DNA of 64,000 nucleotides from Dactylorhiza incarnata (taxonomy: Eukaryota > Streptophyta > Magnoliopsida > Asparagales > Orchidaceae): positions 5,843,112 to 5,907,111 of the forward strand of contig JAWHQI010000170.1 of NCBI GenBank assembly GCA_033032865.1, read 5' to 3'. Made by a program: the position numbers and the translations under genes. Under the pieces are notes generated by a model. It was not told the DNA's origin. It saw only the letters and a list, made by a program, of their open reading frames with translations, and made no database searches. Below, piece after piece: positions 1-64,000 of the stretch (positions are counted from its first letter, which is position 1; every line of letters starts with the position of its first letter).

Positions 1-154
1 TGCAACAAGCAAAGTCAATGGCGTAAAGTTTTGTAATGTCTTGTCAATGTATGAGCTATGTATGGGTTGGTTTGAGTAATATTGTTCATACCAGTTATTA
101 ATTGTTTTCCCTCTATAAATATGAGTATTGTGATATGATGAAAAAAAACTCATA

Positions 155-548
155 TTGGTGTAGCAAGAAGCAGGACTCCATTTCCCTTTCCACCACGGAG
201 GCCGAGTACAAGACGTCGTCCTTAGCAGCTCAGGAATGTGTCTGGCTAAGGAGACTAGTGGAGGATGTGGACGAAGAGGTCAGCGGACCTACTGTGCTGC
301 GTGGGGACAACGAGAGTGCATTGAAACTGGTAGCCAATCCAGTTTGTCATGCAAGGACCAAGCACATTGAGCTCGAGCATCACTTCATCAGAGAGAAGGT
401 GCTAGGAGGCTTGATCGCTGTGGAGCATGTGCGGAGTGAAGACAACCTTGCGGACATATTCACAAAGCCCCTATCTGCGGGGCCGTTCCGGAGGCTTCGC
501 TCCTTGCTTGGTGTTGTTCCCGGAGTTCACTTCAAGGGGGAGTGTTGA
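155..548 (+). pseudogene. Ty1/copia RNase H tail, 5'-truncated
   Basis: This is the C-terminal end of a copia polyprotein, covering the RNase H region. The reading frame contains [18 protein letters not shown], then ALKLV, and ends ADIFTKPL...HFKGEC. That wording matches the same region of elements A and B in this window, so it belongs to the same copia family. Similarity starts abruptly near base 155, inside the SWCSKK motif. Upstream is AT-rich intron sequence, so the rest of the element is missing. The stop codon (TGA at 546-548) lies inside the first bases of the LTR, and the polypurine tract cttcaagggggag is part of the coding sequence. Not functional alone. Confidence 0.88.
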
Positions 549-1280
549 GTTTGTGAAGTGAGCTGTCGCCCGGCGACAGTGGCTGTCGCCCAGCGACAGT
601 GGGCGAGTATCATACTCGCCGCCGAGTAGGCATCTGCCTATAAATACAGGGGTACCCCCCCCCCCCTAAAGAGTATCCATTCTGAAAGTGACGAGTAGAG
701 ACTTCAGAAGTGGCGAGTATCATCAACTCTGAGCGAGTTAGAGATACCAGAGCGCTACCCGGCGAGCATCGGACTTGGAGTAAGTTCGGCAGGCGAGCAT
801 CGGACTTGGAGCGAGTTCGGCGAGCTCTCTAGAGCGAGTAGCGAGTAGAGGAGATATCGCCCGGCGACAGTGGATATCGCCCGGCGACAGCGAGGAGGAA
901 AGAAAGCGCGCGCGGCGAGCGTGCGAGTATCCTGGAGTGCGAACAGTGAGCTTGCGAGTATCTGGAGCGCGAGCAGCGAGCTTGCGAGGATCGGAGCTAT
1001 CGCCCAGGCGACAGTCAATATCGCCCGGCGACAGCGAGAAGCGAGCTTCTGTGGCGAGGAGCGAGTATTGGAGCGAGTATCACCATCCTGGTGTGCTCGG
1101 AAGGAGGAGCGGACCTTGTCCGTGACCAGAGTGTTACTTCTTTTGGCTGTTGTGATTCAAGTTGGATGCAACTTGTATTCAGCCGTGTGAATTTGTAATT
1201 GATTGCCTAGTTGAGAAATATAAATCTTCCTTGTCCATTGTTGGTTCACTTGATCGATAGCAGACCCAAAAAATTTAACA
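543..1280 (+). mobile_element. 3' LTR of the truncated copia element (family of A and B)
   Basis: The LTR begins TGTTGAG directly after the polypurine tract and ends near 1280 with ...TTTAACA. The TATA box is TATAAATA at 639-646, followed by a C-run at 657-668. Segments at 1128-1195 match the LTR of element A (ttcaagttgg, caacttgtattcagcc). The left part of the element is gone, so no target-site duplication can be tested. It lies in the last visible intron of the minus-strand AGAMOUS gene, in opposite orientation to that gene. Confidence 0.8.
563..1035. repeat. Palindromic tRtcgcc-ggcgaYa motifs in a copia LTR
   Basis: Perfect or near-perfect inverted repeats of about 17 bp occur at 563-579 (ctgtcgcccggcgacag), 583-599, 863-890 (two units) and 1005-1033 (two units). 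Between them are many GCGAGT or ACTCGC words. The first pair lies between the LTR start and the TATA box, and the rest lie downstream of it. Element A, a member of the same family, has a different motif (agcgc/gctagcg) in the matching positions. Element C, an unrelated gypsy element, has this same motif. Confidence 0.85.
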
Positions 1281-1341
1281 TGTTTTTCGTTTACTTTCTT
1301 CTTAAAATTTCAACACTACCGCCGTGCCAATTGGAGTCTTA

Positions 1342-1536
1342 GGCTTCGTTTGGTTCGGCTTATTTGCTCCGATGAATTTGGACAAAAACGTCATTGTCAT
1401 ATCAAACATTTTATGCTTATAACTAGTTTCTTTTTTTGATAATGGTAGTAACATTTGTCATACCAAACATACATTCTATGACAATGACGATTTTGTCCAA
1501 ACTCACCGGAGCAAATAAGCCGAGCCAAACGAAGCC
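1342..1536. mobile_element. Tourist-like (PIF/Harbinger) MITE
   Basis: A 195-bp element bounded by TTA on both sides (1339-1341 and 1537-1539). The terminal inverted repeats begin GGCTTCGTTTGG and end CCAAACGAAGCC. The inverted repeat runs at least 30 bp with one mismatch, and similarity continues inward through a ttggacaaaa / ttttgtccaa pair, so most of the element can fold back. The TTA duplication and GG-start termini fit non-autonomous PIF/Harbinger (Tourist) elements. It has no coding capacity. It lies in an intron of the AGAMOUS-like gene. Confidence 0.85.
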
Positions 1537-1652
1537 TTAATCTGCTCTGATATGGTACTAACGAAGCCCAAATATCTTTCCTTTCTTATGTCTGATGAAA
1601 CTGTAATGTTCTCTTTGGAACAATTTATAATGTGAGGACTTAAGGGGCTAAC

Positions 1653-1694
1653 CTTATTGCGCAGGTACATGTTATCAGTTTGTAGTTCCATCTC
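1653..1694 (-). CDS. AG-like: AGAMOUS-like coding exon 7 (42 nt, end of K domain)
   Basis: Fourteen codons reading [14 protein letters not shown], flanked by ...TTTTGTAG before it and GTTAGC after it on the minus strand. The 42-nt size and phase 0 are those of the family. Translation past the donor does not continue the family pattern, which supports the splice site. The following intron contains the MITE and the copia LTR, and the next exon is not in the window. Confidence 0.93.
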
Positions 1695-4600
1695 CTACAA
1701 AATAGCAAATAAGCATCAATTTCAAAGTAAACAAAAAAAAAACTAAGCTGTTAAAATGAAAAGTGTTCGCACCCTTTTCTGCATGTAGTCTATCTCAGCA
1801 TACAACAATTCATTCTGATAAGAGTCATAACCAAACACCAGAAATTAAGATTTTCATAAGACTAATTTTTGTTTGTTTTCGAGATCAAAAGACTCGAATT
1901 GTAAGTAGGATGAAAAACCTTCTTAGATCTTATTTTGTTGATGCCTTTCTCCAATCTTGTTTCCAGTTGCTTCAGGTCCCTCAGACTCATGGTGGCCAGA
2001 GAATCACCCATCAAATTTCTGCACGCATTAAGAATACATTCTGTAAGAAAACAATGCAGTTTCATTGAAAAACGATGAACTCAAAATCACTTGCACTAAT
2101 TACCTGTTGGAATTCTGTAAGCTGGCGATTTGCTGACGAAGTTTTGTGGCCTCTTGTTGGTAATACTTGAGAGATGGATGAAAATTAATAGAGATGCCAT
2201 CAAAATCACAATATAACTCTGATTGTGTACTCAGAATACGAAATTTCGTAGATCACGAGTGTAGATTGAAGGCTAGGTTGCATGTTACATTTAGGTGGAG
2301 AGACCAAGAATCAATGTGCAAATATATTCTCATTGCGCTCCCTCGGGCATACAGTATTGGGCCTCTAATATGTTGAACTTTTTTTTAATTGGGTGATGTG
2401 AAAGTAGTCCGCTGGGATGTCTAACCTACTTCGATATCATATTAAATATATGCATCTAACTTAAAAACAAATTGGTTGTAGGTGGAGGCCGGGGGCCTGT
2501 AATACGAAATTTTCCGAGTTTCCTGTCATGGAATTATATTTTCATCATGTTAAATGAACACCTCACACGAAAATTGCAGAAGATAGATCGTCATGATTTA
2601 TAGATGTCTTTTAGCTTACATTCTTTGCACATGGATTACACTATTTTTTCAAGCATTACAATTCAAAACTACAATTTTGAGCAATAATAGGACCACTTTT
2701 GACAAATTGGTAAAATATTATTTCTTACTCATAATTGTTTTCTTACTTATAAGTAACTATTTGATGAATATAATACTTTAATGATAAACTCAATTATAAT
2801 GGTATGACTATTTGAATATTCTCACCCTGAGTTAGGGTGAGGTTTGCATAATTCAAACTCCTGCCTAGACTCAATGATAGTGAATGTGGAATCCTCATAA
2901 TGAGGGTCCAGCTTGAATATGAGACATTATTCAGCCAAATGTGAACCTATCAAAATCCAAATACTTAAGCTAACGAATAAGGGTCACAACTAAAGAATAT
3001 ATTACATCTCGAACTCCTTGTGCCACTAAAGAATATATTCAACCTAATCTCGTGTAATTCAAAACAATTTCTCCGCTTGCGAGGGTCTCACACATATCTA
3101 TCACTATTTAGTTCTCTTAAAAGTAAGCTTTTGGCGGATAAGTCTCCGACACCGAGAGTCTCATTTTCATAACTTTGCTAAGTAGCCAAAATCAAAGTAC
3201 CCGTGCGATGGGTCCAAGATGAGCTTATGAAAATAGTTGAAATACTCCCATCTACCCAAAATCTTAAGCAAATGATGCTCAACTCCTTGTTTGAGTTTTG
3301 AAATGTGATTATTCAATCTAATCTCATGTCTATTCGAGGCCATCGCAGGTATGCAGATGATACATAGTTATTCTACATTGGAGGAGTAGCTGTGGGTTTA
3401 CCTTATGGATGTATAAACAAATGTTTTGATCTCTGTGATTATTTTTTAATAGAAGTTACTGAGTATCAAAACTTATTACGTGAAATTCCTTTTTTTTTAA
3501 TGAGTTGAGGAGGAATGAGCTTTAATTATTGGTGGGGAAGAGACAAAACAACTTCAGTTCATGTGAATCTTATCACTTTCACTCCCCCAGAGGAATAAGC
3601 TTGATGGGGTTTCCTAAATATAGTTCGGTCGAATTGGAGATTTTTCGCCGCGACATCAACCGACTCGCCGGTAAGATTCCAACGGGCTCAGCTCGCCCAA
3701 TTCCGAGTCTGTTTGGTCTCCCAATCGGACGCTCAAATGCCGATGCGCCCATGCACGCAATCTGCGCTGCACCCCTCCAAGAGCTCAAGCGCCGCACGAG
3801 TCCCGCGCGGCTCTACTCTGCGCACGGCACCGTGCGGTGCGTGGAACAGGGAGTGCGGCACTGTTCCGCCAGCGGAATAACGCGTGGCACTGCCGCGCAG
3901 GCCGCGCGACAATTGCCGCCCCAAATGGGGGCGTTGATTCAACGCCCCCATTGGGCGCTGACTTGGTCAGCTCCCTGTGCAGCGCTCCCCAATTTGGGAG
4001 TCGCACGACAGCTTCCGCGCGGGCCACGCGACATTTAATTGTCGCGCGACCCTTCCCCCCTTTTTGGTACAGTTTTCGACACTCCCCGACGCCGCGCTCG
4101 CCGCGCGTTCCTCGCCGCCCTCGCTACCCTCTCTCCCGACGCTTGTCGTCACCTCACGAATCCCGCCTTGTTCATCCCGACGCTCGCCGTCGCCTCCCAC
4201 CATGCGCTCATCACCGCGCTCTCCGCGCTCACTCCCGGATCTTGCCGTCTCCTCTCGACGCCCACCACGCTCACCCTGGCGCTCATTTTCGCTTCCCGAC
4301 GTCCTCCATCGTCTTTTGCCTCACGCTCATCACTGCGCTCGCCGCGCTCACTCCCGGCGCTTGCCGTCGCCTCCTGATGCCCGCCGCGCTCACCTTGGCT
4401 CTCGCCATCGCCTCCCGACCGCCGTCGCCTCCTGATCATGGGGGTGTGGAGAGTAAAAATTTTCATCATGAGGGTGCGGATTGTTAGATGTATTATATTG
4501 TGCTAGATGTATTATATTGTATAGTCTGGTGGTAGACCATCTTGGGCTCACCTCTAGGTGTTGGGATCACCCTAATCCGTGTATATATATGTAAACCTAT

Positions 4601-7600
4601 TGTTGAGTAAGGTAATTGATTCATTGTTTTCCTATCATGGTATCAAAGCGATAGGGTTTCACGCACGCGTCTTCCCCTTTTCGTCTCTCTGCCGATTGAC
4701 GAGCGTTCCTGCTGATCGTCTTCTCCAAGTCGGTCGGGCTCCTCATCCCGATCCCGATCGAGCCTGCTTGATCCCGTTCCTGATCGTTTGCCTGCTTCGA
4801 TCGAGCCTGGTTCATCGTTTCCCGCTCGCCGATCTTGATCGAGCCTGCTTCATCGTCGACGACAGACGTCTTCCGCGCTTCCTTGATCGACGATCTCCCT
4901 ACTTGATCGTTTTCCATTCTTCCTTGATCGACGATCTTCCCGCCTGCTTGATCGGCCCGTTCTTCCTGCGATCTGCCGTGATCGACGATCAGCCGGTCTA
5001 CGATCCTCCCGTGATCGACGCTGTTCTGGCTGTTTGGTATCAGCACCGATGTCTTCCTCGTCTCACTCCTCTGCCTTCCTCCAGAAGGCTGATGTCATCC
5101 TCGACGGGCGAAACTACAAGGCATGGTTCGCCACCGTCGGTGTGATCCTCCGCGGTCTCGATCTATGGGGTCGCATTGACGGCACCGAACCTGCTCCTGC
5201 TGCTCCTGCTGCTGCTGCTCCTGCTGCCACCAAGGGCTCCGACTTAGCGCGATGGCGCTCTGACGACTCTCGCGCGATTGTCGTGATCTGTCAGTCTTGT
5301 GAGCTTCCTATTCGGATGGCTGCCTACGAGCTCCCTACAGCAAAGGCGATGTGGGATCACTTGCGTCGTCTCTATCAACCGTCCAGTCAGGCCCTGCGCC
5401 TACTCTCTGTATCAGACCCTTGGCGTCTGCTACCAGCGTGATCGGTCTGTTCAGACCTTCTTTGCTGAGCTCCTAGATCTCTGGCGTCAGTGCGACGAGA
5501 TGGCTCCTTCTCCCTGTGCGACATGCCCTCAGTGTGTTGCCATCTCTCGGGATCGCGACTGTCAGCGCTTGTTTGAGTTTCTTATGCGCCTACGCCCAGA
5601 GTTCGAGTCCATTCGCGCTCAGCTTCTACACCGGCATCCCCCTCCGTCTCTCAGCGATACTCTGGCCTTGGTGATCGCTGAGGAGACTCGTCTCCACTCC
5701 TTGGACTCCACTACTTCTTCTGGTGGGATGCCTCATGCTGTTCTGGCTGCTCCCCAGCTTCCACCGCAGTCCTCTCTTGTCAGTACTCCTCTACTGCCCT
5801 CGTCAAGTTATAGTGCTCTGGTGCGCCCTGTTCCTCGTCCTCCGGCGCCCTCTTCGACTCAGTCTGGTGCTCCCCGTCGTTCATCTGTCCGCTGTCACTA
5901 CTGTCAGTGCCTTGGTCATGTCAAATCTGAGTGCCGCAAGCTTCAGAGAGCTCAGCAGTCTGGTCAGCAGCGTGCTCCCGGTGCTCCTTTCTCTGCTGTG
6001 GCACAGTCTCTCTCTATTTCTGAGCTTGCACAACAGATTGCTCAGCAACTCTCTCAGGGATCCTTGCCTTACTCTACTGTCTCAGTTCTTTCACCGGATG
6101 CTTCTGATGCCTCTACCTCTCAGCCGGCAGCTTCCGCCCCTTCAGGTATCTCTTCCTCCGACTGGTTGCTTGACTCTGGAGCCTCTTTTCATATGACTCA
6201 TGATGCCACACACCTCTCATCCTGCCAGCCCGTTTCCCCTGCCCTTAGTATCATGGTAGCCAATGGTACCATTCTCCCTATTACTAGTCGTGGCCTCCTT
6301 CATACTAGTCATTTTCATATCCCCGACGTTGCCTACATACCCAAGCTATCCATGAATCTTATATCCGTCAGCCAACTCACATCCCATGGTTGCCTTGTTG
6401 TTTTTGATGAGTTTGTTTGTCGTGTGCAGGATCGTCTGACAGGGACACTCCTTGGAGTTGGCCGTCGCCGTAGTGGGGTGTACGTTCTTGATCGCCTGCA
6501 TCTTCCTTCGTCGTCTCCGGCTGCTGTCACCTTTTGTCTTCCTTCGGTGGCCTTTTCTCAGTGGCATCACCGTCTTGGTCATCCCAGTGGCCCGCGCCTT
6601 GCGTCGCTTATTAGTCATGGTTTTCTGGGTCGTGTTTCTGTTGATCGGTCTCATTCTTGTACGGGTTGTAAGCTTGGTAAACAGCTCCAACTCCCTTATC
6701 CGTCTAGTGAGTCAAGGTCTTCGCGTCCTTTTGATTTAGTTCATTCTGATGTCTGGGGTCCCGCACCGTTTGTATCAAAAGGTAGTCATCGATATTATGT
6801 TATCTTTGTTGATGATTATTCTCGTTACTGCTGGATTTATTTTATGTATTCTCGTTCTGACTTCCTTCAGATATATGTTACTTTTTCTGCTATGGTGCGC
6901 ACCTAGTTCTCTGCTTCCATTCGCATTTTTCGTTCCGATTCTGGGGGGGAGTACCTCTCTCATGCTTTTCGAGACTTGCTTGCTACTCACGGTACTCTCC
7001 CTCAGCTTGCTTGCCCTGGTGCCCATGCTCAAAATGGCACCGCTGAAAGGAAGCATCGCCACATTATTGAGACAGCACGCACCCTTCTTATTTCCTCTCA
7101 TGTGCCTCCTCACTTTTGGGCTGAGGCTGTTTCCACTGCTGTCTATCTTATTAACCTGCAGCCCTCCACTTTTCTTCAGGGTCAGAGCCCTGGTGAGTGT
7201 TTGTACTCTCGACCTCCACGTTACACTCATCTCCGTGTTTTTGGCTGTCGGTGTTATGTTCTACTCTCTCCACGTGAGCGCACCAAGCTCTCTGCTCAGT
7301 CCGTACCATGTGTCTTTCTTGGATACAGTGTTGAGCACAAGGGCTATCGATGTTATGATCCTGTTGCTCGTCGTCTTCGGATCTCCCGTGATGCCACTTT
7401 TGATGAGTCTCACCCTTTCTTTGTGTCCTTCGTCCCCCCGACCTCGCACTCATCTGTGACTTCCTCCGATGTGCAGTTTCTCACTCTTCCCACCTCACCA
7501 CCTCATGTTCCATTCTCTCCACCGGTCTGTCCTCCTCCTCTCCCGGCGCCATCGGCCTCTCCGGTCTCCCTTCCCACCTCCTCCTCTGATACACTCGTCG

Positions 7601-10600
7601 TTCCCCTTCCACATCACTACACTCGTCGTCCCCCTCCTGTCCCCTCACCTCCAGTACCCCCCGACTCAGTGCCTGTCTCCTCCAGCGAGGTCCCTGTGGA
7701 TGATCCTCCTGTGCGTCGCAACCCACCTCGTGAGCGACGTCCTCCCGACCGCCTCAGCCTTGCTACACTACCTTTGGACCTGCCTGCTCTTCCTGCTACT
7801 ACCTGTGGTACTCCAGAGCCGACTTCCTATCGTGAGGCTGCCCAGATACCTGAGTGGCAGACTGCTATGTCTGCTGAGTTGGAGGCGCTTGAGCACACTC
7901 GTACCTGGGAGTTTGCTCCTCTCCCCCATGACACTGTTCCTATTACTTGCAAGTGGGTCTTCAAGGTGAAGACTCGCTCAGATGGTTCTGTAGAGAGGTA
8001 CAAGGCCCGCCTCGTGGCTCGTGGTTTTCAGCAGGAGCAGGGACGTGACTATGATGAGACTTTTGCCCCAGTTGCTCACCTGACCACGATCCGCACTCTT
8101 GTTGCTATTGCAGTTGTTCGTCGCTGGTCTCTGTTCCAGCTCGATGTGAAGAACGCTTTTCTTCACGGTGACCTTCAGCAGGAGGTGTACATGGTCCCTC
8201 CTCCCGGTCTTTCCTCTCCTCCAGGACTTGTTTGCCGCTTGAGACGAGCTCTTTACGGGCTCAAGCAGGCGCCCCGCGTGTGGTTTGCTCGTTTCAGTTC
8301 GGCCATTACTGCCGCCGGTTTTTAGCCGAGCCCGCATGATCCAGCCTTGTTTGTGCACTCCTCTTCTCGTGGCCGGACTCTTCTATTACTGTATGTGGAT
8401 GACATGATCATTACAGGTGATGACCCTACTCATGTAACTTTCGTCAAACATCACCTCCAGCAGCAGTTTCAGATGACTGATCTTGGACAACTGAGCTATT
8501 TCTTGGGCCTTTAGGTCACCTCTACAGACCGTGGTTTTCAGCTCTCTCAGCGACGTTACACATCAGACCTTTTAGCTCGGGATGCTCTCTCTGACTCTCG
8601 CACCGTGGACACCCCTATGGAGCTTCACCTTCAGTTACGACCGGATGATGTGGTTCCACTCTCTGATCCTACTCGTTATCGTCACATTGTCGGGAGCCTC
8701 GTCTACCTTACTATTACTCGGCCCGACATTGCTCACGCTGTTCATGTTTTGAGCCAGTTTGTGGGTGCACCTACCTCTGTGCATTATGGCCATCTACTGC
8801 GGCTGTTGCGTTATCTCCAGGCGACGATTTCACGTGGTCTCTTCTACTCCAGTAGCAGTTCTCTGCAGCTTCGTGCTTACTCGGATGCTACTTGGGCCAG
8901 TGATCCCGTTGACCGCCGATCTGTCACTGGTTTCTGTCTATTCTTGGGTACTTCACTTATTGCCTGGAAGTCCATGAAACAGACAGGGGTTTCTCGTTCC
9001 AGTACTGAGGCTGAGCTGCGTGCCATGGCTACTACTACTGAGGACATTATTTGGCTCCGCTGGCTCCTTGAGGATCTTGGTGTCTCTTCTCCGGATCCCA
9101 CTCCACTCCATTGTGATAACACCGGTGCCATTCAGATCACCTTGAATCCGGTGAAGCATTCTCTTTCCAAGCACATCGGGGTGGATGCTTTCTTCCTTCG
9201 TGAGCAGTATGGTCGGGGAACTCTTACTCCTTCCTTTGTTCCTTCTGAGCAGCAGCTTGCAGACTTGATGACTAAGCTGCAGACTCGGTCCCAACATGCT
9301 TATCTATTATCCAAACTCTCGGTGTATGAACCCCCGTGAGTTTGAGGGGGGGTGTTAGATGTATTATATTGTGCTATATGTATTATATTGTATAGTCTGG
9401 TGGTAGACCATCTTGGGCTCACCTCTGGGTGTTGGGATCACCCTAATCCGTGTATATATATGTAAACCTATTGTTGAGTAAGGTAATTGATTCATTGTTT
9501 TCCTATCACGGATAACCACACCCTTAGTGGCACAATTACCAATACGCCCTCCTCAGAAACTATAAAAATGGCCCTGGACCCTCATTTGAAGACAAATTGC
9601 ATTCCACACCAGAGAGAGCTCCTTCGAAGATTCCTCGGGATTCTCCTCTGACGCTTGAAGATCTGCTTCAACTCCTCGAAGATCTCCTTCGGGACTCGAA
9701 AATCTCACTTTCTTCTGAAAGACGACTCAAAGATCTCATTTTCTTCAGAAAGGCGACTCGAAGATCTCACTTTCTTACGGAAGGCGACTTGAAGTTCTCA
9801 CTTTCTTCTGGAAGGATACCTGAAGATCTCACTTGGCTCCCGGCTCCAAGTCCAAAGCTTCAGTTTCCGCATTTGTCATCTCAAAAGCCTTAGATCACGC
9901 TTCTCGGCCCTCCGCCTTCACCAACTGCAGCGCTTTCTAAGATCTCATTGTAACAAGCGGTGACATGTCATCTTCAGGAAACTACTACATGTAAAACTCA
10001 AAAAAATAGTGGAATTTGGTCGGGACTGATCCGGCCCCGTGGTTTTTTATCCTTTCAAAGTTTTCTACGTAAAAAGCAACTTTGTCAACCGTTGGTCTTC
10101 TCTGTGAATTGTTTGCGCGCTCGTCTAACTCTTACGCTAAGACGGTTCATTTCGGCCGAACCGTGAGAACGTCGAGCGACCCGCAACAAAGCTAAATACA
10201 CATTATGTTTCCATGCACCAGGAGTGTACAACCTCGGGTTCGCCCAGAGCCAGAAAACGGAATCAAGCCAGGGTCAAGCTCCAATAGGAAGAAGTCTAGC
10301 GCGGGGGCAAGCCATGTGCGACACCCCGGGCGAGAACGAACAGTGAGTGGGCCTCTCACAGACCACTCGCGTGTAGTGCCCTCGCACGAGAGCGAGCAAG
10401 AAGTAACTAGCGCGGCATCAGTCCTTCACGGACTACTCGCGGCGAGAGCCGCGCGAGCGCGAATAGGCCAAAGTAGCGAGTGGTACTCTCCCGGGCCACT
10501 CGCGGCAAGGGTTAAGCGAGCGGGTCGGGTAGCGAGTGGCGCGCTTACGGGCCACTCGCGAGTTGGTACTCGCCCAAGGGTCGGCGAGTGGTGCATGGAA

Positions 10601-13600
10601 GGACCACTCGCTCGGCAAAGGGGGCTAGAGGTGAATTTACCCCTCTGCCCCTGGTGGTCTGCCGTTTGTTCCTCCAAACAGCGTAGTTTGTCTGATAGCA
10701 GGCCAAATTGGGGTGCGTTTAGTAAAACCAAAAGGCGGAATTCCGCTATTAACAGACCACGAACAAAAAACTATAAATAGACCTTGAAGGGCACCTTGGG
10801 TGAGGATTCCAAACTCAGTACTCTGAGCTTCTTCTTCTTCCCTTGGTTACTTTGGTTTAGCTCTCCAGCTCTCCAAGGTGCCAAAGTCTCAGCTTTGGCT
10901 TGGGAGGGGAAGCGTTCAACGATCTTCCGGGTTTGTGGTGGGACCTCCTCGTTGTGACTAAGGTCTTCGTCTAGTTCCTAATCTCCAGTCTGTTCTTTCC
11001 GAGGGATCAGTAAGGGCTAGCTACCCCTCGACTTGTTGAGGGCCCGAGCTTCACAAGAGACCGAGAAATCGGTTTCAACAAGGAGCCTTAGTAACTACTC
11101 AACCATAAGGAGTGACCCAGGGATCTCTCTCTCTCTCTCCAAAACCTTGTTCTATCATCATAGGGATCGGAAAGGCGAACCCTATTAAACCACCGCACCC
11201 ATTTTCTATTCCAAAACCCTGGTCAATGATAGGAGAGGATGGGTCAATTGTAAGCATGCGTGGATCATCTTGATAGGCGGTGTGAGACTAATCTTGACAT
11301 GCCTTTTTTTGGTTCATGTTGGACCATCCAACATGCCCCTTTGCGTGAACCTAGCTCTGATACCATGTTAAACCACCGCACCCATTTTCCATTCCAAAAC
11401 CCGGGTCAAAGATAGGAGAGGCGGAGTCAATTATAAGCATGAGTGGATCGTCTGGGTAGAGGGTGTGAGACTATTCTTGACATGCATTTTTTGGTTCATG
11501 CCGGACCGTCCAACACACCCATGAGAATCCCACTTGAAACATCATAGCAAAAGCAGAGCCTAACATACTAATATTTGGATAGAAATCAAAATGGAAAATT
11601 CAAGCTAATCGATATATGGCCAAGTGCACCACTATACTAGGACCACACCACATTTGTAACTATATATTAAAAACAACCACATTTCATGAGCATCCACAAA
11701 CAATTTATAGAATCATGGTTGAATTAGTATCTTCTTTTTTGTTTCTTTGGGCATTCTTCCATTAAAATCATGCATCATTAGAGATGATGCGTATTCATAC
11801 AAGGCTCCTGCTCATTTATATGCATAAGAGGAGGTGGTTACTCCCCAGGGCCACTACCATGATGGGGGGAGAATGGGGGAGTGGGCAAGTCCACTTTCTC
11901 CATGGCCAACCGCCCTCGTCAAACCGCCCGCAACCGCCCGGTAACGCTACCGCGCGGCGCTGGTGCACGGTAGCGCGTGCGGTAGCGCGCAGGCCGCCCC
12001 TTCACGGGGGCGCAGCCTAACCGCACCCCTAGTGGGGTGCGGCCAAGCCGCACCCCCTTAGGGTGCGGCCAAACCGCACCCTTAGCGGGGTGCGGCCAAG
12101 CCGCACCCCTAGCGGGGTGCGGCCAAGCCGCACCCCCTTTGGGGTGCGGCCAAGCCGCACCCCCTTTGGGGTGCGGCCAAGCCGCACCCCCTTTGGGGTG
12201 CGGCCAAGCCGCACCCCCTTTGGGGTGCGGCCTAGCCGCACCCCTAGTGGGGTGCGGTCAAGACCCCTTCCCGTAAAAGGGTTCGGGGGTGTCCGCCCTC
12301 TCCAGGCTCGTTGTGCGCCCTTTGGGCCCCGGATTTCACTTGGAGCGCTCCCGCGCTCGTAACATGATCAGAACGCCTCACAAAGCGACCAGGACGTTTT
12401 CTCCGTTCATTGCACTCTCAGATCGCTTCCCCAGTTGCCTAGATTGCTTCTCCGTTCGTTGCGCGCTCAGAACGCTTCTGAGCGCGCTCAGCTCACTTTT
12501 TGTCTTTTCTGACTTCTCACATTTTGTCTTTCCAGCATGCTCACTTTTCGTCTTTCCAGTTTCTCAGATTTCAGGAACAACTTGTCGCCTTTTTTGCCTC
12601 CAACAAAACTGCCCAAACTGCCCGAACTGCCCGAACTGCCCGAGGGGCAAGATGGTCAATTACGAAAAATGGCGATCAGTGTGCTCTGAACCAGAAATTA
12701 CCGGGCTACCCCCGGCCAAAGCTATAAAAGGAGCCCCAGGGCTTCATTTCAGAGGAGTTGGCCTTCTGGACCCGGGAGAGCTTCTTGCAGACATTCGCGG
12801 AATTCTCCTTCGGACTCGAAGATTTCTTTTTTCCCGAAAGGCGACTCAGCGTTCTCACTTTTGTTCTCCAGGGTGTTCTCACTTTGGTTCTCCACCTTTC
12901 TCAGAAGGAGAAAAGACTTAGTTTTTCTGGAGGTGGTCTGTCACCTTCGGAATTCTCTCTCTCTCTCTCTCTTTCTCTCTATTATTGTTACGAGCAGCGG
13001 CCTGTCGCGCTCGACTTCTAAGTCTCAAATTGTAACCCCCCAGAAGATAGTGGAATTTTGGTCGGCACAGCTCCGACCACATGGTTTTTTACCCTTTCCG
13101 GGTTTTCTACGCTAAAAAGTCCCAGTGTAATCAACGAATCTCAAATTGACTGTCTGCGCGCTTGGTTCGCTCCCGAGCTAAGGTGGTTTAAGTAAACCGG
13201 TCTACCAAGAGCCCTAAGCGACCCGCAATAAGAGATATCACATTTATGAGTTAATATCGTTGTTCTGTCTATATATTAGAGTTCTTAGGTTTATGAGTAT
13301 TTGGCTCTATATGTTTAATCTCACATGGTCTAGCTGGCCTTGTAGTCCTTTAAATACCCTATAAAGGGATGAATAAAATGGACCTTATATTTTCCTTATC
13401 ATTTCAACATGCATAATAATGTTTGAGTAGATTTGATGATGCTATTTTAATGAAAGAAAAATACACTTACAAAAAACTCTTGTGCGAGCTTGAGGTAAAT
13501 ATATTTATGTTAGGTAATTTTACTGATACCATAGATGTTAATGTAAAAAAAAAAAGATCTTTTTGGGTGTTCATTGAGAAAATATGTGTAGAGGGAGAAA

Positions 13601-16600
13601 TTCATTGGTATCACACACACTAGCACACACTAGCAGTTGTGCATGGGTCCCTTCATGCGTAGCGTGTGACGATGACAATACACAGGCCATTACTCAAGCG
13701 ACATCCTAGGTAATATATAAGTGTCGCAAATTGTCCACGGGAGACATTATGTGATGACCTAAGTAATATATGGAGTTGTATCCAAAGGATAGACGAGGTT
13801 TTGATGGCTAAGACAACCATGATTATCCTTATTGTAACATAGTTGTTATGTTTTGTTAGATATATTAACAAATATATATGCATTTAATCTTCATTGTATC
13901 AATAATTTATATTAAATAAGTATGTGTTAACCAAGTATAATTATATATAACATTTCACTCACATGCGTGCAGCTGAAGTTATTTAATCAAGAGGAAAATA
14001 AACCCTTTTCAGGAATAATTGAAAATAATGGGGACACCAACACTGAAGAACAAGAGCTCTAGTGATATTATATCATACACTGTAGCTAACCAATAAGAAA
14101 TAAGTAATGAATATATGATCTATACTAAGGCATAAAAATCACTTTTTATCACAATTAAGCATCAGTGTGGGCTACTTAATTGACTCATCCATACACCTTG
14201 ACTAATTGCCATATGACATATATAAGGAAGGTGACAGGGTGGCGGATGTGATGGCTAAATATGCGACTGCGGGTTCTCCAAAGAATTCGCTCCTGGCTCC
14301 ATTCGTAGACTGGTCAATAAAGACAAATCGGTGGCCTTCAGATTAGAGTGCCGGCTTTGGACTCCTATATGGTTCGTTTGGATTTTGGGTAATGCAGGGG
14401 CTTTGTAATTTTTTGGGGTGGTTCAATTCGGGGTTTATCCCACACCCTTTGTATCCTTTGTCCTTTCCATTTTCTATAAAATTGACACTTATTGGTTGTG
14501 CGCTCCGGCCACACCCATAGGTTCTTTAAAAAAAGATAAATAGATATAGATATTGTTACGGTCCACGCATGGTTCCATTTTTGAACAGGTCTGCAGGCAG
14601 TACACCCCAACCCAGCTCCGCACACGGAGCACAGTTGTCCATGTGCGGCGGTTGTTGAGATGGGGTCTTGAACCCGCGACCTCCTAGATAGAGGGACGTA
14701 GCGCCAGACTCCATCACCAATTGAGCTGCAGCAGCTCAATTGGTGATGGAGTGCGACGCTAAGTCCCTCTATCTAGGAGGTCGCGGGTTCAAGACCCCAT
14801 CTCAACAACCGCTGCACATGGATGACCGCGCTTCATGTGCGGAGATGGGTTGGGGTGTACTGCCTGCAGGCCTGTTCAAAAATGGAACCTTGCGTGGACC
14901 GTAACATAAAAGTGCAGGTTGTACACCATGGTTCCATTTTTGAACAGGCCTGCAGGCTGTACACCCCACACACGGAGCGCGGTCATCCATGTGCAGCGGG
15001 TTGTTGATGTGGGGTCTTGAACCCACGCCTCCAAGCTAGATAGAGGGACTTAGCGCATAAATAGATTGATAGATATAGATATATGAGTCAATATTTGAAG
15101 CTAAGCTTAATTCATTTCTCACTAAATTTATTTTTACTGAACTAGCGGGTTGAATAAAAAAAAGTCAATTGAAACTAAGTTTTAAAAGAAAAAGTCAATT
15201 TAACTGAGCCTAATGGGAAAAGTCACAAAAGCCTGCAATATTCTGAATATTGTACATAGAAATAGTAACTTACCTGAGAATTTGCTTCTGAAATTGATCC
15301 AGTATTGGAGCTATCCGTGCTTGCCTTCTTGTATCGATCAATGGTTCCCTTCACACTTCACAAAAAAGAATATATATTTTTATTGAATTAATATACTTTC
15401 AAAAACATAGAAATGAATATTTAATTTATCATAATGTTTCTATCATGATAACTGAGATCAATAATTAATTTAAGAAACACTTCAAGAACAAACCCACATT
15501 GTATAATATTAATGAACATTAAACCATAATTTTTTGTTTGTTCAATGAACAGTCAATAAAATTGAACTCTTGTTGCCACAAATAGCAATATATTTAGGTA
15601 ATAGATTATGTTATGATTCTTAGAGATTTAATATCATGAAATTTTTTGTGAGTATAGTATAACATCAAGAAATTATAAACTTATGTGGTCTTATGCACTA
15701 AATATAAATATCCATGACCTCTTCATGTATAACTAAGTAATTTAAGTTGGTTGTATAATTAGTTCTAACATGATACCGGAGTCAGGTTAGACCCGTTTTC
15801 CACATCAACAAAATAAAATAAAGTGTGCATCAGGAAACTCGTATAACATTCTGCACTTAATATAGATCATGAGTTTATTTGCCCACCATCAATTGATTTT
15901 AGGTTGGATGCATAAATTCGAACCATAATTTTACGATATTATAACTTGATTAGATAAACTACAAGATATCAAATGTTGGGTTATAAATTGAGAGTGATAT
16001 AAATGAAAGAGAAAGCTCTAGATCGAGATAAGTTTTGAATATTCTAGATTCGAGTCAATGAATTATACGAAAGTATTTGAAAACAAGTTGGAAACAATAA
16101 AGAAATTGATAATAATTTTCACCTACTTATTTGGTTGAAAAGAAGTTGTGTTTCTTTCTTGTTCTTTTAGCAAGGGAGAGACTCCAAAATCTTGAAACCA
16201 AACGTACCGTTAATTTTGTTTCAAGGAAATTGGACGAGGTAAGATGTCGACTTGTAATTATTTCAATTAACAAAGATTCTCCTTTTACCTTTTGAATTTG
16301 ATACAAAAGAATTACTCTATATCTATTTGGTCTCAAACTCTTGTGTAAGTGTTTTCTCAAACTCTAACATAAACATAGATAATATAGAGTGTAACTTACC
16401 ACATGGATTATAGCATTATTCATATGTACACATCAATTAAAGCTCATTACCTTGTTCACAAGATAATGCATGCTATACTGTGATTAAAAAGTGTCCATCT
16501 ACTTCTACAACAAAACCTTGAAAAAATAGGTATTTATTAAACTCCATAAATTTTGAACTTTCTTTGAAAAAGGATAATAGTTTACCCAGAAACCATTACC

Positions 16601-17741
16601 AACATACCTTCGTGGGAAAGGAGTACATGCAAGGATATGTCTCAACTTTTCGTTACCCGAAAAGCTGATTGGTTTGTTGTTGATCCTATAAGATCCAAGT
16701 TTTCTCATATTCTATACGCCGACTGACACACATATTTTGGCAAGGGTAATGTTGATGCAGACGTCGAGGCCCCGTGGCATCCCGTGACATCAAGCCAGCT
16801 AGACGACCTCGAGCCAGCACGCCCGCCATCAGGACTGCAGTCCAGTGACCCCAACCCATCTCCGCGCCTGGTCTCAGCAAGCGGCGGGTTGTTGAGTCCG
16901 GGATTAACAGATGCCGCACCTCCTGCTCTGATGCCGCTCGAGCACGATTCCTGCGCAAGCTCCGCACGAGCTAAGCACGGGTACGAGGAGAATTACAACT
17001 GCGGGCACGGAAGCGGAATTTCTCCGGAACCTCGCTATGATACCATGTGGAAATGAAATAAAACAGGTTACTTTTATTCACACTTCACAATATATTTCCT
17101 CTTACATTGATCCCCTATTTATACACACACAAGGGGGAATCTAATTCCTGATTGGAGATGTGGGACTAATAAGAAAGGAGGGAATGCGCTAACCGCACAC
17201 CACTCAGTGCTAAACGCACACCAACAGTATGAATATGTGCTTATTGAGAAATGCCTTAGTTAAATTATGTGTTTAGTTCAGAAATGGTTTTGGCTTAATA
17301 AAAGGAAAATAAACACTTAGATATCATTTAATTCTCTTTACATGTACATGATTTTGCTTCTAATTTGTCGCTATGTTTTGGTACACTTTGTTGTATGTAC
17401 TGCTACGCTTCATCATGAAATTTGATTTTAATAATTTATTGCTGATTATGAATGATATATTTTGGACCATGTTGATCTTCTAATCACTTATTCTGTTAGA
17501 GTAACCTCCTTCGTCCAAATATCTGGATTCTTGAATTCTGATTTGTGCCAATTCTAGCAACTTGTGGGTCATTTCATTATGAGATTTGATTTTAATAACA
17601 TGGTTTCATGTGTGACCATATTCTCTTCTAATCACTTCCATGGATGTGAGGTGGGGAGTAGTTCAATTAATTGGTTGGCTAGGTCTGTCCACACCTGAAG
17701 TTCTTTAGACTTAAAACATACAATTTTAAAGAAGAAGAAGA

Positions 17742-17792
<51 letters not shown>

Positions 17793-20700
17793 AATCTAAG
17801 GCTTTAGCTATTGCGAAACACATGCAACATTTGCGCCAACTTTGTTTTTCAATAAAGTCTAACTGAAATTGGATTGCGTGACATACTCAACTGTTGCCTT
17901 ATCTCACATTTCTTCATCTAAGGGGATGCCCAATTGTCGATCTTGATGAAGATCTGAAGAACAAATGTGCAAGGATTAAGGAGTTGAGACTTTCCAATTG
18001 TATGTCTCATTCATGTTGTTAATTATGTGCCTCGAATCCTAACACAAGATGACGACTGATGTTGAACACGACCTGCAGGGTTTGGGGCCGCGGACCTGGC
18101 CGAAATTTTTCGGGGTACACGGGTGTGTACCGAGTGTTAGGAGAAGGAATATTCTGTGTATTCACAATTGAACAAGGCAATACATATACAAGAATAATAG
18201 GAGGGTGATCATAACACCCGAGGTGATTATAGGCTAATACTACTACACAATATACAACACATCTAACACCCCCCCCCCCCCCCCCCCCCCAAACTCACGG
18301 GGGATCATACACCGAGAGTTTGGACAGTAGATAGGCATGCTGGGTCCTCGTCTGCGGCTTAGTCATCAAATCTGCAATCTGCTGCTCGAAAGGAATAAAG
18401 GAAGGGGCAAGAGTGCCCTGACTATAGTGCTCACGCAAGAAGAAGGCATCCACCCCGATATGCTTGGAGAGAGAAACTGCACATAAGACCGAGGATGTGT
18501 AGCAGTTAGGACCGTTCTAGAAGTCAGTGGACGCATCCAGAAGGAAGAGACGCGACATTTCGATGCACACGCCCAGACCACACGACCGTGTGCCGATGGC
18601 GTGTGCCGTTCTGAAGATTCCATGGCGGTTGCTAGCTGTCGGTTGTCGATGAAAAGATTCGCTGATTGGGGCACACGCCTCAGACACACAGGCGCGTGTC
18701 ATGGGCGTGTCAATCCTATTTCTCGAAACTATAAATGTGTATGGAGTGTTGTGTAATATCTGTAGCAAAGAAGTAGTAGTTCTGGGGTTTGGGCATTCTG
18801 TTTTCCATATTATGTGTTATGTATTCAGTATTCTATATTATATGTATTCCGAATTTTGAAATCTTCCCATCCTCTGTAATCGCCTCTGTTCTGAGTAGTA
18901 ATAATTCGACTGCTACTGCCTGTGGACGTATGACCCAGCTTGGGGTGAACCACGTAAATCTGCGTAATCTGTGATTATTTATTTTTTTTGTCGTTTTTCA
19001 TTCTACTCGAATTTCCGCAACACACGTCTTTGTGGGATTGATCCATTTGATGGTGATTTGCAATTTTATTAGACCTTCATGACCATATGTGCACAAGGTC
19101 ATATATTAGTAAAAGAAACCAAAGTATGTTTTCTCATGCAGTGAAGATTTTTTTTTTTCAATTGAATGCATGGCAATACACATTTCAAATGAAAATTTTA
19201 ATTTTTTCAATTTGATACTTTTTTAATACTATCCCACTTCCGAATATCGTGTTTAATTTGTTTGTAAATGAAAATGTTATCTCTATGCACTCTAACTTCA
19301 TAACAACTCAACCATGTCTACATTCACATTTCCAAATATCATGTTTTCTTACAAAAAAATTATTGGTTTGTTTACTCATTTTTGCAAGATTGCAATTCTA
19401 ATAGATCCACATGACCATATGTGCACAATGTCATATGCAGCAGTTAAAAGGGGAAAAGTGTGTTTTCTTATACAATTAAGATTTTTTTTTTAAAATTGAA
19501 TGACAATTCACATGCATTTCAAATGATAATTTGAATCTTTTCTATTGATGGGTTCTAACCGACAATTATGGTCCTAATATGTCAATTATGTTTTTACCAG
19601 CCGATAGATCTTCATTTCCTCATTACCGTTAGCAACCCACCTATGGGCGGAGCTAGTTCGCAACCCATGGACGGGCGGAGCCCATTCACAACTAAGAGCA
19701 CTCGAGTATGGACGTACGGGGGCTGCCCGGAGTATTACAGCGGGTGCACGTGTGTGTGTGATTTCAAGAAATCTGTGATATACATACTAGGGTTGGTTGT
19801 CTCCAGTTGGTAGGATGGAGTAAATACTGCTCCTATTTGTAAGATTGTAATGGTATGTATACTAAGGATTAAAACAGATGGAGTTTTATACAAATAACTG
19901 TTAAAAATATGATTTGAAATCTTGTTGAGCTACATTCTCATTTATCCAAACCAGTAAAGTCTTTAAATAACTAAAAAATAATTTCAATTAATAGGTAATG
20001 TTAATTGATTTCTATTACTATATTAAACTTTTATAGTAGAAAACACATGCACTAATATATTAAACTAATTTAGGAAACACAATATATTTTTGGTGCAAGA
20101 AAAAAAATCAAACAAAATCAATCTTGCATATAAGGATAATTCATTTTGAAAGTATGCAGCTTATAATTAAGAACATATTATATTTCACTGCAAAAGAAAT
20201 AATAAAAAAGCAATATTGCCTATAAAGACTGCACATTTTGAAAATATGTAATTTTTAAAAACTCCTAAACAAAACTTTTTTCCTATTGGATGATTTCTTT
20301 AGATGTTAGTTTGTAATTGGTTTTAGAAAAGTGCTATTTTTTCAACTCATTTAATAATAATTTAAATGTGAATAAAAATTAGAACCTTCAACATAATCAT
20401 TTTTCAATCTATGTCATAAAGTTATGCAACATACACTTGATGCACATTAATTCTCACTTTTCTATGTCTAAACATTTTACATCATATTCATAGAAAACTA
20501 ATATTTGCAGACATCGCTTCCGGGATAGAAGGTTGGAATTTAGGAGCTTGATATAAGTTAAATTTATAAAACTATTATATTTTTATTTACTTTTTGTTGG
20601 GCAACATTTAAAGAATAAAGAAACCATCTATTTGCTCATAAGTAAGTGAGGAAGGAGAAATTTATGAGGGGTAAATGAACAATTATGATTTAATTATATT

Positions 20701-23700
20701 AGAATAAAATCTATAGTAGGACTACATATTATTAATATGTATTTATATACAATAAGAAATATTTTTTTTTTAAAAATGGTTATTCCCTAGTCATTATACT
20801 ACAAGAAAAATATCATTTAGCAACGAAAATTAGCAAGTGTAACTAATTTGTTGCTACTTAACATCGAATTTAGCTAAGTATATGCATTTTGTTTTTACCT
20901 ACTTAACAACGAAAATTTTTTGTTGCAAGAATAGCAACAAATTATGTTGTTGCAAAATACTTGTGGCTAAATAGAAATACAAAAAAATTCCTTTCAAATT
21001 TCTTTACTTTTGTTATATTGATGTTTTGGTTATATATTAAACTTTGGTCATGATGTATGAAGGTTTAATGATGTATATATGGAGGTTTGATGATATATGT
21101 AATTAGTTTGTTCATGTATGAAAGCAAGTTTCACGTAATATTAAAGTTTGTTAATATATATGAAAGTTTGGTTATATGAGCTCAATATTGGGTATGCATC
21201 ATATACATTTGATCATGTGTCTTTTAATTATAGTGCATACTACTAAAAAATTGTGTGTGTTGCTTTAATTAAAACAGTATTGTTATTAATTAATTTTTCA
21301 ATTTGGCTTAATCAAAAATAAAATTAATTTAAAATTAATTGTGTTATATATAGTGTTATTATTAAAATAAAATTGACGCCAAATATTTTTATTACTAATT
21401 GATTCAAAAGAAATGATTCATCATCAATTTATCCACAAAATAATGTATTATTAATATATTTATTTCTTAGATTTGACATTTATTAGCATCAAAATCTGCA
21501 GCAATTTTAATGCTAGCTAATCTTATGATCAAAATTATTTGATGGTGATTAGCACTGAATTTTTTTGTAGGTATTATCCCTTGCACTGAAAAACATCCTT
21601 GCTGAATTTAGCTAGGCTCAATTTAGAAAGAAAATTATTTTGTTGCTAAATTCCTTGCTAATATAAATTAGCAACGAATTTTATGATTTAGCAAATGATC
21701 TTCTCCTAGCTAAAAAGGACTTTTCTTGTAGTGTTATGCAAATCCCTTCTAACCTAACCTAACAAGCTAGTAAATGATCATGGATCCTTGCAAATCAGCT
21801 GCTTATGCATCAAATTTGGGTGCCTAGCTAGGCTAAGCGCCAAGGATGATGAAACTATACATAGTTCATGCATGGTGTCTCTCCAAGAGTGCTAGCAAAA
21901 TTGGACAGAGCTCAAGAGATCTGACGGTGTACTCATAACCTCAGTTTATTGAAAACACGTTAATGTTGAAATTATCTGTGGTCAATGAAATTGAAAAAAA
22001 AATAGTGACTAAGGTTAGAAATAATACATCAAGCATCCAAAAGATCATTGGCGAGATCAGAAGAGAAAAGAGAGACGAGAATACCATTTCTATGTATGTG
22101 GGAAGCGCGGTTTGTGGACTTGGTGAAAATTTTCAAGGATATTTCAATATAATCTTCAACTTTAAAGGACTCTTAGCAAGAGTAATAAAAAAAATACTAG
22201 CATTAAAATTCCCAAAAGTAAAGTGGATTCAATGAAAGTGAGACACAACAAAAGCACGAATCCAACGAGTGGGAGGCACAAATATATGTCTAGACGAAAA
22301 ATGGGTCGGCCTAATCGATTGAAACTAGTAATAAGCAGCCTGCTAATGAATTAAAAAAAAATTGATTTTGAAAAGAAGATTAACATGATAGTAAACTTGG
22401 AAATTCGAAGTTATTTTTGAAAATGAAAGGATAACAATAGAAAGCTCTAAAATAGTACTGCATCACATCAAAATTTGTATATATAGGATAATCAATAAAA
22501 ATCATTTATTTGGGACAATGGCTTTACTCTTTCTTCCCCAAACAAATCATGATGTGAAGCACATCTATCAATCACATCAGATCAACAACATTCACACACA
22601 TTACTTAATTGTCCCAAAACCTCAAATTTCCAAATCAATCTTTCCACTGACAAGACAAATCATCAGAGCCATTAAGAATTTATGATCATTCTCATCTGTC
22701 AATCCTCAAGGTAGGTTGCATATAAATAAATTATTAAATTAAAAAAAAACAGTAAAACTGCAGGAAATGAAGAAACCGCAAAGGTGCCTCCTTTTTCCAT
22801 CTGTGTCCATTTTTAAACTTTCAAGAAGACATTCCAACGAGGATATATCACTTCATCAATGTCATGTCCATTCAACCCTAAAAAACCCAATTTTGCTTGT
22901 TTTTTTGAACAAAATTTCAAGGTCTGATCCTGATTGGACAGCCTTTGACTTCAATGTTGCTTCTCTCAAGAGAAATATTAAAAAAGTCAATAGCTTTGGA
23001 AGAAAAAATAATAACTTATAATGACATATTGTGTCAAAATTAATGAAGTTTTTTTTTATTTTTCTTGAAGTTTTTTTCCTTCATGACAATTGACAAACAT
23101 AGCACTTCTGCAAAGTTGCCTCCCTTTCTGCGCCCTCCTATTGGCTCCCATCTGCCACGCTGCCACGAGATCCGACGATATGATTGGTTGCTGTTCAACC
23201 AATCCCTGATGTTCTCCACGTGGCATCAGTCTGGGCTTTACCCGCTGTATAATCAATCATCTTCCTCACTCGTCACAAAATTCTATCTTTTGCCCACCTC
23301 GAATTCCTCCATGCAAAACTCCTCGTACGAGCTGAGCTCCCCCCATTGGCTTCCGTCTCGTACCTGGTCTGCTCTTTCCTCTCGTGGCGAGACCGCTCTC
23401 ATAAATGGCCTCCGGAAGCTTTCTCCATTGGCGAAAATGAATCAATTTTTAGGGTTTGCGGAGATAAAGCGGGATGGGGCGGGAGAGGACGATGTCAGAT
23501 GTGGAGGAACGGGAACAATCTCGTGAACACCCTTGCCAAGATTCGGACTTGCGGGATGGAGAACAGTAATCATGGTTAAAAAACCCTAATTCTACACAGA
23601 TGGAAACCCTAGAAAAAATTTATAATGGGAAAATGCCACCTTTTTTCATTTGCGGATGAGTGACGTCTTAGAGAGAGAGAGAGAGAAAGAAGGGCTTTCT

Positions 23701-24614
23701 GGTAGAATCTTGGACCAAATTGGAAAGAAGAGAATGGATGTGAAGCAGAAGAGGAAGACGGGAAAGGGGAAGCAAATATGAGCACAGAACAGAACAGGGC
23801 TGAATCTATCTAAGCTTCTTTCTCCCCTGATCTCCTCTATGCCAAGTTATAAAGACAATGAAAACAGGAGGGAGAGAGACAGATAGAGGAAGAAGAAAAT
23901 GCCTAATTTTGACAAACACATTCTTTTTTTTCTCATTGTTTAGAGACTTTCTTCTATAATAAATCACTTCATTTCTCTTTTTTTTTTCTGATCCAAATCG
24001 ATCTCGATGGCAGAGAAAAACCAAGCAGATGGGAGAAGCGAAAGATTTGTAAAAGCCTTTTTTTATCTAAGGAGGAAGAGGGCAGCAAACAGACTCCTTT
24101 TACTAAAATTTAAGAGAAAAAATGATTTCTTCATCTATCTCTATGGCTAACAAAAGAGATGCTGAACTTTCCACTACTAGTTTTGAAGCCTTATTTATAA
24201 AATCTTCATCTTTTTCTAGAGAGAGATAGGGAGAGAGAGAGGCAGGAGGGGCAAATTAACCTGTTGTTTGCATATTCATAGAGTCGGCCGCGGTTGGAGA
24301 AGATGACGAGTGCCACCTCAGCATCACAGAGCACGGAGAGCTCATAGGCCTTCTTCAGAAGTCCGTTGCGGCGTTTGCAGAACGTTACTTGCCGGTTTGT
24401 GGTGTTTTCTATTCTCTTGATCTCAATCTTCCCCCTCCCCGTCTTCTCCTTCGTCTCCAGGTTTGCAGAATCCGCGTTTCCTTAAACAAAATCAAGCAAA
24501 AGTGTTGAGAGAAAAGAGAGGAATTTTAATTATATTTCAAGCTCGATCTCTACTACTACTTCTTCTTCTTCTTCTACCCCTCAATCTTCATTACCTGGTT
24601 GAGAAGAAGCCAGC

Positions 24615-24619
<5 letters not shown>
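1653..24619 (-). CDS. AG-like: AGAMOUS-like MIKC MADS-box transcription factor (3' end outside window)
   Basis: Nuclear DNA-binding floral identity factor. Class C proteins specify stamens and carpels and bind CArG boxes as dimers or tetramers. Seven coding exons (24619-24595, 24480-24261, 15355-15274, 2165-2104, 2018-1919, 1814-1773, 1694-1653) join in frame with GT-AG borders to 191 codons. The sizes 82, 62, 100, 42 and 42 nt are those of classic MIKC genes. Residues 1-22 form an N-terminal extension, 23-81 the MADS domain ([20 protein letters not shown]), about 82-109 the I region, then the K domain ([34 protein letters not shown]). The extension, [14 protein letters not shown] and NDNMYLR-type wording favour the C lineage over the D lineage (AGL11/STK). 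The C-terminal region with the AG motifs lies left of the window. Introns of 8.9 and 13.1 kb are swollen by transposons, yet the exons are intact, so the gene is probably functional. Confidence 0.93.
1773..1814 (-). CDS. AG-like: AGAMOUS-like coding exon 6 (42 nt, K domain)
   Basis: Fourteen codons reading [14 protein letters not shown] between a CTTATCAG acceptor and a GTGCGA donor. This phrase is close to the conserved C-lineage wording ([14 protein letters not shown] in Arabidopsis AGAMOUS). Exact 42-nt length, phase 0. Confidence 0.94.
1919..2018 (-). CDS. AG-like: AGAMOUS-like coding exon 5 (100 nt, K domain)
   Basis: One base plus 33 codons reading [20 protein letters not shown] and onward to IRSKK. 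The acceptor is GCGTGCAG and the donor GTTTTT. The 100-nt size is diagnostic for this exon in AG-type genes. The heptad-like hydrophobic pattern supports dimerisation and tetramerisation through the K domain. Confidence 0.94.
2104..2165 (-). CDS. AG-like: AGAMOUS-like coding exon 4 (62 nt, start of K domain)
   Basis: Reads [20 protein letters not shown] plus two bases of an Arg codon. The acceptor is CTCTCAAG and the donor GTAATT. The 62-nt size matches the family. It joins exon 5 through a split AG|A codon that restores the conserved NR pair. The 13.1-kb intron begins right of this exon. Confidence 0.94.
2166..3529. other. AGAMOUS intron sequence, no recognised feature
   Basis: AT-rich, with short T and A runs and no open frame of note. 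I see no LTR ends, inverted termini or coding similarity here. Some direct phrase repetition (aagaatatatt near 2992 and 3027) is too weak to call. Confidence 0.6.
3918..3958. repeat. Perfect GC-rich palindrome in H1
   Basis: Gggggcgttg (3927-3936) and caacgccccc (3940-3949) form a perfect 10-bp stem around ATT. Outer arms gccccaaat and attgggcgc extend it with little mismatch. It lies in the U3-like part of the LTR, upstream of the TATA box if element G is removed. Confidence 0.85.
4482..9508 (+). mobile_element. Full-length Ty1/copia retrotransposon G with short LTRs
   Basis: The two LTRs are 156 bp each (4482-4637 and 9353-9508), begin TGTTAGATG, end CCTATCA, and differ at only a few positions by eye. 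The target-site duplication is CGGAT (4477-4481 and 9509-9513). The primer site tggtatcaaagcg (4638-4650) matches initiator-tRNA-Met type sites, and the polypurine tract is a G-run just before 9353. The order gag, protease, integrase, RT, RNase H is copia type. The element is broken by stops and one frameshift (see its polyprotein). A related 3' fragment lies at 18124-18476 on the minus strand. Confidence 0.96.
5049..9339 (+). pseudogene. Copia gag-pol polyprotein of element G, four lesions
   Basis: Starts at ATG 5049 ([10 protein letters not shown]). In order it shows: gag with the zinc knuckle [14 protein letters not shown] (about 5890-5935), protease [14 protein letters not shown] (about 6165), the HHCC region HRLGHPSG...CTGCKLGKQ (from 6560), integrase [12 protein letters not shown] with [12 protein letters not shown] and [10 protein letters not shown] (about 8392), and RNase H with [19 protein letters not shown] and CDNTGAIQI. 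Lesions are a 1-nt frameshift near 5397-5403 and TAG stops at 6904-6906, 8323-8325 and 8512-8514, all in an otherwise continuous frame. At least two stops look like CAG-to-TAG changes, a C-to-T change in a CHG context. Codons are GC-rich, unlike the surrounding intron. Confidence 0.94.
9514..10202 (+). promoter_or_regulatory. Promoter and R-U5 part of solo LTR H1
   Basis: TATA box tataaaaa at 9561-9568, then a transcribed leader with repeated gaagatctcactttctt-like phrases, and the gtggttttttatcc...ttttctacg block. H2 has a TATA box in the same relative place (12723-12730). This is a retrotransposon promoter pointing against the host gene. Confidence 0.6.
10225..11080 (+). mobile_element. Solo LTR (H3) related to the gag-only element D
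   Basis: Starts TGTACAACC and ends GGTTTCAACA, as the LTRs of D do. The target-site duplication is AGGAG at 10220-10224 and 11081-11085, so this is a complete solo LTR of 856 bp. The TATA box tataaatag lies at 10772-10780. Shared blocks with D downstream of it include ggcttgggaggggaag, tccgggt, ggtgggacctcc and ggtttcaaca. Upstream, 10300-10620 is packed with GCGAGTGG and CCACTCGC words that pair as inverted repeats. D carries a different array in that place. Confidence 0.93.
11183..11515 (-). mobile_element. TRIM/SMART-type miniature LTR retrotransposon
   Basis: Two direct repeats of about 150 bp (11183-11333 and 11366-11515) share ttaaaccaccgcacccatt, gtgtgagacta and ggttcatg. They flank only 32 bp. 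That spacer contains gctctgatacca (11354-11365), the complement of a tggtatcagagc primer site touching the right-hand LTR, and gcccctttg, the complement of a purine tract touching the left-hand one. This is the complete minimal signal set of an LTR retrotransposon on the minus strand. The right LTR has TG...CA ends, and the left one begins TA, a decayed TG. The flanks AACCC and CACCC may be an imperfect duplication. It codes for nothing and must move with other elements' proteins. Confidence 0.88.
11516..11820. other. Intron sequence, no recognised feature
   Basis: About 300 bp of AT-rich sequence between the TRIM and the H2 LTR. No coding similarity, termini or repeats seen. Confidence 0.6.
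11821..13242 (+). mobile_element. Solo LTR (H2), same family as H1
   Basis: About 1.42 kb, ending ...gatatcaca near 13242. CATTTAT on both sides (11813-11819 and 13241-13247) suggests a target-site duplication, but the exact LTR start is unclear (11820-11821). TATA box tataaaag at 12723-12730. Downstream blocks atagtggaatttt, catggttttttaccctttc, gggttttctacg and agcgacccgcaa match the end of H1. Upstream of the TATA box lies a 27-bp palindromic tandem array. No internal coding region is attached. Confidence 0.72.
12029..12265. repeat. 27-bp palindromic tandem array in LTR H2
   Basis: About eight head-to-tail copies. Each is built around ggtgcggccaagccgcacc, where ggtgcggc and gccgcacc form a perfect stem around CAA. 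Later copies share the spacer cctttgg, earlier ones ctagcgg or cttaggg. Because 27 is a multiple of three, the array is open in several frames, but I see no reason to think it is translated. Confidence 0.92.
13243..14554. other. AGAMOUS intron sequence, no recognised feature
   Basis: AT-rich sequence with no LTR ends, coding similarity or structured repeats that I can support. A short phrase, cacacactagcacacactagc, near 13613 is a small direct duplication. Confidence 0.55.
14555..14905. mobile_element. Inverted pair of tRNA-derived SINEs (174-bp arms)
   Basis: Two copies of one sequence lie head to head: minus-oriented 14555-14728 and plus-oriented 14732-14905, separated by the 3-nt loop CAG (14729-14731). 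Both arms are 174 bp, and only a few mismatches are visible, so the whole region can form one long hairpin. Each arm starts with cagctcaattggtgatgg, resembling a pol III A box (tRNA D-arm), and carries ggtcgcgggttcaagacccc, resembling the B box. This makes it a tRNA-related SINE rather than a tRNA gene, since no acceptor stem closes. Confidence 0.8.
14926..15056 (-). mobile_element. Third SINE copy, minus orientation
   Basis: It repeats the minus arm of the adjacent pair: ggttccatttttgaacagg, gtacacccc, ggggtcttgaaccca and agatagagggacttagcgc. It lacks the A-box end, so it is 5'-truncated. An ataaatagattgatagatatag tail flanks it, and a similar tail lies at 14537-14553 beside the first copy, as if the tail travelled with the SINE. 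Confidence 0.72.
15274..15355 (-). CDS. AG-like: AGAMOUS-like coding exon 3 (82 nt, I region)
   Basis: Reads [20 protein letters not shown] then ISEANSQ, the typical I-region wording of AG proteins. The acceptor is TTTGTGAAG and the donor GTAAGT. The 82-nt size is exact for the family. It joins exon 2 through a split AG|T serine codon. It stands alone between introns of 8.9 kb (right) and 13.1 kb (left). Confidence 0.95.
15356..16739. other. AGAMOUS large intron, no recognised feature
   Basis: AT-rich sequence at the 3' side of the 8.9-kb intron. I find no coding similarity, LTR ends or inverted termini. Confidence 0.55.
16740..17226 (-). mobile_element. 5' end of an LTR element: LTR plus primer site, truncated
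   Basis: On the minus strand an LTR runs from 17226 (TGTTGGTGTGC...) to 17046 (...TTTCCACA), about 181 bp, with a TATA box (tataaatag near 17117). It is followed directly by tggtatcatagcg, a tRNA-Met-type primer site (17045 downward). About 300 bp of GC-rich internal sequence follows, then normal AT-rich intron. No second LTR and no coding region are found, so this is a truncated copy. The short LTR suggests a TRIM or a short-LTR copia. Confidence 0.65.
17227..18123. repeat. Intron with a (GA)n microsatellite
   Basis: AT-rich intron. The only feature is a GAA/GA-rich tract at 17731-17789, ending in about twenty GA units. Nothing else is supported. Confidence 0.7.
18124..18476 (-). mobile_element. 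3' fragment of a copia element related to G
   Basis: On the minus strand the coding part (18476-18294) reads [26 protein letters not shown] and [12 protein letters not shown], matching the end of G. The LTR (18268 to about 18124) begins TGTTAGATGT like that of G but then diverges. The polypurine tract, a 7- to 8-G run in G, has grown to a run of 22 here (plus-strand C, 18269-18290). The fragment is broken off at about 18477, so it is a remnant. Confidence 0.85.
18495..19022 (+). mobile_element. Probable solo LTR (L) with cacacg motifs
   Basis: TATA box tataaatg at 18730-18737, and an end block ggggtgaaccacgtaaat...ccgcaaca typical of copia LTR termini. Upstream of the TATA box, 18570-18715 holds repeated ggcgtgtg / cacacgcc words that pair as inverted repeats. 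The left border is not found (roughly 18480-18500), and no duplication is recognised. It lies next to the G-like fragment. Confidence 0.55.
19023..20796. other. AGAMOUS large intron, no recognised feature
   Basis: Very AT-rich. Two related stretches (gaccttcatgaccatatgtgcacaaggtcatat-like near 19071 and near 19407) look like an old direct duplication of roughly 330 bp spacing. No coding or mobile-element ends are supported. Confidence 0.5.
20797..21733. mobile_element. Non-autonomous CACTA element
   Basis: The ends are tACTACAAGAAAA (left, first base decayed from C) and TTTTCTTGTAGTG (right), the CACTACAAGAAAA terminus of En/Spm-type plant elements. The flanks are TTA (20794-20796) and TTA (21734-21736), the expected 3-bp duplication. 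Subterminal repeats of ttagcaacgaa and its complement occur at both ends. The element is 937 bp, AT-rich, and without a transposase. Confidence 0.88.
21737..23129. other. AGAMOUS large intron, no recognised feature
   Basis: AT-rich with A-runs. A 90-codon open frame at 21963-22235 resembles nothing I know and has no gene-like context. Toward 22500-23000 base composition shifts, and short CCAAAT/CAAAT-type words become frequent, leading into the regulatory block that follows. Confidence 0.5.
23130..23435 (-). promoter_or_regulatory. Candidate AGAMOUS intronic enhancer
   Basis: A GC-richer island in the large intron between the MADS and I exons, the intron that carries the main AGAMOUS enhancer in other plants. 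Visible motifs are CTATTGG (23138-23144), TGATTGG (23181-23187, complement of CCAATCA), CCAATCC (23199-23205), the G-box CCACGTGG (23216-23223), and CCATTGG at 23343-23349 and 23425-23431. In Arabidopsis, paired CCAATCA boxes and LEAFY sites with a CCANTG core are functional in this intron. That this block is the equivalent is inference from position and motifs. Confidence 0.55.
23436..24260. other. Intron 5' part, purine/pyrimidine-rich, no feature called
   Basis: Contains several GA- or CT-rich patches (23672-23690, 24221-24240) and T-runs next to the donor of the MADS exon. GA patches can bind BPC/GAGA-type factors in plants, but I cannot call individual sites with confidence. Confidence 0.5.
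24261..24480 (-). CDS. AG-like: AGAMOUS-like coding exon 2 (220 nt, MADS domain)
   Basis: Encodes an extension reading about [13 protein letters not shown], then the MADS domain [59 protein letters not shown]. The donor is GTTAAT. In most MADS genes the domain starts with Met; here that codon is ACG (Thr), and the frame runs upstream to a TAA just beyond the acceptor GTTTAAG. Translation must therefore begin in another exon or at a non-AUG codon. The acceptor choice is inferred from a pyrimidine-rich tract and frame. Confidence 0.93.
24595..24619 (-). CDS. AG-like: AGAMOUS-like coding exon 1 (start codon, 25 nt coding)
   Basis: Two tandem ATG codons (24619-24617 and 24616-24614) are followed by CTGGCTTCTTCTCAACCAG and a GTAATG donor. 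Splicing over a 114-nt intron (24594-24481) to GAAACGCGG gives [16 protein letters not shown] in frame with the MADS domain. The fit of start, frame and both splice sites supports it. Without transcript data it remains a prediction. AG proteins in many species have such an extension before the MADS domain. Confidence 0.72.

Positions 24620-24688
<69 letters not shown>
24620..24688. repeat. (CT/GA)n microsatellite in the AGAMOUS leader
   Basis: About 34 CT units on the plus strand, read as (GA)n in the mRNA sense, ending directly at the start codon. It is therefore probably transcribed as the last part of the 5' leader. A GAA-rich tract (24702-24732) lies just upstream. Length is likely polymorphic. 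Confidence 0.9.
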
Positions 24689-24690
<2 letters not shown>

Positions 24691-25087
24691 CTACACCAGC
24701 TCCTCTTCTTCTTCTTCTTCCTCCTCCTCCAATTCTGTCTACACCAGCATTTATCTCACACCCATTGATGGGAGAGAGAACAAAGGGACTTTGAGAAAGC
24801 GATTGTTAATGGAGTTTGAAAAAGACGTTGAACTGGGCAGCACTCAAACTATATACAATATGAAGTATGGCCAATATTTAAAAAAAAAAAATTAGAAGAG
24901 GAGGAGAGAGAAAGAGCAGAGCAGAGCACCATTATCCAGCATCCTCTTCTCTAGGCCCCCTTCAGTCACTCGCTACTCTGTAAGATTTGGGCAGCTAGAT
25001 ACTGTCACATTGCTCTGCTATTTAAGATTAATTAATGGTTACCGTTAATCTTCATGTTGATTAATTAATTTTCATAAGAGGATGTTG
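24689..25087 (-). promoter_or_regulatory. AGAMOUS leader and promoter-proximal region
   Basis: In gene orientation a tattgtatatag stretch (near 24850-24860) could be the TATA box. Downstream of it are very short upstream reading frames (ATGGGTGTGAGATAA, ATGCTGGTGTAG) before the GA tract. No coding similarity is seen. Promoter placement is inferred only. Confidence 0.4.
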
Positions 25088-25240
25088 CTAAATTTAAACC
25101 CTCTTATGAAGGAGGTCGGCGGTTCGATCCCCTGCCTCAACAACCCGCCACATGCCAGTTAAGGGAAGTCTGGTAAGCCGGGGTTGAGTGGACTGCAGTC
25201 GTTGATGTGGGCCGGCCGGGTAGAGGCCGGCGCCACATTT
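25088..25240 (+). mobile_element. SINE fragment related to the inverted pair
   Basis: Shares ggaggtcg, a B-box-like ggttcgatccc (25121-25131), ctcaacaac and cacatg in the same order as the SINE at 14732-14905. It is diverged and incomplete. It lies in the upstream region of the AGAMOUS-like gene. Confidence 0.6.
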
Positions 25241-25849
25241 AACAAATTAGATGTATTCATATGACACAAGAGAGAATATGGCTCCCATGTGACATCCCCT
25301 GCCTCATTTATATTTAGATCAGGGTGATGCATAATTTGCCCTAAGGTGCTATTTATTCCTCCCTGCTTATGGCCATGGACCCAACCCATCCTAATGTTGA
25401 TGCCGACGCGACGATCGACTGAGATCGATCGGATTTTTTCTGTCGGAAATAGTCGTCTTTTTCTAGTTAAACGTTTTCTACGTTGTTTTCGATATTAGAC
25501 TCTTCAACATGTATGATTATAAATGTATTAAATTTTATATCTAAATTAGTTGAAAGATAATTGTTTTCATATGGGGGCTAATTTGGGCTGCTAAAAATAG
25601 AAATGTGCAACTTAAAATGCCCCAACAATTTTATAGATGTATTCTATCATTTGGATTGATGCATTTTGAAAATCAACATGATTAATTCTAAAAATGCAAG
25701 CTCAATCTTCTATGCAGTTAAGTAGTTGAAGCAAGAGGTCGAGCTTATCCGTATTATTCTAATTTGATTAGTGTTGGTTATCGTTGTGTGTTTGAACACC
25801 CCGTCAAATGAAAAAGCTCAAAAGTAATTTCAAGAATTCTGAGAAGATG
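25241..25849. other. Intergenic sequence, left border of element E unclear
   Basis: No feature called. The 5' LTR and primer site of the old copia element E should be in or left of this stretch, but I could not recognise them. Confidence 0.5.
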
Positions 25850-26395
25850 GGAATGCAATGATCTTTGTGAGAGGAGTTTAAAACTTAATTTGAAGATGCA
25901 AAATTTTGAGAAGATTAATGAATATATGATTGGGCTGAAGACGATGGTGAATGAGATTAAGCGAAATGACTAGACTATTGATGATGTTCGAGTAATGGAA
26001 AAACGTATTCTCTTTTTGACAAAGAAGTTTGATTATGTTATAGCGGTCATTGAAGAGTCTAAAGATCATCTATCACAGTTTTCTTGGACGAACTTGTGGG
26101 CTCATTGCAAGCTCATGAGTTTCGAATGAACCAAAATGAAGGAACCGGTACCTTGGAGCAGGCTTTACAGAGCTTATTATCACCAGGAGATGATCAAGGT
26201 CAGGGTGGTAGCATAAGAGACTGAGGAACTCGAAGCAACTACAAAGGTAATTATTGTGGTGTCAGAGGTCGAGGAAGAATGATTTATGATAGAAGTCAAA
26301 ATACTAAAGAAGGTGAAGCATCTTCATTTGTCCGAGGATATGGAAGAGGACCAAAAGGAAGAGGTCGTGAAAGGATTCAACAAAGAAGTAAGGTT
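25850..26395 (+). pseudogene. Element E gag, N-terminal part
   Basis: Reads KMQNFEKINEYMIGLKTMVN, then IDDVRVMEKRILFLTKKFDY and VIAVIEESKDHL, which is the copia gag pattern (the usual wording is VRVVEKILRSLT..FDYVV..IEESKD). In-frame stops and frameshifts follow. The zinc knuckle continues at 41174, beyond element A. Confidence 0.85.
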
Positions 26396-27071
26396 TGTGA
26401 AATATTTTGAAGTCGGAAGAACACGTCAACCAACAGGAGAATAAGGACACCAAGAAAGGAACAAGACTATCACAATGTAATAACTCTGGCAGGTAGTTAC
26501 AAATGAACAAGGCTGAATACAAGTTGTATCAAACTTGAATCATAACAGCCAATAATAGGTAAGAACTTGGTCACGGACAAGGTCCGCTTCTTCTTCGGAG
26601 CACACCGTGCAGGTGATACTCGCTCCTCGCTACCGCCGGCGTTAACGCTAGCGCCCAGCGTTAGCTCTCCAACTCGCAAGCTCGCTGCTCCCACTCCAAG
26701 CTACTCGCACGCTCGCCGCGCTTCGCTTCCTCCACTTCTCGCTACCGCGAGTGCTAGCACTAGCGCCGGGCGCTATCTCCGAAGTAGGTACTCGCTCCTT
26801 CCTTCTCTTCTCGCTAACGCAGGCGCTATCCACTATCGTCGGCGCTATCTTGCGAGTAGGTAACTCTTCTGCCGAACTTACTCCAAGTTCGATGCTCGTC
26901 AAGCAGCGCTCTGGTATCTCTAACTCGCTCAAAGTTGAGGATACTTGCCACTTTCAGAATTCTCCTCTTTAGGGGGGGGTACCTCTCTATTTATAGGCAA
27001 AAACCAGGGGGGTGGCGAGAAGGAGCTAACGTCGGCGCTAGCGCTGGCGCTAGCTCACTTCAATTCTAACA
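26396..27071 (-). mobile_element. 3' LTR of element A
   Basis: Minus-strand TATA box tataaatag at 26988-26996 with a C-run just downstream (plus-strand G-run at 26972-26979). Upstream of the TATA box, 27020-27060 holds agcgctagcgc-type inverted repeats. More gctagcgc/gcgctagc words occur at 26636-26660 and 26740-26840. The motif differs from that in the sibling LTR at 543-1280. Confidence 0.93.
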
Positions 27072-30000
27072 CTCCCCCTTGAAGTGAGCTCCGGGAACAA
27101 CTTCAAGCAACGAGCGAAGCCTCCGGAACGTCCCCGCAGATAGGGGCTTCGTGAATATATCCGCAAGGTTGTCTTCACTCCGCACATGCTCCACAACGAT
27201 CAAGCCACCCAGCACCTTCTCTCTGATGAAGTGATGCTCGATCTCAATGTGCTTGGTCCTTGCATGACACACTGGATTGGTTACCAGTTTCAATGCACTC
27301 TCATTGTCCCCGCGAAGCACAGTAGGTCCGCTGACCTCCTCGTCCACATCCTCCACTAGTCTCCTTAGCCAGACACACTCCTGAGCTGCTAAGGACGACG
27401 TATTGCACTCGGCCTCCGTGGTAGAAATGGAAATAGAGTCCTGCTTCTTGCTACACTACGAGCTAGCAACAGCTCCACACAAGAACACGTAACCTGATGT
27501 CCACTTGCGATCATCAGCGTCACCTCCGTAGTTTGCATCTGTGTACCCATGCAGCTTGAAGTCAGACTTCTCTTCATAGGACAACCCCATATCAAGGGTT
27601 CCCTTCACGTACTTCAGTATCCCCTTGGCTGCCTCCAGATGAGGCTTCCGCGGCTCCTGCATATACCGACTAACTCGGCCGACAGAAAAGGCGATGCCCG
27701 GCCTCGTGATAGTCAAGTAGATAAGACTCCCCATCAGTGCCCGAAAGATTTTCGGATCAGGAAGAATCCTCCCTTCTTCCTTCCGAAGCTTCAGTCCAGC
27801 CTCCAGAGGAACGGAACTGCTCTTCCTCTCCTTCATGCCGAATCTTTCGACGATCCTCTTGGCATACGCCCTCTGGGAAACATACAGCCTGCCTCTTCTC
27901 TTCTCAACTTGGAGGCCAAGGAAATGGTGCAGCTCACCAAGATCCTTCATCTCGAAACGTATGGAAAGCTGTTGTCTCAGCGCCGCGACCTCCTCAGGGT
28001 TGTTCCCTATCATGATCATGTCGTCGACGTATAACAGCACCAACACGTGAACACCTCCGCAATCTTTCCATACCAGGCATCGTAGCCACAGAACTGCAAA
28101 TACTCCGCAATCTTTCCATACCAGGCTCTCGGCGCCTGTTTCAACCCGTAGAGGGCCTTCTTCAGCTTGTAGACATGACGTGGCTGAGACTTGGACACGT
28201 ATCCAGGTGGTTGCACCATGAATATGTCCTTGTCTATCTCTCCGTATAGGAACGCGTACTTCACATCAAGCTGCCACAACTTCCAACCTCGGCACGCCGC
28301 CAGAGCTATGATCGTCCTCACCGACGTCATCTTTGCGACAGGACTAAATGTCTCCTCGTAGTCCTCTCCGTTGGTTTACGAGAAGCCCCGAGCGACAAGC
28401 CTTGCCTTGTACCGCTCCACTTCTCCATCTGCTCTCTTCTTAACCTTGTACACCCATTTGCAGGTGACAGGTTTGATACCCTCCACCATGGGAACCAGGT
28501 CCCATGTCTCATTCTTCTCTAGGGCCTCCATCTCCTCGATCATGGTCGCGTCCCACTCCTTGATGCCAGCTGCATCCTCAAAGCAGGCAGGTTCCCTATC
28601 ATCGAGTGGTCCTGCGAAGAAGCAGGAGACCAAACTCACGAAGTTCCCCTCCTTATAGCGAGCAGGCGGGACGATCGTCCTCTTCGACCTCCTCAAGGCT
28701 TGGCCACTATCTACCACTCCGGTAGACTCCTCTGCTTGAGCTCCTCTCTGAACTCCTCTCTGAACTCCTCATGAAGCGGTGCTCTCCCTGCTTCTTGAGT
28801 TCGTAGCTCCCCCTGAGCCAGAAGCTCCTTCCGAGCCAGAAGCTCCTCCTGAGCCAAATGCTCCTCCTGAGCCAGATGGCGATGGAGCACTGGGAGAAAG
28901 CTCCAACTCCACAGTAGGGTCCTCAGTGACCCACTCTTCTTCCCTGCTAGATTCTCCACTCTCCGTCAGCTCTACTGAAGAGACTCCCTGGTATGAAACC
29001 AGTTCGTCAAACACTACGTCGTGCGAGACGACGAACTTGTGGGTCTGCGGATCCATGCACTTCCACCCCTTCTTCCGCTCATCGTAGCCGATGAAGATAC
29101 ACTTCCTCGCTTTCGGCTCCAACTTGGTTCTCTGAGCGTCCGGGACGTGCACGAAGCAGGTAGAACCAAACACTTTCATGTGACCCACATTGGGCTTCTC
29201 CCCGAACATGAGCTGGTGTGGAGACACCATCCTGTTAGGACTCAGAGGTAGCCGGTTGATCACATGAGTAGCACACGCCATTCCCTCCGCCCATAAGGCC
29301 TTGGGAATGCTCTTGGCATGTAGCCAACTCCTGGTAGTCTCCACCAGATGGCGGATCTTCCTCTCTGCCACCCCATTCTGCTGAGAGGTGTGAGCGCAGG
29401 AGAGCTCCCACCGAATGCCGAACCTCCTGCAGAAAGAAGCAAACTCATTGGAGGTAAACTCCCCTCCATTGTCACTTCTCAGCTTCTTTACTCTGCGGTT
29501 CAACCTCTCCTCCACAAGCTCCTTCCACTCTAGGAACTTGTTGAATACTTCTGACTTCTCTCTCAGAAAGTATACCCACGTATAGCGGGTGTAATCATCC
29601 ACCAGAACCAACGCATACTTATTGCCTCCATAAGTAAGGGTGGTGCACGACCCCATAACGTCAGCATGTACGCACTCAAGAGGTGCCTTACACCTGGTCT
29701 CCGACTTGTCAAATGGAAGTCGATGTGACTTCCCATATTGGCATCCGTCGTACACATGGTCGTCGCCATAGGAAGAGAGATGAGGCAGACTACTCACTAG
29801 GCCCTTTGCCGCCATCATCTTCAGCTTGTCCATCCCCACATGACCCAGCCTCTCATGCCAGATCACAGCGTCGTCGTTTGTCTTCAGCTTGTCCACGTAG
29901 GCATTTGCAGACAGAACATATAAATCCTTCACCCTTCTCCCGGTGAGCGTGACGTCAGCATCGACAGACGATAGGTTCTTCAGGAACTTCACCTCCTTCG

Positions 30001-30941
30001 GTCCAAACAGCACGTGGTATCCAGCATCCAATGCGTTAGCAACCGAGAAGAGGTTTTTCATGTCAGGCACGTGATACACACTCTTCAGTGTCACTGGCTT
30101 CTCTCTACTCCCAAGGGACACCTTCCCTTCTTGCTCCACGGGATGTACCGTATCATCCGCAGTGATGATAGCATATGTTCCTTCATATGCTTCCAAGGAG
30201 TCGAACTTGGACATATCTCCGGTGAGATGATGCCCGCAACTGGAATCCACTATCCAGTCGTTCTCGAGGTTGATGGAGGCTAAGACATCGATTGGCGTTG
30301 CCGTCATCTCTGCCAGGAAATAATTGTCCCCCCTCTCACCGCCATGGTGACCTCCACCTCTTCCTCCACCTCTCTGGTGATCTCCCTCCTTGTTAGCAGC
30401 ATGACCGACCTTCAGATTGGACCGACAGTCCTTTGCCATGTGCCCGTACTTCTTACAGGCAAAGCAAAGGGATCTCCCCTTCTCATCGCGCGCAGGGTGG
30501 AACTTCCTCCCATCTCCCTGAGATGACGTTGAAGGTTCATCTCCGGAGTTCTTCTTTCTCTTGTCCCACGATCTCCTCTTTCCTGAGAACAAGGCCTCGC
30601 CATCTCCTCCTGAGATGGATACTCCCGCCATCTGCTTCGCCAAGCTCTCCTATGACGACAGCAGGTTCTCTAGCTCCAGAAGGGAGGGCTGAGTAGCCCA
30701 TCCTTGCACGGAAGTAACGAAGGGGACATACTCCTTCCTCAAGCCTCGGAGTATGTGCCGCTTCAACTTCGCCTCTGAGATTGTCTCTTTAGGATCCAAG
30801 GCCGAGATCTCCCCACATAGGTTCTTCACCTTCAGGATGAAGGTGGATATCGACATCTCGCCTTGAGTCGACTTAGCCAACTCATTCTCCAGGAATTGTA
30901 GTCGCGCTACATTCTTCTTGTTGAATAACCCATCGAGGTCT
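27066..30941 (-). pseudogene. Element A polyprotein, gag C-terminus to RNase H
   Basis: Continues gag from codons cut by C: LFNKKNVARLQFLENELAKS, the zinc knuckle CFACKKYGHMAKDC, a protease reading WIVDSSCGHHLTGD (the usual DSG is DSS here), the HHCC region, integrase with VDDYTRYTWVYF and SDNGGEFTS, RT with LDVKYAFLYGEI and LYVDDMIMIGN, and RNase H to HFKGEC. Lesions are TAG at 30650-30652, TGA at 28769-28771, TAA at 28373-28375 (shared with B), a rearrangement with frame change near 28046-28077, and TGG-to-TAG near 27456. The final stop overlaps the LTR start. Not functional. Confidence 0.93.
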
Positions 30942-30946
30942 ATCCA
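30942..30946. repeat. Target-site duplication of element C, left (ATCCA)
   Basis: ATCCA here and at 40160-40164. Element B has the uninterrupted sequence ctctccagatctctgacg at the matching place in gag, which confirms the insertion point. Confidence 0.95.
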
Positions 30947-33096
30947 TGTAAGACCCCAAATCAAAAAAATCAGATTTCTGGAATCCAGCGCTATCGCCGG
31001 CGATAACGCCTATCGCCCGGCGATAGCATTCTGTTGAGAAGGGTTCTGGAGAGGCTGTCGGGCAGCGTTAAGTGCTAACGCTGGCGACACCGTGACATGT
31101 GTCATGCACTATTCGCAGCGCTGGCGTTGACGGGTCAAGTTGGTTCTTTACCGCTGTCGCCAGGCGACAGCGGCTATCGCCGGGCGACAGCTCCAAGTTG
31201 TACTTTGCAGTCGAAATCGTGGTCATTTATGGCACTTTGACTTTGGGGGCTGTTTTGGATGGAGGAGGCTTGGTGGCTGGCATAAGGTGGCCGAAAACCC
31301 CCATCATTTCCTTATTCACTTAAGGGTTTAATTAAGAGAGAGAGAGAGAGCTTGGAGAAGGAGATGAATAGGGTTTTCCAACCCTAGAGCTCATCTTTGG
31401 TGGAGCTACACGCATCGGAATCCCTCGTCGTTGGTGGCTACGCGTAGAGGAGGGCTATACGCTCATTTCCATCCATGACAAAAATCAAGTTATGACTTCG
31501 AAGCGGCGTCTAAGGGTAACGATCACTTCTACCCTCATTTGGACATGTTCTAGTTCATTCCTTGCATCGTTGAGGCCCCTACCCAAAAGGGTGAGGTCGT
31601 GGCCTCCGACGGGTCGATTCGTGTTATCTCCGTCAAATCTTGCATACATGTAGAGTCCATGTGTGAAATGGACGTAGGCGCGCTGTGTGAAGCCCATCCG
31701 AGACGGTTCGTCCGGATTGGTGATGCTTTTTGATATTGTGCGTGCCGGGGGGAAAACCCCGTGTTGATATCCTGCTTCGTAGGACTAGAGAGTGCTACTG
31801 CATGCGCAGCAACGTCTGGGGGTGTGCCCCGGGAAGCATCCGAAGATAGAAGCAGAAAAGGAGTTCTGCTCACTGTCGCTGGCGATATTGACTATCGCCA
31901 GGCGACAGCTCCCAGACTTGGTTCTGGTGATTTTGTGCGTTCTGAGGTAGTGGGAGTGCTACTGCATGTGCAGCAATGCCTGGGGGTGTGCCCCGGGAAG
32001 CACCCACAGCTAGAAGCCAAAATGGAGTTCTGTTCACTGTCGCTGGCGATATTGGATATCGCCAGGAGACAACTCTCAGACTTGATTCTGGTGATGTTGT
32101 CATGCCCACCTGTTGAGAGGACCTGAGGCCTGTGTGCCCAACCTGTGAGGGTGTCCTGGTGGATGACTTAGCGGCACGTAGAGCCGGCTAATTGAGAATA
32201 CCTGGGCTGAGGGGACGCCATACCTGCTCTTCGTGTTGTACAACGAGAGCTGTGAACAACGGGCATTTGGCGAACCTGAAACCGCACCATTGCAGCACTT
32301 GATTAGTGAGTCTCGTACAACATGTCAGGAAGCAATGAGAAAGAGTCTTCGGACTACGGGATGTTCACAATTAAAGTACGGGGGAGCTCTGGTATTCGGG
32401 CCACCGACTTTAGCCTCGAAGGGCAGAAGCCATCAAGAGTGGATGGTGGTGGAAGGCGGAGTACACCAAAGAGTGCCTGAGAGCACGAGACGTGGAGGCC
32501 ATCCCCACGTTTGTGATTGTTGCATATGTATGAACTATTGTGGCCTTTGCTAGTCGCACTCTTATATAAATATATGCTGCTGAGGTTGTTTTGCAGGGAC
32601 GTTTAGAACTGCCACCCCCTCGAAGGGGTGGGGTCGTTATAATTGGTCAGCTTTAGCTGACCGTTGCCCTGTTTTGCCACCGTTTTTGGTGGGCTTGTTG
32701 TATAGGTGCTGGACCGAGCGGGAACATAGCGGGCTCATAGCGGGCTGAAGCCCTTGTGCTGCTGCGGCCCTTGAAGGCCTTTTTGATGTTCCTTTTGCTT
32801 TTCATGTATGGCCGGCCTGCGCGCCGATGTTGGTAAATTGTAAGGCCGTCGTGCCTAAATTTTGTGTTGTAAAACATTTATTTCTATTTTAGTAAAAGTG
32901 GACATACCCGGGTACGAGTTTTGGGGTTTGTCTTGTCTCTTTTCAGCTTCCGCATAGAATGCTCTGAGTTAGGCATCGTTGTATAGTGTCGTTCGATATT
33001 TTATTAAAGTGACGCTTCCGTTTGTTTTGTAGTATATGGCGTGGGGCCCCGGCCGGACCCTCTATTATATGCTCCCGAACGGATGGGGGTGTTACA
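30947..33096 (+). mobile_element. 5' LTR of element C
   Basis: TATA box tatataaata at 32563-32572. Two blocks of palindromes lie upstream: 30989-31195 (gctatcgccggcgata, cctatcgcccggcgatag, gctgtcgccaggcgacagc) and 31874-32070 (actatcgccaggcgacagc). A direct repeat of about 160 bp (gagtgctactgcatg...gggtgtgccccggga, 31789 and 31953) carries the second block. A (GA)n tract lies at 31336-31350. Confidence 0.94.
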
Positions 33097-33099
33097 AAT

Positions 33100-33117
33100 T
33101 GGTATCAGCTTCTAAGG
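33100..33117 (+). promoter_or_regulatory. Primer-binding site of element C
   Basis: Tggtatcagcttctaagg, three bases after the LTR. It fits the initiator-tRNA-Met class, with a 2-nt gap compared with the usual tggtatcagagc. Confidence 0.85.
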
Positions 33118-33318
33118 TTCCGTATCCTTCTAAGGAATTCGTGGACGAATTCTTTTAAGGGGTGGTGAGCACGTGTGTGCGCTACCGTCGAGACGTAAAA
33201 TAAACCCAAAAATGTCCACTTAGGAATAAAATGTAACAACAAACAAGTAATTATTGCATGATTTTGGAACCTGAGTGTTCCTTTTGTTGTTAGTTGCAAC
33301 TGTGTTGTTGCCTAACTG

Positions 33319-34458
33319 TGTGATGCACTTGTGTAGGGCACTCGAAGTGCAGCGGGACCGTCGCGTCCCCGTGATGTGAACGAGAGCAGCGGGTCTGCTG
33401 AGGCTCCTACACCTCCGTCTGCTGAGATGGTTCGGCTAGTTACAGAAGCCGTTCTAGCTGCGTTGAATGGCCAGGCTGAAAGGCAAGGTCAACCGCCGGT
33501 GCAGGAAGTGGCCCCAGAGCCACTAAGAGTGGAGCAGGTCCCCGTGAGGCGTGCTGCTGAGCAACAATTGAAGCACTTCCTGGGATTTTGACCTCCTCCG
33601 TTTACTGGGGTTGAATCCCCAGCTGAGGCCGAGGACTGGTTGTCGCATGTGGAGCGAATTCTGACAGCGACACAGTCGGCTGAAGCGCAGAAAGTGACTT
33701 TCGCTACTTTCTTGTTGGAAAAGGAAGCCAGGCGGTGGTGGGATGAGGTAGAGAGACGCCGGTTTGCGGGAAGGCGACTGGTTGATGTGCCGATGGAAGA
33801 GTTCTCGAGAATCTTCCTGGCAAGGTATGTGCCTCCGTCGCAGCAGATCGCAATGGAGAACCAGTTCTTGGCTCTGACGCAGGGTGATAGACTGGTTGAT
33901 GACTACCTGTATGAGTTCACCCGCCTCGGGCATTACGCTGGTACTTCTTTCGATGACGAGGGGAGAAGGGTGAACAGGTTCTACGGTGGCTTGCGTAGTG
34001 AGTTGCGATACCTTCTGACAGGGCCGTTGACGCAGGGTTTCACCACCATTGTTGGTTCAGCCCGAGCGCTTGAGCAGGACATGCTCAGGGAGAAGGGCAA
34101 GGTGGCTGTGGTCGAGGCAGTGCCGGAGGGCGAGGGCAAGGCGCCGAGTGCGGCGAAGTTGCGGAGGTTGAATCGCTGGAAGAAGGCTCGATTATCTAGG
34201 CCAGCTCCCTCTGCTTCGGGCGCGTCGTCTGGACGTGGCCCTCTTACTTGTTTTACTTGTGGCAAGCCTGGCCATTTCTCTCGGGATTGCCGCAGTGGGC
34301 TTCCAAGGTCAGAGAAGAAGACTGGGCCACCTTATTTTGAGAAGGGAAAGGCGGCTGAGTCCACTGCCTCCCGTATGGCTCCCCCGCAGCCCAGAGTCTT
34401 CAATCTTGGTCAGCAGGAGGCTATCAAAGCCAAGGACGTCGTGACAGGTATAATTTAA
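33319..34458 (+). pseudogene. Element C gag
   Basis: An open frame from about 33319, with one TGA at 33589-33591 (probably CGA-to-TGA), continues through the gag capsid pattern ARRWWDEVERR, EEFSRIFLARYVP, YEFTRLGHYAG to the zinc knuckle CFTCGKPGHFSRDC (about 34247-34290), and ends at 34458 after KAKDVVTG. In relatives gag and pol are one frame. Here a 46-nt stretch with a GT...AG outline separates them. No clear ATG is seen at the start; GTG 33376 is the first start-like codon in frame. Confidence 0.88.
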
Positions 34459-34492
34459 GATACAGTCCTTACTGTTTTATATACCTGTTTTA

Positions 34493-37400
34493 GTGTTCAT
34501 GCTAACCTTGTCTGGCGGTGTAGGCTTTGTAAATGTTTTAGGCATTCCCGCGAGAGCACTTTTCGATACTGGAGCTTCGCACTCCTTCTTATCGTCGGAC
34601 TTCGTCCAACGTATTGGTGCGCCGTCGATTGCTTCTGCAGATGGACTGGAGGTCCTACTGCCGAATGGATATTCGATGCGTGTGGACAGGAGTTGCTGCG
34701 TGAAAGTTCTAGTTGGAAGTCAGGAGTATGACCTGAAAGCATCGTTACTCCCTCTGGTTGAGTTCGATGTAATCTTTGGCATGGACTAGCTGTCGGAACA
34801 GCGTGCGTGCATCGATTGCACCACCAAGGAGGTGAGGTTTGGGCAGTGTGCCGATCGTGAGACGGTCTTTGCGGGCATGCGTGGATCGAGCAAGATGCTG
34901 ATGTCTGCTCTCCAGGTGTCCAAGGCAGTGCGACAGGGAGCAGAGTTATTCTTTGCTCTAGTGGAGGCTTCAACGCCGAGGCCCAGCCTAGCGGACGTTC
35001 CGGTAGTTTCAGAATTCTCCGATGTGTTCCCGAGCGATCTTCCCGGTGCTCCACCGCAGCGGGAGATAGATTTCAAGATTGAGTTGGTGCCAGGCGCTAA
35101 GCTTGTGGCCCGCTCGCCATATCGTATGGCTCCGAAGGAGTTGGCGGAGTTGAAGCTGCAGTTGCAGGAGCTGCTTGAGCAGGGCTACGTGCGTCCGAGT
35201 TCCTCACCTTGGAGTGCACCAATCCTCTTTGTCAAAAAGAAGGACGGTAGCCTGCGGCTTTGCATCGATTATCGGGAGCTGAACAAGCTGACCGAGAAGA
35301 ACAAGTATCCTCTTCCGAGGATAGACGACTTGTTCGACCAGCTCGTTGGTTCGACAGTATACTCGAAGCTGGACTTGAAGTCCGGCTATTATCAGGTGCG
35401 GATCAGGGAGTGCGACATCCCGAAGACTGCCTTCAGTACCAGGTACGGGCAGTATGAGTTCACCGTGATGCCGTTTGGGCTGTCTAATGTGCCTTCGGTG
35501 TTTATGGACTTGATGCACCGGACTTTCCGAGAGTACCCCGACCGGTTTGTGGTCGTCTTCCTTGACGACATACTGGTCTACTCTCAGTTCGAGGAGGAGC
35601 ATGGTGATCACCTGCGAGTAGTCTTGGAGGTTCTGAGGAGGAACCAGCTGTATGCCAAGTTCTCGAAGTGCGAGTTCTGGCTACCTTCCATGGAGTTCTT
35701 AGGCCATGTGGTTAGTGGAGAGGGTGTGGCGGTAGATCCGGTGAAGGTTGCGGCCATCAGGGAGTGGCCTGTTCTTTCTACTGTAGCGGAGGTCCGTAGC
35801 TTTCTCGGGCTGGCCGGCTATTACAGGCGCTTCGTGGTGAACTTCTCCCGGATCGCGCTGCCTCTTACGACGCTGACACGGAAGATGCAGGAGTTTATTT
35901 GGACGCCCGCGTGTGCACAGGCTTTCGAGGAGTTGAAGCGGCGGCTTACCACGACTCTGATCTTATGTTTGCCTTGCGGCACAGAGGGCTACGAGATCTA
36001 CACCGACGCTTCTGGGAGCGGCCTTGGCTGTGTTCTGCAGCAGCATGGCAAGGTAATAGCGTACGGCTCTCGCCAGCTGGAGGTGCACGAGCGGAACTAT
36101 CCGGTCCACGACTTGGAGTTGGCGGCCGTGATATTTGCCCTGAAGCTTTGGCGGCATTATGTTTATGGCTTGAAGATCGACTTCTTCACGGACCATAAGA
36201 GCCTGAAGTACCTTCTGACGCAGAAGGGGCTGAATATGCGTCAGCAGAGGTGGATGGAGTTCCTCGGGGACTACACTTTCGAGATCCACTACACTCCCGG
36301 GAAGGGGAATGTTGTCGCAGATGCACTCAGTCGCAGGGCTCCAGTGCAGGCCAATTGGATTCAGATGCATGATGAGCACCTGATACGTGACCTGGAGGCC
36401 TTGGGTATTTCTTGCGTAGAGAAGAGGAGCAGTGCTGGTGCCTGTTTGTGTTGGACTGAGGTACAGTACGACCTCGCAGATAGAGTCCGTCAGGCTTTGG
36501 AACTCGATCCGAGTTTAAAGCGCTATGCGGAGGAGGCTGGTGGTGGGCCGGATGCCCAGTTTCAGGTGCGTGACGGGTTGTTGTGGAGAGGCGATCGTTT
36601 GTGCGTCCCCAAGGTGGGTGAGCTACGCGATGAGTTGATGTATGAGGCGCATCGTACCAGGTATTCAGTTCATCCGGGGAGCACGAAGATGTTCAAGGAC
36701 ATGAAGGTCCTTTTCTGGTGGCCGGGTATGAAGAGGGACATCGCTCACTACGTGGCCAAGTGCCACACTTGTGCGCTAGTGAAGGCAGAATGTCAGAAGC
36801 CCGGTGGCTTTTTGAAGTCATTACCGATTCCAGAGTGGAAATTCGATGACGTTTCCATGGATTTCGTGCATGGGCTGCCGAGGTCGCAGAGCGGGAACGA
36901 TGCCATCTGGGTAGTCGTAGACCGGCTGACGAAGGTGGCGCACTTTATCCCCCAACCGGAGGGATGACTCGGTGGAGAAGTTGGCAAAGTTGTATGTTGA
37001 TACAGTAGTACGATTGCACGGGGTGCCCCGTAGCATCGTCAGTGATCGTGATGGACACTTTACTTCGAGCGACTGGAGGCTAGTCAACCGTCTATTGGGT
37101 ACGAAGCTGCAGTTTAGCACAGCCTTTCATCCTCAGACGGATGGCCAAACTGAGCGTACCAACAGGACGATGGAGGACATGCTCCGGATGTGCGTCCTGG
37201 ATTTCGGCAAGGGGTGGGAAGATCACCTCTTCCTTGTTGAGTTCGCGTACAACAACAGCTACCAGGCGAGTATTCAGATGGCGCCTTTCGAGGCCCTCTA
37301 TGGCAGGAAGTGCCGCACTCCCTTATCTTGGGCGGAAACGGGTGAGACAAAGCTCTTCAAGAGGAAAGACGTCGAAGAGGCGACTTCGACGGTATGTATG

Positions 37401-37898
37401 ATCCGGGAGAGGCTGTTGGTTGCGCAGGATAGGCAGGCGAAGTACTGTAATGCGAAGCACCGCGACGTCCAGTTCGCCGTTGGCGATTGGGTTTACTTGA
37501 AGATCAGGCTGTTCAAGGGTGTATCCAGGATTCGACGCTTGAAAAAGCTGAGTCCGAGATACCTTGGATCGTTTGAGATCATCGAGCGCGTCGGCGAGGC
37601 AGCTTATAGGCTTGCACTATCGGCGGAACTGAGCGGGCTGCACGATGTATTCCACATCTCCGTGTTGCGAAAGGCAGTGCAAGAGCCTACGCATGTGGTC
37701 GATGCGGATCAGGTGCCCGTGGATAGTGGGCTTAAGACGGCGGTCAGGCCTGTTAGCATCGAGGATGCTGAGGTGCGTCAGTTGCGGAACATGGCGATCC
37801 GTATGGTAAAGGTCCGTTGGGACAACTGCAGTCGCGTGGAACTCTCATGGGAGCGTGAGCAGACCATGATGGAGGAGTTCCCCGAGCTGTTTCAGTGA
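34493..37898 (+). pseudogene. Element C pol: protease, RT, RNase H, integrase, chromodomain
   Basis: Protease LFDTGASHSFLSSDFV. A TAG at 34787-34789 replaces the Trp of the conserved FGMDWL phrase. RT follows ([29 protein letters not shown] near 35560), then RNase H ([33 protein letters not shown]), the integrase zinc finger (H-H-C-C around 36650-36790) and the core ([19 protein letters not shown]). A one-base insertion in GGG at 36961-36963 shifts the frame inside the integrase; the rest reads on to 37898. The tail VKVRWDNCSRVELSWERE...FPELF resembles the degenerate chromodomain of plant chromoviruses, thought to guide insertion to certain chromatin. Confidence 0.93.
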
Positions 37899-37998
37899 CG
37901 TATATCTCTCTTTTTCCCCTTTATGTAAAGACCTTTTTGGATATATATATGCCTGTTTTTACAAATTTCGGGAAGAAAGTTTTTAAGGAGGGGAGGGT

Positions 37999-38383
37999 TG
38001 TAAGACCCCAAATCAAAAAAATCAGATTTCTGGAATCCAGCGCTATCGCCGGCGATAGCGGCTATCGCCCGGCGATAGCGTTCTGTTGAGAAGGGTTCTG
38101 GAGAAGCTGTCGGGCGGCGTTAAGTGCTAACGCTGGCGACACCGTGACATGTGTCATGCACTGTTCGCAGCGCTGGCGTTGACGGGTCAAGTCGGTTTTT
38201 TACCGCTGTCGCCAGGCGACAGTGGCTATCGCCGGGCGACAGCTCCAAGTTGTACTTTGCAGCCGAAATCGTGGCCATTTATGGCACTTTGACTTTGGGG
38301 GCTGTTTTGGATGGAGGAGGCTCGGTGGCTGGCATAAGGTGTCCGAAAACCCCCATCATTTCCTTATTCACTTAAGGGTTTAA

Positions 38384-38419
<36 letters not shown>

Positions 38420-40159
38420 AGAAGGAGATGAATAGGGTTTTCCAACCCTAGAGCTCATCTTTGGTTGAGCTACACGCATCGGAATCCCTCGTCGTTGGTG
38501 GCTACGCGTAGAGGAGGGCTATACGCTCCTTTCCATCCGTGCCAAAAATCAAGTTATGACTTCGAAGTGGCGTCTAAGGGTAACGATCACGTCTACCCTC
38601 ATTTGGACATGTTCTAGTCCATTCCTTGCATCGTTGAGGCCCCTACCCAAAAGGGTGAGGTCGTGGCCTCCGACGGGTCGATTCGTGTTATCCCCGTCAA
38701 ATCTTGCATACATGTAGAGTCCATGCGTGAAATGGCGTAGGCGCGTTGTGTGAAGCCCATCCGAGACGGTTCGTCTGGATTGGTGATGCTTTTTGATATT
38801 GTGCGTGCCGGGGGGAAAACCCCGTGTTGATATCCTGCTTCGTAGGACTAGAGAGTGCTACTGGATGCACAGCAACGCCTGGGGGTGTGCCCCGGGAAGC
38901 ACCCGAAGTTAGAAGCAGAAAAGGAGTTCTGCTCATTGTCGCTGGCGATATTGACTATCGCCAGACGACAGCTCCCAGACTTGGTTCTGGTGATTTTGTG
39001 CGTTCTGAGGCAGTGGGAGTGCTACTGCATGTGCAGCAATGCCTGGGGGTGTGCCCCGGGAAGCACCCACAGCTAGAAGCCAAAATGGAGTTCTGTTCAC
39101 TGTCGCTGGCGATATTGGATATCGCCAGGCGACAGCTCCCAGACTTGATTCTGGTGATGTTGTCGTGCCCACCTGTTGAGAGGACCTAAGGCCTGTGTGC
39201 CCGACCTGTGAGGGTGTCCTGGTGGATGACTTAGCGGCCCGTAGAGCCGGCTAATTGAGAATACCTGGGTTAAGGGGACGCCATACCCGCTCTTCGTGTT
39301 GTACAACGAGAGCTGTGAACAACGGGCATTTGACGAACCTGAAACCGCACCATTGCAACACCTGATTAGTGAGTCTCGTACAGCATGTCGGGAAGCGATG
39401 GGAAAGAGTCTTCGGACTACGAGATGTTCACAATTAAAGTACGGGGGAGCTCTGGTATTCGGGCCACCGACTTTAGCCTTGAAGGGCAGAAGCCATCAAG
39501 AGTGGATGGTGGTGGAAGGCGGAGTACACCAAAGAGTGCCTGAGAGCACGAGACGTGGAGGCCATCCCCACGTTTGTGATTGTTGCATATGTATGAACTG
39601 TTGTGGGCTTTGCTAGTCGCACTCTTATATATATATATGCTGCTGAGGTTGTTTTGCAGAGACGTTTAGAACTGCCACCCCCTCGAAGGGGTGGGGTCGT
39701 TATAATTGGTCAGCTTTAGCTGACCGTTGCCCTGTTTTGCCACCATTTTTGGTGGGCTTGTTGTATAGGTGCTGGACCGAGCGGGAACATAGCGGGCTCA
39801 TAGCGGGCTGAAGCCCTTGTGCTGTTGCGGCCCTTGAAGGCCTTTTTGATGTTCCTTTTGCTTTTCATGTATGGCCGTTCTGCGCGCCGATGTTGGTAAA
39901 TTGTAAGGCCGTCGTGTCTAAATTTTGTGTTGTAAAACATTTATTCCTATTTTAGTAAAAGTGTACATACCCGGGTACGGGTTTTGGGGTTTGTATTGTC
40001 TCTTTTCAGCTTCCGCATAGAATGCTCTGAGTTAGGCATCGTTGTATAGTGTCGTTCGATATTTCATTAAAGTGACGCTTCCGTTTGTTTTGTAGTATAT
40101 GGCGTGGGGCCCTGGCCGGACCTTCTGTCATATGCTCCCGAACGGATGGGGGTGTTACA
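37999..40159 (+). mobile_element. 3' LTR of element C
   Basis: Same layout as the 5' copy: palindromes at 38041-38245 and 38935-39135, a longer (GA)n at 38388-38413, and the TATA region changed to tatatatatata near 39626. It ends GTTACA before the ATCCA duplication (40160-40164). Confidence 0.94.
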
Positions 40160-40163
40160 ATCC

Positions 40164-40446
40164 AGATCTCAGACGCTGACTTGCAACCTATGATGTGGTC
40201 GAACAAGTCAGGTGAAATGGCTCTCTTCAAGGTGAACTCCGCCTTTGCGTTGGTCTTCCTCCAAGCTCTCACAGCTTGACCATTGTCTTCAATTGGAAAC
40301 ACTTCTGCCTGCTCTTCTCCTCCAACGACCTCCCATAGGTCCTCTCCAAGCAGGTAGCTCTCCAAGCAAGACTTCCACTTCTTGTAGTTGGTCTGGGTGA
40401 GCAGCTCGATTCCAAGTCCTCTAGCATACCCTCCTCCGCCGTCCAT
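40164..40446 (-). pseudogene. Element A gag, N-terminal part
   Basis: Starts at ATG 40446-40444 (MDGGGGYARGLGIELLTQTN) shortly after the primer site, and reads through LLGEDLWEVVGG and DLFDHIIGCKSASEIW up to the ATCCA duplication of element C. It continues at 30941. The matching start in B is at 51946. Confidence 0.92.
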
Positions 40447-40488
40447 CTTGGTTGCTCAGTCCTTGTTCCCACTATCCCTCTAATACCA

Positions 40489-41168
40489 TGTGAAATATTT
40501 TGAAGTCGGAAGAACGCGTCAACCAACAGGAGAATAAGGACACCAAGAAAGGAACAAGACTATCACAATGTAATAACTCTGGCAGCTAGTTTCAAATGAA
40601 CAAGGTTGAATACAAGTTGCATCCAACTTGAATCACAACAGCCAATAGTAGGTAAGAACTTGGTCACGGACAAGGTCCACTTCTTCTCTGGAGCACACCG
40701 CGTAGGTGATACTCGCTCCTCGCTACCGCCGGCGTTAACGCTAGCGCCCAGCGTTAGCTCTCCAACTCGCAAGCTCGTTGCTCCCACTCCAAGCTACTCG
40801 CATGCTCGCCGCGCTTCGCTTCCTCCACTTCTCGCTACCGCGAGCGCTAGCACTAGCGTCGGGCGCTATCTCCGAAGTAGGTACTCGCTCCTTCCTTCTC
40901 TTCTCGCTAACACAGACGCTATCCACTATCGCCGATGCTATCTTGAGAGTAGGTAACTCTTCTGCTGAACTTACTCCAAGTTCGATGCTCGCCAAGCAGC
41001 GCTCTGGTATCTCTAACTCGCTCAAAGTTGAGGATACTCACCACTTTCAGAATTTTCCTCTTTAGGGGGGGTACCCCTCTATTTATAGGCAAAAACCAGG
41101 GGGTGGCGAGAAGGAGCTAACGCCGGCGCTAGCGCTAGCGCTGACGCTAGCTCACTTCAATTCTAACA
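40489..41168 (-). mobile_element. 5' LTR of element A
   Basis: Carries the same parts as the 3' copy: a minus-strand TATA box near 41083, gctagcgc-type inverted repeats at 41120-41160, and further copies at 40735-40920. The AGGTT duplication follows at 41169-41173. Confidence 0.93.
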
Positions 41169-41173
41169 AGGTT

Positions 41174-41583
41174 TAAGTGCAATATTATAATTGTAAGAGA
41201 TTTGTCCACATGAGTAATGAATGTCGATTACCGAAGAAAACAGAGACAAGTCACTCAACTGAAGCTAAACTACGGATGTTGACCCGACTATGTTCCTTAC
41301 CTATAGAGGAATTTATGAAGAAATAGGTGATGTATGGCATCTCGACTCGGGAGAGAGCAACCACATGTGTGAAAAGGAGTTCTTTGCTAAACTCGATGAA
41401 ACAGTTCGAGGTGAATTACGTTTTGGTGACTCCTCGAAGTTAGATCGCGGTAACGGGTAAAGGAAAAATTCCTATTGCCATAAAGAATGCAATACAAAGT
41501 ATATCAATGATTTATATCATGCGCCGACATTGAAAAATAACATTCTTAACCTCGTCCAATTATTGGAGAAAGTATATGATATT
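41174..41583 (+). pseudogene. Element E zinc knuckle and protease region
   Basis: The zinc-knuckle region reads CNCKRFVHMSNECRLPKK in part, directly after the AGGTT duplication, and continues the gag piece ending at 26395. It is followed by the protease phrase VWHLDSGESNHMCEKEFF and a decayed pre-integrase segment up to the ATATT duplication of element B (41579-41583). Confidence 0.87.
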
Positions 41584-42393
41584 TGTTAAATTTTATGCTA
41601 TCACCATGCAAGGGCACCAACAATGAACAAAGACGAAGTAACACTCTTTATAACTAAGCAGTTGATTACAAAGAGACAAGCTGACTACAAGGTGCATACA
41701 CCTTGAATCACGTCAGCTGAGATATATAAAAAACGTGTCGCGGACAAGGTCCGCTTCTCCACTCAGTGTCGTTGAGCTTGTCAACGCACTCTCCACTTCA
41801 CAACGCACGCAACCCTGCACTCTGCACTCTCCACCTCTCGCTGAGGTGCGGGTTGGGGTTGGACTCTCTTGGGGTGTAGGCACACTCCCACTCTCACTCA
41901 CTAGTTGATCTCTCACTCAACTCAATTCGCCTCACTAGTTCTCTACACTAGTTCTCTCTCTCTTCTCTTCTATATTGCTCGCTGGGTAGGTGGGGGGGGG
42001 GGGGGGTATTTATAGGAAAATAATAATGGAGAGAGGGGAGGGGGGAAGCTGTACTCACCCCAACACATGCACTCGCCAGCATGCACTCACCTCCCTCTCC
42101 AACATTGTGGACACGCCCCTACACCTTGGTGGACTCGCCCCTACACCAAGGTGGACTCGCCAACCCTCTACATCAAGGTGGACTCGCCCAACCCTCTACA
42201 TCAAGGTGGACTCGCCCAGCTCCAATAGCCCACTCGCCAACTCCACTCGACCACTTCACATGGCCCACTCGCCCAGGCCTACTCACCAGCTCCACTCACC
42301 CAGGCAAGGCTCCACTCACCCAGGCAAGGCTCCACTCGCCCAACTCCAACTCCTCTACTCGCCCCTCCTCCTTTGCACACTTCAACATCAACA
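41584..42393 (-). mobile_element. 3' LTR of element B
   Basis: Minus-strand TATA box tataaata at 42007-42014, immediately followed by a C-run (plus-strand G, 41992-42006). Upstream of it, 42110-42360 is an array of GGCGAGT / ACTCGCC words with ggtggactcgcc as the core. The 5' LTR has the same box at 52449-52456 with a longer G-run. Confidence 0.92.
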
Positions 42394-42626
42394 CTCCCCC
42401 TTGAAGTAAGCATCAGGGACAACTCCAAGGCAAGCGCGAAACTTCTTGAACGACCCCGCATATAGGGGCTTTGTGAATATGTCAACCAGGTTCTTTTCAC
42501 TCCGCACGTGCTCCACCGCAAGCGAGCCACCCAAAACCTTCTCTCGGATGAAGTGGTGCTCGATCTCTATGTGCTTTGTCCTTGCATGACAAACTGGGTT
42601 GATTGCCAGCTTTAGAGCACTTTCAT
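42388..42626 (-). pseudogene. Element B RNase H, C-terminal end
   Basis: Reads ALKLAINPVCHARTKHIEIE, VEHVRSEKNLVDIFTKPL and HFKGEC-like FKGEC, ending with a stop inside the LTR. It is the continuation of the RNase H codons broken at 48080 by element D. Confidence 0.9.
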
Positions 42627-42726
42627 TGTACAACCCTGTATTCGCCGAGTAGGTACTCGAGCCAAGAGGCATTTCGGAACATCGTTCCTCAGCAGGATCC
42701 AAGGAAGGGGGCGAGAACCCCAGTAA

Positions 42727-43190
42727 GGGGCGAGACCAGCCAGGGGGGCCGCCCCTGGCTGGGTCTCGCCCAGCCCCAGCTAAGGGGCGAGACCAGCCAG
42801 GGGGGCCGCCCCTGGCTGGGTCTCGCCCAGCCCCAGCTAAGGGGCGAGACCGGCCAGGGGGGCCGCCCCTGGCAGGGTCTCGCCCAGCCCCAGCTAAGGG
42901 GCGAGACCGGCCAGGGGGGCCGCCCCTGGCAGGGTCTCGCCCAGCCCCAGCTAAGGGGCGAGACCGGCCAGGGGGGCCGCCCCTGGCAGGGTCTCGCCTA
43001 GCCCCAGCTAAGGGGCGAGACCAGCCAGGGGGGCCGCCCCTGGCTGGGTCTCGCCCAGCCCCAGTAGAGGGGCGAAACCAGCCAGGGGGGCCGCCCCTGG
43101 CTGGGTCTCGCCCAGCCCCAGCAGGGGGGCGAGACCAGCAGGGGGGGCATCCCCGGGTATCGCCCCACCCCAGTTAGGGGGCTCGCCGAG
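42727..43190. repeat. 57-bp hairpin array in the 5' LTR of D
   Basis: About eight tandem copies of a 57-bp unit. Each unit pairs with itself: gggcgagacc and agccagggg on one arm, cccctggct and ggtctcgccc on the other, around a GGCC centre. The last two copies are degraded. The matching array in the 3' LTR is at 47111-47575, one copy being a base shorter. It lies upstream of the TATA box. Confidence 0.93.
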
Positions 43191-43371
43191 CCCCGCGAGG
43201 TACCTCTCTCGCCCAGTTTCGGGGGGAGGTGTCGGTCTGCGTTTAGCATCCCAGAACAGCGGGATTTGGCTATTTGCAGTCCGATTTTGGCTATTCGCAG
43301 TCCAAATCCGAGGGTATTTTGGGTATTCTGCAGTCCTGTTTAGGTTATTTACAGCCCAGATCCGAAAATCG

Positions 43372-43379
43372 TATAAATA
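43372..43379 (+). promoter_or_regulatory. TATA box of element D 5' LTR
   Basis: Tataaata about 180 bp downstream of the 57-bp array. The 3' LTR has the same box at 47755-47762. Confidence 0.8.
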
Positions 43380-43739
43380 GGACCAAGGGGGCACCATTTG
43401 GAGGGATCTCTCATCCTAGGCTAGCTCTCTCCTTCTCCCTCTCCCTCCCCAAGTCTCTCTAGGGGGTGAGGAGAGGCTCCAGTGGTGCCCAAGCTTAGTA
43501 GTGGCTTGGGAGGGGAAGTTCCAAGGGGACTTCCGGGTACGTGGCGGGACCTCCCCGCTAAGCCCTTGGTCCAGTCCTTAGTTCCGACACCTTCAACCTA
43601 GAGCTCTCCCTTGGGGGGAGTAAGGGTTGGTCGCCCCTCAGCCTCGCTGAGGGCCCCGAACTCCACAGAGACCGAGTTGTCGGTTTCAACATTTTGGTGC
43701 GGTGAGCGTGGAGTGTGATCGATTCAAGAAACCCTCAAG

Positions 43740-45260
43740 ATGAGCTCCATGGGAGGAGGTGGAGGAAGTTCCGACCCGGGTCACTTGCAGCCCCCGGTGG
43801 CTGGGGTGATGTTGGAGATGTTCGAGAATTTCAGGCAAGAGGTCCTGCAGACCTTGCAGGTGACTTTCGCCTCGATAGGCGAAAGCAGGAGAGGAAGTGG
43901 TTCGGAGGTCTCGCCCCGACAGGAGGGTGAGATCCCTCTCAACCAACCAACCAGAGAGGTGCCAGGAGGTGGCGAGTGGGGAGGCGCCAGGCCCCCACTC
44001 GCCCAGCTCCAAGGTGGCGAGTGGGGAGGCGTCAGGCCCCCACTCGCCCAGCTCCAAGGTGGCGAGTGGGGAGGCGCCAGGCCCCCACTCGCCCAGCTCC
44101 AAGGTGGCGAGTGGGGAGGCGCCAGGCCCCCACTCGCCCAGCTCCAAGGTGGCGAGTGGGGAGGCGCCAGGCCCCCACTCGCCCAGCTCCAAGGTGGCGA
44201 GTGGGGAGGCGCCAGGCCCCCACTCGCCCAGCTCCAAGGTGGCGAGTGGGGAGGCGCCAGGCCCCCACTCGCCCAGCCCCAAGGGGGCGAGTGGGGAGGC
44301 GACAGGCCCCCACTCGCCTAGCCCCAAAAGGGGGCGAGCACGGGAGGTCCCTTTTGTGAGCTGATCCTCTCGGCCCCGATTCCGGAGGGGTTCAAGGGGG
44401 CAAAGATGTCTCACTACTTCGGCAAGGATGACCCCATCTTACACCTGCAGTGGTTTGAAGACATGGTCTCCATCATGCCCATGTCGGCCGCTTTCAAATG
44501 TCGACTCTTCGCGACAACTCTGAAGGAAAAGGCTAGAGAGTGGTTCCACCAGCTCCCTGCGGGATCCATCTATGCCTTCGAAGACTTGCGTCGAGGTTTC
44601 TTGCTACGCTTCTCGACGTCAAGGAAGAGGAAGAAAGATGCCGAAGCACTTTTCAAGATCAAGCAAGAGCCAGAAGAGTCGCTGGCTCACTATCTGGAGC
44701 GGTTCAGGGAGGAGGTTCTCCTCGTCCAAGAAGTGCCCGGGTACACCCTCAAGCTCGCCTTCACGGTGGGGCTGCGGGAGGGCTTCTTCAAGATGGACCT
44801 CAAGAGAAGAGCTCCTTTGTCTTTTGAGGAGTTGATGGAAAGGGTGGCAGAAGAAGTTGAAAGTGAGGAGGCCAACCCGGAGTTCACAAGAAGGCTGGCC
44901 AAGCTGAGTGAGCCAGAGGCAAGGCAGCATGGGAGGAAGGTAGAGGCTCCCAAGAGGAAGTTCGACCAAGAGGAGGACAACTTCCAGGAAGAAGAGACTG
45001 ACCTCCCAGGGTGGAGGCAGGGCCCGAAAGCACCCTCTCCACCACCCCAGCAAGCCATGGCGATCGGTCATAGAAGAAGAAGAAATCGTAGGGGAGGAAG
45101 AGGGGGCGTCTGGGCAGAGTTACCTTACTGTGACTTCCATCAGGAGGAGGGTCACGCGACATCCGCCTGCCCTGAGTTCTTGGAGTTAAGGGAGGCGAGG
45201 TGTCCGAAGCCGCATCGTCAACAACCAGAAGAGGTCGAGGAGGACCATGCCTGGGGGTAG
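43740..45260 (+). pseudogene. Element D gag with internal 15-residue repeats
   Basis: ATG 43740 opens MSSMGGGGGSSDPGHL and a short conserved part (MLEMFENFRQEVLQTLQ). Next come about eight tandem 15-residue repeats, GGEWGGARPPLAQLQ, then the gag capsid domain (HYFGKDDPILHLQWFEDM, AREWFHQLPAGSI, SLAHYLERFREEV). It ends in a zinc-finger-like CDFHQEEGHATSAC and an acidic tail. A single TAG at 44319-44321 in the last repeat breaks the frame; its sister repeats have CAG there. The domain wording is closest to gag of large gypsy elements of the Tat/Athila type. With read-through or repair the protein would be about 506 residues. Confidence 0.88.
43971..44330 (+). repeat. 45-bp coding tandem repeat in D gag
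   Basis: About eight copies of a 45-bp unit containing ggcgagtggggaggcgcc and ccactcgcccagctccaa, nearly identical. GGCGAGTGG and CCACTCGCC inside each unit are inverted repeats, so the coding array carries the same kind of motif as the LTR arrays. Confidence 0.94.
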
Positions 45261-45382
45261 AAGTCCAAGTCCTGGTCTCCGTGCTTAGTTTTTCTTTAAA
45301 TCCATGTAGTGTGATAGTTGGTTTCCTTACTTAGAGTCTCTTGCATGTAACCGGATAACTAATGAAATAAAAGTTTTTCTAT

Positions 45383-46775
45383 GTTCTTCACCCCTCGGAC
45401 GGTTCCACTGACCGGGCTCTCACTAGCCGGCAGGGCAGGTTGACCTCCCAGGGAGGCTATGTTCTTCACCCCTCGGATGGTTCCGCTGACCGGGCTCTCA
45501 CTAGCCGGCAGGGCAGGTTGACCTCCCAGGGAGGCTATGTTCTTCACCCCTCGGATGGTTCCGCTGACCGGGCTCTCACTAGCCGGCAGGGCAGGTTGAC
45601 CTCCCAGGGAGGCTATGTTCTTCACCCCTCGGATGGTTCCGCTGACCGGGCTCTCACTAGCCGGCAGGGCAGGTTGACCTCCCAGGGAGGCTATGTTCTT
45701 CACCCCTCGGATGATTCCGCTGACCGGGCTCTCACTAGCCGGCAGGGCAGGTTGACCTCCCAGGGAGGCTATGTTCTTCACCCCTCGGATGGTTCCGCTG
45801 ACCGGGCTCTCACTAGCCGGCAGGGCAGGTTGACCTCCCAGGGAGGCTATGTTCTTCACCCCTCGGATGGTTCCGCTGACCGGGCTCTCACTAGCCGGCA
45901 GGGCAGGTTGACCTCCCAGGGAGGCTATGTTCTTCACCCCTCGGATGGTTCCGCTGACCGGGCTCTCACTAGCCGGCAGGGCAGGTTGACCTCCCAGGGA
46001 GGCTATGTTCTTCACCCCTCGGATGGTTCCGCTGACCGGGCTCTCACTAGCCGGCAGGGCAGGTTGACCTCCCAGGGAGGCTATGTTTTCACCTCTCGGA
46101 TGGTTCCGCTGACCGGGCTCTCACTAGCCGGCAGGGCAGGTTGACCTCCCAGGGAGGCTATGTTCTTCACCCCTCGGATGGTTCCGCTGACCGGGCTCTC
46201 ACTAGCCGGCAGGGCAGGTTGACCTCCCAGGGAGGCTATGTTCTTCACCCCTCGGATGGTTCCGCTGACCGGGCTCTCACTAGCCGGCAGGGCAGGTTGA
46301 CCTCCCAGGGAGGCTATGTTCTTCACCCCTCGGATGGTTCCGCTGACCGGGCTCTCATTAGCCGGCAGGGCAGGTTGACCTCCCAGGGAGGCTATGTTCT
46401 TCACCCCTCGGATGGTTCCGCTGACCGGGCTCTCACTAGCCGGCAGGGCAGGTTGACCTCCCAGGGAGGCTATGTTCTTCACCCCTCGGATGGTTCCGCT
46501 GACCGGGCTCTCACTAGCCGGCAGGGCAGGTTGACCTCCCAGGGAGGCTATGTTCTTCACCCCTCGGATGGTTCCGCTGACCGGGCTCTCACTAGCCGGC
46601 AGGGCAGGTTGACCTCCCAGGGAGGCTATGTTCTTCACCCCTCGGATGGTTCCGCTGACCGGGCTCTCACTAGCCGGCAGGGCAGGTTGACCTCCCAGGG
46701 AGGCTATGTTCTTCACCCCTCGGATGGTTCCGCTGACCGGGCTCTCACTAGACGGTAGGACAGGTTGACCTCCCA
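45383..46775. repeat. 78-bp satellite in the 3' untranslated region of D
   Basis: About eighteen near-identical 78-bp copies (unit includes gttcttcacccctcgg, ctgaccgggctctcactagc and gacctcccagggagg). They start about 120 bp after gag and stop before the 3' LTR. Because 78 is divisible by three, long open frames appear on both strands. One copy near 46083 has lost a base. Decayed monomer-like sequence (ctctcggagaggt, ctgacagggt) fills 46780-47010. Confidence 0.96.
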
Positions 46776-47010
46776 GGGAGGTAAGTGATGCTCCCCTCGT
46801 TGGCTGACAGGGTAAGAAGGTCTCTCGGAGAGGTAGTGTTTTTCCCCGAGGTGGCTTCATTAGCCGACGAGGTTGGAGGACCTCTCGGGAATGCTAAGTG
46901 TTTTTCCCCAAGGTAGCTCTGTTAGTCGGATTTCCAGCGACACTCGTCGAATATACAGGGTTGGACATTTCTTTCCGAGCGTGTATCTCACTCGAAAAGA
47001 GCGGGGATTG

Positions 47011-48074
47011 TGTACAACCCTGTATTCGCCGAGTAGGTACTCGAGCCAAGAGGCATTTCGGAACATCGTTCCTCAGCAGGATCCAAGGAAGGGGGCGAGA
47101 ACCCCAGTGAGGGGCGAGACCAGCCAGGGGGGCCGCCCCTGGCTAGGTCTCGCCCAGCCCCAGCTAAGGGGCGAGACCAGCCAGGGGGGCCGCCCCTGGC
47201 TGGGTCTCGCCCAGCCCCAGCTAAGGGGCGAGACCGGCCAGGGGGGCCGCCCCTGGCAGGGTCTCGCCCAGCCCCAGCTAAGGGGCGAGACCGGCCAGGG
47301 GGGCCTCCCCTGGCAGGGTCTCGCCCAGCCCCAGCTAAGGGGCGAGACCGGCCAGGGGGGCCGCCCCTGGCAGGGTCTCGCCCAGCCCCAGCTAAGGGGC
47401 GAGACCAGCCAGGGGGCCGCCCCTGGCTGGGTCTCGCCCAGCCCCAGTAGAGGGGCGAAACCAGCCAGGGGGGCCTCCCCTGGCTGGGTCTCGCCCAGCC
47501 CCAGCAGGGGGGCGAGACCAGCAGGGGGGGCATCCCCGGGTCTCGCCCCACCCCAGTTAGGGGGCTCGCCGAGCCCCGCGAGGTACCTCTCTCGCCCAGT
47601 TTCGGGGGGAGGTGTCAGTCTGCGTTTAGCATCCCAGAACAGCGGGATTTGGCTATTTGCAGTCCGGTTTTGGCTATTCGCAGTCCAAATCCGAGGGTAT
47701 TTTGGGTATTCTGCAGTCCTATTTAGGTTATTTACAGCCCAGATCCGAAAATCGTATAAATAGGACCAAGGGGGCACCATTTGGAGGGATCTCTCATCCT
47801 AGGCTAGCTCTCTCCTTCTCCCTCTCCCTCCCCAAGTGTCTCTATGGGGTGAGGAGAGGCTCCAGTGGTGCCCAAGCTTAGTAGTGGCTTGGGAGGGGAA
47901 GTTCCAAGGGGACTTCCGGGTACGTGGCGGGACCTCCCCGCTAAGCCCTTGGTCCAGTCCTTAGTTCCGACACCTTCAACCTAGAGCTCTCCCTTGGGGG
48001 GAGTAAGGGTTGGTCGCCCCTCAGCCTCGCTGAGGGCCCCGAACTCCACAGAGACCGAGTTGTCGGTTTCAACA
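47011..48074 (+). mobile_element. 3' LTR of element D
   Basis: Near-identical to 42627-43691, including the hairpin array (47111-47575), TATA box (47755-47762) and end block. Followed by the TTCAT duplication. Confidence 0.95.
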
Positions 48075-48079
48075 TTCAT

Positions 48080-51000
48080 TGTCTTCGCGCAACACAGTAG
48101 GTCCACTGACCTTCTCATCCACATCTTCCACCAGCCTCCTCAGCCAGACACACTCTTGAGCTGCTAAGGACGACGCCTTGTACTCAGCCTCAGTGGTGGA
48201 AAGGGAAATGGAGTCCTGCTTCTTGCTACACCATGAGATGGTAGTGGCTCCACACATGAACACGTAACCTGATGTCGACTTGCGATCATCAACGTCACCT
48301 GCGTAATCTGCATCTGTGTAGCCGCAGCTTAAAGTCAGTCCTCCCTCCATAGAGCAACCCCATCTCAAGGGTTCCCTTCACATACTTCAGTATCCCCTTA
48401 GCTGCCTCCAGATGAGGCTTTCGCGGCTCCTGCATGTACCGACTCACTCGGCCGACAGCAAAGGCGATCTCCGGCCTTGTGATGGTCAGATAGATAAGGC
48501 TCCCCACCAGAGCCCAGAAGATCTTCAGATCAGGAAGAATCCTCCCTTCTTCCTTCTGAAGCTTCAGCCCAACCTCCAGTGGAACGGAGCTGCTCTTCCC
48601 CTCCTTCATGCAGAATCTCTCGACGATCTTCTCGGCATAAGCCTTTTGGGTCACGAGCAGCCCACCACTTCTCTTCTCTACGTGAAGTCCAAGGAAATGG
48701 TGCAGTTCACCAAGATCATTCATCTCAAACTGAATGGCTAACTGTTGTCTCAGCGCCGCGACCTCTTCACTGTTGTTCCCGGTCACGATCATGTCGTCGA
48801 CGTACAGCAGCACCAACACGTGAAGATCTCCACTCTTCTTCACAAACATGCTAGAGTCTGAGTCTGATGCATCGTAACCACAGAACTGCAGATACTCTGC
48901 AATCTTCCCATACCAGGCTCTCGGTGCCTGTTTCAGCCCATAGAGGGCCTTCTTCAGCTTGCAGACGTGACGTGGATGTGACTTAGACACATACCCAGGT
49001 GGTTGCACCATGAATATGTCCTTGTCAATCTCTCCGTATAGGAACGCGTTCTTCACATCAAGCTGCCACAGCTTCCACCCTCTACGCGCTGCTAGGGTAA
49101 TGTCCATCCTCACTGACGTCATCTTCGCCACAGGACTGAACATCTCTTCATAGTCCTCTCCATAGGTTTATGAGAAACCTCGAGCAACAAGCCTAGCCTT
49201 GTACCACTCTACTTCTCCGTCAGCACTCTTCTTCACCTTGTACACCCACTCGCAGGTGACAGGTTTGATGCCCTCCACCATGGGAACAAGGTCCCATATC
49301 TCGTTCTTCTTCAAGGCCTCCATCTCCTCATCCATGGCCACGTCCCACTCCTTAGTGCCTACAACATCTTCAGAGCGGGCAGGTTCCTTCTCGTCGAGTG
49401 GTCCTGTGAAGAAGCAAGAGACCAAGCTTATGAAGTTCCCCTCCTTATAGCGAGCAGGCGGGACGATGGTCCACTTCGACCTCCTCAAGGCTTGGCCACT
49501 TTCTACCACTCTGGTAGACTCCTCCTCTCCAGCTCCTCTTTCAACTTTTCTTGAAGCAGCGCTCCCCCTGCTTCTAGAGCTCGAAGCTCCCCCTGAGCCA
49601 GAAGCTCCTCCTGAGCCAGATGGCGATGGGGCACTTGGAGATGCCTCCAACTCCATCATAGAGTCCTCAGTGACTCTCTCTTCTTCCCTGCTAGATTCTC
49701 CACTCTCCGACAACACCACAGAAGAGACTCCCTGATACGAGATTAGTTCGTCAAACACCACATCACGCGAGACGACGAACTTGTGGGTCTGCCGATGAAG
49801 ACACACTTCCTCTCTTTCGGCTCCAACTTAGTTCTCTCAACCTTCGAAACGTGCACGAAGTAGGTAGAGTCAAACACCCTCATGTGACTCACATTTGGCT
49901 TCTCCCCGAACATGAGTTGGTGTGGAGACACCATCCTGTTGGGACTCAGAGGTAGCCGGTTGATCACATGGGTAGCACACGCCATTCCCTCCGCCCATAA
50001 GGTTGTGGGAATCCCCTTGGCATGTAGCCAACTCCTGGTAGTCTCCACCAGATGGCGGATCTTCCTCTCTGTGACCCCATTTTGTTGAGGGGTGTGGGCG
50101 CAGGAGAGCTCTCGCCGGATGCCGAATTTCCTGCAGAAAGAGTTAAAAACGTTAGAGGTAAACTCCCCCATTATCACTTCTTAACTTCTTCACCCTTAGG
50201 TTCAACCTCCCCTCCACTAGTTCCTTCCACTCCTGGAACTTCTCAAACACCCTGCCTTCTCCCTCATGAAGTAAACCCACGTGTAGCGGGGTAGTCATCC
50301 ACCAAGACCAGCGCATACTTGTTTCCTCCATAGGTCAGGGTGGCGCACGACCCCATCACATCAGCATGAATGCACTCAAGAGGTGCCTTACATCTGGTCT
50401 CCGACTTGTCAAATGGAAGTCGATGTGACTTTCCAAATTGACAGCCCTCGCACACATGGCCGTCGCCGCAAGTGGAGAGATTGGGCATGCCAGACACCAG
50501 ACCCTTCGCCGCTATCATCTTCAACTTGTCCATCCCCACATGACCTAGCCTCTCATGCCAGATCGCTGCGCTGTCATTCGCATTCAGCTTGTCCACATAG
50601 GCACATGCAGATAGAACATACAAGTCCTTCACCCTTCTCCCGGTGAGCGTGACATCAGCATCGACTGAAGACAGGTTCTTCTGAAACTTCACCTCCTTCG
50701 GTCCGAACAGCACGTGGTATCCTACATCCACTGCATTCACAATAGAGAAGAGGTTCTTCTTCATGCCCGGCACGTGATACACACTCTTCAGTGTCACGGG
50801 CTTCTCTTCACTTCCCAGGGATACCATCCCTTCCTTCTTAACTGGATGCACCGTAACATCCGCCGTAATGATAGCATCAGTTCCACCATATGCCTTCAAG
50901 AAGGCAAACTTAGACACATCTCCAGTGAGATGGTGCCCGTAACCGGAGTCCACTATCCAGTCATTCTCAAAGTTGACGGAGGCTAAAGCGTTGACTGACG

Positions 51001-51946
51001 TTGTCGTCATCTTGGCTAGGAAACAGTTGTCTCCACCTTCACCACCCTGGTGACCTCCACCTCTTCCTCCACCTCTCTGATGGTCTCCACCTCTCCGGTG
51101 GTCTCCCTCTCTCACAGCAACATGACCGGCCTTGAGATTTTACCGGCACTCCTTTGCCATGTGCCCGTACTTCTTGCAGGCAAAGCAGAGGGGTCTCCCC
51201 CTCTCGTCATATGGAGGGAGAAAGTTATCCCTAACTCCCTGAGAGGACGTTGAGGGTCCATCTCTGGAGTTCTTCTTCTTCTTGTCCCAAGGCTTTCTCT
51301 TGCCTGAGAACAACACCTCGATATCTCCCCCTGAGATAGACACTCCTGCCATCTGTTTCGCCAAGCTCTCCTGTGACGACAACAGGTTCTCTAGCTCCAG
51401 TAAGGTGGGCTGAGTAGCCCATCCTTGCACAGAGGTGACAAACGGAACATACTCCTTCCGCAGGCCTCTGAGTATGTGCCTCTTCATCTTCGCCTCTGAG
51501 ATCAGCTCGTCAAGATCCAAGGCTGAGATCTCTGCACACAGGTTCTTCTTCAAGAAGAAGGTGGATATCGACAACTCTCCTTGAGTGGACCGTGCCAACT
51601 CATTCTCCAGGAACTGTAGCCGCGCTACATTCTTCTTGTTGAATAACCCATCAAGGGCTCTCCAGATCTCTGACGCTGACTTGCACCCCAGGATGTGGTC
51701 GAACAAGTCAGGTGAGATAGCCCTCTTTAAGGTGAACTCAGGTTTGGCGTTAGTCTTCCTCCACGCCCTTACTGCTTGACCATTGTCTCTGGCAGCTACA
51801 ACTTCCTCTTGCTCAGCTCCTCCAACGACCTCCCATAGGTCCTCTCCAAGCAAGTAACTCTCCATGCATGACTTCCACTTCTTGTAGTTGGTCTGGGTGA
51901 GCAGCTCAATGCCTAGTCCTCTCGCATAACCTCCTCCGCCGTCCAT
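48080..51946 (-). pseudogene. Element B polyprotein, gag to RNase H
   Basis: Starts at ATG 51946 (MDGGGGYARGLGIELLTQTN). Gag with CFACKKYGHMAKECR then a TAA (51140-51142); protease WIVDSGYGHHLTGD; HHCC and integrase up to VDDY, where a one-base deletion near 50283 shifts the frame. The integrase continues (TPQQNGVTERKIRHL), a small deletion near 49795 shifts it again, and RT follows ([12 protein letters not shown] 49168-49170 shared with [24 protein letters not shown]). A 2-bp loss near 48330 shifts into RNase H ([30 protein letters not shown]). The rest is beyond D at 42626. Not functional. Confidence 0.93.
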
Positions 51947-52008
51947 CTTGGTTGTCAACCTTGAACCTTGATAGCACACTCCGCTTCACCAACCTCCCTC
52001 TGATACCA

Positions 52009-52819
52009 TGTTAAATTTTATGCTATCACCATGCAAGGGCACCAACAATGAACAAAGACGAAGTAACACTCTTTTTAACTAAGCAGTTGATTACAAAGAG
52101 ACAAGCTGACTACAAGGTGCATACACCTTGAATCACGTCAGCTGAGATATATAAAAAACTTGTCGCGGACAAGGTCCGCTTCTCCAATCAGTGTCGTTGA
52201 GCTTGTCAACGCACTCTCCACTTCACAACGCATGCAACCCTGCACTCTGCACTCTCCACCTCTCGTTGAGGTGCGGGTTGGGGTTGGACTCTCTTGGGGT
52301 GTATGCACTTTCCCACTCTCACTCACTAGTTGATCTCTCACTCAACTCAATTCGTCTCACTAGTTCTCTACACTAGTTATCTCTCTCTCTCTTCTCTTCT
52401 ATATTGCTCGCTGGGAGGGTGGTGGTGGGGGGGGGGGGGGGGGGGGGGTATTTATAGAAAAACAGTAATGGAGAGAGGGGAGGGGGGGGGGGAGGTGTAC
52501 TCACCCCAACACATGCACTCGCCAACATGCACTCACCTCCCTCTCCAACATTGTGGACACGCCCCTACACCTTGGTGGACTCGCCCCTACACCAAGGTGG
52601 ACTCGCCAACCCTCTACATCAAGGTGGACTCGCCCAGCCCTCTACATCAAGGTGGACTCGCCCAACTCCAACAGCCCACTCGCCAACTCCACTCGGCCAC
52701 TTCACATGGTCCACTCGCCCAGGCCTACTCGCCAGCTCCACTCGCCCAGGCAAGGCTCCACTCGCCCAACTCCAACTCCTCCACTCGCCCCTCCTCCTTT
52801 GCACACTTCAACTTCAACA
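52009..52819 (-). mobile_element. 5' LTR of element B
   Basis: Like the 3' copy, with a longer G-run (about 52428-52448 on the plus strand) next to the TATA box and the ACTCGCC array at 52560-52790. The primer site lies directly at its inner end. Confidence 0.93.
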
Positions 52820-55650
52820 ATATTCAGATGAATGACGCCTCCCTAACTATGAGCAATCAAAATGGAAGTATAGTTGTCAACATTCCAATGACGAAGAATC
52901 GTCTATTTACTTTAAATATGTAGAAAGAAATGATGACGTGCTTGAAGACAACACAAAAAGATGATGCTTGTCAATGGCGCTTGCGATTTAGCCATTTAGG
53001 CTTCAGTGACCTGAAGTTTCTTGAACAAACTAATATGGTACAAGGACTTTCGAAAATTACTCAAGCTAATTAATATGGTAAAAGGATCGGACTTCCTAAA
53101 ACAACTCAGTCGGGGAAGCTATGCGAAGCTTGTGCGACGGGAGAGCAACTTCATCAAAACTTTGAAATAGCTAGTGAGATCATGCATGAAGAGCAACATG
53201 ACATTATAGATTGTACATTCTGATATTGCAGGTCCTTTTGGCACATCCTCAGTTCGAGGCAATCCGTACTATATTACCTTCATTGATTATTTCAGTAGAC
53301 AACACTGGGTTTATTTATTTATTAAAGGAGAAGGCTGAAGCTCTCGAGAAGTATAATGATTTTAAGGTGATGATGGCAAGAAGCAAAGCTAGCAGACACT
53401 ATTTGAAGATTTTAAGATTTGGTCAAGGAGGTGAGTATACCTCAAAACAATTCAACAAATTATGTAAAGAAAATGGGATTATTCATCAGCTAACAGTGAC
53501 ACTCCACAACAAAATGACATCACAAAAAGAAAGAATCAAGCAATTCAAAATATAAGAAGAGGCATGATTTAGTTTAGGGTATGCATTTACTAAAGAACTT
53601 TTGGGCGAATCAGGTAGTTCTTTGTGTTCTTTACCTGTTAAATAGATGTCCAACAAAGAGTGTGAAACTCATGAGTGGACATGAATTTTCTATTAAGGCC
53701 GCAGATGTTTGAGTGCATTGCTTATGCACATGTACTTAATCAAACAAGAAGACAGCTAGATGATAAAGGACAAAGATATATTATGTTGGGTATGCGCTGC
53801 AAAGTAAAACGTATAGATTGTATAATCTTGTTATCAAGAAGGTGATTATTTCCCAATATGCAGAGTTTGATGAAGACAATTAATGGCAATGGAGTAGGAA
53901 ACAAAAAAAGTTGTTCGACGAGGATGAAGGTGAACATGAAGCTGAGGCCGAGCAAATGTAAGATCAACATCAAAATCCACCACATAGTCCAACTTCAAGG
54001 GGGAGCATCTACTCATCTGCTAGAGCTATGAACAACAAAAACTAAGGCCCACCTCCAAAAATGAGGAGGTTGGAAAAATTTTATGAAACAATGGATCCTA
54101 CGTACACATGAAAATTATTCCCTCTTTTGCGAGTCGTATAGCTACGAAGAAGCATCTCAAGAAGAGAAATGGCAAATCAATGAATGATGAAATAGCCATA
54201 ATATTGAAGAAATGATGCATGAGAGTTAACTCTTCCTAAATTTCACAAACTCACTAGAGTAAAGTGGATTTAAAGAATTAAGCCTAACAAAGAAGGAAAT
54301 TTGGATAAGTATAAAAAACAAGACTTGTCGTGAAGGACTATAAATAGATTCAAGGAATGTATTATGATGAAGTATTTTCTCTAGTAGCGAGAATCCACAC
54401 CATTAGACTTATAATTGTACGTGTGACACACCATCAGTGAAAGATTTACCCGATGGAGGTTAAGTCGACGTTTCTGAACGTTTATATCAAAGAAGTTGTT
54501 TATATTGAGCAACCACTAGGCTACATTTTGAAGGGACAAGAAGGTAAGTTTTATTGTCTAAAGAAGGCATTATATAGTTTGAAGCAAGCTCCGAGAGCTT
54601 GAAATACTCATGCTGATAAAATTTTTTAGTAGAATGAGTACTTAAAGAGCCCATATGAACATCTCTTTGCACAAAGAATGATTCAAATGTAGATATCATG
54701 GCATTTGTTTATATGTGGATGACATGCTATTCACGAGTAATAATCCTAGTATGTCTGAAGAATTTAAGAAGATTATGGCTCAGGAGTTCGAAATGACAGA
54801 TATCGAAGAGATGTCATACATCCTGAGGGTATTGAAGTTGAATAAATGAAGAATGATATTTTTCTTTCACAAAGAAGTATGTTGAAGAAATTTTGACTAA
54901 AATTTGAACGAAGGAGTATCAATATCTACACCAGCAAATCCATGCAAGAAATTGAAGAAAAATTCAGATTGATAAGTTGTCGACTCGACCTTATTCAAGA
55001 TTTTAGTAAAGTTTGAGATATCTCACTTTTACATGGTCAGACATCATGCATGTTGTTGGTGTAGTCAACACATACATAGAAGAAATGAAACAAAATCAAT
55101 TCACTGCAGCGAAGAGAATTTTAAGGTATATCAATGCATGGTACAATAGGTCATGACTTATATTTTACGCCTTCTGAACACGTGATGTTAGTGAACTATT
55201 CACATGATGTTAGTGAACTATTCTGATAGCGACTATGACAGTGATGTCAATGATCGAAAGAGCACTTATGGATATATGTTGCATATTAACTCAACAATGT
55301 TTTCTTGGAGTTCAAAGAAGCAAACAACTATAACACTTTCTACACGAGAAGCGAAATACATTGCAACAGCCAGCGTCTTGTACGTGCCAAGCAATATGGT
55401 TCACTACAAGAGAAGTCATCTACAACTACATTTATTTTTGCAATCCACGAAGACGAAGAATTTGTTGTGTTTTAAAAAAAGCGCCACAAAATGTCTTAAG
55501 TGCCCATATGAAAGGTGGTATGGAGCTGGTTTAATATTGTAGTACGGGAGAGCACATTTTGAAGATATTTTACGAAGCCGCTAAAAATTGCCGTGTTTCA
55601 CAAATTCAAGAACGAACTCGACATGTGCAGCCAGATTAATTTGAGGAGAA
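52820..55650 (+). pseudogene. Element E pre-integrase to RNase H
   Basis: Continues E after B. Pre-integrase region with a decayed LRFSHLGF...CEACATGEQ pattern, integrase (IAGPFGTSSVRGNPYY, FGQGGEYTSKQFNKLC), RT (RLIIVRV, FLNVYIKEVVYIEQPLGYIL, CLKKALYSLKQAPRA), and RNase H (DSDYDSDVNDRKSTYGYML, TLSTREAKYIATA), ending LDMCSQINLRRM near 55650. Many stops and frameshifts throughout. AT-rich compared with its guests. Confidence 0.87.
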
Positions 55651-56011
55651 TGTAAGAAGCAGAGCAAGCCCTGTCATATGGAGGAGGCTTGCTGAAGGGT
55701 TTGGTCTGTTGGAAGGAAAAAATGAATGCATTGTTGTGTGTATAAACACACACACATGAGTGACAGTGCACGGAGGACCCCCATGCCCCGCGCGATAGTA
55801 CCCTACCCGCCCCTGGCGGGCTTCCCCCCCCCCCCCCCCCCCCCCCCCCTCGCCCTCCCCCGACACTTACCCAGTTATTTTTAAAAAAAATTCCCACCCA
55901 GGTTATTTTTAATTTTTTTTTCTTTTTTTTTAATTATTTGAGCATTTTTTTAGAAATGTTAAAGAATACAAATTTTTGTATTATATTTTTAATTTTATTA
56001 AATATTTGTTT
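55651..56011 (+). other. Probable decayed 3' LTR of E, with a 26-nt C-run
   Basis: Begins tgtaagaagcagagc right after the coding end and a purine-rich ttgaggagaatg, as a 3' LTR would. I cannot find its right end or its partner. A run of C occupies about 55824-55849, and AT-rich sequence follows. Confidence 0.45.
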
Positions 56012-56579
56012 TGTTGACGCCAGGAAAATCCTAGGCTCCAAAATTCGGATCAATGCAGCCGAAGGCTACTCGCCCAGCAGTCCAACAAGATGACTTGGCT
56101 GGCAACGACGAAGAAGCTAGAAGAGCAACAAACAGGACCCCAAGTGCTGCAGCAGGGAGGTCCCACCACGTACCCGGAAGCTCAAGGGAGTCTTCCCCTC
56201 CAAAACCAAAAATGGTCGAGCTTGGTACAAGGAAGGCAGGGACCTGGCGAGTATCTCGCCTGAGGGGGTCAACCTCGTCCAAAAAGTCTTCTTTCTTGTA
56301 CCTCTGGGGGTCTATTTATAGACAAATTCTAGGGGGGGGGGGGGGTAGTTACCTGCCCATACTCGCCTCTGCTCGCCCAAGCTCGCCCCTTGTTCGCCAA
56401 GCTCGTCCCTTGCTCGCCAAGCTTGCCCCTTGCAAGGTCTACAAATAAGCGTCTCCTTAGGCATTTCTGATCTCGACGAATTCCGGGTGGTACACAATCC
56501 CCGCTTTTTTCGAGCTCGCTCGCGAGGTCGGAAAAACAATGTTGAACTCGTAGTTCAGAGAGATGGCACCAGACGATAC

Positions 56580-58375
56580 GCTGTGTGAGGTCCTTCTCAT
56601 AAGCGGAGCTCAACTAGAGGAGAAAAAAGAGTCGACACCTCGCCGGAGCCGAGCTCAACTGGAGGGGAGAAAAAGTTGACACCTCGCAGGAGCCGAGCTC
56701 AACTGGAGGAGGAGAAAAAGTCGACACCTTGCAGGAGCCGAGCTCAACTGGACGTGGAGAAGGGGTGACACTTCACATAATAGGTTTATCTGGATGTGGA
56801 GAGAAGATTGATACCTCACAGGAACCGAGCTCAACTAAGTTGGAGAAGAGGTCGACACTTCGTAGGAGCCGAGCTCAACTGGAGGTGGAAGAGAGGTCGA
56901 CACCTCACAGGAGCCGAGCTCAACTGGAGGCGGATACAAGGTCGACACCTTCTAGGAGCCGAGCTCAACTAGAGGTGGAGAGATGGTCGACACCTTCTAG
57001 GAGCCCAGCTCAACTAGAGGTGGAGAGAAGGTCGACACCTTCTAGGAGCCCAGCTCAACTAGAGGCGGAGAGAAGGTCGACACCTTCTAGGAGCCAAGCT
57101 CAACTAGATGCGGAGAGAAGGTCGACACCCTCTAGGAGCCGAGCTCAACTAGAGACGGAGAGAAGGTCGACACCTTCTAGGAGCCGAGCTCAACTAGAGG
57201 AGGAGAGAAGGTCGACACCTTCTAGGAGCCGAGCTCAACTAGAGGCGGAGAGAAGGTCGACACCTCGCAGGAGCCGAGCTCAACTGGAGGTGGATACAAG
57301 GTCGACACCTTCTAGGAGCCGAGCTCAACAAGAGGTGGAGAGAAGGTCGACACCTCACAGGAGCCGAGCTCAACTGGAGGCGGATACAAGGTCGACACCT
57401 TCTAGGAGCCGAGCTGAACTAGAGGCGGAGAGAAGGTTGACACCTTCTAGGAGCCGAGCTCAACTAGAGGTGGATACAAGGTCGACACCTTCTAGGAGTC
57501 GAGCTCAACTAGAGGCGGAGAGAAGGTCGACACCTCTCAGGAACCGAGCTCAACTGGAGACGGATACAAGGTCTACACCTTCTAGGAGCCGAGCTCAACT
57601 AGAGGCAGATACAAGGTCGACACCTTCTAGGAGTCGTGCTCAACTAGAGGTGGAGAGAAGGTCAACACCTTCTAGGAGACGAGCTCAACTGGCGGTGGAT
57701 ACAAGGTCGACGCCTTCTAGGAGCCGAGCTCAACTAGAGGCGGATACAAGGTCGACACCTTCTAGGAGTCGAGCTCAACTAGAGGCGGAGAGAAGGTCGA
57801 CACCTTCTAGGAGCCGAGCTCAACTAGAGGTGGATACAAGGTCGACACCTTCTAGGAGCCGAGCTCAACTAGAGGCGGAGAGAAGGTCGACACCTCGCAG
57901 GAGCCGAGCTCAACTGGAGGCGGATACAAGGTCGACACCTTCTACGAGTCGAGCTCAACTAGAGGCGGATACAAGGTCGGCACCTTCTAGGAATCGATCT
58001 CAACTAGAGGCGGAGAGAAGGCCGACACCTTCTAGGAGCCAAGCTCAACTAGAGGTGGATACAAGGTCGACACCTTCTAGGAGCCGAGCTCAACTAGAGG
58101 CGGATACAAGGTCGACACCTTCTAGGAGCCGAGCTCAACTAGAGGCAGAGAGAAGGTCGACACCTCGCAGGAGCTGAGCTCAACTGGAGGCGGATACAAG
58201 GTCGACACCTTCTAGGAGCCGATCTCAACTAGAGGCGGAGAGAAGGTCGACACCTCGCAGGAGCCGAGCTCAACTGGAGGCGGATACAAGGTCGACACCT
58301 TCTAGGAGTCGAGCTCAACTCGAGGCGGATACAAGGTCGACACCTTCTAGGAGCCGAGCTCAACTAGAGGCGGAG
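56580..58375. repeat. 45-bp satellite, about forty copies
   Basis: The unit contains gaagccgagctcaact-like gagccgagctcaact, then agaggcggagagaaggtcga and caccttctag. Two variants alternate irregularly at two positions: gagagaag or gatacaag, and ttctag or cgcag/cacag. The left end is more diverged, the middle more uniform. The plus strand is open over 56729-58177 as 15-residue repeats (STPSRSRAQLEAERR). There is no sign of a functional start. Confidence 0.95.
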
Positions 58376-58689
58376 AGAAAGAGTCATCCGAGGGGGCAAG
58401 TAGCCGGCTTGCTGGAGAAGGGCTTGGGCAGAGGCCTGGATTACGACAACTCCACAACTCGATGACTTCTTTTCACTCGAGGGAGAAAGTAACCGGTATG
58501 CAGGAGAGGAGCTCATGCAGTGACTCGCGCTAGGGCAACACCGCGCTGAAGGACTTCTTAATTTTCACCTGAAGGGGTGAGCAACTTCGGGCTAGGAGGG
58601 CGGCTTCCAACTTTACTCTAATAATCTCTCTAGGCGAATGAGAAGTACAATCGGGGGGTAGCTCGGCCAGCGTGCAAGGGGGGAGCTGC
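58376..58689. other. Decayed repeat and spacer of element J
   Basis: Contains cgagggggcaagtagccgg and cgagggagaaagtaaccgg phrases, probably degenerate monomers like those at 46780-47010 in D. No gene is seen. Confidence 0.5.
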
Positions 58690-61600
58690 TGTAAGACCCC
58701 ATTTTTTTTCGAACACTGGGTCTTAGGCCTAGAACCGCCGCTTTGCAGTGACCCTTTCACTCGGGAAGGTCACCACTACAAAACACCGATCCTGCCGGCC
58801 AAATCGATCACAAAGAAAAGTGCATTAAAGAAGACAAGTCCACAGAATCAACATGAAATATAAAACCATAAAGGTAAATGTCCACAGATAATAACTGAAT
58901 AAAAGATTGTTACAATAATAAAGAAGAAGGAAGGGCTCCTGCTCAGTACATCATGTCCTCACTACAAGATCACTCGCGGAAGCTAACTACTAATCACTCA
59001 CTGATCCTGAATCTGGTGCTCCTGTAATAGGTTGGCCCGCCTCCGTCTGCACCCGCATATGGTGCTGCTGCGTCTCCTCGATCTCCTAAAATGATATGGT
59101 CCACCGACCGTTAGTCAAAAAGACTAAGCCAATCCCCCACCCCTCCCCCGGTGACTCCTAGGCACTGAGCGGAAAGGATGAAGCGGAGGACAACAAGGGG
59201 TATAACAAAGAGCAGGTGACAGTGGTACAGGAAATGTTTCTACACTACACATGTGTATATATATAACTGAAGCAGTAAAAGAGCATAGTAAGAGTAGGTA
59301 AAGAGTAAGTAAAGTGCAGTAAGTAAAGACAATAGTAATAGAAAAGTAACCATTGATTTATAAGAATGCCCACACAAACCTATAGACCAAGGGGTCGTTT
59401 AGCAAGGCCTATCGTATAAGAAGTCCCATAACCGACTTATACGATAGGGGTAGGGGTTGAAATGCAATGTTGATGCTATGACATGCAGAGTTATGCAGTT
59501 TATGCTATGTTCATACAAGTGCAACTCACACACTTCGACTCTATGCGCATAGACCTTTAGTTCCCCCCTTTTTGGAGCTAGCAAGACTCTCAGGATACTC
59601 CCGTAGTGGCAAACGGAAGCGGTGGCCGGGTTGGGCCTCGCCCACCTCTAGGTTGGTATTCACACTACCCTACCTAGACCTATCGTACGCCTCAACGCAA
59701 AACCGCGGAGCATCTGCGTACTCTTACTGGCTGGACCACCAGACTTTCAAGGCTAAGTGCAAATTCCACACTTGCCGAGTCAACGTATTGACGTCGGTGT
59801 GAACGACCGCCCAATACCGGAGGCCCACCACCTTCATGCACATGCAACAAGTTCTACTACCTATCTTCGAGCCATAGGCTCCCCTGGCTAACCCGCCCGT
59901 TACCATAACCTTCCGAGCCACCGGCTCGCCGGACCAACCCGTCCGCACCAACGACATTACTGAGTCACAAGCTCACTAGACTATCTAGTCAGCTGCTACA
60001 ACCACCGAGCCTACCGCTCGTACAACAAAACCAACTAACCTCCCGTAACTACGGGGTGTGCGTGTGTGCGTTATTGAGTTAATCTTGTATAACAACTTCT
60101 TACTCCTACGACTTTTGGTTAATCTTGGACTTCCCGAGGATTACCCTGTAAGGGGCTCGCTACGGTACTAGGAACTGTAATGGGATGACACCCCAAAGTT
60201 TCCTTTCTCAAGACACTTAGTGTTGTTGGTATCTACCCATAGGAACACCCTCCTTGTTATTACACTTGAATTACCCCTAAGCGATTTATGACTTTCCAAG
60301 ATGATCTTTCGTCGACCCCGAGTGCAACTTACCTCTAACTCACCAAGCACACCTTTACCATCTATAATCCTTGATGACCATCACACCTTTTAAACTAAAC
60401 TAGGTAACCACTTACCTCCCATTACCTCCTAAGGATCCACTTGATTCTCAAATTTCACAATTTTACTGTACGCAGACCAAACTAATTATATGAAGCTCAC
60501 AACTAGAGGTACTCCAAATATTCATCCAACTGACCCAAGCTATTTACTGTATGTCTATCATGATGTTATAAGACTAATTCCAGAGAATCATATTTTTCCC
60601 TAATTAATTAATATTTAATTTAATTTCTCCAAACATTTGCCAAGTATGAAAATGATCATGAAGTGTAAGTAAATCTTATGATATGGCTCTACAAAAATTA
60701 TGATAAATCTATGATGATCAAATAACATCAGAAACAACATATCATATTTTTACAGTAAGAAGTTGTCCTTTAATTTAATTATTTATCACATATCCAAAAT
60801 AGTAGTTTTATGAAGGAACCACCAAAAAGATCAACACTAAAATTATGGGAAAATTACCAAGCTCTTGTATCCACCAGAAAAGGCTACTGACTAAGTTTCA
60901 GGATTTAAGGAAATCATTTTCTTACTAAATTAAATACTTTAAGAAAACCTCAAATTAAATGAATTGTGAAGTAGCCTACTTATTTAAGTCTTTAAAATTC
61001 TATAAAAATTCACAGAGCTCCCTAATGTTCAGAAAGATCATATCACCAATTTGCACAATTTAAACAAGAGTTTTGGACCCTCAAATATTTTCCTTTAAGT
61101 TTAAATCAAAACAAGTGCCTTGTGAAAGAAGTACTGATTAAATTATTTAATAAAATCCACAAAAATTACCAGAGGTCTAAACCGTGATTATAAGGGCACG
61201 ACCAAAGTTTCATCATCATCCAAGACATTTTAAGCATGTAAATGTTTCTTATACGAAGTTTCCCTAAAGGAGTTATGTCCTAATTCAAAGGGAATATTGA
61301 CTCCTAAAATTCTTATAAAATTACCCAGTGCCTATTTACACTCTATAAATCTATCCACCAAGTTTTATAACCATCAAGGGACTCTTGACCACATGGCCTT
61401 CACAAGGTCCTAAATGCACACCTAGGAATAGAACTAGAGTTCTAGGGCTTAACCACCTCTACACCACCCTATATTACTCATGGAGGTGTCTTAGGTGATC
61501 CGAAACCAGTTACCAAGGTTTCACTTCATGGTGATGAGTTTTGACCACCATACCCCAAGGTAAACACCATACCCTAACTTTGACCCTATTTGTCCTAACT

Positions 61601-62090
61601 TGGGTTTACAAAATACTCAAACAAAACAGTCCCAATTGGGCTGATAATTTTACCAAGGTCATACAGTAACCCTAAGGGGCACCCACCAAAATTTGGAGGG
61701 CATTGGAGGTCATTTAACCCACTAATTAATTATTAGATGATTTATGAAATTATTTCAAAACCTTAGAAAAAAGTTCTCCTAAAAATCTCATCTATTAGTA
61801 TGTTGTGTGGGTGCATATAAATAGCCTAGGTTTTAAATATCAAGGTCATAGCATCTACCAATAAAAAGATATGAAGGAAAGAGTGACTGCCCTACCCTAG
61901 GGATCAGTCCCACCATTTTAGCTCTACAGGGAGCTACAGTACTCCTTTTGGGGTGAAATCCATTTTAAAATAAAGTAGACCCTAAAGGCTACAACTTTGG
62001 TGTTGATCACGTTTTCTGTAGAGGGACCTAAGTATTTTTAATAATTAGATCTAGGTACAGCAAAATAAGTGACAGAAATTGCATAAACAT

Positions 62091-62101
62091 TTATTTATAT
62101 A
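62091..62101 (-). promoter_or_regulatory. TATA box of solo LTR K
   Basis: Tatataaataa on the minus strand, 12 bp downstream of the last Ytcgacga motif. It is the same arrangement as in the other LTRs of the window. Confidence 0.65.
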
Positions 62102-62112
62102 ACTGTTTCTGC

Positions 62113-62438
62113 GTTCGACGAAAATATTAAACATCGCTCGACGAAAGCAGACCAACTCTGCGTTCGACGATAATATTAAACATCGCTCGACGAAAGCAGA
62201 CCAACTCTGCGTTCGACGATCTTAACTGCGCTCGACGAAGGCAGAACAACTCTGCGTTCGACAAAATATTCGCTCGACGAATTCAAAGCATAACAACGCT
62301 CGACTAATACAGAGTTAAACAGCGCTCGACGAAAACCTTTCGTTCGACTAAATTCTATTATAACAGCACTCGACTAAAGTTGAACACCTCCCGTTCGACG
62401 AATTATTCGTTCGACGAATTTCTTACAGCGCTCGACGA
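62113..62438. repeat. Interspersed gYtcgacga array in LTR K
   Basis: Fifteen copies of tcgac, mostly as gttcgacga or gctcgacga, in about 330 bp at roughly 15-30-bp spacing. Copies alternate between gcgttcgacga and cgctcgacga contexts. The TCGA core is palindromic and CpG-containing. The intervening bases are AT-rich and poorly conserved, so the motif itself appears to be the conserved part. Confidence 0.92.
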
Positions 62439-63936
62439 AACAAATGAAATAACCGTAAACAATAATATTAAGATCCGATGGCTCTCCATCATCGTCCCCA
62501 ATCGTTGGATGGCTCGCGACAGCCCATCCTGGGCCTCTTTGCGGGGTGATTTCCCGGCCACCTACGCCTCTTTCCGGCCGGCCAATGCCACCACCACCTT
62601 CGTTGAGGTGGTGGCCGGCGATAGGCGTGGTTGGCCGGCCGGAGGTGGTCGGATCTAGTTTTTAGAGGAGGGAAAAGAGTACGAAATGTACTCTTTCGGA
62701 AACACAATCCGATCCCTATTGTGCACGGATCAAGTCCCGAAATATGAAAAGATCTAGCACTAAGGGAGGAGAAGAGGATCGGACCTGAGTGGGGGCTTGG
62801 TGGCGTGAATTCCGGCGAGTTGCCATTGACGGTGCTGGAGCTTTTGGTGCCATGCCGATCCGTGCTCCTGGTGCTCGATTTCTTCGGGGAAGAGGGGGGT
62901 TTCACTCCTTTCCAACCTCTGAAGATGTTAAAAGGGTCGATTGAGGCTAAGGGTGGGGAGTTACTCGGATTGTCGTTAATGGCCATAAGTGGAGATTTCG
63001 GTTACACTTAGGGGGGTGAATTGACCATCAATTAGGCCGGGAAGAAGCTGAAAACTTCTCCTCTCCCCAAGGGGAGATGAATGGAGCCATTAACTGCTCA
63101 GATTGAGGGGTTTCTCCTTCTCCTCCATTAACTCCCCCTTCTTTCTCTCTCTTCCAAACTGGGCTTTCTCTCTCCTGGCCGACTCTCTCCAAATTGAATG
63201 GCCACCCCAGCAGCATTCAATCCCCATTAGGTGGTGGACCACCTTAATTGGGTCCAGCCCAAGTGGATTGGGTCCAATTTGGGCAAATTAGATCATTTTG
63301 ACCTAAATTAGGGCAAGGGTAAATTGGTCAAATTGCAAGTCCCATGATGGGGCTTTTTGGTCAATTAGGCTCCTAGTACCCATACAAGGGTAGGGGCATG
63401 GTCAATTTAGCATGGTGGGGGCCAATTGACTTTAGTTGAGCTAGTTTGACCAATTTAGGGTTAAGGTTGACTTTAGTCAAATTGGCCTCTTAGGTTGACC
63501 CCAATGGGTCACTGGTGCTTCAAGGAGACCTCTAATGGGTTAGGGATGATATGGTGGGGTCAAGGATCAAGGTGGGGCCCTAAAGTCCAACCCTAGGTTT
63601 GGTATCTGAAAATTGCTATTTGCAGACCACTTGGGTTTTCTCCTTCTCACCTATGTTCACAAGGTCTTGAGCTCTTCCTATGGTTTTGTCATAACCTAGT
63701 CATGACAAAACCAACTTAGGGGTCTAGCTGTTTGGGGGATGTTACAGCTGATCTCGACCGTAAGTGCAGAGGCTTGGTCTTAGGAGGACGCATTAAAAAC
63801 CCGGTATACTGTCCCATCACCCGCTCTGAATGTTATGAGAGCTAAACAGGATACTCGTCCTCTAACCCACTCGTGACGTGAATCGATGACCGCTTCGCTA
63901 GAATTTTATCTCATTGCCTGGATAGGGCATGCCTCT

Positions 63937-63937
<1 letters not shown>

Positions 63938-64000
<63 letters not shown>
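63938..64000. other. Poly-G run at the window edge
   Basis: Sixty-three consecutive G bases run to the last base. A pure G tract this long is more likely a sequencing or assembly artefact, or a gap edge, than biology. The neighbouring sequence (63747-63937) has no recognised feature. Confidence 0.75.

Follow-up and report, generated by a model that had tools for sequence, protein, structure and literature searches.

One palindromic box in two spellings in Ty1/copia and Ty3/gypsy LTRs of Dactylorhiza incarnata

The LTRs of the window

The window analysed here is a stretch of 64,000 nucleotides from the orchid Dactylorhiza incarnata, and it holds LTRs of several retrotransposon families (Table 1). 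The H1 LTR is split by the insertion of G, which is flanked on both sides by CGGAT; H1 and H2 are homologous downstream of the TATA box. The TATA positions given in a first-pass annotation of this DNA are correct for F, A, B, C, D, H1, H2 and H3, with A and B on the minus strand. The J LTR and its 45-bp array had been overlooked. Within the window, neither the K LTR nor the sequence around 18730 (L) has an LTR pair.

Table 1. LTRs and repeat features of the window
Feature	Position	Strand	Remarks
F LTR, classic Ty1/copia, A/B/F clade	543..1314	+	TATA 639; 3' end approximate; internal end homologous to A; junction AGGGGGAG followed by TGTTGAG
F box pair, GT-type, upstream of TATA	563..600	+	20 bp apart; first box CTGTCGCCCGGCGACAG exact at 563-579, second with one arm imperfect
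F perfect inverted repeat GGCGAGTA-TCA-TACTCGCC	602..620	+	immediately 5' of TATA
F additional box dimers	853..1041	+	3' of TATA
H1 LTR, U3 part, split by G	3640..4481	+	start approximate; palindrome GGGGGCGTTGATTCAACGCCCCC at 3927
G short LTR	4482..4640	+	array-free negative case
H1 LTR, remainder	9512..10202	+	TATA 9561
H3 LTR, D/H3/J clade	10225..11081	+	TATA 10772; gcgagtgg/ccactcgc pairs
H2 LTR	11820..13241	+	TATA 12723; ends approximate
H2 27-bp hairpin array GGGGTGCGGCCAAGCCGCACCCC	12007-12262	+	
A 3' LTR, classic Ty1/copia	26396..27071	-	TATA near 26988; 94% pair with 40489-41168
C 5' LTR, Ty3/gypsy	30947..33097	+	TATA 32563; 96% pair with 37999-40160; Pfam of pol
C 5' U3 boxes, GT/AT-type	30989..32070	+	
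C 5' U3 exact boxes	31010-31026, 31154-31170, 31174-31190, 31892-31908	+	
C 3' LTR	37999..40160	+	like boxes
C 3' LTR exact boxes	38043-38058, 38062-38078, 38206-38222, 38226-38242	+	
A 5' LTR, AN-type half-sites	40489..41168	-	pairs with 26396-27071
A exact box CTAACGCCGGCGCTAG (plus-strand spelling)	41117..41132	-	upstream of TATA
B 3' LTR	41584..42393	-	GGCGAGT direct repeats
D 5' LTR, gag-only element	42627..43691	+	TATA 43372; 98.9% pair with 47011-48074
D 57-bp hairpin array, 5' LTR	42718-43146	+	
D internal 45-bp inverted-repeat array GGCGAGTGGGG..CCCCACTCGCC	43967..44327	+	outside the upstream-of-TATA region
B 5' LTR	52009..52819	-	without inverted-repeat excess
J LTR, D/H3/J clade	56010..58651	-	TATA near 56320
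J 45-bp array, about 40 copies	56602-58379	-	AGAAGGTgtcgACCTTCT in many
K, apparent 5-kb gypsy-type LTR	58691..63746	+	TGTAAGACCCC..GATGTTACA
K TCGACGA repeats	62108-62440	+	3' of named TATA 62091

Inverted repeats upstream of the TATA box

The first-pass annotation had proposed that nearly every long LTR carries a GC-rich inverted-repeat array upstream of its TATA box, each with its own motif. An inverted repeat was scored where both arms matched perfectly over at least 7 bp and the loop was no longer than 12, and coverage upstream of TATA was compared with 300 dinucleotide shuffles. No shuffle matched the observed coverage in F, H1, H2, H3 or the 5' LTRs of A, C and D (0/300 each). The coverage of J was matched by 2/300, while its distinct-arm count shows no excess (281/300 reach the value). 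Eight of the 12 window LTRs thus beat shuffles, and B, G, L and K do not. In B, the supposed ggcgagt/actcgcc inverted repeat is an array of direct repeats, and 58/300 shuffles reach the coverage of its 5' LTR. In L, TATAAATG is present at 18730 as annotated, without an excess of inverted repeats (300/300). The repeats of K come after its named TATA, which removes it as an upstream case (K-pre, 155/300), and the short LTR of G does lack an array (300/300).

Some control regions also exceed shuffles: the coding regions of A and B and the D internal region (0/100 each), and one host region (host2, 3/100). No excess was found in the coding regions of C (10/100) and G (57/100) or in host1 (19/100), host3 (6/100) and host4 (82/100). 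Coverage in the exceeding controls is 0.6-4.1% (13.7% in the D internal array), versus 7.4-55% in the seven clear U3s. Across the window, inverted repeats cover 10.6% of sequence upstream of TATA, a value reached by 0/650 circular shifts of the mask, 4.2% downstream, 2.8% of internal and 2.6% of host sequence. The repeats are enriched upstream of TATA but are not confined there: F and A have further boxes 3' of TATA, and D has an internal array. Spacing between array and TATA varies, being tens of bases in F and A and about 500 in C and H2. The CpG observed/expected ratio is at least 0.8 in the U3s of F, A, C, H1, H2, H3 and L, and low in B (0.46) and D (0.54); over the whole window it is no U3 specialty (0.78 in U3 versus 0.81 downstream of TATA).

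Within the A/B/F, D/H3/J and H1/H2 clades, the regions after TATA can be aligned in part at 66-83% identity, whereas blastn at E 0.01 finds nothing in common between the U3s except 11 bp shared by F and A. A cis-module that recurs upstream of TATA and turns over quickly among relatives, as had been proposed, is supported. Near-complete U3 turnover within clades, and the frequent tandem arrays of the window U3s, would also be in line with a neutral origin, in which unconstrained U3s gain palindromes by template switching, multiply them by tandem duplication and exchange them between co-packaged elements, no binding factor being necessary.

The shuffle comparison was extended to a 200-kb sample from elsewhere in the genome. 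Here, 24 LTR pairs were assembled by hand from 178 hits, with satellite and tandem hits excluded; five were removed for unclear ends, nesting or satellite. In five of the 19 retained LTRs, one end has no nearby TG or CA, and strands were set by eye via PBS/PPT, one being unknown. With excess defined as at most 10/200 shuffles, an upstream excess was found in 7/19 LTRs and a downstream excess equally in 7/19; for GC-rich repeats alone the counts are 4/19 and 4/19. The wording "nearly every" thus fails in the sample as it does in the window (8/12). In a subset with strong TATA boxes and known orientation (n=7, defined post hoc), five LTRs show the excess upstream by either measure, and two downstream.

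A box common to three lineages

Spellings of CTRNCGCC-N0-2-GGCGNYAG are found in the LTRs of A and F, the only two representatives of the classic Ty1/copia clade for this box, and in C, a Ty3/gypsy element. Thus, the claim of a separate motif for each LTR does not hold for A, F and C, although U3s otherwise differ within clades. The same box occurs in 4/7 sampled Sirevirus-like LTRs, with copies also inside the Sirevirus gag frame, and boxes are often tandem at about 20 bp. The half-site is absent from the other 3/7 Sirevirus-like LTRs of the sample and from B, D, G, H1-H3 and J of the window.

Genome-wide (3.27 Gb), the looser pattern CTNNCGCCN{0,4}GGCGNNAG has 83,364 sites versus 580 for the reversed control; these counts are inflated by amplified families and cover this box, not the motifs of D, H1-H3 and J. 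Among the matches listed (n=54), the loop is 0 in 25, 1 in 21 and 2 in 8, and 15/16 loci taken from listed matches have LTR-element similarity somewhere within 1.4 kb. To look for the gag box in other species, a 193-aa stretch of gag was compared with known proteins; none of the 18 candidates was significant.

For C and F, direct descent of the shared box was rejected, as their LTRs have no blastn match outside the boxes. A 43-bp match between them takes in the spacer of the box dimer, so some of the sharing may result from element-to-element exchange and need no convergence; the common dimer and spacer are also in keeping with the neutral origin. One palindrome in distantly related groups suggests that the same DNA-binding factors are needed. 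Among the listed titles and abstract openings on LTR palindromes, a set that mostly leaves out subscription papers, none mentions a palindrome common to copia and gypsy LTRs.

Two largely exclusive spellings

The two spellings have GT and A[ACG], respectively, at the third and fourth letters of the half-site. GT/GT sites number 14,812 in the genome (2 in the control) and AG/AG sites 9,884 (0 in the control). Mixed GT x A[ACG] sites number 639, versus about 18,000-28,000 under random pairing, an expectation that uses assumed shares of other spellings; three mixed sites among the matches listed have loop 3. Of 32 element pieces that were typed, 12 are GT, 20 AN and none mixed, while label shuffles gave 25 mixed on average and 17 at minimum. 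These pieces are not independent; they were drawn from first-listed contigs, L029-L036 were chosen via the GT pattern, and typing excluded pieces with fewer than two half-sites as well as GA, GC and GG half-sites.

Both spellings are present in each of the three lineages and also inside Sirevirus gag. In the four box-bearing Sireviruses of the sample, internal boxes or half-sites match the LTR type, and in el5107187 and el5025460, where both are known, the gag spelling is of the LTR type. Exclusivity within elements is strong, not absolute, and part of it may be mutational distance, because two letters separate GT from A[ACG]. The neutral origin does not readily explain the non-mixing over 32 pieces, loops that are nearly always 0-2, or the agreement between gag and LTR, and is considered unlikely. 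A tentative reading, for which the odds are below even, is that Sireviruses, classic Ty1/copia and Ty3/gypsy use one box, that each element holds essentially one of the two spellings in its LTR and internal region, and that every lineage has switched between the two in step, apparently following two specificities of a shared trans-acting factor.

Half-site or RNA stem

Boxes in gag, elsewhere inside the element and in the 3' U3 would all form part of the genomic RNA, and might act there as hairpins in packaging or dimerisation, or as a source of small RNAs for host recognition. Several U3s are predicted to fold strongly over 110 nt, with minima of -99.6 kcal/mol for D, -97.3 for H2 and -55.2 for F, although coding sequence folds too (A -45.7, C -45.9 kcal/mol). 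In maize, palindromes of Sirevirus LTRs are reported as small-RNA hotspots (PMC5311732, PMC10760457), but small-RNA output may be a side effect.

The fourth letter of each arm helps to decide between a protein site and an RNA hairpin at LTR palindromes. AG/AC sites, in which the fourth letters are unpaired, number 28,157 (11 in the control). Among CTAN sites in the matches listed (n=43), 10 are symmetric, versus 13.4 expected if the arms are independent (p 0.32). Because the fourth letters vary independently, it is the half-site that is conserved, not the stem. Such frequent mismatch (28,157 AG/AC sites; 9,884 AG/AG) favours half-sites of a dimeric factor and speaks against stem conservation as the main driver; an RNA-level role is considered unlikely.

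Relation to Sireviruses

The annotation knew of no description of such arrays; the layout has, in fact, been published for Sirevirus LTRs. According to Bousios et al. 2010 (PMC2829016), Sirevirus RM boxes are CpG-rich, multi-copy palindromes of the upper LTR half, all except one with a CGG-CCG core, and are specific to Sireviruses and absent from classic Ty1/copia; their cluster makes up a CpG island that stops a short way before TATA. The boxes described here resemble them in being palindromic, multi-copy and in part CpG-rich, in lying 5' of a conserved TATA with a motif that varies by element, and in having extra copies within the element. They differ in extending to classic copia (A, F) and Ty3/gypsy (C), in their CGCC-GGCG core, and in the presence of one box across lineages with copies in the gag frame. 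The layout itself, a high-copy palindrome upstream of TATA, is found in A, C, F, D and H1-H3, although copy number is low in the short U3s of A and F, both of which also have boxes downstream. By eye, the CGG-CCG core is absent from the CTRNCGCC..GGCGNYAG box of A, C and F, while GGTGCGGCC..GGCCGCACC of H2 contains CGG and then CCG.

The classic copia elements lack the structural marks of Sireviruses. Firstly, AGGGGGAG directly precedes TG in A, B and F, without the PPT-AT/TG attachment site. Secondly, the 5' junction CA/ATTGG/TATCAGAGC is replaced by CA followed by TGGTATTAGAGGG in A and by TGGTATCAGAGGG in B, the comparison being one of A and B as the 5' end of F is outside the window. Thirdly, there is no multi-PPT linker: A has two copies of the octamer and B has five, but a single one in each is near the 3' LTR, the rest lying 1.5-3.3 kb or more from it. 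Lastly, A and B are 5.6-5.8 kb minus nested inserts, compared to a Sirevirus mean of 10.55 kb. C was rejected as a Sirevirus on its RVT_1, RT_RNaseH, Integrase_H2C2 and Retrotrans_gag domains, which are of Ty3/gypsy and not Ty1/copia pol. In the sample, the Sirevirus junctions AGGGGGAG-AT-TG and A(T/G)TGG-TATCAGAG both fit 5107187, 5150899 and 5117605 (minus strand); 5025460 has a matching PPT and a diverged PBS. On their junction sequences, these four are putative Sireviruses.

A 2016 maize study (Genome Res) is likewise reported to have described palindromes in LTR cis-regions with predicted structure and small-RNA hotspots (PMC5311732, PMC10760457), and a later survey found Ty3 elements of maize generally without an obvious structure peak (PMC10760457). 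The present case concerns Dactylorhiza and includes Ty3/gypsy C. The palindrome-cluster promoter layout is already known from Sireviruses, and the cross-lineage box with two spellings appears to be a novel form of it.

A possible role for the boxes

The reading we favour, with a probability of roughly 0.55, is that the arrays are enhancers in U3 on which host factors with two specificities act. These factors would recognise DNA sequence-specifically, probably as dimers, and their binding to the palindrome clusters would raise transcription from the LTR promoter. A, F, C and several Sireviruses would use one common box as such a site. The two spellings would likely be adaptations to two host factors, or to two specificities of one, and some boxes may have been transferred between lineages by recombination. 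Boxes beyond the upstream-of-TATA region, and the equal upstream and downstream excess in the 200-kb sample, count against this U3-enhancer reading.

Sirevirus palindromes have been described as confined to that genus (PMC2829016). If one two-spelling box does drive both copia and gypsy elements, it would single out a specific host factor, open to testing, that much of the genome's transposon load relies on, and would be a direct case of distant transposons adapting in parallel to the same regulator.

Least likely is an anti-silencing role by analogy with VANC, where a factor encoded by the element, or hijacked by it, would attach to the boxes and strip or prevent methylation: the boxes contain CpG, those of Sireviruses lie in both LTR and internal regions, and the sequence-specific VANC targets of VANDAL transposons are motif clusters, often tandem, that likewise differ between related elements (PMC5735166), but VANDALs have a known element-encoded binder, none is known for these boxes, and their presence in both copia and gypsy means that the factor would need to act across lineages. 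The G-quadruplex-prone sites of plant LTRs (PMC3902901) are also GC-rich and lie on both sides of the promoter; they are G-run motifs, whereas the boxes here are inverted repeats.

Elements of the window

The content of the window, which sits at a contig end in a genome of 3.27 Gb, is nested LTR retrotransposons. Pfam places element C in Ty3/gypsy and A, B and G in Ty1/copia; F is assigned to Ty1/copia by homology, and K probably represents a gypsy LTR of 5 kb (TGTAAGACCCC..GATGTTACA). Among named relatives with at least 96% coverage, the polymerase of C is most similar to Platanthera (orchid) proteins (70-72%); other Platanthera rows span 59-76%, and the top bit scores belong to Solanum and Tanacetum proteins with partial coverage. 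An orchid is a likely source. Sirevirus identity was ruled out for C, which is gypsy, and for A, B and F, in which the PPT directly abuts TG without AT; in A and B, the PBS directly abuts CA and the element length is 5.6-5.8 kb.

Features of the window and of sampled loci (L0xx) elsewhere in the genome
Feature	Position	Strand	Basis or remark
A, LTR pair	26396-27071 / 40489-41168	minus	LTR pair search
B, LTR pair	41584-42393 / 52009-52819	minus	LTR pair search
C, LTR pair	30947-33097 / 37999-40160		LTR pair search
D, LTR pair	42627-43691 / 47011-48074		LTR pair search
G, LTR pair	4482-4640 / 9353-9511		LTR pair search
F, 3' end of A/B-clade element		plus
H1, H2, H3, J, single LTRs			Homology downstream of TATA
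J LTR	56010-58651	minus	45-bp unit repeated about 40 times upstream of TATA; homology to D and H3 downstream of TATA
Array in D (gag-only)	45379-46781		Satellite-like, 18 copies of 78 bp, 99% homogeneous
G run of 63 bases	63938-64000		Closes window and contig
Pieces of other tandem array	L026-L028 (between 5177400 and 5197090)
Boxes in Sirevirus gag reading frame	L020:185, L029:718-753, L039:652-687, L047:685, L050:675		5' of zinc knuckle

Inverted repeats upstream of TATA

The first-pass annotation placed GC-rich inverted repeats upstream of TATA in nearly every long LTR. Measured as coverage by perfect inverted repeats against dinucleotide shuffles in 12 window LTRs, an upstream excess was found in eight. 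For F, A, C, D, H1, H2 and H3, not one of 300 shuffles matched the observed coverage; for J, which that annotation had missed, two of 300 did. The claim did not hold for B, L, G and K, which show no upstream excess over the shuffles. Downstream of TATA, four of the 12 (C, D, A, K) lay at or below 15 of 300. Shuffle excess alone says little, because some controls show it too: coverage was above every one of 100 shuffles in the coding sequence of A and of B and in D internal sequence, and above 97 of 100 in host2. It is the size of the coverage that carries the case, at 7.4-55% in the seven clear U3s (the LTR part upstream of TATA) versus 0.6-4.1% in coding and host sequence. Over the whole window, in figures inflated by tandem arrays and by both LTRs of one element, such repeats hold 10.6% of bases upstream, a value reached by none of 650 circular shifts, 4.2% downstream, 2.8% in internal and 2.6% in host sequence. 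For GC-rich repeats the contrast persists when the comparison is limited to 200-bp windows of GC 0.5 or more (9.0, 3.2, 1.2 and 1.0%, respectively). Counting distinct arms, which reduces the tandem effect, the observed value was reached by no shuffle of 300 in F, C, H1 and H2, by three in A, six in H3 and nine in D, while the excess in J vanishes (281/300). The CpG observed/expected ratio is not special upstream (0.78; downstream 0.81, host 0.62).

A contiguous 200-kb sample from another contig gave 19 usable LTRs, some of them mutually related, from 24 hand-chosen candidate pairs; TATA was picked automatically and is weak for several. Excess (at most 10 of 200 shuffles) was seen upstream in 7/19 and downstream in 7/19, or 4/19 and 4/19 for GC-rich repeats only. 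In a subset formed after the fact, limited to LTRs of known strand whose TATA is strong (8 or 9 of 9 letters), it was 5/7 upstream and 2/7 downstream. The pattern is common, not universal, and this sample does not link it clearly to the region upstream of TATA.

Nor is the layout without prior description, since it is known for Sireviruses. Palindromic repeated motifs are described from their LTRs, as many as 32 in a single element; almost all share a CGG-CCG core, and they make CpG islands that TATA follows at a mean distance of 37 bp. Extra copies lie ahead of the env gene (PMC2829016). Small RNAs of maize map onto Sirevirus LTR palindromes (PMC5311732, PMC10760457); in that species an obvious structure peak is reported as generally absent from Ty3 elements, and the main copia palindrome is present in Helitrons too (PMC10760457). 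Unlike the motifs as described for Sireviruses, the box found here is common to non-Sirevirus LTRs (A, F; gypsy C).

One box in several LTR classes

Each LTR had been credited with its own motif. Instead, A, F and C have one and the same box in their LTRs, CTRNCGCC-N0-2-GGCGNYAG, with 8 exact half-sites in F, 5 in A and 9 in C; four sampled Sirevirus-like LTRs have 3, 4, 6 and 10. For all of these LTRs, letter shuffling gives 0.10-0.53. Exact half-sites are absent from the other three LTRs labelled Sirevirus-like and from the LTRs of B, D, G, H1, H2, H3 and J, and K holds a single one. Four host stretches hold none and internal A, B, C and G 0-2; the D internal region holds eight, of which six are lost under a tighter pattern. 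With that pattern, 37 of the 45 window half-sites listed fall in A, F and C LTRs by hand tally. In blastn the boxes are the sole match between C and F LTRs (best 43 bp at 86%), and 28 bp are shared between Sirevirus 5107187 and F and 44 bp between Sirevirus 5117605 and A. Of the 11 exact boxes in the 200-kb sample, seven belong to Sirevirus LTRs and the other four to the interior of those Sireviruses, and the types match.

Genome-wide, the pattern CTNNCGCCN{0,4}GGCGNNAG has 83,364 sites versus 580 for its reversed control; this and the following counts are abundances, not test statistics, because the copies within an amplified family are not independent of one another. By the third and fourth letters of the arms, there are 14,812 GT/GT sites (reversed control 2), 9,884 AG/AG (0), 14,096 + 14,061 AG/AC (7 + 4), and 322 + 317 combining GT with A[ACG] (0 + 1). 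Eight GT/GT loci chosen for loop variety comprise three C-family LTRs, one additionally bearing a Sirevirus LTR piece, two Sirevirus LTRs and three Sirevirus internal regions. Sixteen loci picked down the CTNNCGCCN{0,4}GGCGNNAG list comprise seven Sirevirus LTRs or LTR junctions, three Sirevirus gag and two other Sirevirus internal regions, one C-family LTR, one locus next to the end of a C-like pol and the start of an LTR, one near an H-type downstream region and one without a match.

Two spellings

Of 32 LTRs or loci that hold at least two half-sites each, 12 are spelled GT (with or without AT), 20 AA/AC/AG (AN; with or without AT), and none is mixed; label shuffling gives a mean of 25 mixed and a minimum of 17. 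Neither spelling is confined to one lineage: Sirevirus LTRs comprise 4 GT and 10 AN; within the C family, three sampled loci share GT with window C and one, which is 89% identical to window C, has AN; of the copia clade, F has GT and A has AN (n = 1 each). Exclusivity is strong but not absolute, because 639 mixed sites exist genome-wide, some of those listed 164-165 bp apart, like C's tandem repeat; under assumed shares this is about 2-4% of random expectation. Mutational distance may explain part of the exclusivity, because GT and A[ACG] are two letters apart.

Six Sirevirus gag copies have two boxes about 20 bp apart at the same position, some half-sites being degenerate. The readable ones are GT or AT in el5107187 and L029 and AN in the other four. 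The spelling matches the element's own LTR in both cases in which the LTR is known (2/6: el5107187, GT; el5025460, AN).

Possible function of the box

Pairing in RNA or cruciforms is not what appears to be kept, since the fourth letters of the arms vary independently (symmetric in 10/43, expected 13.4) and AG/AC is far commoner than AG/AG genome-wide. Loops are 0-2 in all 54 places listed for CTNNCGCCN{0,4}GGCGNNAG, with three of loop 3 among the mixed sites listed, and the tandem pitch is 18-21 bp; short loops and this pitch would fit dimeric protein sites on one DNA face. For these reasons we favour a reading in which the boxes would be enhancer boxes bound by host DNA-binding factors with two specificities, the binding, factor and effect being inferred; in the same reading, box exchange between elements is a second route of spread. 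We know of no plant factor with a CTRNCGCC-type half-site.

Other motifs

The D 57-bp, H1, H2, H3, J and K arrays are real, but their motifs differ from the box. A second shared half-site, (A/T)CTCGCC, is possible for copia B/F and the D/H3/J clade (B 11, D 16, H3 4, J 4, F 3; expected 0.2-0.9); it is nearly absent among the 19 sampled LTRs. The TTCGACGA repeats of K (62108-62440) recur at L044:480-700, adjoining an H-type LTR, with an AN box. One Sirevirus LTR (L019:7187-8483, s5107187) has the GT box in alternation with another family of palindromes, CTGTCGGAATTCCGACAG and its variants. The H2 palindrome GGGGTGCGGCC..GGCCGCACCCC is also present in a sampled LTR pair, L015/L016 (5069590-5074085, strand not assigned), which aligns to the H2 array (12007-12262) over about 170 bp at 73%.
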